DNA of 64,000 nucleotides from Phreatobacter cathodiphilus (lineage in GTDB: Bacteria; Pseudomonadota; Alphaproteobacteria; Rhizobiales; Phreatobacteraceae), in NCBI RefSeq assembly GCF_003008515.1, contig NZ_CP027668.1, forward strand, positions 186,001-250,000, given 5' to 3'. The position numbers were made by a program, and so were the translations under genes. Under the pieces are notes generated by a model. The model saw only the letters and a program-made list of their open reading frames with translations. It searched no databases and had not been told where the DNA came from. Shown here piece after piece: positions 1 to 64,000 of this stretch. Numbering within the stretch: position 1 is the first letter of the stretch; each line of letters begins with the position of its first letter.

Positions 1-2
1 AC

Positions 3-158
3 CTGCGCCTCATGGTCCTGTCGACGCTCAGCGGCGTGCTCGCCTTCTGCGTCGCTCTGTCCGGCATGCTGATGCGCTATTCGCCGCGCCGCCGGCTGAT
101 CGACTTCGCGCTCGCCGTCTCGATCCTCGTCGCCATGGCCATCGACCAGTTCTACTGA
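3..158 (+). CDS. C-terminal end of an unidentified membrane protein (partial)
   Basis: The gene enters from outside the window; 51 codons in frame 3 remain before a TGA at 156-158. The visible peptide has two hydrophobic stretches (around LSTLSGVLAFCVALSGMLM and DFALAVSILVAMAI) joined by the basic loop RYSPRRR, so it is the last two membrane segments of an integral membrane protein. No family can be named from this fragment. Its stop abuts the stop of the convergent ABC ATPase gene with no intervening base, so neither gene has room for a separate terminator here. Confidence 0.55.
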   Translation: MRLMVLSTLSGVLAFCVALSGMLMRYSPRRRLIDFALAVSILVAMAIDQFY

Positions 159-1256
<1,098 letters not shown>

Positions 1257-1268
1257 TGTCTGCTCCCG

Positions 1269-2183
1269 TCAGCCCTTGGTCGCGCCGGCGGTCAGGCCTG
1301 CGATGTAGTAGTCCATGAGGAAGGCGTAGATGATCAGCGGCGGCAGGGCGCCGAGCAGCGCCCCCGTCATGATCTGGCCCCAGGCGAAGACGTCGCCGCG
1401 GATCAGCGTGGTGATGATCCCCACGGGGAGCACGAGCTGGTCGACGGAGGTCGTGAAGGCCAGGGGATAGAGGAACTGCGCCCAGCTCACCGTGAAGGCG
1501 AAGATGGTGGCGGCGATGATGCCGGGCAGCGCCACGGGAATGAAGATGCGCGTCAGCGTCTGGAACCACGAAGCGCCGTCGATGATCGCCGCCTCGTCCA
1601 GCTCCTTCGGGATGGAGGCGAAATAGCCGATCATGATCCAGGTGCAGAAGGGCACGGTCAGGGTCGGATAGACGACGAGCAGCACCCACCAGCGGTTCAG
1701 CATCTGGATGCCCGTCCACTCGTGGAACACGGCGAACATCTTGAACAGCGGGATGAAGAGCAGCGTGTCCGGCACGAGGTAGGTGAGGAAGACGCCCGTG
1801 GCCAGCGTCGCCGAGCCCCAGAACCGCATGCGCGACAGGGCGAAGGCGGCGGGGATCGAGATCAGCATGGTGATGGTGACGACGAAGGCCGACACCACCA
1901 CCGAGTTGCGGAAGAAGACGAGATATTCCGGCTTCGTCAGCAGCTCGACATAGTTGGCGAGCGTCGGGTTGTAGACCCACCAGGGGTTCGTCGCCGCCGA
2001 GATCTCCGCGCTGGTCTTCAGCGAGGTGATGAACATGTAGATCGGCGGCAGGAGGAAGAAGGCCGCGAAGATCACGAGGAAGAAGTAGGACCAGCGCAGC
2101 GCCCAGGTCCTGTCCCGGCTCATCGAGCCGTAGGCCTTGTTGCGCGAGGGCGCGCCCTTGTCCGTGACGGTCGCCGCGGTCAT
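1269..2183 (-). CDS. Carbohydrate ABC transporter permease, MalG/UgpE type
   Basis: Inner-membrane permease of 304 residues with about six membrane helices. The EAA loop that docks on the ATPase reads roughly ELDEAAIIDGASWFQTLTRI and is followed by IPVALPG, typical of MalG-type (second-position) CUT1 permeases. The chosen ATG at 2183 gives MTAATVTDKGA and overlaps the stop of the preceding permease in an ATGA tetranucleotide, so the two are translationally coupled. The same reading frame stays open far upstream, but that extension crosses the neighbouring genes and is not real. Confidence 0.92.
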   Translation of the reverse strand: MTAATVTDKGAPSRNKAYGSMSRDRTWALRWSYFFLVIFAAFFLLPPIYMFITSLKTSAEISAATNPWWVYNPTLANYVELLTKPEYLVFFRNSVVVSAFVVTITMLISIPAAFALSRMRFWGSATLATGVFLTYLVPDTLLFIPLFKMFAVFHEWTGIQMLNRWWVLLVVYPTLTVPFCTWIMIGYFASIPKELDEAAIIDGASWFQTLTRIFIPVALPGIIAATIFAFTVSWAQFLYPLAFTTSVDQLVLPVGIITTLIRGDVFAWGQIMTGALLGALPPLIIYAFLMDYYIAGLTAGATKG

Positions 2184-3163
2184 GCCTCGTTCCCCCGCTG
2201 GTTGATGTCGCGCAGGATGAAGATCGCCGCGACCGCCAGGATCGGCACCATGAACAGCGACACCGATGCGCCGAGCGGAATGTCGCCGCCCTCGATGCCG
2301 AGCTTGAAGGCCCAGGTCGCGAAGAGATGGGTCTGGTCGAGCGGTCCGCCGGCGGTGAGCACGCGGACGATGTCGAAATTGGCGAAGGTGACGATGGTGG
2401 AGAACAGCGCCGTGATGGCGATGATGTTCCGCATCATCGGCAGCGTCACGTACCAGATGCGCTGCCACCAGTTGGCGCCGTCGATGGCGGCCGCCTCGTA
2501 GAGCTGGTCGGGCACCGATTTCAGCGCCGCCAGATACATGATCATGAAGAAGGGCGCGCCCACCCAGATGTTGACGAGGATGACCGAGAACCGCGCCCAG
2601 CTCGCGTCTCCCGTCCAGGGAATGCGGTCGAAGCCCATGCCGGTCAGCACGTAGTTGAAGGCGCTGTAGGAGGGGTCGAAGAGCCAGAGCCAGGCGAGCG
2701 TCGACATGGCCGGCGGGATGACCCAGGGGATCAGCAGCATGCCGCGCCACTTGCGCTGGCCCTTGGCCGGGATGTTGTGGACGAAATGGGCGAGGATGAA
2801 GCCCAGCAGCGCCTTGAAGATCACCGCGGTGATGGCGAAGAGGCAGGACTGGTAGACCACCTTCCAGAAGGTTTCGCGCGTGAAGAGGAACTGCATGTTG
2901 CCGAAGGGCATGTGCGTGCAGATCACGTCCGGCAGCCAGGAGCAGTTGCGCATCCAGGCCACGCTCGTCATCGATTTCCTGAGGGTCGACAGGTAGATGG
3001 CGTAGAAGGCCGGATAGATCACGAGGCCGAAGATCAGGAGGATCAGCGGCAGCGCCATCAGGAAGGCGACCGTCGACTTGCGCTGGAAGAAGCGGCGCAC
3101 CGGGTTCGACCGCACCGCTGCCCGCCGCCGCGGGGGATCGGATGAGAGGACTGCATCTGCCAT
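2180..3163 (-). CDS. Sugar ABC transporter permease, MalF/UgpA type
   Basis: Inner-membrane permease of 327 residues with an N-terminal basic segment, a first helix at AFLMALPLILLIFGLVIYP, five more helices, and the EAA docking loop (LYEAAAIDGANWWQRIWYVTLP). It pairs with the downstream MalG-type permease. I prefer the ATG at 3163 (MADAVLSS) over the in-frame ATG at 3226, because the extra 21 residues are basic and unlike the family N-terminus and a weak GAGG element precedes 3163. It lies 138 bp downstream of the binding-protein gene, which usually lets that gene be expressed at a higher level. Confidence 0.88.
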   Translation of the reverse strand: MADAVLSSDPPRRRAAVRSNPVRRFFQRKSTVAFLMALPLILLIFGLVIYPAFYAIYLSTLRKSMTSVAWMRNCSWLPDVICTHMPFGNMQFLFTRETFWKVVYQSCLFAITAVIFKALLGFILAHFVHNIPAKGQRKWRGMLLIPWVIPPAMSTLAWLWLFDPSYSAFNYVLTGMGFDRIPWTGDASWARFSVILVNIWVGAPFFMIMYLAALKSVPDQLYEAAAIDGANWWQRIWYVTLPMMRNIIAITALFSTIVTFANFDIVRVLTAGGPLDQTHLFATWAFKLGIEGGDIPLGASVSLFMVPILAVAAIFILRDINQRGNEA

Positions 3164-3301
3164 CGGGTGTCGCCGCCTCGCGAGGGTGATCCGGAACAAT
3201 GGGTTGACGTTGCCGGGCGGCGGCACGCGGGGCGCGCCGCCGTCGTCCTGTGGGGGGAGCGCCCGCAGTCGCCCCGTCCGGTGCGATGAGCCCGGCGCGG
3301 A

Positions 3302-4639
3302 TCAGCCGCGCAGGAAGCCTTCCACCTCGCTCTCGGCCCAGGCGAGCGTGCGCTCCATGGGCTCGCCCTGCAGGTGCCGGACGATCATCTTCGTCAGCGT
3401 CGCCTGGCTGTAGATCTGCTGGGCGATCTTCGGCGGCGCCGGCGAGGCGGCGATGGAGAGCGTCTGGTGGTTGTGCGGGTTCGGGTAGTGGTAGAGCGTG
3501 CCCTTCGGCGGCCCTTCCTCGGCCCAGGTCGGCAGCGTCGTCAGCTTCTCGAAGGAGGGGATGTCGTAGCCGGCCGAGGCCGCCACGAACTTCGCCACCG
3601 CGTCGGGCTGCGACATGGCCACGAGCAGGCTCTTGGCCGCCGGCTTGTTCTGCGAGAACGACCAGATGTTCCAGAAATAGGGCAGGAACGGCGCATAGCG
3701 GCCCTTCGGCCCCGCCGGCATGCCGTGGGTCCAGCACTGGGCGGCGATCTGCGGCGCGTCGCGCTTGGCGACCGCCCACGCGCTCGGCGGGTTCATGATC
3801 ATGGCGCCGCGGCCGGAGACCAGCCAGCGGTTGTTGGAGCCGTCGTCCCAGGCCGGCGCGTCGGCCGGATAGAACTTCGCCGCCTTGACGCAGAACTCCA
3901 GCGCCTGGCGCACCGGGTCGGACTTCACCGTCAGCTCGCCCTTGGCGTCGACCAGCGCCGCGCCGAAGGACAGGAAGAAGGCGCCGGCCGTGTCGACGGA
4001 ATCCGTCGTGTCGCCGAGCCCGACGCCGAAGGGCACGCCCGCCTTGTGGCAGGCCTCCGCCGCCTTGAGATAGGTGTCCATGGTCCAGCCGTCGGCCTTC
4101 GGCGCCGACCCCGCCGGATACATGGCCTGGATGTCGATGCCGGCATGCTGCTTGAGCAGGTCGATGCGCGAGCACGGGCCCTTGATCTGCGAACCGATGG
4201 TGGAGGGCACGCCGAGCCACTTGTCGCCGGCCCTGTTCAGATACCGGACCGTGTCGTTCACCTGGCCGTTCTGGCTGATGAGCTGAGTCATGATGTCGTT
4301 GCAGGGCTCGAGCAGGTCGGCATGGGCCTGCGGCCACCAGGTCGGCATGGCCAGCATGTCGTGGCCGGACTTGGCCTGCGCCTCGGCGGCGATCGTGAGC
4401 AGGTTCTTGTTCCCCTGGGAGGGGATGTAGTCGATCGTCAGCTCGACCTTCTCCTTGGCGGCCCAGGCCTGCGCCACCTCGGTGGAGGCCTTGTTGGCGC
4501 CGGGCACCCAGTGGTCCCACAGGCCGATGGAGAGCTTGCCGGCGGCATGGGCGTGACGCACGAAGGGCGTGGCGAGCGCCGTGGTGGTGATCGCCGTCGC
4601 TGCCAGGAACCGGCGACGGCTCAGGGTCTGTCTGCGCAT
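3302..4639 (-). CDS. Extracellular solute-binding protein of a sugar ABC transporter (SBP_bac_1 type)
   Basis: The 445-residue periplasmic receptor captures the substrate for the permease/ATPase complex encoded downstream. Its N-terminus is a twin-arginine signal (SRRRFLAAT then a hydrophobic stretch, with cleavage near HAHA-AG), so it is exported folded by Tat. The mature part has the size and pattern of cluster B carbohydrate-binding proteins (IGLWDHWVPG, aromatic-rich pocket, long C-terminal lobe). It is the first gene of the operon and is preceded by a plausible sigma-70 promoter with a palindrome about 130-160 bp upstream. The substrate is not determined. Confidence 0.9.
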   Translation of the reverse strand: MRRQTLSRRRFLAATAITTTALATPFVRHAHAAGKLSIGLWDHWVPGANKASTEVAQAWAAKEKVELTIDYIPSQGNKNLLTIAAEAQAKSGHDMLAMPTWWPQAHADLLEPCNDIMTQLISQNGQVNDTVRYLNRAGDKWLGVPSTIGSQIKGPCSRIDLLKQHAGIDIQAMYPAGSAPKADGWTMDTYLKAAEACHKAGVPFGVGLGDTTDSVDTAGAFFLSFGAALVDAKGELTVKSDPVRQALEFCVKAAKFYPADAPAWDDGSNNRWLVSGRGAMIMNPPSAWAVAKRDAPQIAAQCWTHGMPAGPKGRYAPFLPYFWNIWSFSQNKPAAKSLLVAMSQPDAVAKFVAASAGYDIPSFEKLTTLPTWAEEGPPKGTLYHYPNPHNHQTLSIAASPAPPKIAQQIYSQATLTKMIVRHLQGEPMERTLAWAESEVEGFLRG

Positions 4640-4769
4640 GGTTGATCCTCCCGAGGGCTGACGCGGCCAGGGGGCCGCGCAGAGTGGACGCCGTGCCGAC
4701 CTCGTTCGGCGTGTGCGGCAGGCCCCCTCGAGGCCGTGCCGCCCGCATGCCGGCTTGGGCGTTGGGGGC

Positions 4770-4797
4770 AGTAAACGACAAAAATCGATTTAGTCAA
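4770..4797 (-). promoter_or_regulatory. Candidate sigma-70 promoter with palindromic operator for the sugar ABC operon
   Basis: On the minus strand TTGACT (4792-4797) is followed after 16 bp by TTTACT (4770-4775). The spacer contains the perfect 10-bp palindrome AAATCGATTT (4782-4791). A short palindrome between -35 and -10 is the usual place for a repressor site. This AT-rich patch stands out within the 439-bp gap (4640-5078) between the binding-protein gene and the next rightward gene; I see no gene in that gap. Confidence 0.45.
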
Positions 4798-5078
4798 AGA
4801 CGCGGATACTGCGGCAGCGGAAGATGTCGTCTCGCAGGTGCACAAGATCCGCCGCCTTGTATCATACAATTCGCCACCCGTGTGCGTTGCGGAATCAATG
4901 GAAACAGTAGCTTGTGATCCCGTGAGACCTGTGCGTTGCAGCAAGAGGCGGGCAATTCTGTCGCGGCCGCGGCCGGACGACGAGGGCGATCAGCCCGGCG
5001 GGTCGACAGCCCCGCCGCCTTCTGGTCCTATCCGGGGATGGTGCGCGGCCTCACGCCGGTCGCGCCGGAGGAGACCCG

Positions 5079-5561
5079 ATGACCACCCCGCATGCCGAGG
5101 CCACCGCCCTGCTCGACGCCTTCCGCGACGCCGTGGCCCGCCGCGACGGTCGCGCCTTCGCCGCCCTCTTCACGCCGGATGGCGTCTATCACGACGTCTT
5201 CTATGGCGCCTTCCGCGGCACCGACGCCATCGCCGGCATGATCGACGACGTCTTCTACCGCACGGCCGAGGACTTCCGCTGGGACTTCCACGATCCCCTC
5301 GGCGACGGGCGCCTGCTCTACGCCCGCTACACCTTCTCCTACCGCTCGCTGTTGCCCGAGGCGAAGGGCGCGCGGGTGCTGTTCGAGGGCGTCGCCATCA
5401 TCCGGCTGGACGGTGGCAGGATCGCCGATTACCGGGAGGTTGCCGACACCGGTCCCGCCTTCGTCGACCTCGGCTTCGCGCCCGAGCGCATCGCCAAGAT
5501 CCTCGGCCGCCAGGGCGCGGCGCTGAAGGCGCGCGAGGAGATGCGGCGCCATCTGGCGTGA
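5079..5561 (+). CDS. SnoaL-like / NTF2-like fold protein
   Basis: A 160-residue soluble protein of the nuclear-transport-factor-2-like superfamily. The opening pattern (an alpha helix LLDAFRDAVARRDG, then FAALFTPDGVYHDVFYGAFRGTDAI) is the classic SnoaL-like start, and the later FEGVAIIRLDGGRIADYREVADT supplies the sheet and final polar motif. Such proteins are isomerases, dehydratases or ligand-binding subunits, and no specific reaction can be assigned. The gene stands alone downstream of the sugar-transport promoter region. The ATG at 5079 follows a GGAGGA element about eight bases upstream, which fixes the start. Confidence 0.75.
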   Translation: MTTPHAEATALLDAFRDAVARRDGRAFAALFTPDGVYHDVFYGAFRGTDAIAGMIDDVFYRTAEDFRWDFHDPLGDGRLLYARYTFSYRSLLPEAKGARVLFEGVAIIRLDGGRIADYREVADTGPAFVDLGFAPERIAKILGRQGAALKAREEMRRHLA

Positions 5562-5693
5562 GGGGCGAGCACAAAGGTCGCCACCCGCCACGCAACCCTG
5601 CCACCCGCACCGACCCCGCTTCTCTGCGGCGCCCCGATCGTCCAGATTGCCGCCACGCCGCGCCGGCAGAGCGCGGGACGGGGAGTGTCTTCC

Positions 5694-6173
5694 ATGGCTG
5701 AATTCATCTGGCGGTCCATCGTTCTCGGCGTCGCCGCCACCGCCCTGCTCGACCTCTGGGCGCTGTTCCTCCACCGCGCCTTCGCCGTTCCCCCGCCGAA
5801 CTGGGCCATGGTCGGGCGCTGGGTCGGCCACCTGCCGCAGGGCCGCTTCATCCACGACGACATCGGCCGCGCCACGCCCGTGCCGAACGAGCGCGCCATC
5901 GGCTGGATCTTCCACTATGCCGTCGGCATCGCCTTCGCCGCGGCGCTGCTGGCCGTCTGGGGCCTCGGCTGGGCGCGCATGCCGAGCCTCGTTCCCGCTC
6001 TCATCGTCGGCTACGTCACCATCGGCTGCGGCTGGTTCATCCTCCAGCCCGGCATGGGCGCGGGCATCGCCGCTTCGAAGCGCGACAACGCCATGCAGAT
6101 CCGCATGCTCAACATTCTCGGCCACACGGTCTTCGGCCTCGGCCTCTACCTCGCCGCTCTTCTCACCCGCTGA
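5694..6173 (+). CDS. DUF2938-like four-helix membrane protein
   Basis: A 159-residue integral membrane protein with about four helices (FIWRSIVLGVAATALLDLWALFL, AIGWIFHYAVGIAFAAALLA, LVPALIVGYVTIGCGWFIL, ILGHTVFGLGLYLAALL). The loops carry the pattern NWAMVGRWVGHLPQGRF and the segment QPGMGAGIAASKRDN, which I associate with the uncharacterised DUF2938 family. Function is unknown. The ATG at 5694 has GGGGAG eight bases upstream; a GTG at 5685 would add three residues but would sit on that ribosome site. Its 3' end overlaps the end of the convergent LysR gene by 28 bp. Confidence 0.65.
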   Translation: MAEFIWRSIVLGVAATALLDLWALFLHRAFAVPPPNWAMVGRWVGHLPQGRFIHDDIGRATPVPNERAIGWIFHYAVGIAFAAALLAVWGLGWARMPSLVPALIVGYVTIGCGWFILQPGMGAGIAASKRDNAMQIRMLNILGHTVFGLGLYLAALLTR

Positions 6174-7078
6174 GGCGGCTCGCTGCCCGCCCTGTCCGCC
6201 GCCATTTCCTCGGTGATCCAGGCGACGAAGGCCTCGATCTGCGGCCGCGCCCGGTCCTCACGCCGGTAGACGAGGCGATGGGCGACGGCGGTGACGCCGA
6301 GCGGGCCGAAGGGCGCGACGAGTTCGCCTGCGGCCAGCATGCCGCCGGCCTGGAGCGTCGATTCCAGCATCAGGCCGAGACCGTCGCGGGCCGCCATCAG
6401 CCCGAGATAGGCACGGTCGAAGGTCATGCCGCGCCGCGCCAGCATCACATGCGGCGCGTGGCGGGCGATCCACTGGTCCCACTGCACCACGCTGCGCACC
6501 GAATGGATGAGCGGCACGGCGCTGATGTCCTCCACCCGCGTCAGCCGGTGCTGCGCGACGAAGCTGGGGCTGGCCAGCGGCATCACCGTCTCCTCGCACA
6601 GCACCAGGCCCTCGCAGGCCTCCGGCACCGGCCGGTTGTACTGGATGTCGATCATGAAGCCGTCGTCGCCGAGCTTGGCCGGTTCGTGGCCGGCGAAGAG
6701 CGTCAGGTCGATCTCCGGGTGGCGCGTGCGGAAGGAGGGCAGGCGCGGCACCAGCCAGAGGGTGGCGAGGCTCGGCGCCGAATGCAGCATGAGCCGCAGC
6801 ACCGACCCTTCCGAGGCGAAGCGGCTGGTCGCCACCGCGATGCGGGTGAAACTCTCGCCCAGCGCATTGGCATAGGCCACCGCATCCTCGGTCGGCTGCA
6901 CCGTGCGGTTGCGGCGCACGAAGAGCGGCTTGCCGAGAATGTCCTCCAGCATGCGGATCTGATGGCTGACCGCCGAGGGCGTCACGTTGAGCTGCTCGGC
7001 GGCCCTGGCGAAGGTGCCGGTCTCCATCACCGCCGCGAAGGTCTGCAGGCATTTCAGCGGCGGCATGCCCCGGATCAT
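6146..7078 (-). CDS. LysR-family transcriptional regulator (GcvA-like)
   Basis: A 310-residue DNA-binding regulator. Residues 5-65 form the winged helix-turn-helix (PLKCLQTFAAVMETGTFARAAEQLNVTPSAVSHQI, then LFVRRNR), followed by the type-2 periplasmic-binding-like effector domain to about residue 295. The helix wording (LNVTPSAVSHQIRMLE) resembles GcvA. It is divergent from the oxidoreductase/TRAP operon that starts at 7329, so it probably controls that operon in response to its substrate or an intermediate. A second ATG at residue 5 is an equally possible start. An ATTTC-N8-GAAAT element lies 33 bp upstream. Confidence 0.88.
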   Translation of the reverse strand: MIRGMPPLKCLQTFAAVMETGTFARAAEQLNVTPSAVSHQIRMLEDILGKPLFVRRNRTVQPTEDAVAYANALGESFTRIAVATSRFASEGSVLRLMLHSAPSLATLWLVPRLPSFRTRHPEIDLTLFAGHEPAKLGDDGFMIDIQYNRPVPEACEGLVLCEETVMPLASPSFVAQHRLTRVEDISAVPLIHSVRSVVQWDQWIARHAPHVMLARRGMTFDRAYLGLMAARDGLGLMLESTLQAGGMLAAGELVAPFGPLGVTAVAHRLVYRREDRARPQIEAFVAWITEEMAADRAGSEPPQRVRRAAR

Positions 7079-7110
7079 CGGTGAATCCTCCTCATCGATT
7101 TCAGCAGTTT

Positions 7111-7128
7111 ATTTCGTTTCCGTGAAAT
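7111..7128. promoter_or_regulatory. Candidate LysR operator in the divergent intergenic region
   Basis: ATTTC (7111-7115) and GAAAT (7124-7128) form a perfect inverted repeat with an 8-bp centre, matching the general T-N11-A geometry of LysR sites. It sits 33 bp upstream of the LysR start and 200 bp upstream of the divergent oxidoreductase gene. No other strong symmetric element is visible in 7079-7328. Confidence 0.35.
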
Positions 7129-7328
7129 TCGCATCCGCGTTAGCGTTTCCTCAAGACACGTCGACGGCCCGGTCAGCAGGGTCGCGGGGAGGAAGCCATC
7201 AGGGTGCCGCAGGCCATGCGGCGTTCGGGACGCGCCATCGGGCGCGCCGCAGCCTTTCCGTATCCTGTGCCTGCCTTCGACGGTCCCGGCGCCCCGCGCC
7301 GACTTCGGAACTGTCAGAGGACGACGGC

Positions 7329-8687
7329 ATGAACCTCCATCGGATGCTTCTCGAACGGCAGGCTGCCGGCCGCCCCGTGACCGTGGGCCTCATCGGTGCC
7401 GGCAAGTTCGGCACCATGTTCGCCAGCCAGTGCCGCCTGACCGAGGGCATGCACCTCGTCGGCGTCGCCGACCTCAATCCGGATCGCGCCCGCTCGCAGC
7501 TCAAGCTCGGCTCCTGGCCGGCAGAGCAATATTCCGCCACCTCCATCGACGACGCGCTGAAGACCGGCCGCACCGCCATCCTCGACAATGCCGACCTTCT
7601 GGTGACCCATCCCGCGATCGAGGTCATCATCGAGGCGACGGGCGATCCCGGCGCCGGCATCCGCTTCGCCATCAAGGCGATCGACAACGGCAAGCACATC
7701 GTCATGGTCAACGTCGAGGCCGACGCCGTGGCCGGCCCCATCCTCGCCCGCAAGGCCAAGGCCGCCGGCGTCGTCTATTCGCTGGCCTGGGGCGACCAGC
7801 CCGCCCTCATCGCCGACCATGTCGACTGGGCGCGGGCCTGCGGCTTCCGCGTCGTCGCCGCCGGCAAGGGAACGCGCTACCACCCGACCTACCACCAGTC
7901 GACGCCCGACACGGTCTGGGACATCCTCGACAAGTACATGAAGATCCGCGACCGGAACTCCATCAACCCGAAGATGTTCAACTCCTTCGTCGACGGCACC
8001 AAGTCCGGCATCGAGATGACCGCGGTGTGCAACGCCACCGGCCTGCATGCGCAAGCCGAGGGCCTGTCCTTCCCGCCGGCGACGCGCTTCGAACATGCCG
8101 AGATCTGCAAGCCGCGCTCGGCCGGCGGCGTCCTCGAAAAGGCCGGCGTCACCGAGGTCACCTCCTCGGTCTATCGCGACGGCACCGACGTGCCGCATTC
8201 CCTCGTCATGGGGACCTATGTCGTCTTCGAGAGCGACAGCGCCTACAGCCAGGAGTGCTTCCGCGAATACTCCATGCTGCAGGATTCCTCCGGCAAGTAC
8301 TCCTGCCTCTACCGACCGATCCACATGATCGGGCTGGAGCTCGGCTACTCCGTCGCCTCGGCCGCCCTGCGCAAGGAGCCGACCGGCGCGGCCATCTGCT
8401 TCAACTCCGACGTGGTCGCCACCGCCAAGCGCGACCTCTCCCCCGGCGAGATGCTGGACGGGGAGGGCGGCTTCTGCGTCTGGGGCAAACAGACCCCGGC
8501 CGAGGCCTCGCTCGAGCAGGGCTACCTGCCCCTCGGCCTCGCCCACAACGTCAAGCTCAAGAACCCCATCAAGGCCGGCCAGCGGCTGAAGTGGTCGGAC
8601 GTCGCCTATGACGCCGACAGCCTTGCCGTGAAGGTTCGGCGCGAGATGGAGGCCGCCTTCGCCAAGCCCAACGCCAAGGTCGCGTGA
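7329..8687 (+). CDS. Homoserine-dehydrogenase-like NAD(P)-dependent oxidoreductase with SAF domain
   Basis: A 452-residue cytoplasmic enzyme. The Rossmann motif GLIGAGKFG lies near residue 20, the middle third contains an oxidoreductase catalytic region, and the C-terminal part (KRDLSPGEMLDGEGG onward) is a SAF-type beta-clip domain. Proteins of this architecture are annotated as predicted homoserine dehydrogenases but occur with TRAP transporters and sugar-acid catabolic genes, so a role in degrading a short hydroxy- or branched sugar acid is likelier than threonine synthesis. ATG 7329 begins MNLHRMLLERQ; the frame is open upstream but lacks coding character. First gene of the TRAP operon. 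Confidence 0.72.
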   Translation: MNLHRMLLERQAAGRPVTVGLIGAGKFGTMFASQCRLTEGMHLVGVADLNPDRARSQLKLGSWPAEQYSATSIDDALKTGRTAILDNADLLVTHPAIEVIIEATGDPGAGIRFAIKAIDNGKHIVMVNVEADAVAGPILARKAKAAGVVYSLAWGDQPALIADHVDWARACGFRVVAAGKGTRYHPTYHQSTPDTVWDILDKYMKIRDRNSINPKMFNSFVDGTKSGIEMTAVCNATGLHAQAEGLSFPPATRFEHAEICKPRSAGGVLEKAGVTEVTSSVYRDGTDVPHSLVMGTYVVFESDSAYSQECFREYSMLQDSSGKYSCLYRPIHMIGLELGYSVASAALRKEPTGAAICFNSDVVATAKRDLSPGEMLDGEGGFCVWGKQTPAEASLEQGYLPLGLAHNVKLKNPIKAGQRLKWSDVAYDADSLAVKVRREMEAAFAKPNAKVA

Positions 8688-8695
8688 CGACTGCG

Positions 8696-8715
8696 GCGCC
8701 CGGTTCGCCGGGCGT
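8696..8715 (+). other. Short hairpin downstream of the oxidoreductase gene
   Basis: The stem CGCCCGG / CCGGGCG with a TTCG loop follows the stop by 9 bp. There is no T-tract, so it is more likely an mRNA-stabilising or partial-termination structure between the oxidoreductase and the TRAP receptor gene than a full terminator. Confidence 0.4.
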
Positions 8716-8839
8716 CGACATGCAGACATATGGATGACCGGACAACCGGCGCCACGACCAAGACCGGCCAAGCCGGCGCCCCGAGGAAACGACCCAGCAG
8801 AGCCCGGTGAGCGGGCCGCACCCGAACAAGGAGGATCCC

Positions 8840-9835
8840 ATGACCACCTTCGACCGCATCCGCGCATCCCGCCGGACCGTGCTCGGCGGCCTCGCCGCCG
8901 GCACCGCCCTCGTCGCCATGCCGGCCGTGCTGCGCGCCCAGAAGCTGAACTGGATCGGTGCCAGCGCCACGCCGCCGACCGACTTCATCGCCCAGTCGCT
9001 GGACTTCTTCGCCAAGCGCCTCGGCGAGCTCACCCAGGGCCAGATCACCACCACCACCCACCATGCCGGCTCGCTCGGCGGTGAGCGCGAGCACGTCGAG
9101 GGGCTTCTCCAGGGCGCCGTGCAGGTGGCCTCGCCCGGCGCCTCCATCCTCGCCGGCTGGTATCGCCCGGCCGACGTCTGGACCTTCCCCTACCTGTTCA
9201 AGGACGTCGCCCACAAGGACCGGGTGATGACCTCGGTCATCGGCGCCTATGGCGACGACGTCGCCAAGGTCGCCAAGCTGCGCCCGGTGGGGTCGATCCC
9301 GCGCATGCCGCGGCTCCTCTCCTCCAACCGGGTCGTGCGCACGCCTGCCGACCTCAGGGGCTTCAAGATCCGCGTGCCGGAGACGACGCTGTGGCGCCGG
9401 ACCTTCGAGCGCTTCGGCGCCTCGCCCACGCCGCTGCCCTGGCCGGAGGTCTTCCAGGCCCTCAAGTCCGGCATCATCGAGGGCCAGGAGAACCCGATGG
9501 CGCTGACCTACAACGGCGGCATCTTCGACGTGAACAAGAACCTCGCGCTGACCGAGCACATGATGCAGGACAACCAGATCGTCCTGTCCGAGCAGGTCTA
9601 TGCCGGCCTCTCCGAGGCCCATCGCAAGGCGGTCAACCAGGCCGCCCGCGACATGGAGAACGAGCTGCGGCCGAAGGTCATCGCCGACGACAACCGCATC
9701 CTCGAACTGGTCAAGGCGAAGAACATCGCCATCAACCCGGTCGACAAGGAGGCCTTCCGCGCCACGCTCCGCGGCATGGAAGACGAGTTCGCCCATGTGA
9801 AGCAGTGGGTCCAGCAGATCGGCGCCATCGCCTGA
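8840..9835 (+). CDS. dctP: TRAP transporter substrate-binding protein DctP
   Basis: A 331-residue periplasmic receptor of a tripartite (TRAP) carboxylate or sugar-acid transporter. The N-terminus RIRASRRTVLGGLAAGTAL is a Tat-like export signal ending near LRAQ. The mature protein shows DctP features: LGGEREHVEGLLQGAVQVA, a region around GFKIRVPE containing the arginine that normally binds the substrate carboxylate, and WPEVFQALKSGIIEGQENP. The ATG at 8840 is fixed by the AAGGAGG ribosome site at 8828-8834; an upstream in-frame GTG lacks one. The membrane partners DctQ and DctM follow directly. Confidence 0.93.
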   Translation: MTTFDRIRASRRTVLGGLAAGTALVAMPAVLRAQKLNWIGASATPPTDFIAQSLDFFAKRLGELTQGQITTTTHHAGSLGGEREHVEGLLQGAVQVASPGASILAGWYRPADVWTFPYLFKDVAHKDRVMTSVIGAYGDDVAKVAKLRPVGSIPRMPRLLSSNRVVRTPADLRGFKIRVPETTLWRRTFERFGASPTPLPWPEVFQALKSGIIEGQENPMALTYNGGIFDVNKNLALTEHMMQDNQIVLSEQVYAGLSEAHRKAVNQAARDMENELRPKVIADDNRILELVKAKNIAINPVDKEAFRATLRGMEDEFAHVKQWVQQIGAIA

Positions 9836-9853
9836 TCTGGCTCTGAACCTTCG

Positions 9854-9882
9854 GGCGGGCGGCTGCCACGGCGCCGCCCGCC
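9854..9882 (+). other. Intercistronic hairpin between dctP and dctQ
   Basis: A 10-bp perfect GC stem (9854-9863 with 9873-9882) and a 9-base loop lie 18 bp after the dctP stop. Such structures commonly protect the receptor mRNA or reduce read-through so that the binding protein is made in excess over membrane subunits. No T-run follows. Confidence 0.45.
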
Positions 9883-9910
9883 TCCGCATCTCTCAATTCA
9901 GGACACAGCC

Positions 9911-10426
9911 ATGTCGCCGCCACCCGAACGGGCCGGCCCGCTTCGCGCCCTCTGCGACGCTACCGAGCGCATGAGCGCCGTGGCGGCGGGGGCCTGCATC
10001 GCCGCCATCGTGGTGATCACCGTCGTCGCGGTCTGGTATCGCTACGTCCTCGGCGCACCGCTCTCGTGGACCGAGCAGGTCAGCCGCATCCTCTTCGTCT
10101 GGGTCACCTTCCTCGGCGCCGCGGTGCTCTACCGGCGCATGATCCACATCGTCATCGACATGATGGTGATGATGCTCCCGGCGCCGCTGCAGCGGGTCAT
10201 CTACTGGATCAACCAGGCCCTGATCTTCGTCTTCGCCGCCATGCTGCTGTGGTACGGCGGCAAGCTCTCCCTCGACAACCTCGCGCAGACTTTCGGCGCC
10301 CTCGAGATCACGCCGGCCAGCTTCTATGCCGCGGCCCCGGTCTCGGCCGCGCTGATCCTGCTCTACTGGGTCGAGAAGATCGTCGACCCATCCAAGCGCG
10401 TCCCCCAGGGCGACGTTCACCTCTGA
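9911..10426 (+). CDS. dctQ: TRAP transporter small membrane subunit DctQ
   Basis: A 171-residue inner-membrane protein with four helices. Helix 1 is at AGACIAAIVVITVVAVWYRYVL, and the loop after it carries the family pattern PLSWTEQVSRILFVWVTFLGAAVLYR. It forms the transmembrane part of the transporter with DctM. It lies 75 bp after dctP and 12 bp before dctM. The ligand is unknown; the linked dehydrogenases suggest a hydroxy acid. Confidence 0.9.
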   Translation: MSPPPERAGPLRALCDATERMSAVAAGACIAAIVVITVVAVWYRYVLGAPLSWTEQVSRILFVWVTFLGAAVLYRRMIHIVIDMMVMMLPAPLQRVIYWINQALIFVFAAMLLWYGGKLSLDNLAQTFGALEITPASFYAAAPVSAALILLYWVEKIVDPSKRVPQGDVHL

Positions 10427-10438
10427 CGGAGCGTCGCC

Positions 10439-11722
10439 ATGGCCAGCGTGCTGATGATCGGTTTCCTGGTGCTGCTGACGATCGGCCTGCCGATCGCCTT
10501 CGCCATGGGTCTCGCCACCATCCTGGCGATCGCCTGGCACGGGACACTGCCCTTCTCCCTCTTCGCCCAGCGCGCCCTGATCGGCGCCGATTCCTATTCC
10601 CTCCTCGCCATTCCCTTCTTCATCCTCGCCGGCAACCTCATGAACGTCGGCGGCATCACCGAGCGCATCGTCGCCTTCGCCAATGCCTGCGTCGGCCGCT
10701 TCACCGGCGGCCTCGGCCTCACCACCGTCATGTCCTGCATGGTCTTTTCCGGCGTTTCGGGCTCGGCGGTTGCCGACGCCTCGGCGCTCGGCAAGGTGCT
10801 CATCCCCGGCATGAAGAAACAGGGTTACGACGGCGGCTTTGCCGCCTCCGTCACGGCCGCCGCCTCGGTCATGGGGCCGATCATCCCCCCCTCCATCCCG
10901 CTGGTCATCTACGGCCTGTCGGTCGGCAAGGGCGTGTCGGTCGCCGCCCTCTTTCTCGGCGGCGTCGTACCGGGGATCGCGCTCGGCGTCGGCCTCGGCA
11001 TCGTCGTCTATGTCATCGCCCGCAAGCGGAACTATCCCCGGCACGAGGCGGTGCCGCTGCGCCAGCTCGTCTCGGCGGCGGGCCAGGCCGGCTGGGCCCT
11101 GTTCATGCCGGTGCTGATCCTGGTCGGCATCACCGGCGGTGTCGTCACGGTCACCGAGAGCGCCGCCATCGCCGTCCTCTACGCCGCCTTCGTCGGCATG
11201 GTCATCCACCGCGAACTCACCTGGCGCAACATCGGGCCGATCTTCGTCCAGACGGCGCTCGATACGGCGGTGGTGATGATCATCATCGCCTTCGCATCCG
11301 GCTTCGGCTGGCTGATGGCGGTGAGCGGGCTGCCCAAGAGCATCGCCGCCTGGATCTCCGGCATCTCCTCCGATCCGCTGGTGATCCTCCTCCTCATCAA
11401 CATCCTGCTGCTGATCGTCGGCTGCTTCATGGAGGCCATCGCCGCCATGATCATCCTGATCCCGGTGCTGATCCCCATCGTCGAGGCGGCGGGCATCGAC
11501 CTCGTCCATTTCGGCCTGGTCATGGTCTTCAACCTGATGCTCGGCCTGCTGACCCCGCCTGTCGGCATCCTCCTCTACATCTGCGGCAATTTCGCCAACG
11601 TGCGCATCGAGGCGGTGGTGCGGGAAGTCCTGCCCTTCCTCGGCGTCGGCGTGATCATCCTCGCCCTGATCACCGTCTTTCCCGCCACCGTCCTCTGGCT
11701 GCCGAAGCTGGTGCTGGGCTGA
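10439..11722 (+). CDS. dctM: TRAP transporter large membrane subunit DctM
   Basis: A 427-residue inner-membrane transporter subunit with about 12 hydrophobic segments, the full length expected for DctM. Recognisable motifs include PFFILAGNLMN, GGLGLTTVMSCMVFSGVSGSAVADASALG, and VMGPIIPPSIPLVIYG. It catalyses Na+-driven uptake with DctQ using the DctP receptor. The downstream SDR gene starts within 18 bp, so transport and first catabolic steps are probably co-transcribed. Confidence 0.93.
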   Translation: MASVLMIGFLVLLTIGLPIAFAMGLATILAIAWHGTLPFSLFAQRALIGADSYSLLAIPFFILAGNLMNVGGITERIVAFANACVGRFTGGLGLTTVMSCMVFSGVSGSAVADASALGKVLIPGMKKQGYDGGFAASVTAAASVMGPIIPPSIPLVIYGLSVGKGVSVAALFLGGVVPGIALGVGLGIVVYVIARKRNYPRHEAVPLRQLVSAAGQAGWALFMPVLILVGITGGVVTVTESAAIAVLYAAFVGMVIHRELTWRNIGPIFVQTALDTAVVMIIIAFASGFGWLMAVSGLPKSIAAWISGISSDPLVILLLINILLLIVGCFMEAIAAMIILIPVLIPIVEAAGIDLVHFGLVMVFNLMLGLLTPPVGILLYICGNFANVRIEAVVREVLPFLGVGVIILALITVFPATVLWLPKLVLG

Positions 11723-11739
11723 TCCACCGGAGCATGACC

Positions 11740-12531
11740 ATGAGCAGACTCGCAGACCGCGTCGCCCTCGTCTTCGGCGCCGGCTCCGTCGGCCCCGGCT
11801 GGGGCAACGGCAAGGCTTCCGCGGTTGCCTATGCGCGCGCCGGCGCCAGGGTCGTCTGCGTCGACATCAACCGCTCGGCGGCGGAGGAGACGGTCGGCAT
11901 CATCCGCGGCGAGGGCGGCACGGCGGAGGCGCTCGCCTGCGACGTGACGAAGCTCCTCGAGGTCGAGGACGTGGTGGCCCGCACCGGCGCGCTCTTCGGG
12001 CCCGTCGACATCCTCCACAACAATGTCGGCCATGCGAAGATGGGCGGCCCTCCGGACCTCTCCGAGGACGAATGGCGCCGCGAGATGGACCTCAACGTCA
12101 CCGGCATGTTCCTCGCCTGCAAGGTGGTCATCCCGACCATGCAGGCGCGCGGCCGCGGCGTCATCACCAACATCTCGTCCTCGGCCGGCATCCGCTACGT
12201 CGGCTATCCCTATACGAGCTATTACGCGGCCAAGGGCGCGGTGAACCAGTTCACGGTGGGTGTCGCGCTGCAATATGCCCGCGACGGCATCCGCTGCAAC
12301 GCCATCCTGCCGGGACTGATGGACACGCCGCTGATCTACCAGCAGATCTCGGTCCAGTACGCCTCGCCGGACGACATGGTGAAGGCCCGCCACGAGGCGA
12401 CGCCCATGGGCCGCATGGGTACCGGCTGGGACGTCGCCAACGCCGCGGTCTTCCTCGCCAGCGACGAGGCGAGCTACATCAACGCCGTCTGCCTGCCGGT
12501 GGACGGCGGCTTCACCGCCCGCTGCGCCTGA
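11740..12531 (+). CDS. Short-chain dehydrogenase/reductase, variant nucleotide loop
   Basis: A 263-residue NAD(P)-dependent oxidoreductase. The cofactor loop reads FGAGSVGPGWGNGKA, longer than the usual TGxxxGxG, and is followed by VDIN, the acidic residue favouring NAD+. NNVG, SSSAG and the catalytic YYAAK are present, and the C-terminus ends with VDGGFTA. The ATG at 11740 has GGAG seven bases upstream, preferred over the ATG at 11734, which is too close. It ends the TRAP operon and likely oxidises a hydroxyl group on the imported acid. Confidence 0.85.
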   Translation: MSRLADRVALVFGAGSVGPGWGNGKASAVAYARAGARVVCVDINRSAAEETVGIIRGEGGTAEALACDVTKLLEVEDVVARTGALFGPVDILHNNVGHAKMGGPPDLSEDEWRREMDLNVTGMFLACKVVIPTMQARGRGVITNISSSAGIRYVGYPYTSYYAAKGAVNQFTVGVALQYARDGIRCNAILPGLMDTPLIYQQISVQYASPDDMVKARHEATPMGRMGTGWDVANAAVFLASDEASYINAVCLPVDGGFTARCA

Positions 12532-12602
12532 GCCGCCGCCGGGGGGATGCGCCCGCCGGCGCGGCAGGCTAAGGAGCCTCGTCGTCGTCGAGGGGAGCCG
12601 CC

Positions 12603-13421
12603 ATGGCAGGGTCGAAAGTCGTTCTGGTCACCGGAGCCTCCTCCGGCATCGGCCGCGCCACGGCGGAGCGCCTCGCCGCCCGCGGCCACCGCGTCGTCGG
12701 CACCAGCCGCCGCGATAGCCCCGGCGAGGCGCCCTGGACCTGGGCGGTGCTCGACGTCACCGATGAGGCCTCCGTCGCCGCCTGCGTCGCCGGCGTGCTC
12801 GCCTCCCACGGCCGCATCGACGCGGTGGTGAACAATGCCGGCCTGGTCATGGCCGGGGCCGTGGAGGACACCACGCCGGACGAGGCGCGCCTCAGCTTCG
12901 AAACCAACGTCTTCGGCGCCATGCGCCTCGCCCGGGCCGTCCTGCCGGGCATGCGTGCCCAGAAAGCGGGCACCATCGTCAACATGGGTTCGCTCGCGGG
13001 CCGTGTCGGCATGCCCTTCCAGGGGCTCTATTCGGCCAGCAAGTTCGCGCTGGAGGGCCTGACCGAGGCGCTCGCCCAGGAGGTCGCCGCCTTCGGCGTC
13101 ACGGTGGCGCTGGTCGCCCCCGGCGACACCGCGACCCCCGTCGTCGACAACCGCGTCTGGGCGGCCGGCTCGCGCGACCCCGCCTCGCCCTATGCGGCGG
13201 CCTGTGCCCGCGTCGTCGCCATGTACGAGAAGGACGAGCGCGCCGGCGCCCCGGCCGACGGGGTCGCCGCCCTCGTCACCGCCATCGTCGAGGGCCGGAG
13301 GCGCGGCCCGCGCCATGTCGTCGGCCCCTTGGGCCAGCGCGTCATGGTGGCCTCGCGCGGCGTCGTTCCCGGCGGCATTTTTCACTGGGGGATGTCACGA
13401 TATTTCGGTCTCGGCCGCTGA
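12603..13421 (+). CDS. Short-chain dehydrogenase/reductase (classical)
   Basis: A 272-residue classical SDR with cofactor motif TGASSGIG at residues 10-17, NNAG, and the active-site pattern YSASKFALEGL. The C-terminus is hydrophobic and basic (GIFHWGMSRYFGLGR), hinting at membrane association. It follows the previous SDR by 71 bp in the same direction and precedes the sphingolipid cluster, so it could belong to either. A ketosphinganine-reductase-type role is conceivable but unsupported; the substrate is unassigned. Confidence 0.8.
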   Translation: MAGSKVVLVTGASSGIGRATAERLAARGHRVVGTSRRDSPGEAPWTWAVLDVTDEASVAACVAGVLASHGRIDAVVNNAGLVMAGAVEDTTPDEARLSFETNVFGAMRLARAVLPGMRAQKAGTIVNMGSLAGRVGMPFQGLYSASKFALEGLTEALAQEVAAFGVTVALVAPGDTATPVVDNRVWAAGSRDPASPYAAACARVVAMYEKDERAGAPADGVAALVTAIVEGRRRGPRHVVGPLGQRVMVASRGVVPGGIFHWGMSRYFGLGR

Positions 13422-13559
13422 TCGGCCGGAATGCGTAACATCCGGTATCGCGTCGCGACCCCAGATATTGCTGTAAACCATTGAGAAAACGAGATAAGTT
13501 CCGACATGTGGACGTCGTCTACCGGGAGCGGAACCGGTCTCTCCGTGCTGGCCCGAGGC

Positions 13560-13588
13560 TTGCTCGCGCTCGCCAAGCCAACTATAGC
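13560..13588 (+). promoter_or_regulatory. Weak candidate promoter for serine palmitoyltransferase
   Basis: TTGCTC (13560-13565), a 17-bp spacer and TATAGC (13583-13588) lie 53 bp before the ATG at 13641. Only about three -35 and four -10 positions match the consensus. It is the best promoter-like pair in the 219-bp gap 13422-13640. Confidence 0.28.
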
Positions 13589-13640
13589 GACTGAACCGCC
13601 TCCTTGACGGTTCGGTGACCCTCGAAAGCAAAGCTGTTCC

Positions 13641-14894
13641 ATGTCCGATAGTACGGTGCATCCCGAAGGCGGATCGCAAACGGTCGCCGCGACCGCCCAA
13701 CTCACCGGGATCCTGCGCCGCGTCGCGTCGCTGGGCGACATCCTCGAACGGTCGGTCGGCGATGCCACCCACCCGCTGAAGATCCAGCTCGAGCGTTTCG
13801 ACAGCCCGGTCCATGCCGTCATCGACGGCAGGCCCACCACGCTGTTCGGCACGAACAGCTATCTCGGCCTCAATTTCGATCCGCGCTGCATCGCCGCCGC
13901 GGAGACCGCGCTGAAGACCTGGGGCACCGGCTCCACCGCCTCGCGCGTCGCCAGCGGCAACCAGGCCGGCCATGCCGAGCTCGAGCGCACCATCGCCGCC
14001 TATTACGGCCGCCCGGACGCCATCGTCTTCTCCACCGGCTTCATGGCCAATCTCGGCTCGATCGGGGGCCTGGCCGCCGAAGGCGACCTCATCCTCTACG
14101 ACGCCTTCTGCCATGCCAGCATCATCGATGCCTGCCGGGCGAGCGGCGCCACCTTCAAGTCCTTCCGCCACAACGACCCGGCCGATCTCGACCGGATGCT
14201 GTCGGAGGCGACCGTACCCCCCTCGCGCACCCTCGTCGTGCTCGAAGGGCTCTATTCCGTCTGGGGCGACCTCGGCGCGGTCAAGGACCTCGCCACCGTC
14301 GCCAAGAAGCACGGCGCGCTGGTGCTGGTCGACGAGGCCCACGGCCTCGGCCTCTACGGCCCCACCGGTCGCGGCGTCACCGAGGCCCAGGGCGCCGAGC
14401 ACCTGGTCGATGCCGTCGTCGGCACCTTCTCCAAGTCGGTCGGCGTCATCGGCGGCTATTGCGTCACCAGCCATCCGGCTCTCAAGGCGCTGCGCTTCCT
14501 CGCCCGCTCCTATCTCTACACGGCCTCGCTGCCGCCGGCCGTGGTCGCCTCGGCACGCACCGCCATCGGCATCATCGCCAGCGAGCCGGAGCGGCGCGCC
14601 GATCTCTGGCGCAAGGCCGAGCGCTTCTGCGCCGGCGTCGAGGCTCTCGGCTATTCGATGTGCGCGGCACCCGGTCCGGTCGGCGCCATCAAGATGCGCG
14701 GCCTCGTCCAGGGCCTCGGCTTCTGGCGCGAGCTGCTGGAGCGCGGCATCTACGTCAACATCCTCGTGCCGCCGGCGACCCCGAGCGGCGAGGTGCTGCT
14801 GCGCTACTCGGTCTCGGCCGCCCATACCGACGCCGACATCGACCTGTTCCTCGGCGTGCTGAGCGACCTGTCGCAGATGTCGCAGACCGCCTGA
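13641..14894 (+). CDS. spt: Serine palmitoyltransferase-like alpha-oxoamine synthase (PLP)
   Basis: A 417-residue PLP enzyme of the alpha-oxoamine synthase family (SPT, KBL, BioF). It condenses an acyl thioester with an amino acid; SPT uses serine to give 3-ketosphinganine. The core has NSYLGL, GTGSTASRVASGN, substrate/PLP His158 in CHAS, DEAH at 231-234, and Schiff-base Lys265 in GTFSK. The absence of any other biotin gene, plus adjacent ACP, ketosynthase and ceramide-synthase-like genes, favours SPT over BioF. It converges on the dehydratase/KAS/ACP operon with a 7-bp gap. Cytoplasmic or peripheral at the inner membrane. Confidence 0.82.
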   Translation: MSDSTVHPEGGSQTVAATAQLTGILRRVASLGDILERSVGDATHPLKIQLERFDSPVHAVIDGRPTTLFGTNSYLGLNFDPRCIAAAETALKTWGTGSTASRVASGNQAGHAELERTIAAYYGRPDAIVFSTGFMANLGSIGGLAAEGDLILYDAFCHASIIDACRASGATFKSFRHNDPADLDRMLSEATVPPSRTLVVLEGLYSVWGDLGAVKDLATVAKKHGALVLVDEAHGLGLYGPTGRGVTEAQGAEHLVDAVVGTFSKSVGVIGGYCVTSHPALKALRFLARSYLYTASLPPAVVASARTAIGIIASEPERRADLWRKAERFCAGVEALGYSMCAAPGPVGAIKMRGLVQGLGFWRELLERGIYVNILVPPATPSGEVLLRYSVSAAHTDADIDLFLGVLSDLSQMSQTA

Positions 14895-14901
14895 GGCGGC
14901 C

Positions 14902-15315
14902 TCACAGCAGGACGACGGCCTCCGCCAGCGCCGCCGCCTTGCCGTCCGCTCCCTTGACGAAGATGCGCAGGGTCGCCCGCGGCCGGCCCTCCGCCGTGTC
15001 GGCCCGCACCACGCGCGCCGACACCGTGACCGCCGCGCCCACCGCCACCGGCAGCGCGAAACGGCTCGACAGCTTGGCGCAGGCGCCCTGCGGCAGCCAT
15101 TCGGCGAGCGCCGTGTCGGCGAGGCCCATCAGCAGCATGCCCTGAACGATGGCGCCGGGCAGGCCCACGGCGCGCGCCGCCGCCTCGTCCACGTGGATCG
15201 GATTGTCGTCGCCCGAGGCCGCCGCATAGGCCCGCACCATGGCCATGTCGACGGCGGCGAAATGCCGGTCCGGCAGCACGGTGCCGAAGGGCAGGGGATG
15301 GGCGGCAGCGGTCAC
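14902..15315 (-). CDS. MaoC-like hot-dog dehydratase
   Basis: A 137-residue single hot-dog protein. The hydratase-2 motif is visible as AASGDDNPIHVDEAAARAVG, with the catalytic Asp/His pair, followed by GAIVQGML. It should dehydrate or hydrate a 3-hydroxyacyl thioester. Its start overlaps the end of the second hot-dog gene by 4 bp (ATGA), so they are translationally coupled and may form a heterodimer equal to a double hot-dog dehydratase. It is the last gene of the leftward ACP-KAS-hot-dog-MaoC operon. Confidence 0.8.
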   Translation of the reverse strand: MTAAAHPLPFGTVLPDRHFAAVDMAMVRAYAAASGDDNPIHVDEAAARAVGLPGAIVQGMLLMGLADTALAEWLPQGACAKLSSRFALPVAVGAAVTVSARVVRADTAEGRPRATLRIFVKGADGKAAALAEAVVLL

Positions 15316-15683
15316 GGCACCAGCCTCAGGACGGCGTGGAGGCGCGCCACGGGGGCCCCCGCATCGCTCACCGCGACGTCGAGGGCGAGATGGATCTCGT
15401 CCGTCCTCCGCACCTCGGCCGCGAGCGACAGCTCCCTGTCGAGGGGCAGCGCCGACAGCATCTCCACCGTCTGCAATTCGTGAACGGGGAGCGAGCCCGG
15501 CCGGTCGGCGGCGAGGTCGCGCACGAGATCGACCAGTTCGGGCCGGGTCAGCCAGCGGATCGGATAGGTGGTGGGCTGGCGCGCGCCGGCCGGTGCCCCG
15601 AGGCTGCCGGCGAAGGCCGCCACGTCGGCGGTCGTGGCGACCACCGCGAATGCGGCCTTCCGCGTTCCGCCGACGAGGCTCAC
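15312..15683 (-). CDS. Small hot-dog-like partner protein
   Basis: A 123-residue protein starting at GTG 15683, whose first bases overlap the KAS stop (GTGA). No ATG exists at this end and the frame upstream is inside KAS. The sequence (TYPIRWLTRPELVDLVRD, then LQTVEMLSALPLDRELSLAAEVRR, and DIALDVAVSD-like strands) has the helix-plus-strands rhythm of a degenerate hot-dog fold such as the non-catalytic half of double hot-dog dehydratases, and I see no catalytic Asp/His motif. A structural partner of the adjacent MaoC protein is the simplest reading. Confidence 0.6.
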   Translation of the reverse strand: MSLVGGTRKAAFAVVATTADVAAFAGSLGAPAGARQPTTYPIRWLTRPELVDLVRDLAADRPGSLPVHELQTVEMLSALPLDRELSLAAEVRRTDEIHLALDVAVSDAGAPVARLHAVLRLVP

Positions 15684-16894
15684 GCCGCCCGGCCGATGGC
15701 GAGCGAGGCGTTGATGCCGCCGAAGGCGAAGGAATTGGTCAGCGCCACGTCGAAGGCGTGACTGCGCCCGACATTGGCGACGCAGTCGATGGGGCAGGCC
15801 GGGTCCGCCTCCAGGAAATTGATGGTCGGCGGCACGAAGCCCTCCTCCAGCGCCCGAATGGTGACGACCGCCTCGATGGCACCGGCGGCCCCCAGCGTGT
15901 GGCCGTGGATCGGCTTGGTGGAACTGACCGGCAGGGTGCCGAGCTTCTCGCCGAAGACCCGGCCGAGCGCCTCGCTCTCGGTCGAATCGTTGAGGATCGT
16001 GGCGGTGCCGTGGGCATTCACATAGCCGACCGCTTCCGCGCCGAGGCCCGCATCGGCCAGCGCCAGCGTCATGGCCTCGGCGGCCCCGCCGACGTCCGGC
16101 TTCAGCATGTCCTTGGCGTCGCTCGTGGTGCCGTAGCCGAGGAGGCGGCCGCGGATACGGGCGCCGCGGGCCGCCGCCACCTCCTCCGCCTCGATGACCA
16201 GGGCCGCGGAGCCCTCGCCGAGCAGCAGGCCGTTGCGGCCGCGCGAGAAGGGGCGGCAGAGCTGCGGCGAGAGCACGCGCAGCATTTCCCAGGCCTTCAT
16301 GCCGCCGGGGGTGACGATGGCCTCGGAGCCGACGACGATGGCCCGGTCGGTGAGGCCGGCGCGCACCATGTGGAAGGCGATGCCGAGGGCCTGCGCGGAG
16401 GAGGCGCAGGCGCTCGACACGACGAAGGTCGTGCCGGTGCAGCCATAGACCAGGCCGACATTGGACGCCGAGGCGCTGATCATCGCGCGGGGCACGGTCA
16501 AGGGGTCGGGGCGCTTCTGGGTCAGCGCCATGTTGCGCGAGGATTCCTCGATCGTGCCGAGGCTGGCGATGCCGGTGCCGACGATCACCGAGGTGCGCGG
16601 GCCGAGCGGCAGGGCCTCGGCGAGGCCGGCATCCTTCACCGCCTCGTCGGCGGCGATCAGGGCCATCAGCGTCACCCGGTCGAAGAACGACGTCTTCAGA
16701 TGCGGGAAGAAGCGCTCGAGGTCGAAATCCTGGACCTGAGCGGCGATGCGCAGGTTGTTGCCGAACTCGTAGTCCAGCACGATCTGCTTGACGCCGGACA
16801 CGCCGGTGGCCGCGGCCGTCCACAGGGCTTCGACCCCGTGGCCGGCCGTGGTGAGCGCACCGAGACCGGTGACGACGACGGAGCGGGACGTCAC
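15680..16894 (-). CDS. Beta-ketoacyl-ACP synthase, FabF/KAS II family
   Basis: A 404-residue condensing enzyme that extends an acyl chain with malonyl-ACP. The catalytic triad is intact: Cys163 in SSACASS, His295 in NAHGTAT, and His332 in KPIHGHTLGAAG. The C-terminus has the family NSFAFGG motif. It is coupled to the small hot-dog gene by a GTGA overlap and lies 2 bp after the ACP gene. It is unlikely to be the housekeeping FabF, which normally neighbours fabD/fabG/acpP. The private ACP suggests a specialised chain for the sphingoid base or its N-acyl group, similar in logic to the rhizobial AcpXL set. Confidence 0.88.
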   Translation of the reverse strand: MTSRSVVVTGLGALTTAGHGVEALWTAAATGVSGVKQIVLDYEFGNNLRIAAQVQDFDLERFFPHLKTSFFDRVTLMALIAADEAVKDAGLAEALPLGPRTSVIVGTGIASLGTIEESSRNMALTQKRPDPLTVPRAMISASASNVGLVYGCTGTTFVVSSACASSAQALGIAFHMVRAGLTDRAIVVGSEAIVTPGGMKAWEMLRVLSPQLCRPFSRGRNGLLLGEGSAALVIEAEEVAAARGARIRGRLLGYGTTSDAKDMLKPDVGGAAEAMTLALADAGLGAEAVGYVNAHGTATILNDSTESEALGRVFGEKLGTLPVSSTKPIHGHTLGAAGAIEAVVTIRALEEGFVPPTINFLEADPACPIDCVANVGRSHAFDVALTNSFAFGGINASLAIGRAA

Positions 16895-16896
16895 GA

Positions 16897-17175
16897 TCAG
16901 GCCTGCTGCGCTTTCTGGATATGCTCCTTGAGGACGGCGATGAGGCCGCCGACGTCCTTCACCTGCGCGAGGCTCTCGTCCATCGGCACATAGACCTGGA
17001 ACTTCTCCTCGATGGCGGCGAGGATCATCATGTAGTCGACGCTGGCGATGTTCAGCGATTCGAGCGTCGTATCCGGCCCAACGCCGTTCAGATCGACCAT
17101 GCCTTCCTTCGCGATCACCTCGACGAGGTCGCGCGTCAGCTGGTCGTCCCCGAAAGCGGATGCGGTATCGGTCAT
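16897..17175 (-). CDS. Specialised acyl carrier protein
   Basis: A 92-residue acidic, four-helix carrier. The phosphopantetheine site is Ser45 within LNIASVDYMMI, where housekeeping ACPs have a DSL motif; here the residue before Ser is Ala and Val follows. Downstream IEEKFQVYVP fits ACP helix 2/3. The holo form would present acyl chains to the adjacent ketosynthase and perhaps directly to serine palmitoyltransferase. An AAGAAGG element precedes the ATG. It is the first gene of the operon, divergent from the DUF4833 gene. Confidence 0.85.
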   Translation of the reverse strand: MTDTASAFGDDQLTRDLVEVIAKEGMVDLNGVGPDTTLESLNIASVDYMMILAAIEEKFQVYVPMDESLAQVKDVGGLIAVLKEHIQKAQQA

Positions 17176-17403
17176 TCCGTGGCCTTCTTGTTACTTCTCG
17201 ACGTCGTCCGGTCCTGACATCGTCACGCTAGGCCCTACGCGCGCGCAAGCCAAGTCTCGGCCGCCCGCCCGATCACCTGCGTCCCGTGCGACGCTCAGTG
17301 CCTTCCTAACCTCTTATTTCCGTCCTATCTAGCACCCAGTTGCACCTGAGATGGCGTCGAGCGCCATTTGGTCACGATAAGACGCGTTGACGAGGGTTCC
17401 CCC

Positions 17404-18012
17404 ATGACCATTTCCCGCCGAGGTCTGATCGCCGCAACCGGCCTCCTCGTGCCGGCGAGCCCGTCCATCGCCCAGGACCGGCTGCCGCCGGTGAGCATCC
17501 GCCGGTCCGAACTGACCGTCTCGCGGTCCCTCGCCGTCGCCCGCCCCGATCTTCCGGTCCCCTCCGACCGCGGCATGCTCTTCTATGTCCAGCACGCCAT
17601 CAACAAGAATGTTCTGGTCTATGCCGCGCGTCAGCGGCCGGACGGTGGCCTCGATCCTCAGGCGCCGGTGGAGGTCTTCTGGCGCCGCTACGACGACGAC
17701 AACGGCCGGCGGCGCGAACTCTCCTTCTTCGAGCGCGTCTTCGCCTTCGGCGTCAGCGCCCGGTCCATCGCCCCGTCCCGCTATTCCGCGCGCATCGCCG
17801 GCTATCGCGAGCGTGATGCGGTGATCGAGGTGGGCTCCGACGGCAAGCCGCGCGCGCTGATGACCTCCGGGCAGCGCACCTTCCGCGTCGTCTATGCCTA
17901 TGCCCAGGCCGAGGACCGCCGCTTCATCCCGAAGATCCACTACATCGACATCCATGGCATCGACGTCGCCAGCGGCGAGGCGGTGCGCGAGCGCGTCCGC
18001 CTCGACATGTAA
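17404..18012 (+). CDS. Exported DUF4833-like protein
   Basis: A 202-residue exported protein. The N-terminus MTISRRGLIAATGLLVPASPSIAQ is a Tat-type signal with cleavage near IAQ-D. The mature part (GMLFYVQHAINKNVLVYAAR, VEVFWRRYDDD, IHYIDIHGID) matches what I recall of DUF4833, whose function is unknown. ATG 17404 is preceded by GAGG, and earlier in-frame starts add only a short basic peptide. It lies between the ACP operon and the GT32/Lpt operon, so a periplasmic part in lipid maturation or transfer is possible by location only. Confidence 0.6.
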   Translation: MTISRRGLIAATGLLVPASPSIAQDRLPPVSIRRSELTVSRSLAVARPDLPVPSDRGMLFYVQHAINKNVLVYAARQRPDGGLDPQAPVEVFWRRYDDDNGRRRELSFFERVFAFGVSARSIAPSRYSARIAGYRERDAVIEVGSDGKPRALMTSGQRTFRVVYAYAQAEDRRFIPKIHYIDIHGIDVASGEAVRERVRLDM

Positions 18013-18018
18013 GGCCCG

Positions 18019-18789
18019 TCAGCGCCCGCCAGCATCCTCCCAGCCGAATTCGTGCCACGGCCCGCGCGGGAAGGGGTTCGGCAGGCGGTTGCGCTCGATG
18101 ATGCGGCGGGACAGGGACGGGCGCTCCGCGCCTTTCCAACTGCCGAGGAAATGGTGACGGCAGAGGATGCGCCGGCCGAGCAGCGGCAGGTCGGCATAGA
18201 GGTCCGGCGGCACCCAGGCGATCTGGTGCAGCACGTCCACACCAGCGGGACGAGTGGCATAGAAGAACCGCGTCAGCGCCTTCGGCCCCGTCGCGTCCTC
18301 GATGTCGCGGCGCTCGGTCACCGGCCGTTCCGACAGGCTGCGGCCCATCTCCTCGGCGAAGGCGGCGAGGAAGGGATGGCCGGCCGGCGCGGCGAAGATG
18401 CAATTGGCGATCTGGAACGGCTGGTCGTAGCCGAGTTCGCGCTGGCGGATGCCGGTCACCTGCGCCTCGATCCCGAAGACGGCCCGATCCCGCCCCAGCA
18501 CCGGGGCGAGCGGCGCCAGGCACTCCATGTCCATGTCGGCGTAGATGCCGCCCTCGGCCAGCACCACGAGGACGCGGAAAAGGTCGGCCTTCTGCACCGG
18601 GAACCTGACGGCCTCGTAGACGGAGGCGAGGTGCGGAAACCGCTCGGCGACGAACCGGTCCATGGCGGCATCGTCGTAGAAGCGCAGGGTGATTGCCGGA
18701 TTGTGGCGCACGAAGCTCTGCTGGAAGGCGGCGAGATCGGCCGGCAGGTCGGCCGATTTCCATGTCTGATGCAGGACGAGAGGGATCAC
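18019..18789 (-). CDS. GT32-type glycosyltransferase (DXD; SUR1/CSG1-like family)
   Basis: A 256-residue transferase. It opens with PLVLHQTWK and carries KADLFRVLVVLAEGGIYADMD, with the DXD metal/nucleotide-sugar site Asp85-Met-Asp87: the signature of the sugar-binding-region-with-DXD family (GT32). That family includes the yeast mannosyltransferases SUR1/CSG1 that add mannose to inositol-phosphorylceramide, but also capsule and LPS enzymes. Start is GTG 18789, overlapping the LptG-like stop (GTGA), so it is translationally coupled to the exporter pair. Placement beside sphingolipid and inositol genes makes a glycosylated inositol-sphingolipid a reasonable product. The sugar donor is unknown. 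Confidence 0.78.
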   Translation of the reverse strand: MIPLVLHQTWKSADLPADLAAFQQSFVRHNPAITLRFYDDAAMDRFVAERFPHLASVYEAVRFPVQKADLFRVLVVLAEGGIYADMDMECLAPLAPVLGRDRAVFGIEAQVTGIRQRELGYDQPFQIANCIFAAPAGHPFLAAFAEEMGRSLSERPVTERRDIEDATGPKALTRFFYATRPAGVDVLHQIAWVPPDLYADLPLLGRRILCRHHFLGSWKGAERPSLSRRIIERNRLPNPFPRGPWHEFGWEDAGGR

Positions 18790-20003
18790 GGAGGCTCCGG
18801 ACGCGACAGGGCGGTGGGCAAGGGGCCGCCTCGCCCCGCCCGCTCGATGCGCGCCATCAGGCCGAGGCCGGTGGCGATCATCGCCAGCGGCATGAACCAC
18901 GCCGCGAACAGGGGATGCAACTGCCCATATTCCCCGAGCCAGACCACCACGTTGTTGGTGACATAGAGGAAATAGCCGGCGAGGCCGATCAGGATCATCG
19001 GCTTGAACTGCGTCCTTTGGGCAAGCAGTGTCATGGACAGTGCCGAGGCCATCAGCATCATGCCGAGCGGCAGCACCGCCTGGGCGATGCGGACGTGCCA
19101 CCAGGCGCGGTAAGAGGGCTCGTTCAGGCCCTCGAGGCTCGCCAGCGCCGACAGGGTGGATTGCGGCAAGTAGCGCGCGTCGATGCCGAGATTGGCGAGC
19201 CAGAGCGGCTCCAGCGGCATTGCGATCCGTTCCTCGGCGAATCGCCGCGTCGCGCCCGTGCCGGTCGCCTGGGTCGGCGCGTCGCCCGCCGGCGCCGTCC
19301 AGCGGATGCCGTCCCGGAAGATCCAGGTCCCTGCCGTCTCGCCCGGCGAGGCGCTGGCGGCGGCCACCCGCCCGGTCAGGCGCCCGCCCTCCGACAGTTC
19401 GAAGAGCTGCACGTCGACGAGCGTCCGGTTGCGGAAGTCGATCCGCGCCTGGACCATGTGGTCGGCGAGCACGATCCAGCGCCGCTCGTCCGGCTTCAGC
19501 CGCCGGTCGAAGCGCTCGCCGTAGCTGCCGAGGCGGCTGTCGATCTGCACGGCGACGGCGGCCGGCCGCAGCACCGAGAGCGCGGTCACCTGCAGCGCCC
19601 CGAAAAGGGCCCCGAGGACGAAGAGCGGCATCAGCGACTGCAGCGGCGAGCGCCCGCCGTTCCAGATCACGATGCGCTCGCGCGACTGGGTCAGCGTGAT
19701 TTCCGACCAGAACAGCCCCATGAAACAGGCCAGCGGCAGAAGGTTGCCGATGACGTCGCAGATGCGCAGCAGCAGGTACCAGCCCATCAGCAGGGCGACG
19801 CCCGCCGCGCCGCCGCTCGCCTGCGCCACGACCCGGTCGGCGCGTGAGGCGAGGTCCAGCGTCAGGGCGACGATGAGGAGCGCCGCGGCCACGGTTCCCA
19901 CATGGCTCGCATGGGCGAGGGTGAGCGTGCGCGTGAAGGTGCCGAAGGGCACCAGGCCGAAGCGGCGGCCGGTTTCGGGGGCGGGGGTGGGAAGCGCCGT
20001 CAC
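18786..20003 (-). CDS. lptG: LptG-type permease of an LPS-export-like ABC transporter
   Basis: A 405-residue YjgP/YjgQ-family inner-membrane protein: two N-terminal helices, a periplasmic beta-jellyroll region (about residues 120-260) and three or four C-terminal helices (MILIGLAGYFLYVTNNVVVWLGE). In the canonical machine LptF and LptG extract LPS for the periplasmic bridge. It starts at GTG 20003 overlapping the LptF-like stop, and ends overlapping the GT32 start. Canonical lptFG usually precede lptD/surA; here they sit among sphingolipid genes, so this may be a dedicated paralog. If the genome has only one lptFG pair, it is the housekeeping set. Confidence 0.82.
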   Translation of the reverse strand: MTALPTPAPETGRRFGLVPFGTFTRTLTLAHASHVGTVAAALLIVALTLDLASRADRVVAQASGGAAGVALLMGWYLLLRICDVIGNLLPLACFMGLFWSEITLTQSRERIVIWNGGRSPLQSLMPLFVLGALFGALQVTALSVLRPAAVAVQIDSRLGSYGERFDRRLKPDERRWIVLADHMVQARIDFRNRTLVDVQLFELSEGGRLTGRVAAASASPGETAGTWIFRDGIRWTAPAGDAPTQATGTGATRRFAEERIAMPLEPLWLANLGIDARYLPQSTLSALASLEGLNEPSYRAWWHVRIAQAVLPLGMMLMASALSMTLLAQRTQFKPMILIGLAGYFLYVTNNVVVWLGEYGQLHPLFAAWFMPLAMIATGLGLMARIERAGRGGPLPTALSRPEPP

Positions 20004-21214
20004 GAGCGGCTGAGTCCCGGTCGCGCGATGGCCGACGAGCGCAGCGCCACGGCGATGACGAGGCCGACGCCGATGGTGAGACCGCCCGCGGCCACCAGCG
20101 ACAGCACCGGCCACAGACCCGCCGGCAGGACGCCCGCCAGCACCGAGGTGCCGGCGATCTCCATGGTCATCAGGCCGGCGCAGGCGAGCGGCAGGACGAA
20201 GGCCTGGTTGGCCCGCGTCGTGAACGACAGCGCCAGCAGCGCGATCAGCGGCGCGATGAGGCAGAGAAGGCTCCGCCCGATGCGCTTGGCCAGTTCCAGC
20301 CTCTCGCCCGTGCGCGTGAAGGCGCCGGTGAGGAGTTCGGGCAGGGTCAGTTCGGCGATGTTCCGCCCGCGCGGGTCGAAGGGCACGATGTCGTTGAACA
20401 CGAGGCTCTGCTGGGTGGAGGTGCCGCGCAGGGAGGAGGTTGGCGCCACCGGCCATTGCTGCGGGCCGCTGGCGCCCGCCGGCGGTGCGGGGAAGTCGTC
20501 CACGGCGAAGTCGTAGAGATGGAGCGCCACGCGCCCGTCGAGGTCGGGGCCCACCAGGCGGGTGCCGTTGGCGACCACGATCCGCTCGCCGCCGCCCTCC
20601 GTCGGCTGGCGCACGAAGAGGCGCGGGGTGGGCACGCCGTCGGAGCGCGGCATCACCGACACCGTGCCGATCCGCGTCTCGAACAGCCGGTTGGCGGTGA
20701 CCGTTCCCCCGGTCAGGGCGTGGTACTGGGAGGAGAACATCACCAGCCGGAAGGCGTAGCGCGCCAGCGGATCGACGAAGCCGCCCACCGCCAGGGCGGC
20801 GATCTGCGCCCAGATGCCGATGCGGATGACCAGCCGGATGAGCCCGTGCGGCGGAATGCCGAGGCTCGACAGCATGAGGAACTCGCGGTCCTCCCTGAGG
20901 CCGAGCGAGACGCGATAGACGGCGATGAGGATGGCCGTGGGCAGCGCCAGCTCGAAGACCTGCGGCAGCATGGTGGCCATCATGGCGATGGTCTTGGCGA
21001 GCGGGGCGCGGATCTTCAGCACCTCCTCGAGCAGGCCGGAAATGAGCTGCTCGGCGACGAAGATGCTCTCGATCAGCAGCAGCACCAGCGCCACCTGCAC
21101 GGTGACGTCGCGCATGATCCGGTGCGCCTGCTGGCTCGGGAAGCGGCGCGCCCGGCCGCCGAGGTCGAGCTGCGAGACCAGCCGCCGCTTCAGCGCGAAG
21201 AGGCTTCTCACCAC
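20000..21214 (-). CDS. lptF: LptF-type permease of an LPS-export-like ABC transporter
   Basis: A 404-residue YjgP/YjgQ-family permease partner of the following LptG. Near the N-terminus is VALVLLLIESIFVAEQL, then a coupling helix region SLGLREDREFLMLSSLGIPP (the motif that meets the ATPase), a periplasmic domain, and C-terminal helices including LIAPLIALLALSFT. I start at GTG 21214 (VVRSLFALKRR) because the 50 residues upstream are low-complexity basic sequence; GTG 21211 is also possible. It is divergent from the ceramide-synthase-like gene with about 100 bp between, so a shared regulatory region is likely. The LptB-type ATPase at 23186 would complete the transporter. Confidence 0.82.
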   Translation of the reverse strand: MVRSLFALKRRLVSQLDLGGRARRFPSQQAHRIMRDVTVQVALVLLLIESIFVAEQLISGLLEEVLKIRAPLAKTIAMMATMLPQVFELALPTAILIAVYRVSLGLREDREFLMLSSLGIPPHGLIRLVIRIGIWAQIAALAVGGFVDPLARYAFRLVMFSSQYHALTGGTVTANRLFETRIGTVSVMPRSDGVPTPRLFVRQPTEGGGERIVVANGTRLVGPDLDGRVALHLYDFAVDDFPAPPAGASGPQQWPVAPTSSLRGTSTQQSLVFNDIVPFDPRGRNIAELTLPELLTGAFTRTGERLELAKRIGRSLLCLIAPLIALLALSFTTRANQAFVLPLACAGLMTMEIAGTSVLAGVLPAGLWPVLSLVAAGGLTIGVGLVIAVALRSSAIARPGLSRS

Positions 21215-21311
21215 GGGGCGCGTCCCGCGCTGGCTTCGGCCCGCGCCGCGGTGTAGAGAGCCCGCAGGCTGAACGGCAGCGGCCTCCCGCGCCCATCGGG
21301 GACGAATTCGG

Positions 21312-22448
21312 TTGCAGATTGCTGAAGCACGGTCACGGCGCGATTTTAGACGCTTCGTCCGCATCCCGCGACAACTCTATTCGGGCCTGCCCGGATTTCA
21401 GCCGCCGCTGGATCTCGAGCGCACCCTGCTGCTCGACCGGCGCGTCGCCCCCTTCTTCACCCATGGCGAGGCCGCATTCTTCATCGCCAGCGACGAGCAG
21501 GGCCGCCCGCTCGGCCGCATCTCGGCCCAGTTCGACCGGCTGACGCCGGAGGGGCGCACCGGCATCGGCCATTTCGGCTGCCTCGACGCGGTGGACGATC
21601 CCGCCGTCGTCGCCGGCCTCGTCGCCGCCGCGCGCGCCTGGCATGCGGCCCGCGGCCGGCACCGGATCGAAGGTCCCTTCACCTATTCGATCAACGAGGA
21701 GGTCGGCGTCCAGGTCGAGGGTCAGGATCGCGGCGACATGGTGCTCATGCCCTGGCATCCGCCCTATCTCGGCGCTCATGTGGAGGCGGCCGGCCTCGTG
21801 CCGGTGAAGGACCTGCTGGCCTATTCCGTGCCCATCGAGCAGGGTGCCCGCTGGCGCGGCGTTCGCTTCGCCGAGCTTCCCGCGGGCAGCCGCATCACCG
21901 CCCGCAAGCTCAGGCTGGGAAACCTCGCCGCCGAAGCGGCGATCATGACCGAGCTCTTCAACGCCTCCTGGCGGGACAACTGGGGCTTCATTCCGCTCGC
22001 CACGGCTGAGCTGACCACCCTCCTGCGGGTGATCCGGCCGATCCTCAGGTGCGACCACGCCGTCTTCCTGGAACACGAGGGCCGGCCCGCCGCCTTCGCC
22101 TTCATCATGCCGAACGGCTATGAACTGTTCCGCGGCTTCGAGGGCCGGCTGCTGCCGTTCAACTGGGCGCGGCTCGCCTGGCGCATCCTGACCCATCGTT
22201 TCGCCTCCAAGCGCGTCACCTTGCTCGGCGTCAGGACCGACCTGCGCGACACGATCCTCGGCGCAAGGCTGCCGATCGTCGCCATCGCGCGGCTGATCGC
22301 CGCCAATCCCCAGCCTGCCGAAATCGAGATGAGCTGGATTCTTGACGACAATGTGCGTATGCGCCGTATCATCGAAGGCGCGGGCGGAACGATTTCCAAA
22401 CGCTACCGGGTCTATGCGGATCCGGTGACGGGAAGCGAGGGGGCATGA
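21312..22448 (+). CDS. GNAT-fold acyltransferase resembling bacterial ceramide synthase
   Basis: A 378-residue protein that I recognise as the family to which the Caulobacter ceramide synthase belongs: a long two-lobed GNAT-like protein often annotated only as N-acetyltransferase or hypothetical. Markers are the N-terminal FVRIPRQLYSGLPGFQPPL, the central IEGPFTYSINEEVGVQVEG, NASWRDNWGFIPLA, and EIEMSWILDDNVRMRRIIE. In that family it N-acylates 3-ketosphinganine to 3-oxo-ceramide before reduction. Start is TTG 21312 with a GGGGA element about nine bases upstream; no better start is near. It overlaps the PgpA-like gene by 4 bp. Assignment rests on memory of the family. Confidence 0.68.
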   Translation: MQIAEARSRRDFRRFVRIPRQLYSGLPGFQPPLDLERTLLLDRRVAPFFTHGEAAFFIASDEQGRPLGRISAQFDRLTPEGRTGIGHFGCLDAVDDPAVVAGLVAAARAWHAARGRHRIEGPFTYSINEEVGVQVEGQDRGDMVLMPWHPPYLGAHVEAAGLVPVKDLLAYSVPIEQGARWRGVRFAELPAGSRITARKLRLGNLAAEAAIMTELFNASWRDNWGFIPLATAELTTLLRVIRPILRCDHAVFLEHEGRPAAFAFIMPNGYELFRGFEGRLLPFNWARLAWRILTHRFASKRVTLLGVRTDLRDTILGARLPIVAIARLIAANPQPAEIEMSWILDDNVRMRRIIEGAGGTISKRYRVYADPVTGSEGA

Positions 22449-22954
22449 GCACGGCAGACGGTACGGGCGCTCTCGTCCCGGTGGATGCCGCCTTCATGGT
22501 GAGCCATCCCGCCTCTCTCCTCGCCCTGGTGGGCGGCGCGGGCCTCTTTCCCTACGGGCCGGGCACGCTCGGGGCTCTCGTCGGCATTCCGATCGGCTTG
22601 GCTCTGCAGGCGGCCCCGGCCGCCGTGGCTCTCGCCGTGGTGGCGGCCGCCTTCGTCGTCGGGGTCTGGGCCTGCGGCGTCACCGCCGTCCGGTCGGGGC
22701 TCCACGACCATCCCGCGATCGTCTTCGACGAGACCTGGGCCATGGCCGCCGTCATCGCCTTCTCGCCGCCGGGCCTGCGCGCGGTGATGGTCGGCTTCCT
22801 CGCCTTCCGCCTCTTCGACATCGTCAAGCCCTGGCCGATCGGCCATATCGACGAGCATGTCGCCGAAGGCTTCGGCATCATGCTGGACGACGCCGTGGCG
22901 GGGGTCTTCGCGCTCGCCCTGGTGTTCGGGCTCTGGCGGCTCGGCTGGCTCTAG
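22445..22954 (+). CDS. PgpA-like lipid phosphatase (candidate phosphatidylinositol-phosphate phosphatase)
   Basis: A 169-residue membrane protein of the PgpA family. Family marks are GAGLFPYGPGTLGALVG, IVFDETWAM, FRLFDIVKPWPI, and LDDAVAG with conserved acidic metal ligands. PgpA removes the terminal phosphate from phosphatidylglycerol-phosphate. Here the gene is translationally coupled (ATGA) to the ceramide-synthase-like gene and lies in a cluster with inositol-phosphate synthase and a CDP-alcohol phosphotransferase, so dephosphorylation of phosphatidylinositol-phosphate is the better contextual guess, as proposed for a PgpA homolog in Bacteroides inositol-lipid clusters (recalled, not checked). 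Housekeeping PgpA remains possible. Confidence 0.75.
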   Translation: MSTADGTGALVPVDAAFMVSHPASLLALVGGAGLFPYGPGTLGALVGIPIGLALQAAPAAVALAVVAAAFVVGVWACGVTAVRSGLHDHPAIVFDETWAMAAVIAFSPPGLRAVMVGFLAFRLFDIVKPWPIGHIDEHVAEGFGIMLDDAVAGVFALALVFGLWRLGWL

Positions 22955-22958
22955 GCGG

Positions 22959-23039
22959 TCAGACGCCGACGATCACGCGCATGGTGAGCAGGCCGCAGGC
23001 CAGCGCGATGGCGACACCCAGTCCATCGAAGAGTTGCAT
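22959..23039 (-). CDS. Possible 26-residue single-helix membrane peptide
   Basis: An ATG at 23039 opens a 26-codon frame whose product has acidic/polar ends and one hydrophobic segment, LGVAIALACGLLTMRVIVGV. It sits in the 231-bp gap between the PgpA-like gene and lptB-like gene. The ribosome site is weak (GGGG about ten bases upstream), and chance cannot be excluded in GC-rich DNA. Confidence 0.2.
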   Translation of the reverse strand: MQLFDGLGVAIALACGLLTMRVIVGV

Positions 23040-23185
23040 ACGCGTGACCCCACTGTGACGGCGTGAAACGTAAAGCAACATGATGAACGAACCGTGTCCG
23101 CAGCGCGGCGGGTTCGTTGCGGGGATGTGTCCGCGGATTGGCGGGATCGGGGAGGCGGCCGGCTGTTGCGCCGAAGTGACACCGG

Positions 23186-23902
<717 letters not shown>

Positions 23903-23954
23903 GGCGCCGGCCCCGCGGGGTGGGCGCGCCGCCGGGCGGTCGCCGCAGCGGCTC

Positions 23955-25034
23955 TCAGCGCTCGCCCTCGATGAAGGCGATGGTGAGGTCGCGCGCCTCC
24001 GGGTCGGTGTACTGCTTGGGCGGCGACTTCATGAAGTAGCTCGACGGCCCGCCGATCGGCCCGCCCTGCTTGCGGTCGAGGGCGATGCGGCAGCAGCGCA
24101 CGGCGTCGATCACAACGCCGGCGGAATTGGGCGAGTCCCAGACCTCGAGCTTCAGCTCCATGTTCAGCGGAACGCCGCCGAAACCGGTGCCCTCGATGCG
24201 GATATAGGCCATCTTCCGGTCGTCGAGGAAGGGCACGAAGTCGCTCGGGCCGATATGGATGTTGTCGGCCTCGATCGGCACGTCGATCTGGCTGGAGACG
24301 GCCTGGGTCTTCGACTTCTTCTTCGACGACAGGCGCTCGCGCTCCAGCATGTTGAGGAAGTCGGTGTTGCCGCCGAAATTGAGCTGGTAGGTGCGCTCGA
24401 TCTTGACGCCGCGGTCCTCGTAGAGGCGGGCGAGCACGCGGTGGACGATGGTCGCGCCGACCTGGCTCTTGATGTCGTCGCCGACGATCGGCAGGCCCTT
24501 CTCGGTGAAGCGCTTCGCCCAGTCGGGATTGGAGGCGATGAAGACCGGCACGCAGTTGATGAAGCCGCAGCCGGCCTCCAGGGCGCGCTCGGCGTAGAAC
24601 TCGCAGGCCTTCTGCGATCCGACCGGCAGGTAGCAGATAATGACCTCGGCGCGGGCGGCTTTCAGCACCGCCGTCACGTCGGAGGGGGCCTCCTTCGATT
24701 CGGTCACGACGCCGACCAGATGCTTGCCGACGCCGTCGAGGGTCGGGCCGCGCTGCACGGTCACGCCGGTCGGCGGCACCTTGGCGAACTGGATCGTGTT
24801 GTTCGGCTTGGCGAGGATGGCGTCGGCGACGTCCTGGCCCACCTTGCGGCTGTCGATGTCGAAGGCCGCCACGATCTCGACGTCGCGGATATGGTACGGG
24901 CCGACCTCGACATTCATCAGCCCCGGGATCGACTCACCGGGCTTGGCGTCCTTGTAGTAGTGCAGACCCTGAACGAACGAGGCGGCGCAATTGCCCACAC
25001 CGACGATGGCAACACGAATGGCAGACCGTGACAC
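23955..25034 (-). CDS. ino1: Inositol-3-phosphate synthase (MIPS/Ino1, prokaryotic type)
   Basis: A 359-residue NAD-dependent isomerase converting glucose-6-phosphate to 1L-myo-inositol-1-phosphate (equivalently 1D-inositol-3-phosphate), the entry to inositol lipids. The Rossmann motif [10 protein letters not shown] is at 11-20; conserved stretches [27 protein letters not shown] and the catalytic-lysine region SSKKKSKT are present, and length matches mycobacterial/archaeal enzymes. Start GTG 25034 has GGAG eight bases upstream; the open frame beyond is non-coding. Cytoplasmic. Divergent (88 bp) from the ceramide-reductase-like gene. With no inositol catabolic genes nearby, supply of a lipid head group is the likely purpose. 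Confidence 0.9.
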
Positions 25035-25122
25035 GAAACATCTCCAGGCGCTCGGGCCGAAGACCACCGGCTGCGCGCGGCTCCTTATACTGCATTGTTC
25101 CCTCATTTGAAGTGCTTCCGTC

Positions 25123-26088
25123 ATGATCGTGACAGGCGCGGCCGGCCTTCTCGGTAACACCGTGTTGCGGGCGGCCGCCGCGCGCGGCCTTTCGGCCACC
25201 GCCTGGCTGCGCGGACGGGCGGGAGAGGCGGCGCTCGCCGGCCTCGACCTGCCGGTGGCCCATGGCGACCTCGCGACGGACTCCCTCGAAAAAATCGTGG
25301 AAAAGGCCGGGATCGTCGTCCATTGCGCCGCCCGGGTGGCCATCGGCAGCACCGGCGGCGAGGCGTCCCGGCGGGACAACGTGGTGGCCACGCAGCGACT
25401 CGCGAGCGCCTGCCGTGCAGCCGGCGCACGTCTGATCCACGTCTCCACGGTCGATACTCTGGCCTGGGGAACGCGCAAGGAACCCGGCGACGAGACACCT
25501 GCGGCGCCCCACCCACGTGATACCACTTACGCCGCCACAAAGCGGCTGGCCGAGGCTGCGGTGCTGGCGGAGATGGAGCGGGGCCTCGCCGCGACCATCG
25601 TCCACCCCGGCTTCCTGCTCGGACCCTGGGACTGGAAACCCTCCTCCGGCCGGCTGCTGCTGGCCGCGGTCCGCGGCCCTTTCGCCCTCGCCCCGCCGGG
25701 CGGCAACGACTTCTGCCATGCCGGCGCCGTCGCCGAGGCGATTCTCTCCCTGGCGGCCGCCCCGCCGCCCTCGCCGCGCTATGTCCTGTCGGGCGAGGCG
25801 CTGACCTACGCCGAAGCCTTCCGCCTGATGCGGCGGGCGGCGGGCCGCGCCTCGCGGGTCGTCGAGGCGCCTGCCGCACTGGTCCGCGCCGCCGGACGGG
25901 CGGGGGACCTCTGGGGGCGCATCGCCGGCCGGGAACCGGAGCTCAACGGCGCCGCGGCGGAGGTCGCCTGCATGCCCCATCACTTTTCCTCGGCCCTGGC
26001 CATCCGCGAGATCGGCTATCGCCCGCGTCCCGCCGTCGAGGCCATGCGCGAGGCGTGGACATGGTTCGTCGAACGCGGCTATGCGTGA
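25123..26088 (+). CDS. NAD-dependent epimerase/dehydratase-type reductase (CerR-like)
   Basis: A 321-residue extended-SDR protein. TGAAGLLG (4-11) binds the nucleotide, and Ser108, Tyr136 and Lys140 (YAATK) form the catalytic set. The family also contains sugar epimerases, but in Caulobacter an extended SDR (CerR) reduces the 3-oxo group of the acylated sphingoid base. Here it lies within the same locus as spt and the ceramide-synthase-like gene, which supports that role over a sugar role. ATG 25123 is the first start after an in-frame TGA, although no clear ribosome site is visible. Followed by a glycosyltransferase gene 36 bp later. Confidence 0.7.
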
Positions 26089-26124
26089 CCGCCCGCCGCC
26101 CCGCCCATCGATGAGAGCCGCCCC

Positions 26125-27234
26125 TTGAAGATCGCACTCGTGAGCGACTGGTTCGTGCCGCGACTCGGCGGCATCGAGCTGCAGATGCGCGATCTCGCCC
26201 TGGCGCTGCGCGAGCGCGGCCACGAGGTCCGGGTGATCTGCGGTGTCCCCGGCGAGGCGCAGGTGGACGGCATCCCCGTCGAGCGCCTGCCCGGGCCGCG
26301 CCTGCCCGGTTTCGGCATCGCCTTCACGCCGGCGGTCTTCGCGGCGCTCAGGGCCGCCATCGACGCCGGTGGCGAGGAGGTCGTCCACGTCCATTGCGGC
26401 AACGTGGCGCCCATCGCCCACCACGCCGTGCAGCACTGCATCCGCAGGCGCATCCCGGCGGTCGCCACCTTCCACTCGGTGCTGAAATATTACGACCTGC
26501 CGCTCATGGCGCTGAACGCCCTGCACGGCTACGGCCGCTCCGCCGTCCGCTTCACCGCGGTCTCGACCGTCGCCGGCGCGGCGCTGCGTCCGCTGCTCGG
26601 CGACAGGGCCGTGACCGCCGTTCCCAACGGCATCGACCTTTCATGGTGGCGCCGCCCGGACGGCCTCGCGCCGCGGGGCGACGGGCCGGTCGAGTTCGTC
26701 TCGGTGACGCGGCTGCAGAAGCGCAAGCGGGCGCGCTGGCTGGTCAAGGCCTTCGCCGCGGCGGTGCAGCGCCTGCCGCCGGGGGCGGCGCGCCTGACCA
26801 TCGTCGGCGACGGCGACGAGCGGGCCGCCATCGCCGCCATCATCCGCCGCGCCGGCATGGAGGACCGGATCGTCCTCGCCGGACGGGAGACGCGTGAGGC
26901 GATCCGTGCACGGCTGCACGGCGCCGACGTCTTCCTGCTGGCCTCGAAGCTCGAGGCCTTCGGCATCGCCGCCCTCGAGGCGCGCGCCGCCGGCCTGCCC
27001 GTCGTCACCATGGCCCAATCGGGGGCGCGCGATTTCCTGCACGACGGCGAGGACGCCATCCTCGCGGCGGACGACGCCGAACTCGCCGCCGCCATCCGCC
27101 GGCTGGCCGAGGAGCCTGGCCTGCGCCGGAGGCTTGCCGCCGCCGCGGCCCTGCCGCCGGACGGCGTCGACTGGCGCGCGGTGGCGCCGCTCTACGAGGC
27201 GGAATATCAGGCGGCGCGGGCGGCGCTGGCCTAG
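26125..27234 (+). CDS. Glycosyltransferase family 4 protein (GT-B)
   Basis: A 369-residue retaining GT4 enzyme: N-terminal domain beginning KIALVSDWFVPRLGGIELQMRDLALAL (the GGxE acceptor/phosphate loop), then C-terminal donor domain with VSVTRLQKRKRA and ASKLEAFGIAALEARAAGLPVV, containing the EX7E pattern. Such enzymes include PimA-type mannosyltransferases acting on phosphatidylinositol, so sugar addition to an inositol lipid on the cytoplasmic face fits the context. It starts at TTG 26125 (GAGAG upstream) and its stop overlaps the convergent flippase-like stop. Donor and acceptor are not determinable from sequence. Confidence 0.85.
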   Translation: MKIALVSDWFVPRLGGIELQMRDLALALRERGHEVRVICGVPGEAQVDGIPVERLPGPRLPGFGIAFTPAVFAALRAAIDAGGEEVVHVHCGNVAPIAHHAVQHCIRRRIPAVATFHSVLKYYDLPLMALNALHGYGRSAVRFTAVSTVAGAALRPLLGDRAVTAVPNGIDLSWWRRPDGLAPRGDGPVEFVSVTRLQKRKRARWLVKAFAAAVQRLPPGAARLTIVGDGDERAAIAAIIRRAGMEDRIVLAGRETREAIRARLHGADVFLLASKLEAFGIAALEARAAGLPVVTMAQSGARDFLHDGEDAILAADDAELAAAIRRLAEEPGLRRRLAAAAALPPDGVDWRAVAPLYEAEYQAARAALA

Positions 27235-28229
27235 GGCTCGTCGAGCCGGCGCTGGCCCTTGTCGTCCTGCGGCAGCGCCCAGCCGAGATAGCCGAGACTC
27301 ACCAGCGAGGCGACGAAGAGCACGCCGTGATGGATCAGCGCCGCGGCGGTGGCGAGCGGCAGCGGCACGCCGAGATACTGGTAGCAGAGGATGACGGTCG
27401 CCTCGAACACGCCGAGATGGCCGGGCGAGACCGGCGCCATGGTGGCGAGGTCGAGGGCCGCCACCACCAGCACCGCCGCGGCGACGGAGGGCTCGATGCC
27501 CACCGCCACCTGCACGGTCATCACCATCAGCACCTCGGCCGCGGTCTTGGCGAAGGTCAGCAGCACCACGGCGCTGCCCAGGACCGGATTGCGAAGCGGT
27601 TCGAGATGATCGACGAAATCGGCGACGTGGCCGAGGAGCCGGGCCGGGCGCGGCGACAGGCCGATGCCGAGGCGGCGCAGCCGGTTGCCGCCATGGGCGG
27701 CGACGAGCAGGGCGACCGTCACCAGCGCCATGACGCCGGCGAGCGCGAGGAGGCCGGAGCGGATCCAGTCCGGCACGGGCACGAGCAGGGCGGCCAGCGA
27801 CAGCGTCGCCACCTTGCCGATGCCGGTGACGAGCTGGTCCACCGTATAGAGCGAGGCGGCGGCGGAGGCCGGCAGCCGCCCGCGCACGATGAGGAAGCCG
27901 ACCGAGGCGACGACGCCGGTCATCGGCAGGGAGGTGTTGGCCGCCCCGCTCAGCGCCGTCACCTGCGCCATCCGGGCGAAGCTCGGCCGGTGCGCCTTCG
28001 GCGCCAGCAGCTGCCATTGCAGGATCCAGAAGGGCCAGCCCGCCAGCGAGACGAAGACGGCGAGCACCGCCCAGTGCCACTTGGCGCCCGCCAGGGCGGC
28101 GATGACGTCCGCCCAGGGCAGGGCATAGGCGGCGATGCCGGTGAACAGGGCCAGCACGCACCAGCCGAGAATCCACCATAGGCGGCGTGAGGGCGGCGCG
28201 GCCGCGTCCGTGGCGGCGGGCACGCTCAT
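27231..28229 (-). CDS. Flippase-like membrane protein (LPG_synthase_TM / UPF0104 family)
   Basis: A 332-residue protein with about eight helices. Motifs such as LSGAANTSLPMTGVVASVGFLI, LYTVDQLVTGIGKV and the C-terminal MAPVSPGHLGVFEA are those of the lysylphosphatidylglycerol-synthase-TM/AglD family, members of which flip lipids or lipid-linked sugars. It overlaps the polysaccharide-deacetylase gene by 4 bp (ATGA) and is thus co-translated. In this locus it could move the sphingolipid or its glycosyl donor across the inner membrane. No soluble synthetase domain is attached. Confidence 0.8.
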   Translation of the reverse strand: MSVPAATDAAAPPSRRLWWILGWCVLALFTGIAAYALPWADVIAALAGAKWHWAVLAVFVSLAGWPFWILQWQLLAPKAHRPSFARMAQVTALSGAANTSLPMTGVVASVGFLIVRGRLPASAAASLYTVDQLVTGIGKVATLSLAALLVPVPDWIRSGLLALAGVMALVTVALLVAAHGGNRLRRLGIGLSPRPARLLGHVADFVDHLEPLRNPVLGSAVVLLTFAKTAAEVLMVMTVQVAVGIEPSVAAAVLVVAALDLATMAPVSPGHLGVFEATVILCYQYLGVPLPLATAAALIHHGVLFVASLVSLGYLGWALPQDDKGQRRLDEP

Positions 28230-28966
28230 GCCGCGGTCCCCTTCACCTGGGCGCCCAGGTCCCGCATGGTCATGAAGGTCGCCCCGCGCCCCTTGAAATA
28301 GCCGATCACCGAGGCGAGGGCGTCCAGCGCCGGCTGTCCGGTGCGGAAGCGGCAGTCGTAGCGCAGGGTCGACTGGCGGAAGTCGACGAACTCCCAGGGG
28401 TGGACGAAGAGCACCACGGGGTCGGGCAGCCGGCCGAGGAAATACTCCCGCAGCAGTTTGGGGATGCGCAGGGCGCTGGAGGTGATGGAGGCGGGGATGC
28501 GCACGAGGCCCGGCGCGTTCTCCTCGCCCGGCACGTCCTTCTTGTAGCGCGCCTGCGAGGAATCGAGGGCGAAACCCTCGTCCTGGAGCAGGTCGAGATA
28601 ATGGCCGGGAAAGCGCAGATAGGGCGCGCGGAACGAGGTGATCTCGCCGAAGTCGCGCAGCCGCCGGGTCGAATCCTGAATCTCCCAGCGGGCGCTGTCC
28701 TTCGACATCCAGTCGAAGCGCTGGTGGGTGACGCCGTGGCAGGCGAGTTCGTGGCCGCCGTCGACCACCGCCGTGACCGCGGCCGGATGCAGCCGTGCCG
28801 TCTCGCCGGTGGTGAACCAGGTGACCGGCACCTCTTCGCGCGCGAAGAGGTCGAGGAGGCGCGGCGCGCCTTCCGTCACCCCCCGCCATGTCCAAAGGAA
28901 CGGCGGGCAGTCCGGTTCCATGTCGACGGTGAGCGCGACGCGCAGGGGCGGGAGAGGAGCGGGCAT
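28226..28966 (-). CDS. Polysaccharide deacetylase (NodB/CE4) family protein
   Basis: A 246-residue protein with the CE4 start VALTVDMEPDCPPFLW, a metal-site HxxxH-like segment GHELACHGVTHQRFDWM, and SFRAPYLRFPG. Members remove N-acetyl groups from amino sugars; related proteins of this size with LPG_TM partners act on lipid-linked aminosugars such as undecaprenyl-phosphate-formamido-arabinose (ArnD). No signal peptide is obvious. Coupled to the flippase-like gene, it suggests that a deacetylated amino sugar may decorate the lipid. The acceptor is unknown. Confidence 0.8.
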   Translation of the reverse strand: MPAPLPPLRVALTVDMEPDCPPFLWTWRGVTEGAPRLLDLFAREEVPVTWFTTGETARLHPAAVTAVVDGGHELACHGVTHQRFDWMSKDSARWEIQDSTRRLRDFGEITSFRAPYLRFPGHYLDLLQDEGFALDSSQARYKKDVPGEENAPGLVRIPASITSSALRIPKLLREYFLGRLPDPVVLFVHPWEFVDFRQSTLRYDCRFRTGQPALDALASVIGYFKGRGATFMTMRDLGAQVKGTAA

Positions 28967-29077
28967 GGCCGCGCTCTTAGAGCATTTCGCAGGCGAGGGG
29001 GAGAGGCCCTCGCCTGCACGACGGCCGGCCGGGTCTACGACGGCCGGCCGACGTTGTCCGACGGCGGGCCTGCCGCC

Positions 29078-29788
29078 TCAGATGAGCGTGACCTTGCCGG
29101 TGGCGAGGTCGTAGACGCCGCCGGCCACCGTCAGCTTCTTCTCCGCCACCAGGCCGGCGAGGACCGGCGTCGAGGTCTTCAGCTTTTCGACGTTGAGACG
29201 GACATTGGCCGCGATGGTCGCCGCCAGCATGTCCGACGGCTTCTCGGCGTCGGCCGCATGGACCGCCGGCTTGATGGCGTCGATGAGCTGCGGCAGATGG
29301 CCGGGCAACTGCGTGTTGTTGCGGACCACGTCGATGGCCGCGGAGATGGCGCCGCAGCGCGTGTGGCCGAGCACGAGGATGAGCTGGGAGCGCAGCACCG
29401 CCGCGCCGAATTCGAGGCTGGCGAGCCCGTCCTGGTTGACGAAATTGCCGGCGACGCGGACCACGAAGAGGTCGCCGGCGCCCTGGTCGAAGGCGAGTTC
29501 GGGGGCGACGCGCGAATCGGCGCAGCTCACGATGGAGGCGAAGGGGTGCTGCGAGCGCGACAGCGCCGCCCGCCGGGCCGAGAAGTCGCGCTGCTCCGGC
29601 GCATTGGCGACGTAGCGGGCATTGCCCTCCATCAGCCGCTTCAGCGCCTCCTCGCCGCTCAGGGCGGCGGGGGCCTGGGCTACGGCGGGGCCGGGCAGGG
29701 CGAGCCCCCCTGCGAGGGCGAGGCCGGCGCCGGCCTTCAGGAAGGAGCGGCGGGACGAGGCGGTGGGGAAGGCGCACGAAAGGCACAT
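29078..29788 (-). CDS. Exported beta-class carbonic anhydrase
   Basis: A 236-residue zinc enzyme interconverting CO2 and bicarbonate. The N-terminus has a twin-arginine signal (SSRRSFLKAGAG plus hydrophobic core, cleavage near AVAQ), so it is periplasmic. Zinc and dyad residues are visible: SCADSRV (Cys, Asp, Arg) and GHTRCGAI (His, Cys). Length and order match Tat-exported beta carbonic anhydrases. It has no evident link to lipid synthesis and is probably an independent gene inside the locus. Confidence 0.9.
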   Translation of the reverse strand: MCLSCAFPTASSRRSFLKAGAGLALAGGLALPGPAVAQAPAALSGEEALKRLMEGNARYVANAPEQRDFSARRAALSRSQHPFASIVSCADSRVAPELAFDQGAGDLFVVRVAGNFVNQDGLASLEFGAAVLRSQLILVLGHTRCGAISAAIDVVRNNTQLPGHLPQLIDAIKPAVHAADAEKPSDMLAATIAANVRLNVEKLKTSTPVLAGLVAEKKLTVAGGVYDLATGKVTLI

Positions 29789-29920
29789 GGGGCGGTCTCC
29801 GGCTGGGGGGCGCTGGACGGGCCGCCGGGGCTGTCCGGGGTGATGTCCTGCACGTGACGGCCGCCATGGTCGAGCAGACCGACCGCCATTTCCAGTCGTT
29901 TGACGCCTGCAGGTCCGGCG

Positions 29921-29955
29921 AATGCTTGGAAACGTGAACGTCGTTTCAACGCATT
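29921..29955. repeat. Imperfect inverted repeat upstream of the carbonic anhydrase gene
   Basis: Two 14-base arms (AATGCTTGGAAACG and CGTTTCAACGCATT) pair at 12 of 14 positions around a 7-base loop. It lies about 130 bp upstream of the carbonic anhydrase start and 120 bp after the glycosyltransferase stop, in a 288-bp gap (29789-30076) that is AT-richer than its surroundings and holds no gene. It could be a terminator stem for the glycosyltransferase or a regulator site. Confidence 0.35.
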
Positions 29956-30076
29956 TGCAGGATCATCCGGAGAATTCGCTGAAAATGCCCTCGCGATGCG
30001 GAGGTATATTGCGCGGATGGGCCGGAGGGCCGCGCGGCAGGGCACGGGATGTGTGGAAGATCTTGCCGTTACGTCT

Positions 30077-30913
30077 CTACCACCAGTCCCGGAAGGCGGC
30101 GATGGCATTGAGGTCGTTGGTGCCGGAACTGTTCGGGCCGAAGGTGAGGGCGGCGAGGTTCGATGCTTCCGTCTCGATCGGCAGGCCGCGCCCGGGGATG
30201 ACGAGGCGTGGCACGCCGCGTTTCGCCAGATGCCCGGCGAACCACACGTCATCGACGAAGCGGATGCCGGGCGCATGGCCGGAGAAGTCGTGCACCGCCG
30301 CATCGAAGGCGCCGGGCGGCACCAGATAGCCCCAGGTGCCCAGGAGGATGTCCACAGGCTCCGGCGCGGCGAGGGCGGTGGCGAAGACGTGGGGGAAGCG
30401 CTTGGGATGGGCGCCCGGCACGATGCGCCAGCCGCGCCAGCCGATGGCGGCACCCGGCAGGCGGCGATGCCAGGCGAGCATCTGTTCGAGGAAGTCGGAG
30501 GGATAGATGACGTCGTCGTCGACGACGATGATCGCCGCCGCGGGCTCGGCCAGGAGCGCCGGCAGCAACTTGGTGGCCGGCCCCTCGTCGGTGGTATCGA
30601 GCACGTCGACACCGGGAAAGGGCGGGTCGAGCTGCGGATAGGGCTGGCCCGAACGCCGGGACACCTGCGGGCGGGCGAGGATGATGCGGTCGGCCGCCAC
30701 CGTCTGGTCGAGGAGGCTGCGGAACACCGGCGCGAGCCTGTCCATGCGCTCGGGGACGGTCGTCAGCGTCACCACGAGCCGTTCCGGCCGGGCCGGCGAC
30801 GGGGGCCGCGGCGGCGGTAGCTCGCGCATCAATTTGCGTGCCCGGGCATGATCCTGATAGAGCCTAGCCGGCGTCATGCGCCGGAAGCGCATCAGCGCGT
30901 TGCGGATCATCAT
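30077..30913 (-). CDS. Glycosyltransferase-like GT-A protein
   Basis: A 278-residue protein with RLVVTLTTVPERMDRLAPVFRSLLDQT near the N-terminus and the acidic metal site IIVVDDDVIYPSDFLEQML, the layout of GT-A transferases; RFVDDVWFAGHLAKRG supplies a second acidic site. It has no close family I can name with certainty. It begins at ATG 30913 (MMIRNALMRF); an ATG at 31000 is in frame but would crowd the divergent gene. It is divergent from the CDP-alcohol phosphotransferase gene, so the two may share a regulatory region. Likely sugar addition in the same lipid pathway; the sugar is unknown. Confidence 0.7.
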   Translation of the reverse strand: MMIRNALMRFRRMTPARLYQDHARARKLMRELPPPRPPSPARPERLVVTLTTVPERMDRLAPVFRSLLDQTVAADRIILARPQVSRRSGQPYPQLDPPFPGVDVLDTTDEGPATKLLPALLAEPAAAIIVVDDDVIYPSDFLEQMLAWHRRLPGAAIGWRGWRIVPGAHPKRFPHVFATALAAPEPVDILLGTWGYLVPPGAFDAAVHDFSGHAPGIRFVDDVWFAGHLAKRGVPRLVIPGRGLPIETEASNLAALTFGPNSSGTNDLNAIAAFRDWW

Positions 30914-31023
30914 GGCCGGCAGGCCGGGGCGGTCCGGAAAGTGGGGCGCATCTCGGCCTCGGCTCCTTATCGGGGTGAGGACGGGCTCATAGCACCGCAC
31001 GCGGCAAACGGGGAGCCGGGTTG

Positions 31024-31722
31024 ATGTCGGAAAGCTGGGTCTCGCGGCTTCTCGCGAGCCTTGAACGGGGCGCCTCCCTCCAGGATGTCGCCCGCAGTGC
31101 GTCCTTCGCGGGCACTCTGGCGAAGGTGGCCTCCGTGCTGGCGCGCACGGGCGTCACGCCCAACACGCTGACGCTGCTGTCGCTGTTGCCGGCCCTCGTC
31201 TCCGGCATCCTCGCCGCCTATGGCGCCTTCGGCTGGTCGACGCTGTTCCTGCTGCTCTCCGGCGTCTTCGACATGCTGGACGGCCCGCTCGCGCGCTCCA
31301 CCGGCACGGTCAGCCGCTACGGCGCCCTGCTCGATTCGACCGTCGACCGCATCACCGACGCCTCCCCGCTCCTCGGCCTCACCGTCTTCTACGCCACCTC
31401 CGGCTGGATGGCGGTGGTGCCGGCCTTCACCCTGCTCGCCGCCTATACGGTGTCCTACGTGCGGGCGCGCTGCGAGGGCCTGAAGGTGCAACTGCCGCCG
31501 CTGTGGATGCGCCGCGGCGACCGCATGGTGCTGATCGCGCTCTCGCTGCTGCTCGGCATGGTCTCGCCGGCATTCACGCTCGGCGGCATAGGCCTCGTCG
31601 GCGTGCTCAGCCTCCTCGCCGCGGCCGATGCACTCCGCGTCGCCCGCAACGTCATCGACGCCCGGGTGCCGGAGGTGCGCGCCGTTGCGGACGCCCCGAC
31701 CGGCCGCGACACCGCCGCCTGA
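31024..31722 (+). CDS. CDP-alcohol phosphatidyltransferase (candidate PI-phosphate synthase)
   Basis: A 232-residue membrane enzyme with about six helices. The complete family motif D-x2-DG-x2-AR-x8-G-x3-D-x3-D is present: Asp83, Asp86, Gly87, Ala90, Arg91, Gly100, Asp104, Asp108. It transfers a phosphatidyl group from CDP-diacylglycerol to an alcohol. With inositol-phosphate synthase in the locus and the AUR1-like gene 8 bp downstream, inositol-phosphate is the best acceptor guess; glycerol-phosphate is the alternative. ATG 31024 with GGGGAG nine bases upstream is preferred to TTG 31021. Confidence 0.83.
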   Translation: MSESWVSRLLASLERGASLQDVARSASFAGTLAKVASVLARTGVTPNTLTLLSLLPALVSGILAAYGAFGWSTLFLLLSGVFDMLDGPLARSTGTVSRYGALLDSTVDRITDASPLLGLTVFYATSGWMAVVPAFTLLAAYTVSYVRARCEGLKVQLPPLWMRRGDRMVLIALSLLLGMVSPAFTLGGIGLVGVLSLLAAADALRVARNVIDARVPEVRAVADAPTGRDTAA

Positions 31723-31730
31723 GACCTGAC

Positions 31731-32651
31731 ATGATCGACACCGCCTTGAGCCGCCTGACGGACCTGTGGGGCCGCTGGTGGCTGGCGCCGCTGGCGCCGA
31801 CCTTCTACGCCCTCGCCATGATCCCCGCCGGGCAGTTCCGGCCCGAACATGCGCTGATCGGCGGCCTGGTGCTGGTTCTCGGCCTGTACAACCGCACCAC
31901 CCAGCGCATCACCGCCGCGCTCTATCCCGGCGTGCTCGTGGCCATCGCCTCCGACGCCATGCGCTTCGTCGTTCCGGTCTTCGTCACGCCGGAGCGGGTC
32001 CATGCCTGCGACCTGCGCGCCCTCGAGCTGAAGCTTTTCGCCGTCGCGCCGAACGTCACGCCCGGCGACTGGCTGCAGCAGCACACGGCGCCCTTCTGGG
32101 ACGTCTTCTTCGCCGTTCCCTATGCCGCCTTCCTCTATGTCGTGCCGGTCTATGCGCTCTATCTCTTCGTCCGCGACCGGGAGCGCATGGCCCTCTATCT
32201 CTGGGCCTTCGCCATCGCCCATGCCATCGGCTTCGCCATGTGGCTGATCGTGCCGGCGGCGCCGCCCTGGTACGTGCGCATGAACGGCTGCCTCGTCGAC
32301 GTGAAGGCGGCCGCCAATGCCGCCGGCCTGCTGCGCGTCGACGACCTCTTCGGCATGACCTATTTCCGCCAGTTCTACGCCCGCGCCGCCAATGCCTTCG
32401 GCGCCATGCCCTCGATGCACGTCGCCTTCCCGCTGATCGGCCTCTTCGCCGCCCTCGGCCGCGCCACCTGGCGCACCTGGCCGCTGCATCTGACCTACGC
32501 CACGGCCATGTTCGTCGGCAGCGTCTATCTCGACCACCATTGGATCCTCGACGGCGTCGCCGGCGCCGTCGTGGCGCTCGCCGCCGTGTGGATCGCGGCG
32601 CGGCTTCTCGGCCTGCCCTGGCCCTGGCCGCCGCGCGAAGGCCGGCCGTGA
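31731..32651 (+). CDS. PAP2-superfamily lipid transferase resembling inositol-phosphorylceramide synthase (AUR1-like)
   Basis: A 306-residue inner-membrane protein with about six or seven helices. The active-site blocks of the PAP2_3/AUR1 group are clear: VPAAPPWY (residues 174-181), ANAFGAMPSMHVAFP with His230, and DHHWILDGVAG with His270 and Asp274. AUR1 moves phosphoinositol from phosphatidylinositol to ceramide. The gene follows the candidate phosphatidylinositol-phosphate synthase by 8 bp and ends in a strong terminator. Plain phosphatase activity cannot be excluded from sequence. Confidence 0.8.
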   Translation: MIDTALSRLTDLWGRWWLAPLAPTFYALAMIPAGQFRPEHALIGGLVLVLGLYNRTTQRITAALYPGVLVAIASDAMRFVVPVFVTPERVHACDLRALELKLFAVAPNVTPGDWLQQHTAPFWDVFFAVPYAAFLYVVPVYALYLFVRDRERMALYLWAFAIAHAIGFAMWLIVPAAPPWYVRMNGCLVDVKAAANAAGLLRVDDLFGMTYFRQFYARAANAFGAMPSMHVAFPLIGLFAALGRATWRTWPLHLTYATAMFVGSVYLDHHWILDGVAGAVVALAAVWIAARLLGLPWPWPPREGRP

Positions 32652-32658
32652 CACGAAA

Positions 32659-32690
32659 ACGGCCCGGGTCGCCCCGGGCCGTCTTGTCTC
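32659..32690. terminator. Bidirectional intrinsic terminator
   Basis: A perfect 10-bp stem ACGGCCCGGG / CCCGGGCCGT with a TCGC loop sits between the convergent PAP2 and protease genes. On the minus strand TTTT follows the stem directly; on the plus strand CTTGTCT follows. It closes the lipid locus on the right. Confidence 0.85.
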
Positions 32691-32707
32691 GCGGGTGAGG
32701 GCTGCGC

Positions 32708-34927
32708 CTATTCCAGGCAGTCCAGCGGCACCACCGACTGGTCGGAGTTCTGCAGGATGTCGCTGGTCGGCAGGCTGGCACCCGCTTCGCCCTCCGTCGG
32801 CGTCACGCTGTTGGCGGCGAGGAAGCTGCGCACCAGGTCGAGCTTGATGCCGAAATTGATGTTCTGCGCCGTCCGCTCGCCGGAGATCTTGTCGATCTGC
32901 GAGACGACGACGCCGACCACCAGGCCCGAAGCGTCGAGCACCGGTCCCCCGGAATTGCCCGGCTGGGTCGGCGCCGTGTACTGGAACCGGCTCTGGTCGC
33001 CGAGCGCGCCGCGCAGGCCCGAGACGATGCCCTCGGTGACGTTGACGCCGCCGAGCTGCGAGCGGGCGGGGTAGCCGACCAGCACCACGCGCTCGCCGCC
33101 GCGCACGTTGACGCCGGCGCCGTTGCGCAGCCGCAGCGGCTGGGAGGTGGTGTTCTCCTGCACTAGGACCGCGAGGTCCGCGCCCTCGTCGGCGCCGATC
33201 AGGCGCAGCGGCACGCGCTGGCCGCCGGGCCGGGAGATCGCCACCGTGGCGCAACCGTCGATGACGTGGTGGTTGGTCAGGATGTGGCCGTTTTCGTTGA
33301 TGTAGAAGCCGGTGCCGGTCGATGCGACCTGGCCGGGACGACCGGCGCGGCCGATGGCCATTTCCGGCGTCGCGCAGAGGTCCTGGTCGCGCTTCTCCAT
33401 GGACTGGCCGCCCTCGAAGACCACCTTCAGGTCCCAGCGGCAGCCGCCCTCGGTGGGCAGCCTGAGCTCGAGCCGGAAGCGGCGGGGCATCAGTTCCGAG
33501 CCGAGCCGATCGTCGCCCCAGTGGGTGTCGGTGACGGGGGTGAGATAGACCTCGCGCACGTCGCCGCGGCCGTTGTTGGTGAAGACCACCCGCCGGCCGT
33601 TCTCGGGGCCGCCGCCGTCGATGCGGAAGGCGTTGGCGCCGCCGAAGGCGATTTCCTGGCGCTGGCAGAGGTTCTGCCGCATGCGCCGCTCCTCGCGTCC
33701 CCCCTGATAGACGATCCTGAGGTCGTAATTGCACTGATCGTCCCGCTCGACGCGGGCGGTGAAGCGGGCGCCCGGCTGGATCCGCACCTCCGGGTTCAGC
33801 ATGTCGTCGCCCCAGGAGGAGACCTTGGACGAGGAGATGAACAGCGACTCGATCGGCCGCTCGCCCTCGTTGACGATGACGATCTGCGAGATCGAGGGCT
33901 GGGCGGCACGCGCCGTCGGCCGCTGCTTGCGGTCGCCCCGGCCGGTGGCGAGCGCCGGGCCGGTGACGACGAATTCCGGCGATTCGCACAGGTTGACCGC
34001 GTTGCGGACCTCCTCGCGGTCGTTGTCGAACCGCACCTTCACGTCATATTCGCAGCCGCGCCGCGGCATGCTCACCTGGAACGAGCCGCGGGCGGCGATG
34101 GTGTCGCTGCCCAGGCGGTCCTCGCCCCACGCGCTGGTGCCGCGCGGACGCACGTAGAGATACTGGATCGGGATGGCGCCGCGGTTCTGCACCACGAAGG
34201 CCAGCGGCTCGCCGGCCGGCTCCGCGGGCCTCTCCCGGCCGCCGTCACGGCGGGCCTGCGGCTGGCCCTCCGCCTCCGGCCCGAACACCACCTCGCGGTT
34301 GGTGCAGAGGTTGCGGCCCGTAAGGGTGCGGTCGCCCGCCCCGTCGAAGGTCGCCACCACGTCATAGGTGCAGCCGCCGCCGCGCCGGAAGCGGCCGGTG
34401 AAGGTCTGTCCGGTCTCCAGCACCGTCGCGCCGAGCACGTCCTCGCTCTCGTTGCCGCCGGGCGCCACGAGCTTCAGCACCTGAAGGGTCGCGCCGGAGC
34501 GGTTGCGCACGATGTAGAGCGCCACCGGGCCCTGGCGCTGAAGGTCGGTGTTGGAGGTCTGGGTGCGCCCGTTCAGCGCCACCTCGGGGCGGGCGCACAG
34601 GTCGAGCCCGAACCGCGTCTCCTCCCGGCCGCTCTCGTAGATCGCCCTGAGATCGTGGCGGCACTGGTCGCCCTCGAGGGTGAAGGTGTGGGAGCGGTTG
34701 CGCGCCACCGTGTCGTTGCCGAGCCGGTCCTCGCCCCAGGACACCTCGCCCACCGGCGTGACGAACAGGTACTGCAGGGTGGCGCCGGCGCGATTCTGCA
34801 CCGTCACCTCGGTCGAGGCCGGCGCCTGCTGGCGCCGCCGCTGGGCTTCGGCATCGCCGGATTGCAGCATCATCAGGCAGGCGGCGGCGAGCGCGAGCGG
34901 CGCTGGGTGGCGGTTGAGCAGCGACAT
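32708..34927 (-). CDS. Exported trypsin-like serine protease with five N-terminal Cys-paired repeats
   Basis: A 739-residue exported protein. Signal peptide residues 1-28 (cleavage near DAEA). Then five repeats of roughly 80 residues (about 41-120, 137-216, 244-322, 348-429, 446-525), each with a strand-rich start, a WGxDxLG-like turn in four of the five, and two cysteines exactly 22 apart (89/111, 186/208, 292/314, 399/421, 496/518). The C-terminal protease domain (~535-700) has His554 (TNHHV), Asp584 (GADLAVL) and Ser659 (GNSGGPV). The start is set by AAGGGAAAG upstream of ATG 34927. The repeats probably bind a surface ligand; their family is unrecognised. Confidence 0.85.
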   Translation of the reverse strand: MSLLNRHPAPLALAAACLMMLQSGDAEAQRRRQQAPASTEVTVQNRAGATLQYLFVTPVGEVSWGEDRLGNDTVARNRSHTFTLEGDQCRHDLRAIYESGREETRFGLDLCARPEVALNGRTQTSNTDLQRQGPVALYIVRNRSGATLQVLKLVAPGGNESEDVLGATVLETGQTFTGRFRRGGGCTYDVVATFDGAGDRTLTGRNLCTNREVVFGPEAEGQPQARRDGGRERPAEPAGEPLAFVVQNRGAIPIQYLYVRPRGTSAWGEDRLGSDTIAARGSFQVSMPRRGCEYDVKVRFDNDREEVRNAVNLCESPEFVVTGPALATGRGDRKQRPTARAAQPSISQIVIVNEGERPIESLFISSSKVSSWGDDMLNPEVRIQPGARFTARVERDDQCNYDLRIVYQGGREERRMRQNLCQRQEIAFGGANAFRIDGGGPENGRRVVFTNNGRGDVREVYLTPVTDTHWGDDRLGSELMPRRFRLELRLPTEGGCRWDLKVVFEGGQSMEKRDQDLCATPEMAIGRAGRPGQVASTGTGFYINENGHILTNHHVIDGCATVAISRPGGQRVPLRLIGADEGADLAVLVQENTTSQPLRLRNGAGVNVRGGERVVLVGYPARSQLGGVNVTEGIVSGLRGALGDQSRFQYTAPTQPGNSGGPVLDASGLVVGVVVSQIDKISGERTAQNINFGIKLDLVRSFLAANSVTPTEGEAGASLPTSDILQNSDQSVVPLDCLE

Positions 34928-35075
34928 CGACGGCTTTCCCTTGAGGTCTCGCAGCCCGCGGAGGCAGGCCGTGAGGAGCCTATAGCCGGGGGCCGTTTCC
35001 GCAAGTTTTCGCGCGGGCATGGCTTTGTCGTGGCAGGCGAGCCCGCGCAGCAACATCGCTGAAACGTCGGGCGCC

Positions 35076-36317
35076 TCAGCCCATGAGGTGGCGTGCCACC
35101 GCCATCCAGGCGGGCAGGGAGATCGGATCGTTGGCGACGTTGCCGGCGGCCGGATGGGAGGCGTAGCGGGCGATCACCATCTCCGCCTTCGGATCGATGT
35201 AGAGCGCCTGTCCATAGACGCCGCGCGCCATGTAGGCCCCATGCGCGTTGTGGCTGACCCACCACTGGTTCCGGTAGGACCAGCCGGGCAGGGTGGCATA
35301 GCCGGCGGGCGCGAACTTCGCCGGGTCGCCGCCGCGGGCGATGTCGTCGGCGACGTTCGCGGGGAAGATCTGCCGGCCGTTGAAGGCGCCGCGGTTGCGC
35401 ATCAGCTCGCCGAAGCGGGCGAGGTCGCGGGTCGTGGTGTTGAGCCCGCCGCCGCCGCTCTCGATGCCGAGACGGTCGACGTGGTAGTAGGCGTCCTCCT
35501 CGGCGCCCATGGGCTGCCAGATGCGGGTCGACAGGAGTTCGCTCAGCGACAGCCCGCTCGCCCGCCGCAGGATCCAGGCGAGCACGTCGGTATTGACGGT
35601 CTTGTAGGCGAAGACCCGGCCGTGCTCGCCCTGCTTGGCGACGGTGGTCAGATACTCCAGCAGCGAGAGCTGCGGCACGCCGGGCAGCGGCGGCGCCATG
35701 CCGTTCGCCCGCCTCAGCGCCCAGACGTCGGACTTCGGATCGGTGTAGATCTCGGAATAGGCGAGGCCGGTGGTCATATCCATGACCTCGGCGACGCTGG
35801 CGTCGCCGAAGGCGCCGGCGGCGAGTTCGGGGACGTAATGCGTCACCGGCGCCGCCGGATCGACGAGGCCGTCGGCGACGAGGATGCCGGCGAGCGTGCC
35901 GGTGAAGGACTTGGTCACCGACATGCCGATATGCGGCTGGTGCGGCTTCAGCGCGCCGAAATAGCGCTCGTAGACGAGCTTGCCCCGGTGCAGCACCACG
36001 AGGCCGTCGGCAAAGGTCTGCGCCAGGGCCTCGGCGAAGCTGATGGTCTCGCCGCCCATGGTCGTCACGGCCACGCCGTCGAGGTCCACGTCGGCGCGGG
36101 GCAGCGGGGAAGCGGGCCCGGGCCCGCGCCAGACGTTCACCGTCGGCACGATCTGCCGGACGTTGCTCCACGACCACCGCAACTGCGGGAAGGAGCGGAA
36201 CGAGCCGTCGGCATAGGTGACGGCCTTGTCGGCCGGCGGCGGGAAGCCGGTCATCCAGCCGAGGGCCACCGGATCGCTGGCGGCGGCGTCGGGAAGTTCG
36301 GTCTTCGCGTCGGTCAT
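35076..36317 (-). CDS. Serine hydrolase of the beta-lactamase class C / NylB family
   Basis: A 413-residue hydrolase with the SxxK nucleophile motif in GMSVTKSFTG, a Tyr in GLAYSEIY as the second catalytic element, and a C-terminal YGQALYIDPKAEMVI in place of the KTG box, as in 6-aminohexanoate-dimer hydrolase-like proteins. No signal peptide is present, so it may act in the cytoplasm on amides or esters. The start ATG 36317 (MTDAKTELPDAA) is chosen because the upstream in-frame stretch is disordered and basic. Stands alone between the protease and amidohydrolase genes. Confidence 0.85.
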   Translation of the reverse strand: MTDAKTELPDAAASDPVALGWMTGFPPPADKAVTYADGSFRSFPQLRWSWSNVRQIVPTVNVWRGPGPASPLPRADVDLDGVAVTTMGGETISFAEALAQTFADGLVVLHRGKLVYERYFGALKPHQPHIGMSVTKSFTGTLAGILVADGLVDPAAPVTHYVPELAAGAFGDASVAEVMDMTTGLAYSEIYTDPKSDVWALRRANGMAPPLPGVPQLSLLEYLTTVAKQGEHGRVFAYKTVNTDVLAWILRRASGLSLSELLSTRIWQPMGAEEDAYYHVDRLGIESGGGGLNTTTRDLARFGELMRNRGAFNGRQIFPANVADDIARGGDPAKFAPAGYATLPGWSYRNQWWVSHNAHGAYMARGVYGQALYIDPKAEMVIARYASHPAAGNVANDPISLPAWMAVARHLMG

Positions 36318-36603
36318 GGAGTGGCTCCTGCACGAGGGTGGCCGCACCGCGGCACACCCGGTCTCACCGGTGGATACGGTATCGTTTCGTCCCGCAGTCC
36401 GATACGGTCGTGCCAAAACGGGTTGAAGCCGAAGAAGATTGCTGCTCTTTTTGCGGCCGCGGGCGAAATGAAAGTCACCGACCATAGCGGCGGTGGGCAA
36501 CAAATCCACCCCGCGCAGTGGAGAGGTGCCCGGCACCAGCGCGGCTTGCCGATGTAAAAACAGGCATGCCACGATGCTGGGCAGTTTGTATTCGGGGGTT
36601 TTG

Positions 36604-38241
36604 ATGCCGATCCTTCCCAGGGCGGATGTCGTATTGCGTGGCGGCCGTGTTTTCGTGGCCTATGGTGAGCCGGTGGCCGAGGCGGTTGCGCTGTGGTCCG
36701 GCAAGGTCCTGGCGGTGGGATCCTCCGCCGACTTGGAGCCGCTGATCGGCCCCGGAACCAAGGTGGTGGAGCTGCGCGGCCGCCTGGCGACCCCCGGCCT
36801 GTTCGAGGCCCACGCCCACCTCCTGCCCATGGGCATCTCCATGGCCGAGATCGACGCCCGGCCGCAGAAGGCCGACACGCTCGACGCCCTGCTCGGCCTC
36901 ATCCGCGACGCCGCGGCGACCAAGAAGCCCGGCGAATGGATTCTCGCCCGCGGCTATGACGATTCGAAGCTCGACATCCGTCGCCACCCGCACCGCACCG
37001 AGCTCGACCTCGCGGCTCCCGACAATCCGGTCTATCTGGTGCGCACCTGCGGCCATCTCGCCGTCGCCAATTCCATGGCGCTGAAGATCGCCGGCGTGAC
37101 GACCAGGACGCCTGTCCCTGCCGGCGGCGCCATCGAGCAGGTCAACGGCGACCTCACCGGCCTGATGGCCGAGAACGGCCGCCAGGCCGTGCACGCCGTC
37201 CTGCCCGCCTATACCGACGAGGATCACGTCGCCGCCATCGAGCGCGGCGGCCGGTACATGAACTCCTTCGGCATCACCTCCACCATGGACGCCGCGGTCG
37301 GCATGCGCTCCGGCTATCGGGAGATCATCTCCTACCGCAACGCCGTGCGCACCGGGCGCCAGCCGCTCCGCGTCACCCAGTGCCTTCTCGACATTCCCGG
37401 CGGCATTCTCGGCCGCTGCTGGGAGGAGGGCCTGGTCACCGGCTCCGGCGACGACATGCTGCGCATCGGCCCGGTGAAGATCTTCACCGACGGCTCGGCC
37501 GGCGGCAAGACCGCGGCCATGACCTCGCCCTATGCCGGCGAGGAGGAGACCCACGGCATCTACTGTCTCACCGACAAGGAGATGGAAGAGGCGACGATGG
37601 AGGTCCACGCCAAGGGCTACCAGCTCGCCGTCCACGCCATCGGCGACGGCGCCATCGAGCAGACCCTCGTCGCCATGGAGAAGGCGCTGGCGAAATATCC
37701 GGACGCCGACCGCCGCCATCGCATCGAGCACTGCGGCTTCAACACCATGGACCAGATGAAGCGCATGCGCGCCGCCGGCATCGAGCCCGTGCCGCAGCCG
37801 GTCTTCATCTACGATTTCGGCGAGCTCTATCAGCAGGTCATGCCGGACGACCGCCCGGCCACCAGCTATCCGATGAAGACTTGGATCGACATGGGATTCC
37901 AGCCGGCGGCCTCCACCGACGCACCGGTCTGCGACGCCAACGTCTGGCCGAACTTCTTCACCATGATCACCCGCAAGACCCACAAGGGCACGGTCATCGG
38001 CGCCGGCGAGGCGATCTCCATCGAGCGCGCCATCCAGGCCTATACCGAGTTCGGCGCCTATGTGAACAAGTGCGAGGACCATCGCGGCACGCTCCGGCCG
38101 GGAATGGCTGCCGATGTCGCAGTCTTCTCTCGCGACTTGCTCACGGCCTCGCCAGAGGCGATCCTCTCCGACACGCGCTGCGACCTCACCATCCTCGGCG
38201 GCGCCTGCGTCCATGACGCGACCGGCGAGTGGAAGGGCTGA
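36604..38241 (+). CDS. Metal-dependent amidohydrolase (YtcJ-like)
   Basis: A 545-residue amidohydrolase with the metal-binding strand FEAHAHLLPMG, a later HAIGDGAIEQ (metal His), RIEHCGF, and AASTDAPVC (metal Asp), matching the YtcJ / exoenzyme-regulator family. These hydrolyse amide, imide or formyl groups on varied small molecules. ATG 36604 follows CGGGGG about nine bases upstream. It is the first gene of an operon with a peptide-type ABC transporter and ends 5 bp before the first permease, so it likely acts on the imported compound. Confidence 0.87.
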   Translation: MPILPRADVVLRGGRVFVAYGEPVAEAVALWSGKVLAVGSSADLEPLIGPGTKVVELRGRLATPGLFEAHAHLLPMGISMAEIDARPQKADTLDALLGLIRDAAATKKPGEWILARGYDDSKLDIRRHPHRTELDLAAPDNPVYLVRTCGHLAVANSMALKIAGVTTRTPVPAGGAIEQVNGDLTGLMAENGRQAVHAVLPAYTDEDHVAAIERGGRYMNSFGITSTMDAAVGMRSGYREIISYRNAVRTGRQPLRVTQCLLDIPGGILGRCWEEGLVTGSGDDMLRIGPVKIFTDGSAGGKTAAMTSPYAGEEETHGIYCLTDKEMEEATMEVHAKGYQLAVHAIGDGAIEQTLVAMEKALAKYPDADRRHRIEHCGFNTMDQMKRMRAAGIEPVPQPVFIYDFGELYQQVMPDDRPATSYPMKTWIDMGFQPAASTDAPVCDANVWPNFFTMITRKTHKGTVIGAGEAISIERAIQAYTEFGAYVNKCEDHRGTLRPGMAADVAVFSRDLLTASPEAILSDTRCDLTILGGACVHDATGEWKG

Positions 38242-38246
38242 CGGGC

Positions 38247-39188
38247 ATGGGAGTCCACCTCTTACATCGTGCCGTCCTGTCGATCCCGGTGCTCTTCGGC
38301 GTGCTGCTGCTCGGCTTCATGCTATTGCAGCTCGTGCCCGGCGACGTCGCCCAGGTCATCGCCGGCCCGCAGGCCACCCCGGATGTGGTCGAGCAGATCC
38401 GCCGGGATCTCGGCCTCGACCGCTCCCGCGTCATCCAGTTCTTCATCTACATCACCCGCGTGATGCAGGGGGATCTCGGCTACTCGATGATCAACAACAC
38501 CCCCGTCATCAGCGAGCTCGGCGAGGCCATCGGCCCGACCTTCGAGCTGATGATCGGCTCGCTGCTCTTCTCCGTGCCGATCGGCATCGCGCTCGGCACC
38601 GTCGCCGCCGTCAACCGGGGCCGCGCCCTCGACCGCATCATCATCGCCATCTCGGTCTTCGGCGTCTCCATGCCGGTCTTCTTCATCGGCCTGATGCTGA
38701 TCATGTATGTGGGATACCACTGGGAGCTCCTGCCCTTCCTCGGCCGCGCCGGCCCGCTCTGGACCCTCGACGGCCTCGCCCACGCGGCGCTCCCCTCGCT
38801 CACCCTCGGCCTCATCTTCATCGGTCCGGTGGCGCGCATGACGCGTACCGCCGCCCTCGAGGTGATGAACGCCGACTACGTCCGCACCGCCCGCGCCAAG
38901 GGCCTCGCCGAGCACACGGTCATCATCCGCCACGTGCTGCGCAATGCACTGATCCCGGTCGTCACCCTCATCGGCCTGCAGGCCGGCTACCTGCTCGGCG
39001 GCGCCGTCGTCACCGAGACCATCTTCTCCTGGCCCGGCGTCGGCCGCCTCGCCGTCGGCGCCATCCTGGCGCGCGACTTGCCTCTCGCTCAGGGCTCGAT
39101 CCTGATCCTCGCGGTCTCCTTCATCGTGATCAACCTCCTCGTCGACGTCCTGTACGGCATCCTCGATCCCCGGGTGGGCAAGCGATGA
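38247..39188 (+). CDS. Peptide/nickel-type ABC transporter permease (DppB-like)
   Basis: A 313-residue inner-membrane permease with an N-terminal helix (AVLSIPVLFGVLLLGFMLLQLVPGD), the DppB pattern of five further helices, and the cytoplasmic docking loop DYVRTARAKGLAEHTVIIRHVLRNALIP. It makes a heterodimer with the downstream DppC-type permease, whose start overlaps its stop (ATGA). No ATPase gene is found in the operon, so the ATPase is encoded elsewhere or shared. Confidence 0.92.
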   Translation: MGVHLLHRAVLSIPVLFGVLLLGFMLLQLVPGDVAQVIAGPQATPDVVEQIRRDLGLDRSRVIQFFIYITRVMQGDLGYSMINNTPVISELGEAIGPTFELMIGSLLFSVPIGIALGTVAAVNRGRALDRIIIAISVFGVSMPVFFIGLMLIMYVGYHWELLPFLGRAGPLWTLDGLAHAALPSLTLGLIFIGPVARMTRTAALEVMNADYVRTARAKGLAEHTVIIRHVLRNALIPVVTLIGLQAGYLLGGAVVTETIFSWPGVGRLAVGAILARDLPLAQGSILILAVSFIVINLLVDVLYGILDPRVGKR

Positions 39189-40078
39189 CCGCCGTGACCG
39201 CAACCGAGCCTGCCGCCGCCGCCCCGCGCCGCTGGGGCAACATGCGTCGCCTGTTCCGCGACAAGCTGGCGATCACCGCCGCCGTGCTCCTCGTGCTGCT
39301 GGTGCTGGCGGCGATCCTCGCCCCCTGGCTCGCGCCGAACGACCCCTATCTCACCAACACCCGCCTGCGCATGCTGCCCCCGGTCTGGGAGGCGCGCGGC
39401 CGCTGGGACTTCCTGCTCGGCACCGACGGCCTCGGCCGCTGCATGCTCTCGCGCCTGCTCTACGGCCTGCGCGCCACGCTGATGATGGGCGTGATCGCCA
39501 CCGTCATCGGCGGCTCCATCGGCCTGCTCCTCGGCCTCTTCGCCGCCTTCTACCGGCGGCTCGACGGGGTCATCATGCACCTGTCGGACATCCTCCTGTC
39601 CTTCCCCGCCATCCTCCTCGGCCTGTCCTTCGCCGCGGTGGTCGGCCCCGGCATGACGGCGGTCGTCATCTCGCTCGCGGTCGCCACCATCCCCACGGTG
39701 GTGCGCGTCACCCGCGCCTCGGCGCTGGTGGTCATGGGCCAGGACTTCATCGAGGCGGGCCGCTCCATCGGCCTCAACGACCGCACCCTGCTGGTGCGTT
39801 ATCTGGCGCTGAACTGCATCTCCTCGGTCTTCGTCTACCTGACGCTGCGCTTCGGCCAGGTGATCCTGCTGGGCTCGGCGCTGTCCTTCCTCGGCCTCGG
39901 CGCCCAGCCGCCGGCGGCCGAGCTCGGCACCATGGCCTCGGCGGGCCGCAACGAGCTGTTCCTCGCCCCGCATATCGCGGTCATGCCCAGCCTCGTCATC
40001 GTCGTGCTCGTGCTCTGCGCCAACGTCCTCGGCGATGCGCTGCGCGACATGCTCGACCCCCGGCTCAGGCACTCCTGA
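39185..40078 (+). CDS. Peptide/nickel-type ABC transporter permease (DppC-like)
   Basis: A 297-residue DppC-family permease. The N-terminal cytoplasmic stretch RRWGNMRRLFRDKLAI leads to helix 1 (AAVLLVLLVLAAILAPWLAP). FLLGTDGLGRCMLSRLLYG is the family's extracytoplasmic signature and DFIEAGRSIGLNDRTLLVRYLALNCI the ATPase-docking loop. It is coupled to the DppB-type gene and followed after 70 bp by the receptor gene. Confidence 0.92.
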   Translation: MTAVTATEPAAAAPRRWGNMRRLFRDKLAITAAVLLVLLVLAAILAPWLAPNDPYLTNTRLRMLPPVWEARGRWDFLLGTDGLGRCMLSRLLYGLRATLMMGVIATVIGGSIGLLLGLFAAFYRRLDGVIMHLSDILLSFPAILLGLSFAAVVGPGMTAVVISLAVATIPTVVRVTRASALVVMGQDFIEAGRSIGLNDRTLLVRYLALNCISSVFVYLTLRFGQVILLGSALSFLGLGAQPPAAELGTMASAGRNELFLAPHIAVMPSLVIVVLVLCANVLGDALRDMLDPRLRHS

Positions 40079-40148
40079 GCCGCAAGCAACCAACGGTCCG
40101 GATCAACGCGGGCCGGGAGAGAACCCACGTCTTCAGAGGAGTTGGGAC

Positions 40149-41744
40149 ATGAGTATGAAGCGACTTGCATTGCTGGCCGGCGCCATCGCCGGCGGCCTCG
40201 CCCTGGCGAGCCCGGCCATGGCCCAGGCGCAGAACACGCTGACCATCGTGCGCGAGGTCGATTCCGACCGCTATGATCCGCACCGCTCGACGGCACGCGC
40301 CGCCTCCGAGGTGCTGTTCATGCTGGCCGACACCCTGGTGTCGCTCGACCACGACATGACCTCCATCAAGCCGGGCCTCGCCGAGAGCTGGACGGTCTCG
40401 CCGGACGGCAAGGTCTACACCTTCAAGCTGCGCTCCGACGTGAAGTTCTGCGACGGCAAGGCGATGACCGCCGACGACGTGGTCTATTCGCTGAAGCGCT
40501 GGATCGACCCGGCCACCCGCTCGCCGGTGCGCTGGCGCGCCGGCCCGGTGGAGGACATCGTCGCCAAGGACGCGACGACGGTTGAGTACCGTCTCACCGC
40601 GCCCTTCTCCGAGCTCCTCTACCAGCTCACCCAGAGCTTCGCCGTCGTCATCGACAAGGCCAATGTCGACGCCCTCGGCGCCGATTTCGGCGTGCGCGGC
40701 TTCAACGGCACCGGTCCCTACTGCTGGGTCGACTGGCGCCCGCGCAACGACATGCGTCTGAAGCGCCATGACGCCTATCGCTGGGGTCCGCCGATCTACG
40801 AGAACCGGGGACCTGCCCACATCCAGGAGATCGTCTGGCGCATCGTGCCGGAGGAGAACACCCGTCTCGCCGCCGTGCTGACCGGCCAGAGCCAGGCGAC
40901 GCAGTACGTGCCCTATTCGGGCATGGCGCAGATCCGCGCCAACCGGAACCTGCGCATCGTCGACAACCCGGCCGCCTTCTGGACCTATTTCATCGGCTTC
41001 AAGGTGGACAAGGCCGGTGTCGACGACGCCGCCGTGCGCCGCGCCATCGTCATGGCCGTCGACCAGGAGGCAATCTCCCGCGACATCAACTTCGGCGAGA
41101 CGGAGCCGGCCTATTCCTACATCCACCAGTCGGCCACCGACTGGAACAAGGCCATCGATTCCCGCCTGATCCGCACCAATGTCGCCGAGGCCAACCGCAT
41201 CCTCGACGAGGCCGGCTGGGTTCGCGGCGCCGACGGCTTCCGCTCCAAGAACGGCGTCCGTCTCTCCCCGCTCGCCTACGGCTTCACCGGTTCGACCTGG
41301 CAGAAGCTGATGGAGACGGTGCAGGGCGACCTGCGCAAGATCGGCGTCGATCTGCGCATTCAGCTCTTCGACGCGACGGTGGCCTGGGGCAAGCTCGCCA
41401 CGCAGGAGTTCGACCTGTTCGGCATGTCCTTCCCCTACATCACCGCCGGCGACGCGCTGAACCTCTACTTCCGCTCGACCAATGCGCCGACCCCGAACCG
41501 CATGAACTGGAAGAACGCCGACACCGACCGCTGGCTCCAGACCGGCATGACCGCTGTCTCCGACGCCGAGCGCGCGCAGAACTACGGTGAGGTGCTTGCC
41601 CAGGTCCACGACGCGGCGGTGTGGATTCCGCTCTACCACGAGCCGATGAAGGTGGCGGCGACCTCGCGTCTCGCCCCCTTCAAGGCCCACAACATCTACG
41701 GCTGCGGCTTCTACAAGGGCCTCGACCTGCGCTTCACGCGCTGA
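40149..41744 (+). CDS. Extracellular solute-binding protein family 5 (peptide-type receptor)
   Basis: A 531-residue periplasmic receptor with a Sec signal (MKRLALLAGAIAGGLALASPAMAQ) and the family-5 opening LTIVREVDSDRYDPHRST followed by LFMLADTLVSLDHD, LAESWTVSPDGKVYTFKLRSDVKFCDG and YSLKRWIDP. It delivers a peptide-like or amide-bearing ligand to the permeases encoded upstream. ATG 40149 follows AGAGGAG about ten bases upstream. Unusually for this family the ligand may be a xenobiotic or purine-like amide, given the amidohydrolases on both sides; that is inference. Confidence 0.92.
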   Translation: MSMKRLALLAGAIAGGLALASPAMAQAQNTLTIVREVDSDRYDPHRSTARAASEVLFMLADTLVSLDHDMTSIKPGLAESWTVSPDGKVYTFKLRSDVKFCDGKAMTADDVVYSLKRWIDPATRSPVRWRAGPVEDIVAKDATTVEYRLTAPFSELLYQLTQSFAVVIDKANVDALGADFGVRGFNGTGPYCWVDWRPRNDMRLKRHDAYRWGPPIYENRGPAHIQEIVWRIVPEENTRLAAVLTGQSQATQYVPYSGMAQIRANRNLRIVDNPAAFWTYFIGFKVDKAGVDDAAVRRAIVMAVDQEAISRDINFGETEPAYSYIHQSATDWNKAIDSRLIRTNVAEANRILDEAGWVRGADGFRSKNGVRLSPLAYGFTGSTWQKLMETVQGDLRKIGVDLRIQLFDATVAWGKLATQEFDLFGMSFPYITAGDALNLYFRSTNAPTPNRMNWKNADTDRWLQTGMTAVSDAERAQNYGEVLAQVHDAAVWIPLYHEPMKVAATSRLAPFKAHNIYGCGFYKGLDLRFTR

Positions 41745-41758
41745 TGTGACGACCTCGG

Positions 41759-41788
41759 CGGCCGGGCGCCCTTCGGGATGCCCGGCCG
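41759..41788 (+). other. Hairpin downstream of the solute-binding protein gene
   Basis: A 9-bp stem CGGCCGGGC / GCCCGGCCG with a 12-base loop lies 14 bp after the receptor stop. The downstream sequence is GTGCTTTCCC, not a real T-run, so partial termination or mRNA protection before the second amidohydrolase is more likely. Confidence 0.4.
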
Positions 41789-41838
41789 TGCTTTCCCTGC
41801 CGCCGGCCGAACCATAAAACGCCCCGAGAGAACGTCCG

Positions 41839-43290
41839 ATGCCCGTCACCCTCATCAAGAACGCCGCCTGGGTCGTCGCCTTCGACGGCCGCAAGCACAC
41901 CTACATGCAGGGGGCCGACGTCGCCTTCGAGGGCGACAAGATCACCCATGTCGGCCCCGGCTTCTCCGGCAAGGCCGACAAGACCATCGACGGGGCGGGC
42001 ATGCTGGTCATGCCGGGCCTCGTCAACGTCCATTCCCACCCCGCCTCCGAGCCGATGGCGAAGGGCTGGAACGACGAGCTCGGCTCGCCCAAGCTCTACC
42101 AGTCGGCGCTCTACGAATTCATGCCGCTGTTCCGCGCCGATGCCGGCGGCGCCCCGGACATGGAGGCGATCCCCGCCTCCGCCACGGTGGCCTATTCGGA
42201 ACTGCTGCTCTCCGGCGTCACCACCCTCGTCGACATGTCGGTTGCCTGGGACGGCTGGCTCGACACCTTCGCCGCCTCGGGCCTGCGCGGCGTGCTCTCG
42301 CCCATGTATCGCTCGGCCCGCTGGTTCACCAAGAACGGCCACGTCGTCGAATATGAATGGGCCAAGGACGAGGGCGTTCCCGCCATGGAGGCGGCGATGA
42401 AGGTGCTCGACGCCGCGGCGAAGCACCCCTCGGGCCGCATGTCCGGCATGGTCTCGCCGAGCCAGATCGACACCTGCACCCCCGGCCTCATCAAGGCGAG
42501 CTTCGCCGAGGCCAAGAAGCGCAAGCTGCCCTTCCAGATCCACGCGGCCCAGTCCGTCGTCGAGTTCCACGAGATCACCCGCCGCCACGGCATGACGCCG
42601 GTGGAATGGCTCGGCTCCCTCGACGTGCTCTCCGACCGCTCGCTGATCGGCCACGGCATCTTCCTCGACCACCACACCTCGACCCACTGGCCGCGCCGCG
42701 ACGATCTGCAGGACCTCGTCGACACCGGCACGACCGTCGCCCACTGCCCGACCGTCTTCCAGCGCCGCGGCATCACCCTGCAGACCTTCGGCGAATATGT
42801 CCGCCGCGGCGTCAACATGGCGATCGGCACCGACACCTATCCGCACAACATGATCGAGGAGATGCGCCACGTCGCCATCATGTCGCGCGTGGTGGGCGAG
42901 GATGCCTACGACGTGCGGTCGGTGGACGTCTTCAACGCCGCCACCCTCGGCGGCGCCAAGGCGCTGGGACGCAAGGACATCGGTCGCCTCGCGGTCGGCG
43001 CCAAGGCCGACATCGTGTTGGTCGACGTCACCCACGCCTCCATGCGGCCGCTGCGCGACCCCGTCCGCTCGATGATCTATTCGGCCGGCGAGCGCGCCAT
43101 CCGCACCGTCTTCGTCGACGGTGAGAAGGTGGTCGACGGCGGCAAGGTCCTGACCATGGACCTCGACGCGGCCTCCGAGAAGCTCGAGGCCGCCCAGCGC
43201 CGCGCCGAGGCCGGCGTCAAGGGCCTCGACTGGGCCAAGCGCGACCACATGAAGATCTCGCCGCTCATGTTCCCGCCCGCCAAGGGGTGA
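41839..43290 (+). CDS. Amidohydrolase / deaminase-type hydrolase (AtzA/TrzN-SsnA-like)
   Basis: A 483-residue metal-dependent hydrolase of the chlorohydrolase/cytosine-deaminase group: NVHSHPASEP (metal His pair), QIHAAQS (metal His), LIGHGIFLDHHT (catalytic/metal His), and AIGTDTYPHNM (metal Asp). These deaminate or dechlorinate N-heterocycles such as triazines, guanine or hydroxyatrazine-like rings. Cytoplasmic. It lies 94 bp downstream of the receptor gene and probably belongs to the same uptake-and-degradation unit. Confidence 0.87.
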   Translation: MPVTLIKNAAWVVAFDGRKHTYMQGADVAFEGDKITHVGPGFSGKADKTIDGAGMLVMPGLVNVHSHPASEPMAKGWNDELGSPKLYQSALYEFMPLFRADAGGAPDMEAIPASATVAYSELLLSGVTTLVDMSVAWDGWLDTFAASGLRGVLSPMYRSARWFTKNGHVVEYEWAKDEGVPAMEAAMKVLDAAAKHPSGRMSGMVSPSQIDTCTPGLIKASFAEAKKRKLPFQIHAAQSVVEFHEITRRHGMTPVEWLGSLDVLSDRSLIGHGIFLDHHTSTHWPRRDDLQDLVDTGTTVAHCPTVFQRRGITLQTFGEYVRRGVNMAIGTDTYPHNMIEEMRHVAIMSRVVGEDAYDVRSVDVFNAATLGGAKALGRKDIGRLAVGAKADIVLVDVTHASMRPLRDPVRSMIYSAGERAIRTVFVDGEKVVDGGKVLTMDLDAASEKLEAAQRRAEAGVKGLDWAKRDHMKISPLMFPPAKG

Positions 43291-43294
43291 GGGC

Positions 43295-43487
43295 TCAGAA
43301 ACGGCGCGGCCACAGCCGCGCCGTATGCATCACCGCGAGGACAGTGACGGCCGACGACTCACGTCGATAGACCACGATGTAAGGGCAGGCGACCACCACC
43401 AGTTCGCGGGTGTTGGCGACGCGTCCTTCCCGGCCGCCAAAGGGGAGCACGCTGAGCCGCATCCAGCCGGATGGTGATGGCGTTCAT
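43295..43487 (-). pseudogene. Decayed toxin-antitoxin remnant: RHH antitoxin start fused to RelE/ParE toxin end
   Basis: Reading leftward, ATG 43487 opens MNAITIRLDAAQRAP, like the first strand of a ribbon-helix-helix antitoxin. A different frame from ATG 43462 encodes 55 residues (GREGRVANTRELVVVACPYIVVYR, then VMHTARLWPRRF) that match the C-terminal half of a RelE/ParE toxin, ending at TGA 43295-43297. The antitoxin body and toxin N-terminus are missing, consistent with one internal deletion. It lies 4 bp after the amidohydrolase stop and is presumably inactive. Confidence 0.6.
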
Positions 43488-43562
43488 CGCACGGCCTCCA
43501 TGGCTTGATGCAGAGGATACCCGCCGCGGGTGCGGCGGGCAACGCGCCCCGGCCCCGCCCCC

Positions 43563-44699
43563 TCAGCCCCAGACCTCGCGCGCCACCTCGACGATCATCT
43601 CGAGCTTCCGCCACTGCTCGTCCTCGGCCAGCGTGTTGCCCTCCTCCGTCGAGGCGAAGCCGCATTGCGGCGACAGGCAGAGCTGCTCGATGGGCGCATA
43701 TTTCGCCGCCTCGTCGATGCGCCGCTTGATGTCGTCCTTCGCCTCCAGCACGCCGGTCTTCGAGGTGACGAGGCCGAGCACCACCGCCTTGCCCTTGGGC
43801 AGGAAGCGCAGCGGCTCGAAGCCGCCGGCGCGCTCGGTGTCCCATTCCATGAAATAGGCGTCCACCGGCATGGCGTTGAACAGGAGCTCGGCGATCGGCT
43901 CGTAGCCGCCGGAGGCGACGAAGGTGGAGCGGAAGTTGCCGCGGCACAGGTGCATGGTGATGGCGAGGTCCTTCGGCCGCCCGCCGATCGCCGCCGACAC
44001 CATGCCGGCGTAGATGCCGCCCTGCTTGTCCGGATCGTCGCCGCGCTCGGCCAGCATCTTCTTCTGCTCGGGGTCGCAGAGATAGGCGAAGGAGACGTCG
44101 TCGAGCTGCAGGTAGCGGCAGCCGGCGTCGTAGAAGGCGTGGACGGCCTTGCGATAGGCCTGGCCGAGATCCTCGTAATAGTCCGCCATGTCGGGATAGA
44201 GGCCCATGTTGATGAGCTTCCGCCCGCCGCGATAGTGCAGCATCGAGGGCGAGGGGATGGTCATCTTCGCGGTGCGCGTCGTGTTCGCCTTGAGGAACTT
44301 GAAGTGCTCGACGAAGGGATGGGTGGTGAAGTCGATCCGGCCGGTGACGCGCGGCGCCTCCCCCTTGGTCTGCACGCCGGCGAACTGGATGCCCTGGTCG
44401 AGCTCCACCCGGCTGACGCCGTCGAGCTGCCAGAGGAAGTCGTAGTGCCACCAGGAGCGGCGGTACTCGCCGTCGGTGATCGCCTGCAGGCCGATCGCCT
44501 CCTGCCGCGCGATCAGCTTCTTGATCTCGGCGTCTTCCACCGTCCTCAGGCCGAGGGCGTCGAGCTTGCCGGCCGCATGGTCGGCGCGGGCCGCCTTCAG
44601 CGCCTGCGAGCGCAGCAGCGATCCCACCTGGTCGGCGCGATAGGGGCCGGTCTTGCCGGGCAGGACGGGGGCGGGCGTGGTCATGGTGGTCATCGTCAT
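43563..44699 (-). CDS. MetE C-terminal-like methyltransferase (cobalamin-independent methionine-synthase family)
   Basis: A 378-residue cytoplasmic protein of the small MetE-like family (YxjG/YxjH type). It shows RADQVGSLLR at the start, ITDGEYRRSWWHYDF, YLQLDDVSFAYL, and zinc-ligand regions MHLCRGNFRS and LSPQCGFAS. Members transfer methyl or alkyl groups to thiols; in this size class the acceptor is often not homocysteine, and epoxyalkane:CoM transferases are relatives. ATG 44699 has GGGAG five bases upstream. Divergent from the dioxygenase gene. Confidence 0.85.
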   Translation of the reverse strand: MTMTTMTTPAPVLPGKTGPYRADQVGSLLRSQALKAARADHAAGKLDALGLRTVEDAEIKKLIARQEAIGLQAITDGEYRRSWWHYDFLWQLDGVSRVELDQGIQFAGVQTKGEAPRVTGRIDFTTHPFVEHFKFLKANTTRTAKMTIPSPSMLHYRGGRKLINMGLYPDMADYYEDLGQAYRKAVHAFYDAGCRYLQLDDVSFAYLCDPEQKKMLAERGDDPDKQGGIYAGMVSAAIGGRPKDLAITMHLCRGNFRSTFVASGGYEPIAELLFNAMPVDAYFMEWDTERAGGFEPLRFLPKGKAVVLGLVTSKTGVLEAKDDIKRRIDEAAKYAPIEQLCLSPQCGFASTEEGNTLAEDEQWRKLEMIVEVAREVWG

Positions 44700-44940
44700 G
44701 TCTCCCTCGGGCCGTCGGGCCAGGACCGTCTCGCATCCCGCGGCGGTCTTCTGACGGAGAGAATAGGGCGGATCGATCCGGTCTGCCACGGCCAACATGA
44801 TCCGATCGCGCGACGGCCCGGCATCGGTGCAAGCTGGGCTTGCAGCGGACCGGACCCGGAGCCCCTTGCCCCGGAAGGCGGCGCGGCCGATGTCTAGCGG
44901 CAACGAAGCGCGGCCCCCGCCGCGTCAGCGAGGACGAGCC

Positions 44941-45891
44941 ATGACCCCCGCTCTCACCGGCATCCACCACCTCACCGCCGTCTCGGCGGATGCTCCCGGC
45001 AACCACGCCTTCTACACCCGCGTCCTCGGCATGCGCCTCGTCAAGCGCACGGTGAACCAGGACGACACCTCCGCCTATCACCTCTTCTACGGCGACGGCG
45101 TCGCCAGCCCCGGCTCCGACATCACCTTCTTCGAATGGCCGGTGGCGCCCGAACGGCGCGGCACCAACGCCATCATCCGCACCGCCCTGCGCGTCTCCGG
45201 CGAGCCGACCATCCGCTGGTGGGCGGCCCGCTTCGCCGAGCACGGCGTGAAGCACGACCAGCCGGTGGTCCGCGACGGCCGCCTCACCCTCGACTTCGAG
45301 GATCCGGAGGGCCAGCGCCTCGCCCTGATCGACGACGGCGGCGCCGGCGAGGCCCATCCCTGGGACGCCAGCCCCGTTCCGGCCGAGCACCAGATCCGCG
45401 GCCTCGGCCCCATCACCGCCAGCGTCCCCGTGCTGGAGACCACCGACCTCGTGCTCACCCACGTGCTCGGCATGCGCAAGGTGCGCGACTACACCCTGCC
45501 GAGCGCCTCTCCCGTCCATGTCTACGCCATGGGCGAGGGCGGCCCGGCGGCGGAATATCACGTGGCGGTCGAGCCGCACCTTCCGCAGGCGCGCCAGGGC
45601 GCCGGCTCCGTCCACCACGTCGCCTTCCGCACGCCGGACGAGAAGGAATATGCCGGCTGGATCGAGCGGCTGAACGGTCTGCGCATCCCGAGTTCGGGGG
45701 CCGTCGACCGGTACTATTTTCGCAGCCTCTACTTCCGCGAGCCGAACGGCATCCTCTTCGAGATCGCCACCGACGGCCCCGGCTTCGACGTCGACGAGCC
45801 GCTCGCCACCATCGGCGAGAAGCTCGCGCTGCCGCCCTTCCTCGAGCCGAAGCGCGCCGCCATCGAGCGCGGCCTGAAGCCGCTTTCCTGA
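44941..45891 (+). CDS. Ring-cleaving dioxygenase of the glyoxalase superfamily (MhqO/MhqA-like)
   Basis: A 316-residue protein with two vicinal-oxygen-chelate domains: [36 protein letters not shown] at the N-terminus and [16 protein letters not shown] in the second half, with a Glu in [11 protein letters not shown] closing the metal site. The family opens hydroquinone or catechol rings and answers quinone stress in Bacillus. The start is the ATG at 44941 following AGGACG. Its own promoter region is the 241-bp gap shared with the divergent methyltransferase gene. Confidence 0.86.
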
Positions 45892-45962
45892 GGCGGGAAT
45901 TGTCCGCTCGTGTCGGCGGCGCCTAGAGTGGCGCCGTCGATTCGCCGCCCCAGGGGTCCGCC

Positions 45963-46331
45963 ATGACAGGTCCAATCCGCCGCGCCACCACACGCTCCTT
46001 GGTGCTCGCCGCCCTCGCCGCCATCGGCCTCGCCGCCTGCCAGTCGACCACCGCCCCGGTGCCGGCGCCGCAGCCCGTGGCCTCCGCCACCCCCAGCTAT
46101 GTGACGCGCCCCGATTTCCGCCTGCCCGAGGGGGCCGGCTGCAGCGGCGAGATCGCCCGCTTCCGCGCCGTCATGGACAACGAACTCGCCACCGGTCACG
46201 TCACCCGCGAGGTGCATGGCCGCGTCATCGCCGACATGCGCACGCCCGAGGGCGCCTGCGCGGCCGGCCGCGACGGCGAGGCCCGGGCCGCACTCACCGC
46301 CGTCAAGCGGCGCTACGGCTACCCCTCCTGA
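45963..46331 (+). CDS. Small lipoprotein of unknown function
   Basis: A 122-residue predicted lipoprotein: a basic start, hydrophobic core, and lipobox LAAC (Cys26), followed by a Pro/Ala-rich linker and a ~75-residue domain with two cysteines (GCSGEI and GACAAG) that could pair. I do not recognise the domain. It lies 71 bp after the dioxygenase gene and 75 bp before the phosphoesterase gene. Confidence 0.65.
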   Translation: MTGPIRRATTRSLVLAALAAIGLAACQSTTAPVPAPQPVASATPSYVTRPDFRLPEGAGCSGEIARFRAVMDNELATGHVTREVHGRVIADMRTPEGACAAGRDGEARAALTAVKRRYGYPS

Positions 46332-46406
46332 TCGCCTAAAGGCGGCCTTGCCGCCGGCGCGGGGCCGGCCGAGGATGTCACCGGTCGCACGGTCCGGGGG
46401 GCGTCC

Positions 46407-47147
46407 ATGCGCCTCGCGCTGCTTTCCGACATTCATGGCAACTGCGAGGCCCTCGAGGCGACGCTGGCCCATGTCCGGCGCGCCGGGGTCGACCGCATCG
46501 CCGTGCTCGGCGACATCGTCGGCTACGGCGCCGACCCCGTCGCCTGCACCGAGATCGTCATGGACCTCGCCGCGTCGGGCGCCCTGGTCCTTCAGGGCAA
46601 CCACGACGAGGCGGTTGCGCGCGACGACGCCGACATGAACGCCGACGCCCTGGCGGCGATGGTCTGGACCCGTGGCGTCCTCGGCGAGGCGCATCGCCGT
46701 TTCCTCGCCGGCCTGCCACTCACCGGCCGTGAGGGCGACCTGCTGCTCGTCCATGCCGGGGCGCGCCATCCCGGCCACTGGCCCTATGTCATGACGCCCC
46801 GCGACGCCGAGCTGAGCTTCGGCGCCACCGACGCCCGTCTCGTCGCCTGCGGCCATACCCACGTGCCGGCCCTGTTCTCGCTGCAGCCGAACCGCACCTG
46901 CGTCGGTTTCACCCCGGTCACCGGCATGCCCGTGCCGCTCGCCCCCCATCGCCGCTGGCATGTGGGTGTCGGTGCCGTCGGCCAGCCGCGCGACGGCATC
47001 GCCGCCGCCGCATATGCCGTTCTTGATCTCGCCCAAGGCGTGCTGGAGCCCCATCGTGTTCCCTACGACCATCAGGCCGCCGCCGCGAAGATCCGCGCCG
47101 CGGGGCTGCCGGATCGGTTGGCGAGCCGCCTCGCCCTCGGGAGGTGA
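46407..47147 (+). CDS. Calcineurin-like metallophosphoesterase
   Basis: A 246-residue phosphoesterase with all family blocks: SDIHGN (8-13), GDIVGYGADP, GNHDEA, VHAG and CGHTHVP, which bind two metals. The substrate may be a phosphoprotein, nucleotide or diadenosine polyphosphate. The next gene, a kinase-UspA fusion, starts 6 bp later, so a kinase/phosphatase regulatory pair is plausible. No signal peptide. Confidence 0.87.
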   Translation: MRLALLSDIHGNCEALEATLAHVRRAGVDRIAVLGDIVGYGADPVACTEIVMDLAASGALVLQGNHDEAVARDDADMNADALAAMVWTRGVLGEAHRRFLAGLPLTGREGDLLLVHAGARHPGHWPYVMTPRDAELSFGATDARLVACGHTHVPALFSLQPNRTCVGFTPVTGMPVPLAPHRRWHVGVGAVGQPRDGIAAAAYAVLDLAQGVLEPHRVPYDHQAAAAKIRAAGLPDRLASRLALGR

Positions 47148-47153
47148 TAGGGC

Positions 47154-48584
47154 ATGCGGCCGCCGCGCATCGAGAAGGGCCTGGTGCTCGACGGCTTCAC
47201 CCTGACGGCGCCGCTGAAGCTCGGCGGCATGGCGCAGATCTGGGAGGTGACCGGCGGGGGCGAGGACATGCCGCTGGTCATGAAGATCCCGCTCATCCTC
47301 GACGGCGACGACCCCACCATGATCGTCGGCTTCGAGATGGAGCAGATGATCCTGCCGCGCCTCGCCGGGCCGCACGTTCCGCGCTTCGTCGCCGCCGGGG
47401 ACTTCGCCCACCAGCCCTATATCGTGATGGAGCGCATCATCGGCCGCTCGCTCTACGAGCGGATGGGCGAGGCCCCCTTTGCCGCGGCGGAGGTGGCGAG
47501 CCTCGGCCTCGCCGTGGCGCGGGCGCTCTGCGACCTGCACCGCCAGAACGTCCTGCATCTCGACGTGAAGCCGGCCAATGTCCTGATCCGCGACGACGGC
47601 ACCGCCGTGCTGGTGGATTACGGGCTGGCGCGCCACCGCCTGCTGCCCGACCTGCTCGCCGAGGAGTTCCGCCTGCCCATCGGCACGGCGCCCTATATGG
47701 CGCCCGAACAGGTGCTGCACGCCCGCGACGACCCGCGCTCCGACGTCTTCGCGCTCGGCTGTGTCCTCTACGAGATGACGACCGGGCGCCAGCCCTTCGG
47801 CGACCCGCGCGGGGCGCGCCGCCTGCGCAGGCGGCTGTGGTGGGACCCCTGGCCGCCGCGGGCCCTGCGGCCCGATTGCCCGCCGTGGCTGCAGGAGATC
47901 ATCCTGCGATGCCTGGCCGTCGATCCCGCCGGGCGCTACCCGACCATGGCGCAGCTCGCCTTCGACCTCGCCCATCCCGGCGAGGTGCGCCTCACCGCCG
48001 CCGCCGCGCGGACGAGTCGCGACGGCTCCCTCGCGCGTCTGCGCCGGTGGTTCCGCGCGCTGGGCGCCGAGCGTCCCGCACCCGTCGTGGGGGACCAGGC
48101 GCAGGGCGCCGCCCCCATCGTCCTCGTCGCCGTCGACCTTTCCGCGGACTACTGCGCGGTCGCCGATGCGGTTCGCGCCGTGGCGGGCCGCATGCTGACG
48201 CTGCTGCCCTCCGCCAGACTCGCCTGCGTCAACGTCCTCAAGCTCCGGCGTATCGGCATCGACGAGACCACGGACGGGGAGGGCAGGGCGCTGCACGTCG
48301 CCCGCCTGATCGCGCTGCGCGCCTGGGCCTCGCCCCTCGGTCTGCCGGCGGACCGCATCAGCTTCCACGTCCTGGAGAGCACCGATCCGGCGGAGGCCAT
48401 CGTCACCCATGCCCGCGAGAACCACGTCGACCAGGTCGTCATGGGCGCCCGCGGCCAGTCCGGCACCCGCCGCTATCTCGGCAGCGTCTCGGCCAGGGTG
48501 GCGGCCGAGGCGCCCTGTACGGTGACGGTGGTGCGTGCCGCGCTTCAGACCTCCCTGCCGCCGGCGAGCCACCATTCCGCATAG
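47154..48584 (+). CDS. Hanks-type Ser/Thr protein kinase fused to a universal stress protein domain
   Basis: A 476-residue soluble protein. Kinase domain ~10-275: Lys44 (LVMKIP), catalytic loop HLDVKPANV with Asp137 and Lys139 (Leu replaces Arg of HRD), metal Asp155 in DYG, APE at 183-185. Residues ~320-462 form a UspA domain with the ATP-loop pattern GARGQSG...GS. No membrane segment or PASTA repeat is present. The Leu-for-Arg change puts it outside RD kinases, so it should not need activation-loop phosphorylation. The UspA part may sense ATP or stress. Its 3' end overlaps the convergent NUDIX gene by 40 bp. Confidence 0.9.
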   Translation: MRPPRIEKGLVLDGFTLTAPLKLGGMAQIWEVTGGGEDMPLVMKIPLILDGDDPTMIVGFEMEQMILPRLAGPHVPRFVAAGDFAHQPYIVMERIIGRSLYERMGEAPFAAAEVASLGLAVARALCDLHRQNVLHLDVKPANVLIRDDGTAVLVDYGLARHRLLPDLLAEEFRLPIGTAPYMAPEQVLHARDDPRSDVFALGCVLYEMTTGRQPFGDPRGARRLRRRLWWDPWPPRALRPDCPPWLQEIILRCLAVDPAGRYPTMAQLAFDLAHPGEVRLTAAAARTSRDGSLARLRRWFRALGAERPAPVVGDQAQGAAPIVLVAVDLSADYCAVADAVRAVAGRMLTLLPSARLACVNVLKLRRIGIDETTDGEGRALHVARLIALRAWASPLGLPADRISFHVLESTDPAEAIVTHARENHVDQVVMGARGQSGTRRYLGSVSARVAAEAPCTVTVVRAALQTSLPPASHHSA

Positions 48585-49258
48585 GCGAGCTGGAAGGGCG
48601 GCATCAGGTCGGGCCGCAGATCGTCATGGCTGCGCACGATGTGCAGCCCCGCCAGTTCCGGCTCGGCCTGCCGCGCCACGCGGGCCAGGATGGTGTCGCG
48701 CAGGTCGACCGCCGGCAGGGGCGAATGCAGGACCTTGATGAAGGCGGACCGCTTCTCGTCCTCATGCAGCCAGAACCCCGGTTCGACGCGCACCTCCTCC
48801 GCCGTCAGCCCCGTCTCCTCCGTGAGTTCGCGCATCACGCTGCCCTCGAGATCGACCCGGCCGTCCACCACGTCGTCCGGATCGGGCGTGCCGCCGGGGA
48901 AATAGATCCTGCCGGCATTGGCGGTGTGGCCGCCCATGATGCCCATGACGAGCGCGCCGTCCGAGCCGGTGAGCCCGGCGACGGCGAAGCCGTTGCGACT
49001 CGCGCCGTCCGGCTCCCCGTGCCGCATGTAGTGCAGGAACTGGGAATAGCGGACCGGGCGGTAGCGGGCCTCGAAGACCTCGCCGTCGATCTCCCTGTGC
49101 GTGATGACCAGCACCTCCCCGTCGAACAGGGCGGGATTGGCCGTGGTCGCCGTCCGCCAGGCGGAATCGATCGCCTGCGCGTGGGTTTCGGCGTAGGACC
49201 AGGGCCCGGAATCGAGCGTGGCGCGAATGTGGCGGATGCGGCGGAACCGGGACGTCAT
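48545..49258 (-). CDS. NUDIX hydrolase
   Basis: A 237-residue hydrolase. The NUDIX box is GGTPDPDDVVDGRVDLEGSVMRELTEETGL, slightly expanded after the second Gly but with the REL-EE core intact. It cleaves a nucleoside-diphosphate-linked compound that sequence does not specify. The start is ATG 49258 (MTSRFRRIRHIR); upstream in-frame residues look unstructured. It overlaps the kinase gene tail by 40 bp in opposite orientation. Confidence 0.85.
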   Translation of the reverse strand: MTSRFRRIRHIRATLDSGPWSYAETHAQAIDSAWRTATTANPALFDGEVLVITHREIDGEVFEARYRPVRYSQFLHYMRHGEPDGASRNGFAVAGLTGSDGALVMGIMGGHTANAGRIYFPGGTPDPDDVVDGRVDLEGSVMRELTEETGLTAEEVRVEPGFWLHEDEKRSAFIKVLHSPLPAVDLRDTILARVARQAEPELAGLHIVRSHDDLRPDLMPPFQLAYAEWWLAGGREV

Positions 49259-49411
49259 GAAGGCGTTGTCCTCGCGAGATGTCAGGCGCTGCCGGCAATC
49301 GGGCGACGGTCGTTGACCGGTCCTTAATGCTGGCCGAGCCACGTCTTGGCAAATCGCACCACGGTCACCTATGGTCCACCCCGGGTCGGGGGCCTGCAGG
49401 AGGGAATATCC

Positions 49412-49678
49412 ATGTTGAAGAAGCTCACTCTGGTTGGCGCTGCCGCCCTGATGATCGGTGCGTGCACCCCGCGCGAGGAGCGTGCTGCGGCGGGCGGCGC
49501 CATCGGCGCCGGCGCCGGCGCCCTGATCGGCGGCCTGGCCACCGGCACGGGCGGTGGTGCCCTCGCGGGTGCCGCGGTCGGCGGTGTCGCCGGTGCCATC
49601 ATCGGCGCCGAGACCACGCCGCGCCGCCGCTGCTGGGTGAACCGCTACGGCGAGCGTGTCTGCCGCTATCGTCGCTGA
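49412..49678 (+). CDS. Glycine-zipper outer-membrane lipoprotein (YMGG-like)
   Basis: An 88-residue lipoprotein: lipobox IGAC (Cys18), then two glycine-zipper helices (AAAGGAIGAGAGALIGGLATGTGGGALAGAAVGG) and an Arg/Cys-rich tail RRCWVNRYGERVCRYRR. Such proteins insert in the outer membrane and are abundant stress or envelope proteins in Hyphomicrobiales. AGGAGGG at 49399-49404 fixes ATG 49412. A strong terminator follows. Confidence 0.8.
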   Translation: MLKKLTLVGAAALMIGACTPREERAAAGGAIGAGAGALIGGLATGTGGGALAGAAVGGVAGAIIGAETTPRRRCWVNRYGERVCRYRR

Positions 49679-49701
49679 GCCCAGGGCTCCGACGTGATCG
49701 A

Positions 49702-49730
49702 CCCGCCGGCGCAGCGCCGGCGGGTTTTTT
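49702..49730 (+). terminator. Rho-independent terminator after the glycine-zipper lipoprotein
   Basis: A perfect GC stem (CCCGCCGGCGC / GCGCCGGCGGG around one A, in practice a 9-10-bp stem with a 3-base loop) is followed by six T residues. It ends the short lipoprotein transcript. Confidence 0.92.
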
Positions 49731-49757
49731 CATGGGCGTGAGCCGTGCGGCCGTCGT

Positions 49758-50684
49758 TCAGAGGAACATCCGGCCCTCGGTCAGGATGACGGCGCCGCCG
49801 CCGATCGTCACTGCGCTCACCTGCCCGCCCTCGAGCGTCAGGCCGAGACGGATGCGGCTCGGCCGGCCCATCTCGTATCCCTGCTCGATGACGACGGTGT
49901 GGGCGCCGTCGGCGAGCCCCTCCCGCGCCGCGAGGACGCCGGCGAAGGCCGCCGCGGCGGAGCCCGTCGCAGGGTCCTCGGCGATGCCGAGGCCGGGCGC
50001 GAACATGCGGGCGTGGAAGCCGGCGTCCGGGTCCACTGTCTCGCGGGTGTAGGCGAAGATCGCCGGATGGTCGTCGGCGATGGCCGCGAAGGTCTCGGCG
50101 AACCAGCGCGTGTCCACCCGGATGCGCGCCATGGCCTCGCGCGTCTTCACCGGCACGTAGCAGAACGAGACCGGCGCGCCGAAGCGGCTGGGACGGTGGC
50201 GGTCGAAGCCGATGTCGCGCAGCTCCAGCCCGAGGACGCCTGCGAGCTGCGCCGGGTCGGGCGCCGGGCCGAGGTCTGCGGGCCTGCGCGGCGCCTCGAA
50301 CTGCGCCTCGTAGCGGCCGGCGGCGTCGCGCGTGACGCGGCAGGGGACGGGCCCGGCCTTCTCGCCCAGCACGAAGGTGGTCTCGGCCCCCGGCGCCAGC
50401 CCGTCGAGGGCGGCGAGCAGCACCGCGGTCCCCACCGTCGGATGGCCGGCGAAGGGCAGTTCCGCGCCCGGCGTGAAGATGCGGATGTCGGCGCGCCGGC
50501 CGGCGGCGGCCTCGGGCAGAACGAAGACCGTCTCCGACAGGTTGAACTCGCCGGCGATCTTGCGCATGGCGGCCGTGTCGAGGCCGCTCGCGTCGAGCAC
50601 CACCGCCAGCGGATTGCCCGCCAGCGCGTCGTGGGTGAAGACGTCGAGCGTGTGGAAGCGACGCGCGGGGAGGGCAGCGGTCAT
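49758..50684 (-). CDS. PhzF family isomerase-like protein
   Basis: A 308-residue member of the PhzF/diaminopimelate-epimerase fold. It begins RFHTLDVFTHDALAGNPLAVV and carries ETVFVLP with the family Glu, LPFAGHPTVGTA, and DPATGSAAAAFAG. Only one phenazine-like gene is present, so no phenazine is expected; many PhzF proteins are uncharacterised isomerases. It ends the pair with pdxY, 7 bp downstream of it. Confidence 0.85.
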   Translation of the reverse strand: MTAALPARRFHTLDVFTHDALAGNPLAVVLDASGLDTAAMRKIAGEFNLSETVFVLPEAAAGRRADIRIFTPGAELPFAGHPTVGTAVLLAALDGLAPGAETTFVLGEKAGPVPCRVTRDAAGRYEAQFEAPRRPADLGPAPDPAQLAGVLGLELRDIGFDRHRPSRFGAPVSFCYVPVKTREAMARIRVDTRWFAETFAAIADDHPAIFAYTRETVDPDAGFHARMFAPGLGIAEDPATGSAAAAFAGVLAAREGLADGAHTVVIEQGYEMGRPSRIRLGLTLEGGQVSAVTIGGGAVILTEGRMFL

Positions 50685-50691
50685 GGCGCTC

Positions 50692-51543
50692 TCAGCCGAT
50701 CTTTTCGGGGGCGAAGACGGTGGTCGGGGTGACGAACTCGTCCTGCGCCTCGACGGTGAGGATCTCGCGTGAGCCCGCCTCCTCCGTCCGCTTCAACAGG
50801 CCGAAGACCGAGGACGCCGCGCGCGACACCGCGAAGGCCTCGTCGCGGCTCGTGGCGGCATGGACGAAGAACAGGGCGGCGATGGCGTCGCCCGCCCCGT
50901 TCACCGACACCGACAGCCGCGGCGTGCGCACGCGGAACCGCCCGCTGGGGCCGCAGGCGAGGAGATCGATGGCGTCGGCGGGCGTATCCTCCGTCAAGAG
51001 GCTGGTGACGAGGACGGTGCGCGGGCCGGTGGCGCGGATCGCCTCCACCGCCGCGATCGCATCGGCGATGGTGGTGACCCGCCGTCCCGACAGATATTCG
51101 AGTTCGAACTGGTTCGGCGTGATGATGTCGGCCGCCGGCACCGCCTTGTCGCGCATGAATTCCGGGATGCCCGGCCGCACGAAGACGCCGCGCCCGACAT
51201 CGCCGATGACGGGATCGCAGCAATAGAGCGCCTCGGGGTTGAGAGCGCGCACCCGGCGCACCGCCGCGACGATGGCCGAGCCGATGTCGGAGGAGCCCAT
51301 GTAGCCCGACAGCACCCCGTCGCAGCGCCCCAGCACGCCGCGCTCCTCGATGCCCTCGACGAGTTCGTCGATCATCGGGCCGTCATAGACCCGGCCCTTC
51401 CAGGCGCCGTAGCCGGTATGGTTGGAGAACTGCACGGTGTGGATGGCCCAGACCTCGTGACCGAGCCGCTGCATCGGAAACACCGCCGAGGCGTTGCCGA
51501 CATGGCCGTAGGACACCCAGGACTGGATCGAGAGAATGTTCAT
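50692..51543 (-). CDS. pdxY: Pyridoxal kinase
   Basis: A 283-residue cytoplasmic kinase that phosphorylates pyridoxal, pyridoxine or pyridoxamine (B6 salvage). It has NILSIQSWVSYGHVGNASAVFPMQRLG, SNHTGYGAWKG, VIGDVGRG and the anion-hole VNGAGDAIAALF with the catalytic Asp. ATG 51543 is supported by the family N-terminus MNILSIQS. A second B6 gene, pdxJ, lies 3 kb away. Co-transcribed with the PhzF-like gene. Confidence 0.93.
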   Translation of the reverse strand: MNILSIQSWVSYGHVGNASAVFPMQRLGHEVWAIHTVQFSNHTGYGAWKGRVYDGPMIDELVEGIEERGVLGRCDGVLSGYMGSSDIGSAIVAAVRRVRALNPEALYCCDPVIGDVGRGVFVRPGIPEFMRDKAVPAADIITPNQFELEYLSGRRVTTIADAIAAVEAIRATGPRTVLVTSLLTEDTPADAIDLLACGPSGRFRVRTPRLSVSVNGAGDAIAALFFVHAATSRDEAFAVSRAASSVFGLLKRTEEAGSREILTVEAQDEFVTPTTVFAPEKIG

Positions 51544-51631
51544 GGGAAGCGCTCCGTGGCGCCAGCCTAGCGCGCCCTCGCGGCACCGCACCAATTCCGT
51601 TCGGTGAACTGACGCATCAGCGGCGGTCGGG

Positions 51632-52084
51632 TCAGGCGATCTTCACCCGGCCGTGGGCGATGGCGAGGCCGCCCGTATCGTAGAAATGGGTCAGCTCGAC
51701 GATCAGCCCGTCCCGCAACCGGATGTGGTCGAGCAGTTCGAACGACCCGGTGCGGCCGTTGTCGAGAAGGCGGACCTCCACCGTCCAGCGCACCAGCACG
51801 TGGTCGCCCTCGCAGACGATGTCGTCGATGGAATGGGAGAGATATTCGTTCTGGTCGTGAAGGTGTTCGAGGTAGCGGGCGATGTCGTCTCGGCCCATCC
51901 TCAACCCGGCCCCCGGACTGAGCGCCGGATTGCCCACCACCGTCAGCCGCGCGTCGGAGGCGAAATAGGATACGAAGTCGTCCACCGCTCCGGCGATGCG
52001 CGCCGCATAGAGCGCGTGGACCGCTTCGGTGATCGCACGCTGCTGGTTCTTGCGCTCGCCGGTGGGCGAAAGGGGCGTCACCAT
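51632..52084 (-). CDS. SnoaL-like / NTF2-fold protein, tandem copy 1
   Basis: A 150-residue NTF2-like protein. The helix VHALYAARIAGAVDDFVSYFASDARLTVVGNP and the strand pattern VRWTVEVRLLDNGRTGSFELLDHIRLRDGLIVELTHFYD are typical of SnoaL-like isomerases. It starts 2 bp after the stop of a second NTF2-like gene, so the two are probably co-transcribed, and the products may be a heterodimer. Reaction unknown. Confidence 0.75.
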   Translation of the reverse strand: MVTPLSPTGERKNQQRAITEAVHALYAARIAGAVDDFVSYFASDARLTVVGNPALSPGAGLRMGRDDIARYLEHLHDQNEYLSHSIDDIVCEGDHVLVRWTVEVRLLDNGRTGSFELLDHIRLRDGLIVELTHFYDTGGLAIAHGRVKIA

Positions 52085-52086
52085 GC

Positions 52087-52521
52087 TCAGATTCGACCTG
52101 CCAGAACCGCCAGGGACGCGGTGTCCATGAATTGCGTCAGTTCGGCGATCTCACCATTCCGGAAGCGGACGAAATCCGCCGTGTCGAAATCGGCGACAGC
52201 GCCTGTCGAAGCACTACGCAGGGTGAGCTGTCGTCGGATCACCGCCCGGTCAAACTCCGCGATGACATCGACCACCAGGCCGTCGACATATTCGTAGCGC
52301 TGGAAGAGCTGTCGCACGCCTTTGGCGATGGCGACGCGACCACGAAAGGGGCCCGCCTCCGGGACGAGCCGGCTGTCGGCCACGATGCGCATGAACCCGT
52401 CTTCGGCGAAGCCGGCCGCGAACAGTTCGGCCTGGCCGTTGCGGCGAGCGGCGTAGAGCTCCGCGAGCCGTTCTTTCAGATAAGGCAACCCCGTGATGAC
52501 ACGCAGGCTCGGTTGCGACAT
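52087..52521 (-). CDS. SnoaL-like / NTF2-fold protein, tandem copy 2
   Basis: A 144-residue relative of the next gene; shared features are LAELYAARRNGQAELFAAGFAEDGFMRIV and LRSASTGAVADFDTADFVRFRNGEIAELTQFMD. Sequence identity between the pair is low but the order of motifs is the same, suggesting old duplication. ATG 52521 (MSQPSLRV) is preferred over 52539. No catalytic assignment. Confidence 0.75.
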   Translation of the reverse strand: MSQPSLRVITGLPYLKERLAELYAARRNGQAELFAAGFAEDGFMRIVADSRLVPEAGPFRGRVAIAKGVRQLFQRYEYVDGLVVDVIAEFDRAVIRRQLTLRSASTGAVADFDTADFVRFRNGEIAELTQFMDTASLAVLAGRI

Positions 52522-52720
52522 GAATGTTCCTGACCCCACCTCTGGCTAGGATAGCCCACGTAGTCCTGTTTCCACCCAACGCCAAGACGGACGGACGGAC
52601 CATGCGATATGTCCGATGAGTGGAACATGAACGGCGCCTGTACCGCAAGATTGCATGACGGGTGCTGCACGGGTTCCCGGGGGGGCGCGCGCCCGATGGG
52701 GCGAGCGGAACCGTGCGGCG

Positions 52721-52744
52721 AAAAGGGCGGCCCACGCGCCGCCC
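52721..52744 (-). terminator. Intrinsic terminator for ilvC
   Basis: Minus-strand stem GGGCGGC / GCCGCCC with a 6-base loop is followed by TTTT and lies about 60 bp past the ilvC stop at 52805. Confidence 0.8.
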
Positions 52745-52804
52745 TCGTGCCGGATGGACGGAGCGGGAAGGGGCCTGCGCCCGCTCCCCGCTCCGCCACG
52801 CCGC

Positions 52805-54537
<1,733 letters not shown>

Positions 54538-54561
54538 AGGGAGGGAAGACTGCGATAGGAG

Positions 54562-54579
54562 CCGTACCGTACGTTACGG
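54562..54579. promoter_or_regulatory. Candidate TetR operator
   Basis: The 18-bp sequence CCGTACCGTACGTTACGG is symmetric at eight of nine base pairs about its centre (54570/54571). It lies 25 bp upstream of the TetR start codon, in a position to cover the promoter, and the size fits TetR-type operators. Confidence 0.5.
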
Positions 54580-54696
54580 TTCGGTTGTCTAGCGCAGCGC
54601 CGGAGTGCACGCAAGGGCCTCCGACAGAGAGGGTGGGACAGCGGCGTCCGGCTGGCGGCGGCCGGGCCCGCGCGACAGGGCCAGCCGGCGCGCCGA

Positions 54697-55434
54697 TCAG
54701 CCGCCGCAGGCCTTCTTGTAAAGCCTCACCGTCTCCGCCATCCCGTGGATGAGGGCGTCGGCGGTGAGCGCATGGCCAATGGACACCTCCGCGATGGCCG
54801 GCGCCGCGGCCACCAGCGGCGGCAGGTTGTCGAGGGTGAGATCGTGGCCGGCATTGACGGCGAGGCCCGCGGCCGTGGCGGCCGCGGTCGTGGCAACAAG
54901 CTTCTTCAGCTCCGACGCCTGCACCGCCGCATCGGCCGCATGGCCATAGGGGCCGGTATAGAGTTCGATCCTGTCGGTGCCGGTCGCCTTGGCCGCCGGT
55001 ACCAGCGCCGGGTCGGCGTCGAGGAAGATCGACACCCGCATGCCCTTCGCCTTCAGCCGCGCGATGACGCGCTTCAGGAGGTCGGCGTCGCGGTGCACGT
55101 CCCAGCCGTGGTCGGAGGTCGCCTGCGCCGGATCGTCCGGCACCAGCGTCACCTGATGCGGCTTCACCTCCTCGCAGAGCGCCAGGAAGCGCTCGTCGGG
55201 ATAGCCCTCGATGTTGAACTCGGCGGCGGGGAAGTCCGCGCGCAGAAGCGCGGCGAGATCGAACACGTCGTGCCGGCGGATGTGCCGCTCGTCGGGGCGC
55301 GGATGCACGGTGATCCCCGCCGCCCCGGCCTCGAGCGCGATGCGGGCAAGGCCCGTGACGCTCGGCCAGGGCAGGTTGCGCCGGTTGCGCAGCTGCGCGA
55401 CGGCGTTGACGTTGACGGACAGATGCGTCGGCAT
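54697..55434 (-). CDS. pdxJ: Pyridoxine 5'-phosphate synthase
   Basis: A 245-residue TIM-barrel enzyme that condenses 3-amino-2-oxopropyl phosphate (1-amino-acetone-3-phosphate) with deoxyxylulose-5-phosphate to make pyridoxine phosphate. It has [29 protein letters not shown] (catalytic His/Arg), [20 protein letters not shown] and [12 protein letters not shown], all PdxJ-specific. It lies 39 bp after ilvN in the same orientation. Together with pdxY in this window it suggests de novo and salvage B6 supply, used by the PLP enzymes of the region. Confidence 0.96.
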
Positions 55435-55473
55435 GGCTCTAGCCTCGGTCGGGCGAACTTAACGGACGCGCAT

Positions 55474-56052
55474 TCAGCGTCCCTGCGCACCGTCCGGCAA
55501 GGCCGCTTCCTGCATGCCTTCCGCGCCGCGGCTCATGGCGGCGATGCCGGTGCGCGACACCTCCACGAGGCCGACCACGCCCATCAGGCGGATGAAGCGC
55601 TCCACCTCCTCCGTCGTCCCCGTCAGTTCGAAGACGAAGGAGTTGAGGGTGGCGTCCAGCGTGTGCGCGCCGAAGGCCCCGGCGAGGCGCAGCGCCTCGA
55701 CGCGGGCATCGCCCTTGCCGCGCACCTTGACGAGGCAGAGCTCGCGCTCCAGCGCCGAGCCCTGGACGGTCAGGTCCACCACCCGGTGGACGGGCACCAG
55801 CCGGTCGAGCTGGGTCTTGATCTGCTCGATCACCTTCTCGGTGCCGGTGGTGACGATGGTGATGCGCGAGACGTGCTTCTCGTGCTCGGTCTCCGACACC
55901 GTCAGGCTCTCGATGTTGTAGCCGCGGCCGGAGAACATGCCGGCGATGCGGGCGAGGACGCCGGGCTCGTTGTCGACCAGCACGGCGAGCGTGTGGCGGC
56001 GCTCGGCGTGGATGGCGTCGGAGAGGAAATAGGCGGACTGGGACTGGGTCAT
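55474..56052 (-). CDS. ilvN: Acetolactate synthase small (regulatory) subunit
   Basis: A 192-residue regulatory subunit with an N-terminal ACT domain (HTLAVLVDNEPGVLARIAGMFSGRGYNIESLTV) and the C-terminal ALS_ss domain. It binds valine for feedback inhibition of the catalytic subunit. ATG 56052 (MTQSQSAYFL) follows an upstream stretch that looks non-coding. In most relatives it directly follows ilvB; here a toxin-antitoxin pair separates the two by 764 bp. Confidence 0.96.
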   Translation of the reverse strand: MTQSQSAYFLSDAIHAERRHTLAVLVDNEPGVLARIAGMFSGRGYNIESLTVSETEHEKHVSRITIVTTGTEKVIEQIKTQLDRLVPVHRVVDLTVQGSALERELCLVKVRGKGDARVEALRLAGAFGAHTLDATLNSFVFELTGTTEEVERFIRLMGVVGLVEVSRTGIAAMSRGAEGMQEAALPDGAQGR

Positions 56053-56074
56053 GGGGCGGGTGTTTCGCAACAGG

Positions 56075-56467
56075 CTAGGCCAGCGAGACTGGCGTTGGGG
56101 TGGCAAGACGCTGCGCTCTGCGTGCGAGCGGTACGTCGAGCGTGACGAAGCGGCGCGCCGGAGCGGCCGTGGACAGATGCAGGGCGTCGGCGAAATCGAT
56201 GCCGGCGCGCATGAGCTTCAGGGCGGAGTGGATCGCGTCGGGCGTCTGCGTCTCCACCTGTGGCAGGCCCAGAAAGGCCGTGAGGCTGTCGGCAATCGCG
56301 TCGCGGTCCAGCCCGTAGCGACCGCGCAGGACCCATTCGGCCTCCAGCAGCACCGTCGTCGGGACCAGCACCGGCCCCTGTGACAGCGCCGCCGCCGCGC
56401 GCCGGTACATGTCCTCGTCATCGCGGATGATGATGCGGACGAGGATGTTGGTGTCGATCGCGTCCAT
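56075..56467 (-). CDS. PIN-domain toxin (VapC-like)
   Basis: A 130-residue PIN nuclease predicted to cleave RNA. The acidic site residues are visible: Asp5 (IDTNILV), Glu42/44 (LLEAEWVLRG), Asp94 (DFADALHLS) and Asp111 (VTLDVP). It starts 2 bp after the antitoxin stop, the usual coupled layout of TA operons. It sits between ilvB and ilvN. Confidence 0.87.
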   Translation of the reverse strand: MDAIDTNILVRIIIRDDEDMYRRAAAALSQGPVLVPTTVLLEAEWVLRGRYGLDRDAIADSLTAFLGLPQVETQTPDAIHSALKLMRAGIDFADALHLSTAAPARRFVTLDVPLARRAQRLATPTPVSLA

Positions 56468-56469
56468 GG

Positions 56470-56751
56470 TCAGGAGCCGCTGTCGTCATATTCGTGACCC
56501 CACCGGCGACGCATCGCGGCATCCAGCGCCGGCTGCCATTCGCTCTCGGGGATCGCGGGGCCGGAATACCACCGCTTCCCCATGCCGCCGACCTGGTCGA
56601 GCGACGTCTCAGGGAAGGGGCGCGCCGCCTCCATGACGATGCGCCGGCCCTCGGTGAACACCCGGAGCTTCGCACCGGCGTCGATGCCGAGCTCGTCGCG
56701 TATGCTCTTGGGGATGATCACCTGCCCCTTGGTGGAGACGGTCGTGTCCAT
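56470..56751 (-). CDS. AbrB/MazE-type antitoxin
   Basis: A 93-residue protein with a SpoVT/AbrB swapped-hairpin DNA-binding domain at the N-terminus (TTVSTKGQVIIPKSIRDELGIDAGAKLRV) and an acidic/aromatic tail (GKRWYSGPAIPESEWQPALD) that would wrap the VapC-like toxin. ATG 56751 follows GGAGGGAG. Two direct 9-bp repeats lie just upstream and may be its operator. Confidence 0.85.
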   Translation of the reverse strand: MDTTVSTKGQVIIPKSIRDELGIDAGAKLRVFTEGRRIVMEAARPFPETSLDQVGGMGKRWYSGPAIPESEWQPALDAAMRRRWGHEYDDSGS

Positions 56752-56767
56752 GGCTCCCTCCGGAAGT

Positions 56768-56787
56768 GCGGTAAGACGGCGGTAAGA
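56768..56787 (-). promoter_or_regulatory. Direct-repeat operator upstream of the antitoxin gene
   Basis: The 9-mer GCGGTAAGA occurs at 56768-56776 and again at 56779-56787 (11-bp spacing, one helical turn) in the 65-bp gap between ilvB and the antitoxin gene. AbrB-type antitoxins often bind spaced repeats, which would let the TA pair be regulated apart from ilvB. Confidence 0.45.
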
Positions 56788-56816
56788 TAACATCCCGCCG
56801 CCGTCCCCGCCACGCC

Positions 56817-58577
56817 TCACACCAGCTGCTTGCCCTTGGCGTCGATGATGTCGCCGGTCTCGCCGGCGAAGTCGGGCAGGATCATCTCGTTGTGCGCCTT
56901 GCCCGAGGGGATCATCGGGAAGCAGTTCTCCTCCTTCGCCACCAGGCAGTCGAAGATCACCGGTCCCGGATGGTCGATCATCTCCATGATGGCGGCGTCG
57001 AGCTTGGAAGGATCGTCGCAGCGGATGCCCTTGGCGTGATAGGCCTCGGCGAGCTTCACGAAGTCCGGCAGCGCCGCCGAATAGCTCTCCGAATAGCGCC
57101 CGCCATGCAGCAGCTCCTGCCACTGGCGCACCATGCCCATGTACTCGTTGTTGAGGATGAAGATCTTGATCGGCAGCCGATACTGCGCCGCCGTCGACAT
57201 CTCCTGCATGTTCATCAGCACCGAGGCCTCGCCCGCCACGCAGACGACGAGGTCCTTCGGGTTGGCGAGCTGCACGCCCACCGCCGCCGGCAGGCCGTAG
57301 CCCATGGTGCCGAGGCCGCCGGAGGTCATCCACCGGTTCGGCTCGTCGAAATGCAGATACTGCGCCGCCCACATCTGGTGCTGGCCGACCTCTGTCGTGA
57401 TGAAGCGCTTGCGCCCCTTGGTCAGCGCCTCCAGCCGCTCGAGGGCATATTGCGGCTTGATGATGCTCTCGGAGTTCGTATAGGCGAGCGATTTGCGCGC
57501 CCGCCAGCCGTCGATCTGCAGCCACCAGGCCTTGATCGCCGGCTTGTCGACCTGTCCGGCCACGTCCTTCCACAGCCGCACCATGTCCTCGAGCACGTGG
57601 GCGCAGTCGCCGACGATGCCGATGTCCACCTTGACGTTCTTGTTGATGGACGAGGGGTCGATGTCGATGTGGATCTTCTTCGACCCCGGCGAGAAGGCGT
57701 CGAGCCGCCCGGTGATGCGGTCGTCGAAGCGCGCGCCGATGTTCACCATCAGGTCGCAGCCGTGCATGGCGAGGTTCGCCTCGTAGGTGCCGTGCATGCC
57801 GAGCATGCCCAGCCACTGCGGGTCATGCGCCGGATAGGCGCCGAGGCCCATCAGCGTCGAGGTGATCGGATAGCCGGTGGCCCGCACCAGCTCGCGCAGG
57901 AGCTGCGCCGCCTGCGGGCCGGCATTGATGACGCCGCCGCCGGTGTAGAACACCGGGCGCTTGGCCTTGGCGATCAGCTCCACCGCCGCCTTGATCTTGC
58001 CGAGGTCGCCCTTGATCTGCGGCCGGTAGGTCTTGTGCTGGTTGTCGCGCGGCTTCTCGTATTTGCCGCTCTTGAACTGGATGTCCTTGGGGATGTCGAT
58101 GACCACGGGGCCCGGCCGGCCGTTCTGCGCGACATAGAAGGCCTCGTGCAGGATGCGCGGCAGGTCCTCGATGTTCTTCACGAGATAATTGTGCTTGGTG
58201 CAGTGGCGCGTGATGCCGACCGTGTCGGCCTCCTGGAACGCGTCCGAGCCGATGAGATGGGTCGGCACCTGGCCGGTGAAGCAGACCAGCGGGATCGAAT
58301 CCATCAGTGCGTCGGTGAGGCCGGTGACGGCATTGGTCGCGCCGGGGCCGGAGGTGACGAGCACCACGCCCACCTTGCCGGAGGAGCGGGCATAGCCCTC
58401 CGCCGCATGCACCGCGCCCTGCTCGTGGCGGACGAGGATGTGCTTGACGCTGTCCTGCTGGAAGAGCGCGTCGTAGATCGGCAGCACGGCGCCGCCGGGA
58501 TAGCCGAACAGGGTGTTGACGCCCTGGTCGATCAGGGCCTGCACCACCATTTCGGCACCGGTCATCTCGCGGGACAT
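56817..58577 (-). CDS. ilvB: Acetolactate synthase large (catalytic) subunit
   Basis: A 586-residue ThDP-dependent enzyme making acetolactate or acetohydroxybutyrate. Motifs: FGYPGGAVLPIYDAL, HEQGAVHAAEGYARSSGKVGV (catalytic Glu), LVTSGPGATNAVTG, FAD region and the C-terminal ThDP-binding segment GEASVLMNMQEMSTAAQYRLPIKIFILNN; here the metal-site Gly-Asp-Gly pattern reads GEA, so Asp is replaced by Glu. Start ATG 58577 (MSREMTGAEM) follows AAGGAA. It is preceded by a leader peptide and terminator and followed by a TA module and ilvN. Confidence 0.97.
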   Translation of the reverse strand: MSREMTGAEMVVQALIDQGVNTLFGYPGGAVLPIYDALFQQDSVKHILVRHEQGAVHAAEGYARSSGKVGVVLVTSGPGATNAVTGLTDALMDSIPLVCFTGQVPTHLIGSDAFQEADTVGITRHCTKHNYLVKNIEDLPRILHEAFYVAQNGRPGPVVIDIPKDIQFKSGKYEKPRDNQHKTYRPQIKGDLGKIKAAVELIAKAKRPVFYTGGGVINAGPQAAQLLRELVRATGYPITSTLMGLGAYPAHDPQWLGMLGMHGTYEANLAMHGCDLMVNIGARFDDRITGRLDAFSPGSKKIHIDIDPSSINKNVKVDIGIVGDCAHVLEDMVRLWKDVAGQVDKPAIKAWWLQIDGWRARKSLAYTNSESIIKPQYALERLEALTKGRKRFITTEVGQHQMWAAQYLHFDEPNRWMTSGGLGTMGYGLPAAVGVQLANPKDLVVCVAGEASVLMNMQEMSTAAQYRLPIKIFILNNEYMGMVRQWQELLHGGRYSESYSAALPDFVKLAEAYHAKGIRCDDPSKLDAAIMEMIDHPGPVIFDCLVAKEENCFPMIPSGKAHNEMILPDFAGETGDIIDAKGKQLV

Positions 58578-58653
58578 GGGGTCGGTTTCCTTGTAGGTCG
58601 TCTGAAGGTCGGTTGTTGCAGCGAGGCGTTAGGGGACGGGGTCGTTCAGGGCA

Positions 58654-58680
58654 ACAAAAAAGGCCCCGTGAGGGACCTTG
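58654..58680 (-). terminator. Attenuator terminator in the ilvB leader
   Basis: Minus-strand AAGGTCCC, loop TCAC, GGGGCCTT and then TTTTTT form an 8-bp intrinsic terminator 77-103 bp upstream of ilvB and 36 bp downstream of a 15-codon leader peptide. The position is that expected for transcription attenuation. Confidence 0.72.
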
Positions 58681-58715
58681 TGTTGAGCGCCACCGTTCGG
58701 CCGCCGTGTGAGTGA

Positions 58716-58763
58716 TCACACGTCCGTCGATGGCGCCCCGGATACAATAAGGATGAAACGCAC
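58716..58763 (-). CDS. Leader peptide of the ilvB attenuator (15 residues)
   Basis: GTG 58763 starts a 15-codon reading frame MRFILIVSGAPSTDV with CGGAG nine bases upstream. Residues 4-7 are Ile-Leu-Ile-Val, the branched-chain amino acids made by the operon, so ribosome stalling when these are short would free the downstream attenuator. The stop codon lies within a GTGTGA/TCACAC stem. Too short for standard gene calling. Confidence 0.65.
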   Translation of the reverse strand: MRFILIVSGAPSTDV

Positions 58764-58882
58764 GGCGTGCGGCTCCGATTGAAAGAGGCGCGGACCATAG
58801 GGGAGGGCGGGGAGGGGTGTCAATGGGTGTGGTCGTGCTTCATGTTGATCAACTGCGGAAGAAAAGAATGAGCAAGGAGCGA

Positions 58883-60292
58883 TTAGCGTTGCGGGAGAAG
58901 CGCATCCAGAGTTTGACTCAGATTAGCGCCATACAATCGCGCGCCGTGCTCAAGCTTCCACGACGAAACGCTCTTTGAGAGTGAGTATTTTTGGCAAAGA
59001 TCGCCAACAAGATTCTCAAGCCCTTGCCTGTCGGTCGGACGCCCAGCATCAATCCAAGCTATTCCAGCGGCGCGACTGGGCAGAAGCAATTCGGCCGCGA
59101 ATGCTCTTGCTCGCTGCTCGACTGGTGCAGGCATTCGGCTGAGCAACACGTCGACCACTCCCAGCGCGTGCCCTCGGTCAATAAGGAAATGACAAAACTC
59201 ATGCGCAAGAGTTACCCTAAGCTGCCCTGAATGCTCAGCATCTTCTGAGCCAGGCACACTGTGTCGACGGCTGCCAGAGTTTAAGAGCGTGGCCGGCCCG
59301 TGCAGATTTCCCCATACCGCAATGGCGTCCAGCGTAGATGGGCCAAAAGCCTCAACGCAAACCGTAGCGCCAAGCTTTCTGACTAGTTCAAATACATCCA
59401 AGTATTCGTAAGATGACACGCCAATTTTTTGTCGCACGAAGCCTGCCAGTGCCTCGCCCTGTTCGAAGGGGCGTGCTGTTGAATAGCGGCTTTGCACGAA
59501 GATGTGCGATGCAGCAGAAAGAGCGTCGAGGCCTGCAGCATTCGTTTTCGGGAACTGAACGATACGCTCAAGAATCGCTTCGATGTCCTCGGGAAGAAGA
59601 GAATTGGCCATACGTGCGGCAATGCGAATTTCGTCATTGTCGTTGGCCGCTTCGGTTACATTCGCCGGAACTGTGAGTAAGCCGGACTCTGCAAGGTTCC
59701 TTGCCGTTTCTTCGTCCAACCCGGTCGACCACCGCAGCAGGCCAATTCCCTCCCCAGCGTCGCGTGCTTTCCATGCCGAGACCAACGTGGACCATCGGCT
59801 GTCTCCAAGTCGGTCAGCGATCCAATCGCCCGCAGCCTGCAACGCCTCCCGCGCTGCTTCATAGCTGACCTCAACGAAGTATTCGCCCGTATCGACCAGC
59901 ATTCTTTCGCCAGAACGAAAAAACCACAGCGGCGGTAGGTCAAAATACCCAGCAAAGCAGCGAGAAATGTCGTGGCATTCTTGAAACGCTTCTAATGCTA
60001 TATCCTCTTGCTCAACCTGAGGTTCTGGCTTTGAGGCCCATCGTTTCTCGGCTTCAGGCCGCAATAGGGAAGGCCGTAATGGGTTCAGCGCCAGAGGAAA
60101 CGTTTGGCGCAGCATCAAAGGCTTCCAAAATTCAGTCAAATGGGAGAGAAGATCATCAATCTGAACTTCAACGGTTGAACTATCCACCCCGCGATTCGGC
60201 CATATGGTGACATCATCCAAAGCCACTGAGAAATGGCAGGTAGATAATCTTTCGGAGCCAATTGGATTGAGCTTCAACGAGAATTTGGTCAT
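58883..60292 (-). CDS. ImmA/IrrE-type metallopeptidase-domain protein
   Basis: A 469-residue protein whose C-terminal third is an ImmA/IrrE-like zinc peptidase: LAHEFCHFLID with HExxH at 364-368 and RAFAAELLLP (Glu401) as the third ligand. The N-terminal ~250 residues are not recognised. IrrE/ImmA proteases cleave repressors in stress or mobile-element switching, but many fused forms are linked to defence or toxin systems. It overlaps the upstream gene by 4 bp (ATGA). Base composition is clearly lower in GC than neighbours, suggesting transfer. Confidence 0.75.
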   Translation of the reverse strand: MTKFSLKLNPIGSERLSTCHFSVALDDVTIWPNRGVDSSTVEVQIDDLLSHLTEFWKPLMLRQTFPLALNPLRPSLLRPEAEKRWASKPEPQVEQEDIALEAFQECHDISRCFAGYFDLPPLWFFRSGERMLVDTGEYFVEVSYEAAREALQAAGDWIADRLGDSRWSTLVSAWKARDAGEGIGLLRWSTGLDEETARNLAESGLLTVPANVTEAANDNDEIRIAARMANSLLPEDIEAILERIVQFPKTNAAGLDALSAASHIFVQSRYSTARPFEQGEALAGFVRQKIGVSSYEYLDVFELVRKLGATVCVEAFGPSTLDAIAVWGNLHGPATLLNSGSRRHSVPGSEDAEHSGQLRVTLAHEFCHFLIDRGHALGVVDVLLSRMPAPVEQRARAFAAELLLPSRAAGIAWIDAGRPTDRQGLENLVGDLCQKYSLSKSVSSWKLEHGARLYGANLSQTLDALLPQR

Positions 60293-60750
60293 CGCCCGTG
60301 CCTTACAATGTGCATTCGAACCCAGTCGTCAAACTGAGATAGACAGCCTTCGCGTTCAGCCATATTTCGTAGCTTGTCTAGCACACTTTCCCTCAGTTTC
60401 CCGCGAAACGGATAAGCATGATAAGATATGCCAAAATCAGATGTTTGCGCTTCATAGATGGCGCCTTGGCGTACTGCGTATAATTTTTTTGCTGCAGGCA
60501 CCTCTCGATCACCGTTATCTATAGGTATTGCAATCTGCAAAAGACGATCACGCTCTTCATTCGATATTGAGCGGGGGCATTTCCCCACAATCTTTTTTGG
60601 GTTGTCTTCAGGAACAAAAAACTCTGGTTCAGCGCCTTTACCTACATGCTTGAAGCGCCGCTCACCCTTGTCATATTTGCGTCCAGCCTGCGTTGGTTGG
60701 TTTTGCAAGGCGTCGCCCCTCTGCGCCCATCTATCGGGTTCAAATAGCAC
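60289..60750 (-). CDS. Unrecognised protein coupled to the ImmA/IrrE-type gene
   Basis: A 153-residue protein starting at GTG 60750. It is charged, with KCPRSISNEERDRLLQIAIP, a central LYAVRQGAIYEAQTSDFGISYHAYPFRGKL, and a C-terminal helix. I do not recognise a family. It lies directly upstream of, and overlaps, the metallopeptidase gene and shares its low GC, so the pair moved together. It could be the peptidase target or partner, by arrangement with other ImmA/IrrE pairs. Confidence 0.6.
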   Translation of the reverse strand: MLFEPDRWAQRGDALQNQPTQAGRKYDKGERRFKHVGKGAEPEFFVPEDNPKKIVGKCPRSISNEERDRLLQIAIPIDNGDREVPAAKKLYAVRQGAIYEAQTSDFGISYHAYPFRGKLRESVLDKLRNMAEREGCLSQFDDWVRMHIVRHGR

Positions 60751-60872
60751 GCAGCGTTACGCCAGCGAAGTGTAGTTGCTACCGAGACAAAAAATCCTTG
60801 AAATTGCAGTCGTTGGGACGTTTTCATGCCGTGACTTTTTGCGAGAACGCGACGGGACGTTCGGCCCAAAGG

Positions 60873-61379
60873 CTACCGCCCCTCCTCATCCCACGCCACC
60901 ACCTGCTGCGCGGCCCCGCCCCACCGCCACAGCACCAGATTCCGCATCCCCTCCGTCGCTCCGGTCGCAAAGCTCGGCACCAGCGCCCCGGCCACTCCCG
61001 CCTTAATGAGCCGCTTCGCGAGGGTCCATGAGGGCGGCACGCGGCCCTCGGCGCGGTCCAGCATCCAGGCGCAGCCGAGGGTCGTGAGGTCCGTGCCGGC
61101 GGCTTGCCGGCCCGCCTCCGTCGTGAGGTCGAGGATATCGGCACAGTCCACGTCGTAGGTCACCACCGTCAGCGGCGCGAAGCGGTGGGCGAAGCCGTGG
61201 GAGACTTCTGCGAACATGCCCTCGATGGAGAGCGCCAGGTACAGCGCCGCCATGCCCTTCGGGTTGAACCGCCCGCCATGGATCGCCGCGCCCGCCCCGG
61301 AGGTCGGCGCGAAGGCCCAGCGCGGGTCATGCGCCCGGTAGGCGAGGCCGCGATAGCGGATGAGGGGGAGGGGTGTCAC
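60873..61379 (-). CDS. RES-domain NAD+-degrading toxin
   Basis: A 168-residue RES-domain protein. The N-terminal YRGLAYRAHDPRWAFAPTSG with GGRFNPKGMAALYLALSIEGMFAEV gives the Arg and Glu of the family, and the late Ser is in VPSFA. RES toxins of the ParT/MbcT type degrade NAD+ by phosphorolysis or ADP-ribosyl transfer. Its partner is the DUF2384 antitoxin encoded 300 bp upstream, unusually far away because a palindromic repeat lies between them. Confidence 0.85.
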   Translation of the reverse strand: MTPLPLIRYRGLAYRAHDPRWAFAPTSGAGAAIHGGRFNPKGMAALYLALSIEGMFAEVSHGFAHRFAPLTVVTYDVDCADILDLTTEAGRQAAGTDLTTLGCAWMLDRAEGRVPPSWTLAKRLIKAGVAGALVPSFATGATEGMRNLVLWRWGGAAQQVVAWDEEGR

Positions 61380-61471
61380 GCTGTCACCGGGTCATGTGGG
61401 CCGCCGCCCTCTCTGCTGCGCCATGCGCGGCGTCTCGCCGCCAGATGGTCGAAGCGCGCGCTGCCCTCACC

Positions 61472-61620
61472 GCGTCATGCCCGGGCGATAGGCGGCCCTT
61501 GGCCGCCGTTCTCTGCCAAGAACGCCGAGGCGAAGCCTCGGCTGTGCCGGGCATCCACGACTTGAACACCGCAGCTCGACCAGAATTCGTGGATGCCCGG
61601 GCCAAGCCCGGGGATGACGG
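61472..61620. repeat. Nested palindromic repeat element (~150 bp, REP/BIME-like)
   Basis: Outer arms CGTCATGCCCGGGC (near 61473-61486) and GCCCGGGGATGACGG (end near 61620) and inner arms GCATCCACGA (61551-61560) and TCGTGGATGC (61588-61597) form a nested hairpin. It occupies most of the gap between antitoxin and toxin genes and resembles a mobile intergenic palindrome. Confidence 0.65.
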
Positions 61621-61678
61621 GTGGAGGTTCGCGAGGCGGCTGCGGAGAGGCCGCATCGCGCGCCCCGCCGCCCACACC

Positions 61679-62116
61679 TCAGGCGAAGCCGCCGGTGGCG
61701 ACATGGTCGAGCCAGTCGCGCAGGGCGGCCGCCTTGCCGTCCTTGACGAGGCTCTCCGCCGTCCGCCCCCCGAAGGCCGGCAGCGGCTCGGCGCGATACC
61801 AGGCGAGGGCCTGTTTCTCGCCGCCGGCCCAGTCGCTGACGCGGGCGACGATCTCGATCATTTCGGTGACGCGCCCCTGCGTCTTCGGCGCTTTCGCCCG
61901 CGCGGCGCGGTGGAAGGTCTCGGGGCTCACGCCCATCGTGTCGGCGAGCTGCGCCTTCGACAGCCCGAACCTCTCCGCCACCCGGTCGATGACGATGAGG
62001 CCGTCCGTGTCGAAATAGGTGGCAGTGCGGGCCGGGCCGCGGCGCACCGCCTCGGCCGCCGCCGCCTTGCGCGACGTGGCGGCACGGGACACCGGCTTGT
62101 CCGTCCTGGCGGTCAT
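61679..62116 (-). CDS. DUF2384 (MbcA/ParS/Xre) antitoxin
   Basis: A 145-residue antitoxin. The N-terminal helix-turn-helix (RVAERFGLSKAQLADTMGVSPETFHRAARAK) is followed by a C-terminal DUF2384 toxin-binding domain (WYRAEPLPAFGGRTAESLVKDGKAAALRDWLDHVATGGFA), as in MbcA/ParS/Xre antitoxins. I start it at ATG 62116 because a -35 TTGCCG / -10 TATATT pair (17-bp spacer) lies just upstream; an alternative in-frame start at 62272 would add a signal-peptide-like sequence, which is odd for an antitoxin. Confidence 0.82.
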   Translation of the reverse strand: MTARTDKPVSRAATSRKAAAAEAVRRGPARTATYFDTDGLIVIDRVAERFGLSKAQLADTMGVSPETFHRAARAKAPKTQGRVTEMIEIVARVSDWAGGEKQALAWYRAEPLPAFGGRTAESLVKDGKAAALRDWLDHVATGGFA

Positions 62117-62272
62117 CGTATGCCATCTCCCATGGCAGATAAGACCGGCAGAATATATGGCATTTCTACCGTCGCGGCAAGCCGCGTCCGCAGGGGACGG
62201 CATGGAGGCATGGGACGGCGGCGCGAAGGCCAGGGCGATCAGGGCCAGCAGTGCGACGATGACGGGTCTCAT
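62117..62272 (-). pseudogene. Signal-peptide-like N-terminal extension with its own ribosome site
   Basis: ATG 62272, preceded by a perfect AGGAGG (62278-62283), begins MRPVIVALLALIALAFAPPSHA, a clear Sec signal, and runs 52 codons straight into the antitoxin frame. Either it is the remnant of a separate exported protein truncated into the antitoxin, or an in-frame overlap by chance. A -35-like TTGACG is at 62322-62327 but the -10 is poor. Confidence 0.4.
62121..62180 (-). promoter_or_regulatory. Antitoxin promoter with repeated TGCCAT/ATGGCA operator motifs
   Basis: On the minus strand TTGCCG (62175-62180), 17 bp, TATATT (62152-62157) form a sigma-70-like promoter. The hexamer TGCCAT and its complement occur at 62121-62126, 62132-62137 and 62157-62162, covering the -10 and the start region, as expected for autorepression by a TA antitoxin. 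Confidence 0.5.
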
Positions 62273-62377
62273 GCGGTCCTCCTGTTGCGAGAAGAGGGAG
62301 GATGCCTGAGGCGACCGCCGGCGTCAAGTAAAAAATCCTATGATAGGACGTTAGGCGGAATTGCGGGGCCTTGCCTC

Positions 62378-62527
62378 CCCCTCACCCGCCCGCTGCCGCG
62401 GGCACCCTCTCCCACGAGGGGAGAGGGATCGCGGCGGGGCGGGGTGTGCCAGTTCGAATGCGCCGCGCGACGCAGTCTCCCTCTCCCCTCGTGGGACAGG
62501 GTGGCACCGTCAGGCGCCGGGTGAGGG
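62378..62527. repeat. Palindromic intergenic repeat (~150 bp, CCCTCACCCG...CGGGTGAGGG)
   Basis: The ends CCCTCACCCG and CGGGTGAGGG are inverted, and internal segments CCCTCTCCCACGAGGGGAG and CTCCCCTCGTGGGACAGGG repeat the symmetry. It is a typical high-GC dispersed palindrome of alphaproteobacteria, lying downstream of the amidase gene. The rest of 62273-62539 holds no gene. Confidence 0.65.
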
Positions 62528-62539
62528 CCTCCGCCACAC

Positions 62540-63937
62540 TCACCCCTTCCGCCGCTCCGCCGCCAGCACCGTCTCCGCCACCCAGCGGGCGATGCCGGTG
62601 AGGGCGTGGTCGCCGTGCTGCTGGCCGATCACCTGCACGCCGCAGGGCAGGCCGTCGACGGCCAGCAGCGGCAGCGAGATGGCCGGCGCGCCGGTCACCG
62701 AGGTCCAGGCGTTGAAGGCCGGCAGGCCGGTGGTGTGGGCGATGCCGGAATCGGTGCCCTTGTTGTCGAGGCGCGGGGCGGCGCCGACGTTCGACAGGCA
62801 GATCATGGCGTCCCCCGCCGCCGCCACGGCGAGCAGGGCGCGCTTGGCATGGTCGCGGGCCACCAGCAGGGCGCGGTACTCGTCCAGCGTCACCTTCTGG
62901 CCGAGAATGTGCCGCTGCATCATGCTGTCGGAGAGGCCGCCGCCGTGCTCGGCCACCAGATTGTCGAGCGACCAGCGCATCTCGTAGGCGCAGATGTCCC
63001 GCGTCATGGCGAGGCTGTCGCCGATGGCCCGCTCGAAGGCCTCCACGACGGGGTTGTCGCGGCGAGAGACGATCTCGACGCCGGCGTCGCGCAGCACCGC
63101 CAGCACGCCCTCGAAGGCGGCGCGGGAGGCGGCGTCGGTGGCCGCCCAGCCCTCCGCCTCGATCACCACGAGGCGGGAGGGTGCGACGGGGGCGTGCAGC
63201 GTCGCCGGGCCGACCAGGCCGGGATAGCCGGGATCGCCGCCGGCCCTGATGGCGATTGCGTGGGCGACGCGCCACATGTCCTCGAGGCTGCCGGCATGGA
63301 CGCCGAGATGGCTCTGGCTGAAGCCCTGCCGTTCGCCGCGGTGCAGGGCGCCCATGGTGGGCTTCAGCGCGTAATTGGCGCAGAAGCCGGCCGGCCGAAT
63401 GCAGGAGCCGACCACCTGCGAGCCCAGCGTCACCGGCACCATGCGGGCGCCCACCGCCGCGGCCGAACCCGAGGACGAGCCGCCCGGCGAATGCTCCGCC
63501 GAGAAGGGATTGGTGGTGGGGCCGGGATGGGACATGCCGAGCTCGGTCGTCACCGCCTTGCCGAGGATGACCGCGCCTGCCGCCCGCAGCGCCTGCACGC
63601 TGGCCGAATCCTGCTTCGGCCAGTTTTTCTCATAGAGGGGGCTGCCCATCTTCGTCGGCATGTCGCGGGTGGCGTAGAGGTCCTTGATACCCACCGGGAT
63701 CCCGTCGATGGGCGAGAGCGGCTGCCCCGCCTTATAGCGCTCCGTGGCGGCATCCGCCGCGGCGCGGGCGCCCTCCCGGTTCAGCGTCACCCAGGCCTTC
63801 ACCACCGGCTCGCGCTCGTCGATCGTGGCGAGGCAGCGTTCCAGATAGGCCCGCGGGCTGTCGGTGCCGGCGAGGAAGTTCGGCACCTGGTCACAATAGG
63901 TCAGGGCCTGGAACGTGGTCGGGCTGTAGGACGGCAT
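62540..63937 (-). CDS. Amidase-signature family hydrolase
   Basis: A 465-residue amidase. The triad is visible: Lys85 (PVGIKDLYATRD), cis-Ser in GGSSSGSAAA (about Ser156), and nucleophile Ser178 in GSCIRPAG. The family hydrolyses carboxylic amides; this one lacks the glutamyl-tRNA partner genes gatB/gatC, so it is more likely catabolic. Start ATG 63937 (MPSYSPTTF) is followed by the family-typical N-terminal helix. The remaining 63 bp to the window end carry no feature I can support. Confidence 0.9.
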   Translation of the reverse strand: MPSYSPTTFQALTYCDQVPNFLAGTDSPRAYLERCLATIDEREPVVKAWVTLNREGARAAADAATERYKAGQPLSPIDGIPVGIKDLYATRDMPTKMGSPLYEKNWPKQDSASVQALRAAGAVILGKAVTTELGMSHPGPTTNPFSAEHSPGGSSSGSAAAVGARMVPVTLGSQVVGSCIRPAGFCANYALKPTMGALHRGERQGFSQSHLGVHAGSLEDMWRVAHAIAIRAGGDPGYPGLVGPATLHAPVAPSRLVVIEAEGWAATDAASRAAFEGVLAVLRDAGVEIVSRRDNPVVEAFERAIGDSLAMTRDICAYEMRWSLDNLVAEHGGGLSDSMMQRHILGQKVTLDEYRALLVARDHAKRALLAVAAAGDAMICLSNVGAAPRLDNKGTDSGIAHTTGLPAFNAWTSVTGAPAISLPLLAVDGLPCGVQVIGQQHGDHALTGIARWVAETVLAAERRKG

Positions 63938-64000
63938 CGGCGGCTCCCGGCGATACGAGGGTATCGGCGAATGCTAGACGCCTTTGCCGGGATGGGGATG

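What the first reader, a model, noticed from the sequence alone, without database searches (positions are those of the whole stretch)
13641..32651. Candidate inositol-phosphorylceramide (IPC/MIPC-like) biosynthesis and export locus in an alphaproteobacterium
Seen: SPT (13641), ACP/KAS/hot-dog set (14902-17175), GT32 (18019), LptG/LptF-like (18786-21214), ceramide-synthase-like GNAT (21312), PgpA-like (22445), LptB-like (23186), inositol-phosphate synthase (23955), CerR-like (25123), GT4 (26125), flippase-like (27231), CE4 deacetylase (28226), GT-A (30077), CDP-alcohol phosphotransferase (31024), AUR1-like PAP2 (31731). Known: bacterial ceramide synthesis uses SPT, CerS and CerR; fungi make IPC with Ino1, PI synthase and AUR1, and SUR1/CSG1 of GT32 mannosylate it; Bacteroides has an inositol-lipid cluster with MIPS, CDP-alcohol phosphotransferase, PgpA-like and PAP2 genes (recalled). 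Inferred: this block makes an inositol-phosphate-headed, probably glycosylated sphingolipid and sends it to the outer membrane. I know of no description of the whole set in this lineage.
Basis: partly seen in the sequence, partly recalled or inferred. Interest (0 to 1): 0.93.

Follow-up and report, generated by a model that had tools for sequence, protein, structure and literature searches.

The report
Bacterial inositol-sphingolipid synthesis and export locus
One conserved 20-kb stretch of an alphaproteobacterium (Phreatobacter) looks like a nearly complete kit to make a sugar-decorated inositol sphingolipid, a lipid type best known from plants and fungi, together with its own transporter toward the cell surface.

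Summary
The host is a Phreatobacter. The block carries SPT, CerS-like GNAT, reductases, ACP/KAS/dehydratase, MIPS, PIP-synthase-like transferase, PgpA, AUR1-type PAP2, four sugar-related genes, a flippase-like protein and a second LptB/F/G set. It starts further left (12603, KdsR-like reductase) and includes an unlisted DUF4833 gene (17404-18012). Twenty genes are colinear in 12 of 12 genus genomes, one copy split by about 34 kb. In sampled genomes strong PAP2 matches are confined to the genus: 12 of 397 in the order, 1 of 385 in the class. Four alphaproteobacterial MAG loci outside the genus carry rearranged versions. In the class sample DUF4833 passes its cut-off in two genomes; the other one has it between SPT and MIPS, followed by LptF, LptG and GT4. 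Best reading: PI is made via PIP, PAP2 moves phosphoinositol to ceramide, sugars are added, and the second Lpt set exports the lipid beside LPS. No product has been shown. Bacteroides and Caulobacter each have half of this in print: a new variant of a known kind. Aminosugar head, DUF4833 and a DES-like desaturase are new leads.

The parts
12603..13421 (+). SDR, 3-ketodihydrosphingosine-reductase-like (KdsR); left end of the block
   Evidence: best NCBIfam NF049977 1.8e-72, below cut-off; beside SPT in 12 of 12 genus genomes and in L036
13641..14894 (+). serine palmitoyltransferase-like alpha-oxoamine synthase
   Evidence: NF047599 3.4e-140, 467 bits against a cut-off of 500; TFSK motif
14902..15315 (-). 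MaoC/HadB-like dehydratase
   Evidence: Pfam MaoC 3.2e-19; HadA/HadB models, below cut-off
15312..15683 (-). small unassigned protein, perhaps a second hot-dog subunit
   Evidence: no Pfam hit; in 11 of 11 other genus copies
15680..16894 (-). FabF-like ketoacyl-ACP synthase
   Evidence: TIGR03150 4.1e-113, below cut-off
16897..17175 (-). acyl carrier protein of the block
   Evidence: PP-binding 1.7e-5, over cut-off; Ser45 invariant in 14 rows
17404..18012 (+). DUF4833 protein; signal-like N-terminus by eye only
   Evidence: Pfam PF16117 5e-25; all-beta model, no PDB match at E<=0.001; hydropathy scan found no strong segment
18019..18789 (-). GT32 glycosyltransferase (start approximate)
   Evidence: Pfam 4.7e-10; identity varies between species
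18786..19940 (-). LptG-like permease, second copy (start approximate)
   Evidence: PF03739 6.7e-34; TIGR04408 5.2e-35, below cut-off; four LptF/G genes in 11 of 12 genus genomes
20000..21214 (-). LptF-like permease, second copy
   Evidence: PF03739 1.7e-13; TIGR04407 5.9e-19, below cut-off
21312..22448 (+). ceramide-synthase-like tandem GNAT
   Evidence: no family hit; model pLDDT 85.5, tandem GNAT folds at 7.2e-12
22445..22954 (+). PgpA-family phosphatase, candidate PIP phosphatase; the only PgpA found in the genome
   Evidence: Pfam 1.1e-33; one per genome in 12 of 12
23186..23902 (-). second LptB ATPase
   Evidence: TIGR04406 326.8 bits over cut-off 240; other LptB, 62% identical, at 3.84 Mb beside LptA- and LptC-type genes
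23955..25034 (-). myo-inositol-phosphate synthase (start approximate)
   Evidence: TIGR03450 4.9e-164, below cut-off; structure 1gr0 6.8e-144; one match in the genome
25123..26088 (+). NAD-epimerase-family protein, CerR-like
   Evidence: Pfam Epimerase 1.1e-23; best NCBIfam HpnA 1.1e-41, below cut-off
26125..27234 (+). GT4 glycosyltransferase, BshA/PimA-like
   Evidence: Pfam 1e-27; PDB BshA-type 2.4e-17, PimA 5.3e-17
27231..28229 (-). LPG_synthase_TM flippase-like membrane protein
   Evidence: PF03706 2.3e-28
28226..28966 (-). CE4 polysaccharide-deacetylase-family enzyme, overlaps the flippase gene by 4 bases
   Evidence: PF01522 1.5e-17; D15, H77, H81, R113, H189 invariant in 15 rows; overlap
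30077..30910 (-). GT-A-like glycosyltransferase
   Evidence: PF00535 3.7e-4, below cut-off; in 4 of 4 other alphaproteobacterial loci
31021..31722 (+). CDP-alcohol phosphotransferase, PIP-synthase-like
   Evidence: DxxDGxxAR-x8-GxxxDxxxD; structures named CDP-DAG--inositol 3-phosphatidyltransferase 1.5e-14 and PIPS fusion 1.4e-11; NCBIfam cut-offs not reached
31731..32651 (+). AUR1-type PAP2 enzyme, candidate inositol-phosphoceramide synthase
   Evidence: PF14378 6.6e-21; NF052609 8e-40, below cut-off; AUR1 structures 8.9e-20 by profile

Best explanation
The block makes an inositol-phosphoceramide-based, glycosylated sphingolipid and delivers it to the outer membrane. Ceramide arm: KAS, dehydratase and ACP supply an acyl-ACP; SPT condenses it with serine; the CerS-like GNAT adds the second chain; the KdsR-like SDR and/or the CerR-like protein reduce the ketone. 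Head arm: MIPS makes inositol phosphate, the PIP synthase joins it to CDP-DAG, PgpA removes the phosphate to give PI, and the AUR1-type enzyme moves phosphoinositol from PI to ceramide. Decoration: GT4 and CE4 (probably adding and de-N-acetylating an amino sugar), the flippase-like protein and GT-A, with a species-variable GT32. Export: LptB/F/G of the block extract the lipid, beside the separate LPS set; one LptD per genome suggests a shared outer-membrane translocon. Shown: gene families, conservation, motifs, copy numbers. Inferred: every reaction, the sugar, the order of steps and the route.
For: Families and folds. AUR1 profile match 8.9e-20 across the catalytic half. PIP synthase motif invariant in 17 rows; H230, H270, D274 of PAP2 in 16 rows. 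20 genes colinear in 12 of 12 genus genomes. Rearranged sets in 4 alphaproteobacterial MAG loci outside the genus (two of them, L038 and L039, close kin): PIPS, MIPS, CerS, KAS and GT-A in 4 of 4; SPT, GT4, CE4 in 3 of 4; flippase in 3 of 4 by tblastn and in L040 by Pfam. L040 also has LptB/F/G. In the Bacteroidota-plus-others group SPT and CerS lie within the fetched flanks in 18 and 17 of 40 loci. LPS is kept: LpxC in 11 of 12; four LptF/G in 11 of 12, two in G001. One LptD in 12 of 12. Bacteroides precedent by knockouts (PMC9246714 passages); Caulobacter second LptC/F/G (PMC11324152 passages).
Against: No lipid, enzyme or transport assay. NCBIfam equivalog cut-offs are mostly not reached (SPT 467 of 500; MIPS 546 of 638; PIPS 96 of 170, with an archaeal inositol-phosphate-lipid synthase model scoring higher, 121 of 180; IPC synthase 137 of 480). 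PgpA is the only copy in the genome, so it may serve phosphatidylglycerol; it was found in 2 of 4 other alphaproteobacterial loci. CerR-like protein and GT32 were found in 0 of 4 of these, LptF/G and DUF4833 in 1 of 4. No second LptC or acyl-ACP synthetase among the block's genes. GT-A is below Pfam's cut-off. CerS-like GNATs also occur in 12 of 49 sampled genomes of the order outside the genus, so this protein alone is not specific.
Confidence: 0.78

Rival explanations
1. Two products from one locus: a sphingolipid with another head, and a separate phosphoinositol diacylglycerol or capsule lipid; the PAP2 enzyme acts on another acceptor or as a phosphatase.
For: PAP2_3 proteins are functionally broad (recalled). 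In 33 Myxococcota/delta loci PIPS is near PAP2 in 27, but SPT, CerS and MIPS in 0 within the fetched flanks, many of them cut by contig ends. Loss of MIPS changed capsule gene expression in Bacteroides (PMC9246714 passages).
Against: The PAP2 sequence matches AUR1 and the phosphoinositol dihydroceramide synthase model and no other NCBIfam family at E<=0.001. Ceramide (CerS, KAS) and inositol (MIPS, PIPS, PAP2) genes lie together in 4 of 4 other alphaproteobacterial loci.
Confidence: 0.13
2. The inositol phosphate is a glycan acceptor for a soluble pseudodisaccharide (mycothiol-like): GT4 adds GlcNAc to inositol phosphate and CE4 deacetylates it; the sphingolipid is separate.
For: MIPS fits the actinobacterial mycothiol INO1 model; GT4 also matches MshA weakly (1.2e-16) and BshA.
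Against: CE4 is not the LmbE-type deacetylase of that pathway (recalled); the membrane partners PIPS and PAP2 stay linked to MIPS in 4 of 4 other loci.
Confidence: 0.05
3. The second LptB/F/G set carries LPS variants or another lipid, not the sphingolipid (this can hold together with the best explanation of synthesis).
For: Only synteny ties it to the lipid; L036, L038 and L039 show no LptF or LptG in the fetched flanks.
Against: LptF and LptG lie in one run with SPT in G082, and LptB/F/G lie beside PAP2 in L040, where SPT is not in view; second LptC/F/G in the Caulobacter cluster (PMC11324152 passages); a complete-looking LPS set exists elsewhere in the genome.
Confidence: 0.2

Closest known systems
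Bacteroides thetaiotaomicron inositol-lipid cluster BT_1522-BT_1526 (PMC9246714, passages read)
   Same: AUR1-like synthase, PIP synthase with DX2DGX2AR...GX3DX3D, PgpA-family PIP phosphatase and MIPS; a lysylphosphatidylglycerol-synthase-type gene nearby; in other Bacteroidota-group loci also SPT (18 of 40), CerS (17 of 40) and DUF4833 (24 of 40) near PAP2
   Different: B. thetaiotaomicron SPT is BT_0870, away from the cluster; GT4, CE4, GT-A, KAS, ACP, LptF and LptG were found in 0 of 40 Bacteroidota-group loci; PAP2 and PIPS fall in a different clade
Caulobacter crescentus CC_1168-CC_1152 phosphosphingolipid cluster (PMC11324152, passages read)
   Same: SPT, CerS, CerR, ACP, second LptF/LptG, flippase
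   Different: Caulobacter head is phosphoglycerate and the cluster has AasR and a second LptC; here inositol enzymes, KAS/dehydratase and an extra LptB. Sequence orthology to the Caulobacter proteins was not tested
Fungal AUR1 / plant GIPC pathway (recalled)
   Same: AUR1-related enzyme; predicted inositol-phosphate-headed, glycosylated ceramide
   Different: bacterial GNAT CerS and PIP route; other sugar enzymes; Lpt-type export

Membership tests
Inositol-phosphoceramide synthase (AUR1 / BT_1522 type) | PAP2_3 domain related to AUR1 over the catalytic half | tested here: met
   PF14378 6.6e-21; profile vs AUR1 structures 8.9e-20, positions 110-283
Inositol-phosphoceramide synthase (AUR1 / BT_1522 type) | catalytic His/His/Asp positions aligned with AUR1 | tested here: met
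   GAMPSMH and DHHWILD align to AUR1; invariant in 16 rows; that these residues are catalytic is recalled
Inositol-phosphoceramide synthase (AUR1 / BT_1522 type) | NCBIfam NF052609 equivalog cut-off (480 bits) | tested here: not met
   137 bits: related, not filed as this equivalog
Inositol-phosphoceramide synthase (AUR1 / BT_1522 type) | transfers phosphoinositol from PI to ceramide | not testable with these tools
   needs an enzyme assay
Bacterial PIP synthase | CDP-alcohol transferase motif and similarity to solved PIP synthases | tested here: met
   motif, invariant in 17 rows; PDB hits
Bacterial PIP synthase | NCBIfam equivalog cut-off (NF045883, 170 bits) | tested here: not met
   95.7 bits; archaetidylinositol phosphate synthase model scores higher, 120.7 of 180
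Bacteroides-type inositol-lipid cluster | MIPS, PIPS-like, PgpA-type and AUR1-type genes in one locus | tested here: met
Caulobacter-type sphingolipid cluster | SPT-like, GNAT CerS-like, ACP, second LptF/LptG genes together | tested here: met
   orthology to Caulobacter proteins not tested
Caulobacter-type sphingolipid cluster | acyl-ACP synthetase AasR and LptC2 | tested here: inconclusive
   none among the genes of the block scanned; rest of the genome not searched
Fungal MIPC synthase (GT32 SUR1/CSG1) | GT32 with DXD and orthology to SUR1 | tested here: inconclusive
   Pfam Gly_transf_sug 4.7e-10; Och1 at 3.7e-4 is the best PDB hit; orthology and sugar not tested

The most novel reading that the evidence does not exclude
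These bacteria make a true counterpart of plant and fungal glycosyl-inositol-phosphoceramides with a glucosamine-type sugar on the inositol. The sugar is added to PI by GT4 and deacetylated by CE4 in the cytoplasm, the glyco-PI is flipped, the AUR1-type enzyme moves the finished head en bloc to ceramide in the periplasmic leaflet, DUF4833 (a new all-beta, probably periplasmic protein) chaperones or hands over the inositol lipid, and a dedicated LptB/F/G carries it out. A DES-like desaturase modifies the sphingoid base.
Probability: 0.25. Interest if true: 0.83.

Novelty: new variant of a known kind. Interest (0 to 1): 0.6.

Why it matters
It would put a nearly complete inositol-sphingolipid pathway, including head-group sugars and a private transporter, in one locus of an LPS-making alphaproteobacterium. 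Two open questions become testable by gene deletion: how bacterial sphingolipids cross the envelope (stated as not known in PMC11324152, passage), and what DUF4833 does. No paper in the library searched holds the word DUF4833; here it is linked to inositol-lipid genes in Bacteroidota and Alphaproteobacteria.

Tried and rejected
Carbonic anhydrase at 29078 as a part: rejected, found in 1 of 11 other genus copies. DUF4833 as an LptC/LptA-type protein: no support; Foldseek gave no PDB match at E<=0.001 (1211 matches at E<=10, 50 shown). LPS replaced by the sphingolipid: rejected, LpxC in 11 of 12 genomes and the LPS Lpt set present; the genome without an LpxC match is 85% complete. PgpA as a clearly spare copy: rejected, it is the only one. 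Plasmid origin: tblastn matched 6 of 72,556 plasmid records, none covering 80% of the query. The careful PAP2 tree did not finish and the quick tree is used (88 rows; L027-L029 left out as duplicates, L024 dropped by the filter for stops or coverage). The first PIPS tree failed; one search used 28 rows (28 chosen loci, L035 dropped by the same filter, plus the window). Literature: the listings showed no paper on this locus, on Phreatobacter sphingolipids or on DUF4833; several lists were capped (one search matched 20,964 papers, 10 seen), and only open-licence PMC papers are held. Not done: a search for AasR or a second LptC in the rest of the genome; comparison with the Caulobacter proteins themselves.


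Full report
WHERE IT IS. The window is bases 186001-250000 of a one-contig 4,494,445-base genome. Named contigs matching genus genomes in length and position (for example L027 and G002:C11, both 121,531 bases) are titled Phreatobacter sp.. All 11 nearest genomes share its genus, and Phreatobacter was described as the sole genus of its family (PMC7179689 passages). So the host is a Phreatobacter, order Hyphomicrobiales; the name is inferred from relatives.

CHECK OF THE GENES. Pfam and NCBIfam confirm SPT, MaoC dehydratase, FabF-type KAS, ACP, GT32, LptG, LptF, PgpA, LptB, MIPS, an epimerase-type (CerR-like) protein, GT4, LPG_synthase_TM, CE4, CDP-alcohol transferase and PAP2_3. GT-A has only a sub-threshold GT2 hit. 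The CerS-like protein matches no family but its model (pLDDT 85.5) is a tandem GNAT (222 PDB hits at E<=0.001, best 7.2e-12). NCBIfam equivalog cut-offs are mostly not reached; LptB's is (327 against 240 bits). Added here: the KdsR-like SDR at 12603, DUF4833 at 17404, and a small unassigned protein at 15312-15683.

A CONSERVED UNIT. I traced 20 genes in the 11 other genomes of the genus held. All 20 are found, in the same order and strands, in 11 of 11 (G008 in two pieces; the ends of three copies, where I read the order from the coordinates). In G003 only the end of the SDR lies in the fetched stretch, and in G001 the best KAS and GT4 pieces are partial. In G008 the block is split between PgpA and LptB by about 34 kb. 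The carbonic anhydrase occurs in 1 of 11 of these copies.

DISTRIBUTION. With a PAP2 profile, strong matches (E<=1e-149) occur in 12 of 397 genomes sampled from the order, all in the genus; 14 more have weak matches (E>=1.3e-10). In 385 genomes sampled from the class, the own genome is strong and 5 are weak. I sorted these by record title into Phreatobacter (3), other Alphaproteobacteria (4), Myxococcota/delta (33) and Bacteroidota plus others (40). PIPS lies within 5 kb of PAP2 in 61 of the 65 loci that have it, of 80, many cut by contig ends.

FOUR OTHER ALPHAPROTEOBACTERIAL LOCI. L036 (Hyphomicrobiales MAG), L038 and L039 (Rhizobiales MAGs, close kin of each other) and L040 (Rhodobacteraceae MAG) carry rearranged versions at about 28-65% identity: PIPS, MIPS, CerS, KAS and GT-A in 4 of 4; SPT, GT4 and CE4 in 3 of 4; flippase in 3 by tblastn and in L040 by Pfam; PgpA in 2; ACP and MaoC by tblastn in 2 (L038's ACP by Pfam); SDR, LptB/F/G and DUF4833 in 1 each; GT32 and CerR in 0. 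This ties GT4, CE4, flippase and GT-A to the inositol-sphingolipid genes. They lie outside the genus as far as titles and contig lengths tell. In L030, L032, L038 and L039 PgpA lies between PIPS and PAP2 on the other strand, which favours a PIP phosphatase role; L036 and L040 show none.

BACTEROIDOTA GROUP. Of 40 loci, PIPS is near PAP2 in 31, PgpA in 27, DUF4833 in 24, SPT in 18, CerS in 17 and MIPS in 4; GT4, CE4, flippase (by this query), GT-A, KAS, ACP, MaoC, LptF and LptG in 0. So clustering of the ceramide and inositol arms is not special to Phreatobacter; the sugar, acyl-supply and Lpt genes are.

DUF4833. In 23 of those 24 loci it lies between PIPS and PAP2 (the other, L104, shows no PIPS). 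In the class sample it passes the cut-off in 2 of 385 genomes, the own one and G082; a third match is below it. In G082 it lies in the run SPT-DUF4833-MIPS-SDR-CdsA-type-LptF-LptG-GT4, followed by a sugar kinase and a CDP-alcohol transferase. L040 has it too. Its model is all-beta (pLDDT 85.4) with no PDB match at E<=0.001. No paper in the library holds its name. I infer a periplasmic role in handling the inositol lipid; the signal peptide is judged by eye.

ACTIVE SITES. PIPS motif residues are invariant in 17 rows, PAP2 H230/H270/D274 in 16, CE4 D15/H77/H81/R113/H189 in 15 (rows are those found by tblastn among 17 loci plus the window, some partial, which shortens lists such as KAS). GT4 keeps 14 invariant positions over 16 rows, so its sugar cannot be read.

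EXPORT. Eleven of 12 genus genomes hold four LptF/LptG genes: a canonical pair, in the own genome beside LptD, and the divergent pair of the block; G001 (89% complete) shows only the block's two. The other LptB, 62% identical, lies beside LptA- and LptC-type genes. LptD is single in 12 of 12. LpxC is in 11 of 12. So LPS and a second inner-membrane Lpt set coexist. Caulobacter has second LptC/F/G genes in its sphingolipid cluster, with transport not studied there (PMC11324152 passages), so a second Lpt set is not itself new.

ORIGIN. In quick trees (SH-aLRT only) alphaproteobacterial PAP2 (89) and PIPS (95) each form one group near some Myxococcota and apart from Bacteroidota. Support is moderate and long branches are flagged. 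Ceramide phosphoinositol is reported from Myxococcus xanthus (cited in PMC9246714, passage).

MECHANISM. See the best explanation. In Caulobacter, SPT and CerS are cytoplasmic and CerR periplasmic (PMC11087976, abstract and outline). PMC9386255 states that SPT co-occurs with a specialised ACP and acyl-ACP synthetase in Rhodobacteria (listing and passages); this block has an ACP with KAS and dehydratase, and the rest of the genome was not searched for the synthetase.

SPHINGOID BASE. Nine of 12 genus genomes hold a Lipid_DES (sphingolipid desaturase) domain over cut-off; three, all rated 100% complete, show none. The own gene lies outside the block and also has FA_desaturase; L038 carries such a gene between PAP2 and MIPS. 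This suggests desaturated or hydroxylated bases in some species. Against it: NCBIfam gives only carotenoid and guanitoxin enzyme models, below cut-off, and there is no PDB match at 0.001.

VERDICT. A real, conserved locus; core function likely; the combination is new within a known kind. The glycosylated, aminosugar head and the DUF4833 role are the bold part.

Noticed in passing
window 17404-18012: DUF4833 gene, also between PIPS and PAP2 in 23 of 40 Bacteroidota-group loci and in an SPT-MIPS-LptFG run of an alphaproteobacterium (L135:9753-10385).
   Followed up: partly
L178:4296-5288 (own genome C1:2694795-2695787, minus strand); L038:10294-11253: Bacterial desaturase with the Lipid_DES sphingolipid desaturase domain; 9 of 12 genus genomes, and inside the locus of L038.
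   Followed up: partly
window 18019-18789: GT32 identity drops to 47-54% in some species whose neighbouring genes are mostly more alike, and differs between close relatives (L019 47%, L026 71%): possibly a swapped, serotype-like gene.
   Followed up: no
L017, L136, L137 (G008): About 34 kb of other DNA splits the block between PgpA and LptB.
   Followed up: partly
L135:8497-18869 (G082): A different inositol-sphingolipid-like run with its own CdsA-type cytidylyltransferase, sugar kinase and CDP-alcohol transferase; no PAP2 match in the stretch taken.
   Followed up: partly
L030-L035, L041, L043-L045, L047, L048, L051-L056, L058, L059: PIPS+PAP2 pairs in Myxococcota without SPT, CerS or MIPS in the fetched flanks.
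   Followed up: partly
genomes G003, G006, G008: One or two extra CerS-like GNAT genes besides the block's.
   Followed up: no
window 29078-29788: Carbonic anhydrase with a weak Tat-signal match (below cut-off) sits inside the block only here and in G001 among the genus copies.
   Followed up: no
window 32708-34924: Trypsin-like peptidase with a long N-terminal part next to PAP2; a match also follows PAP2 in L027 and L028.
   Followed up: no
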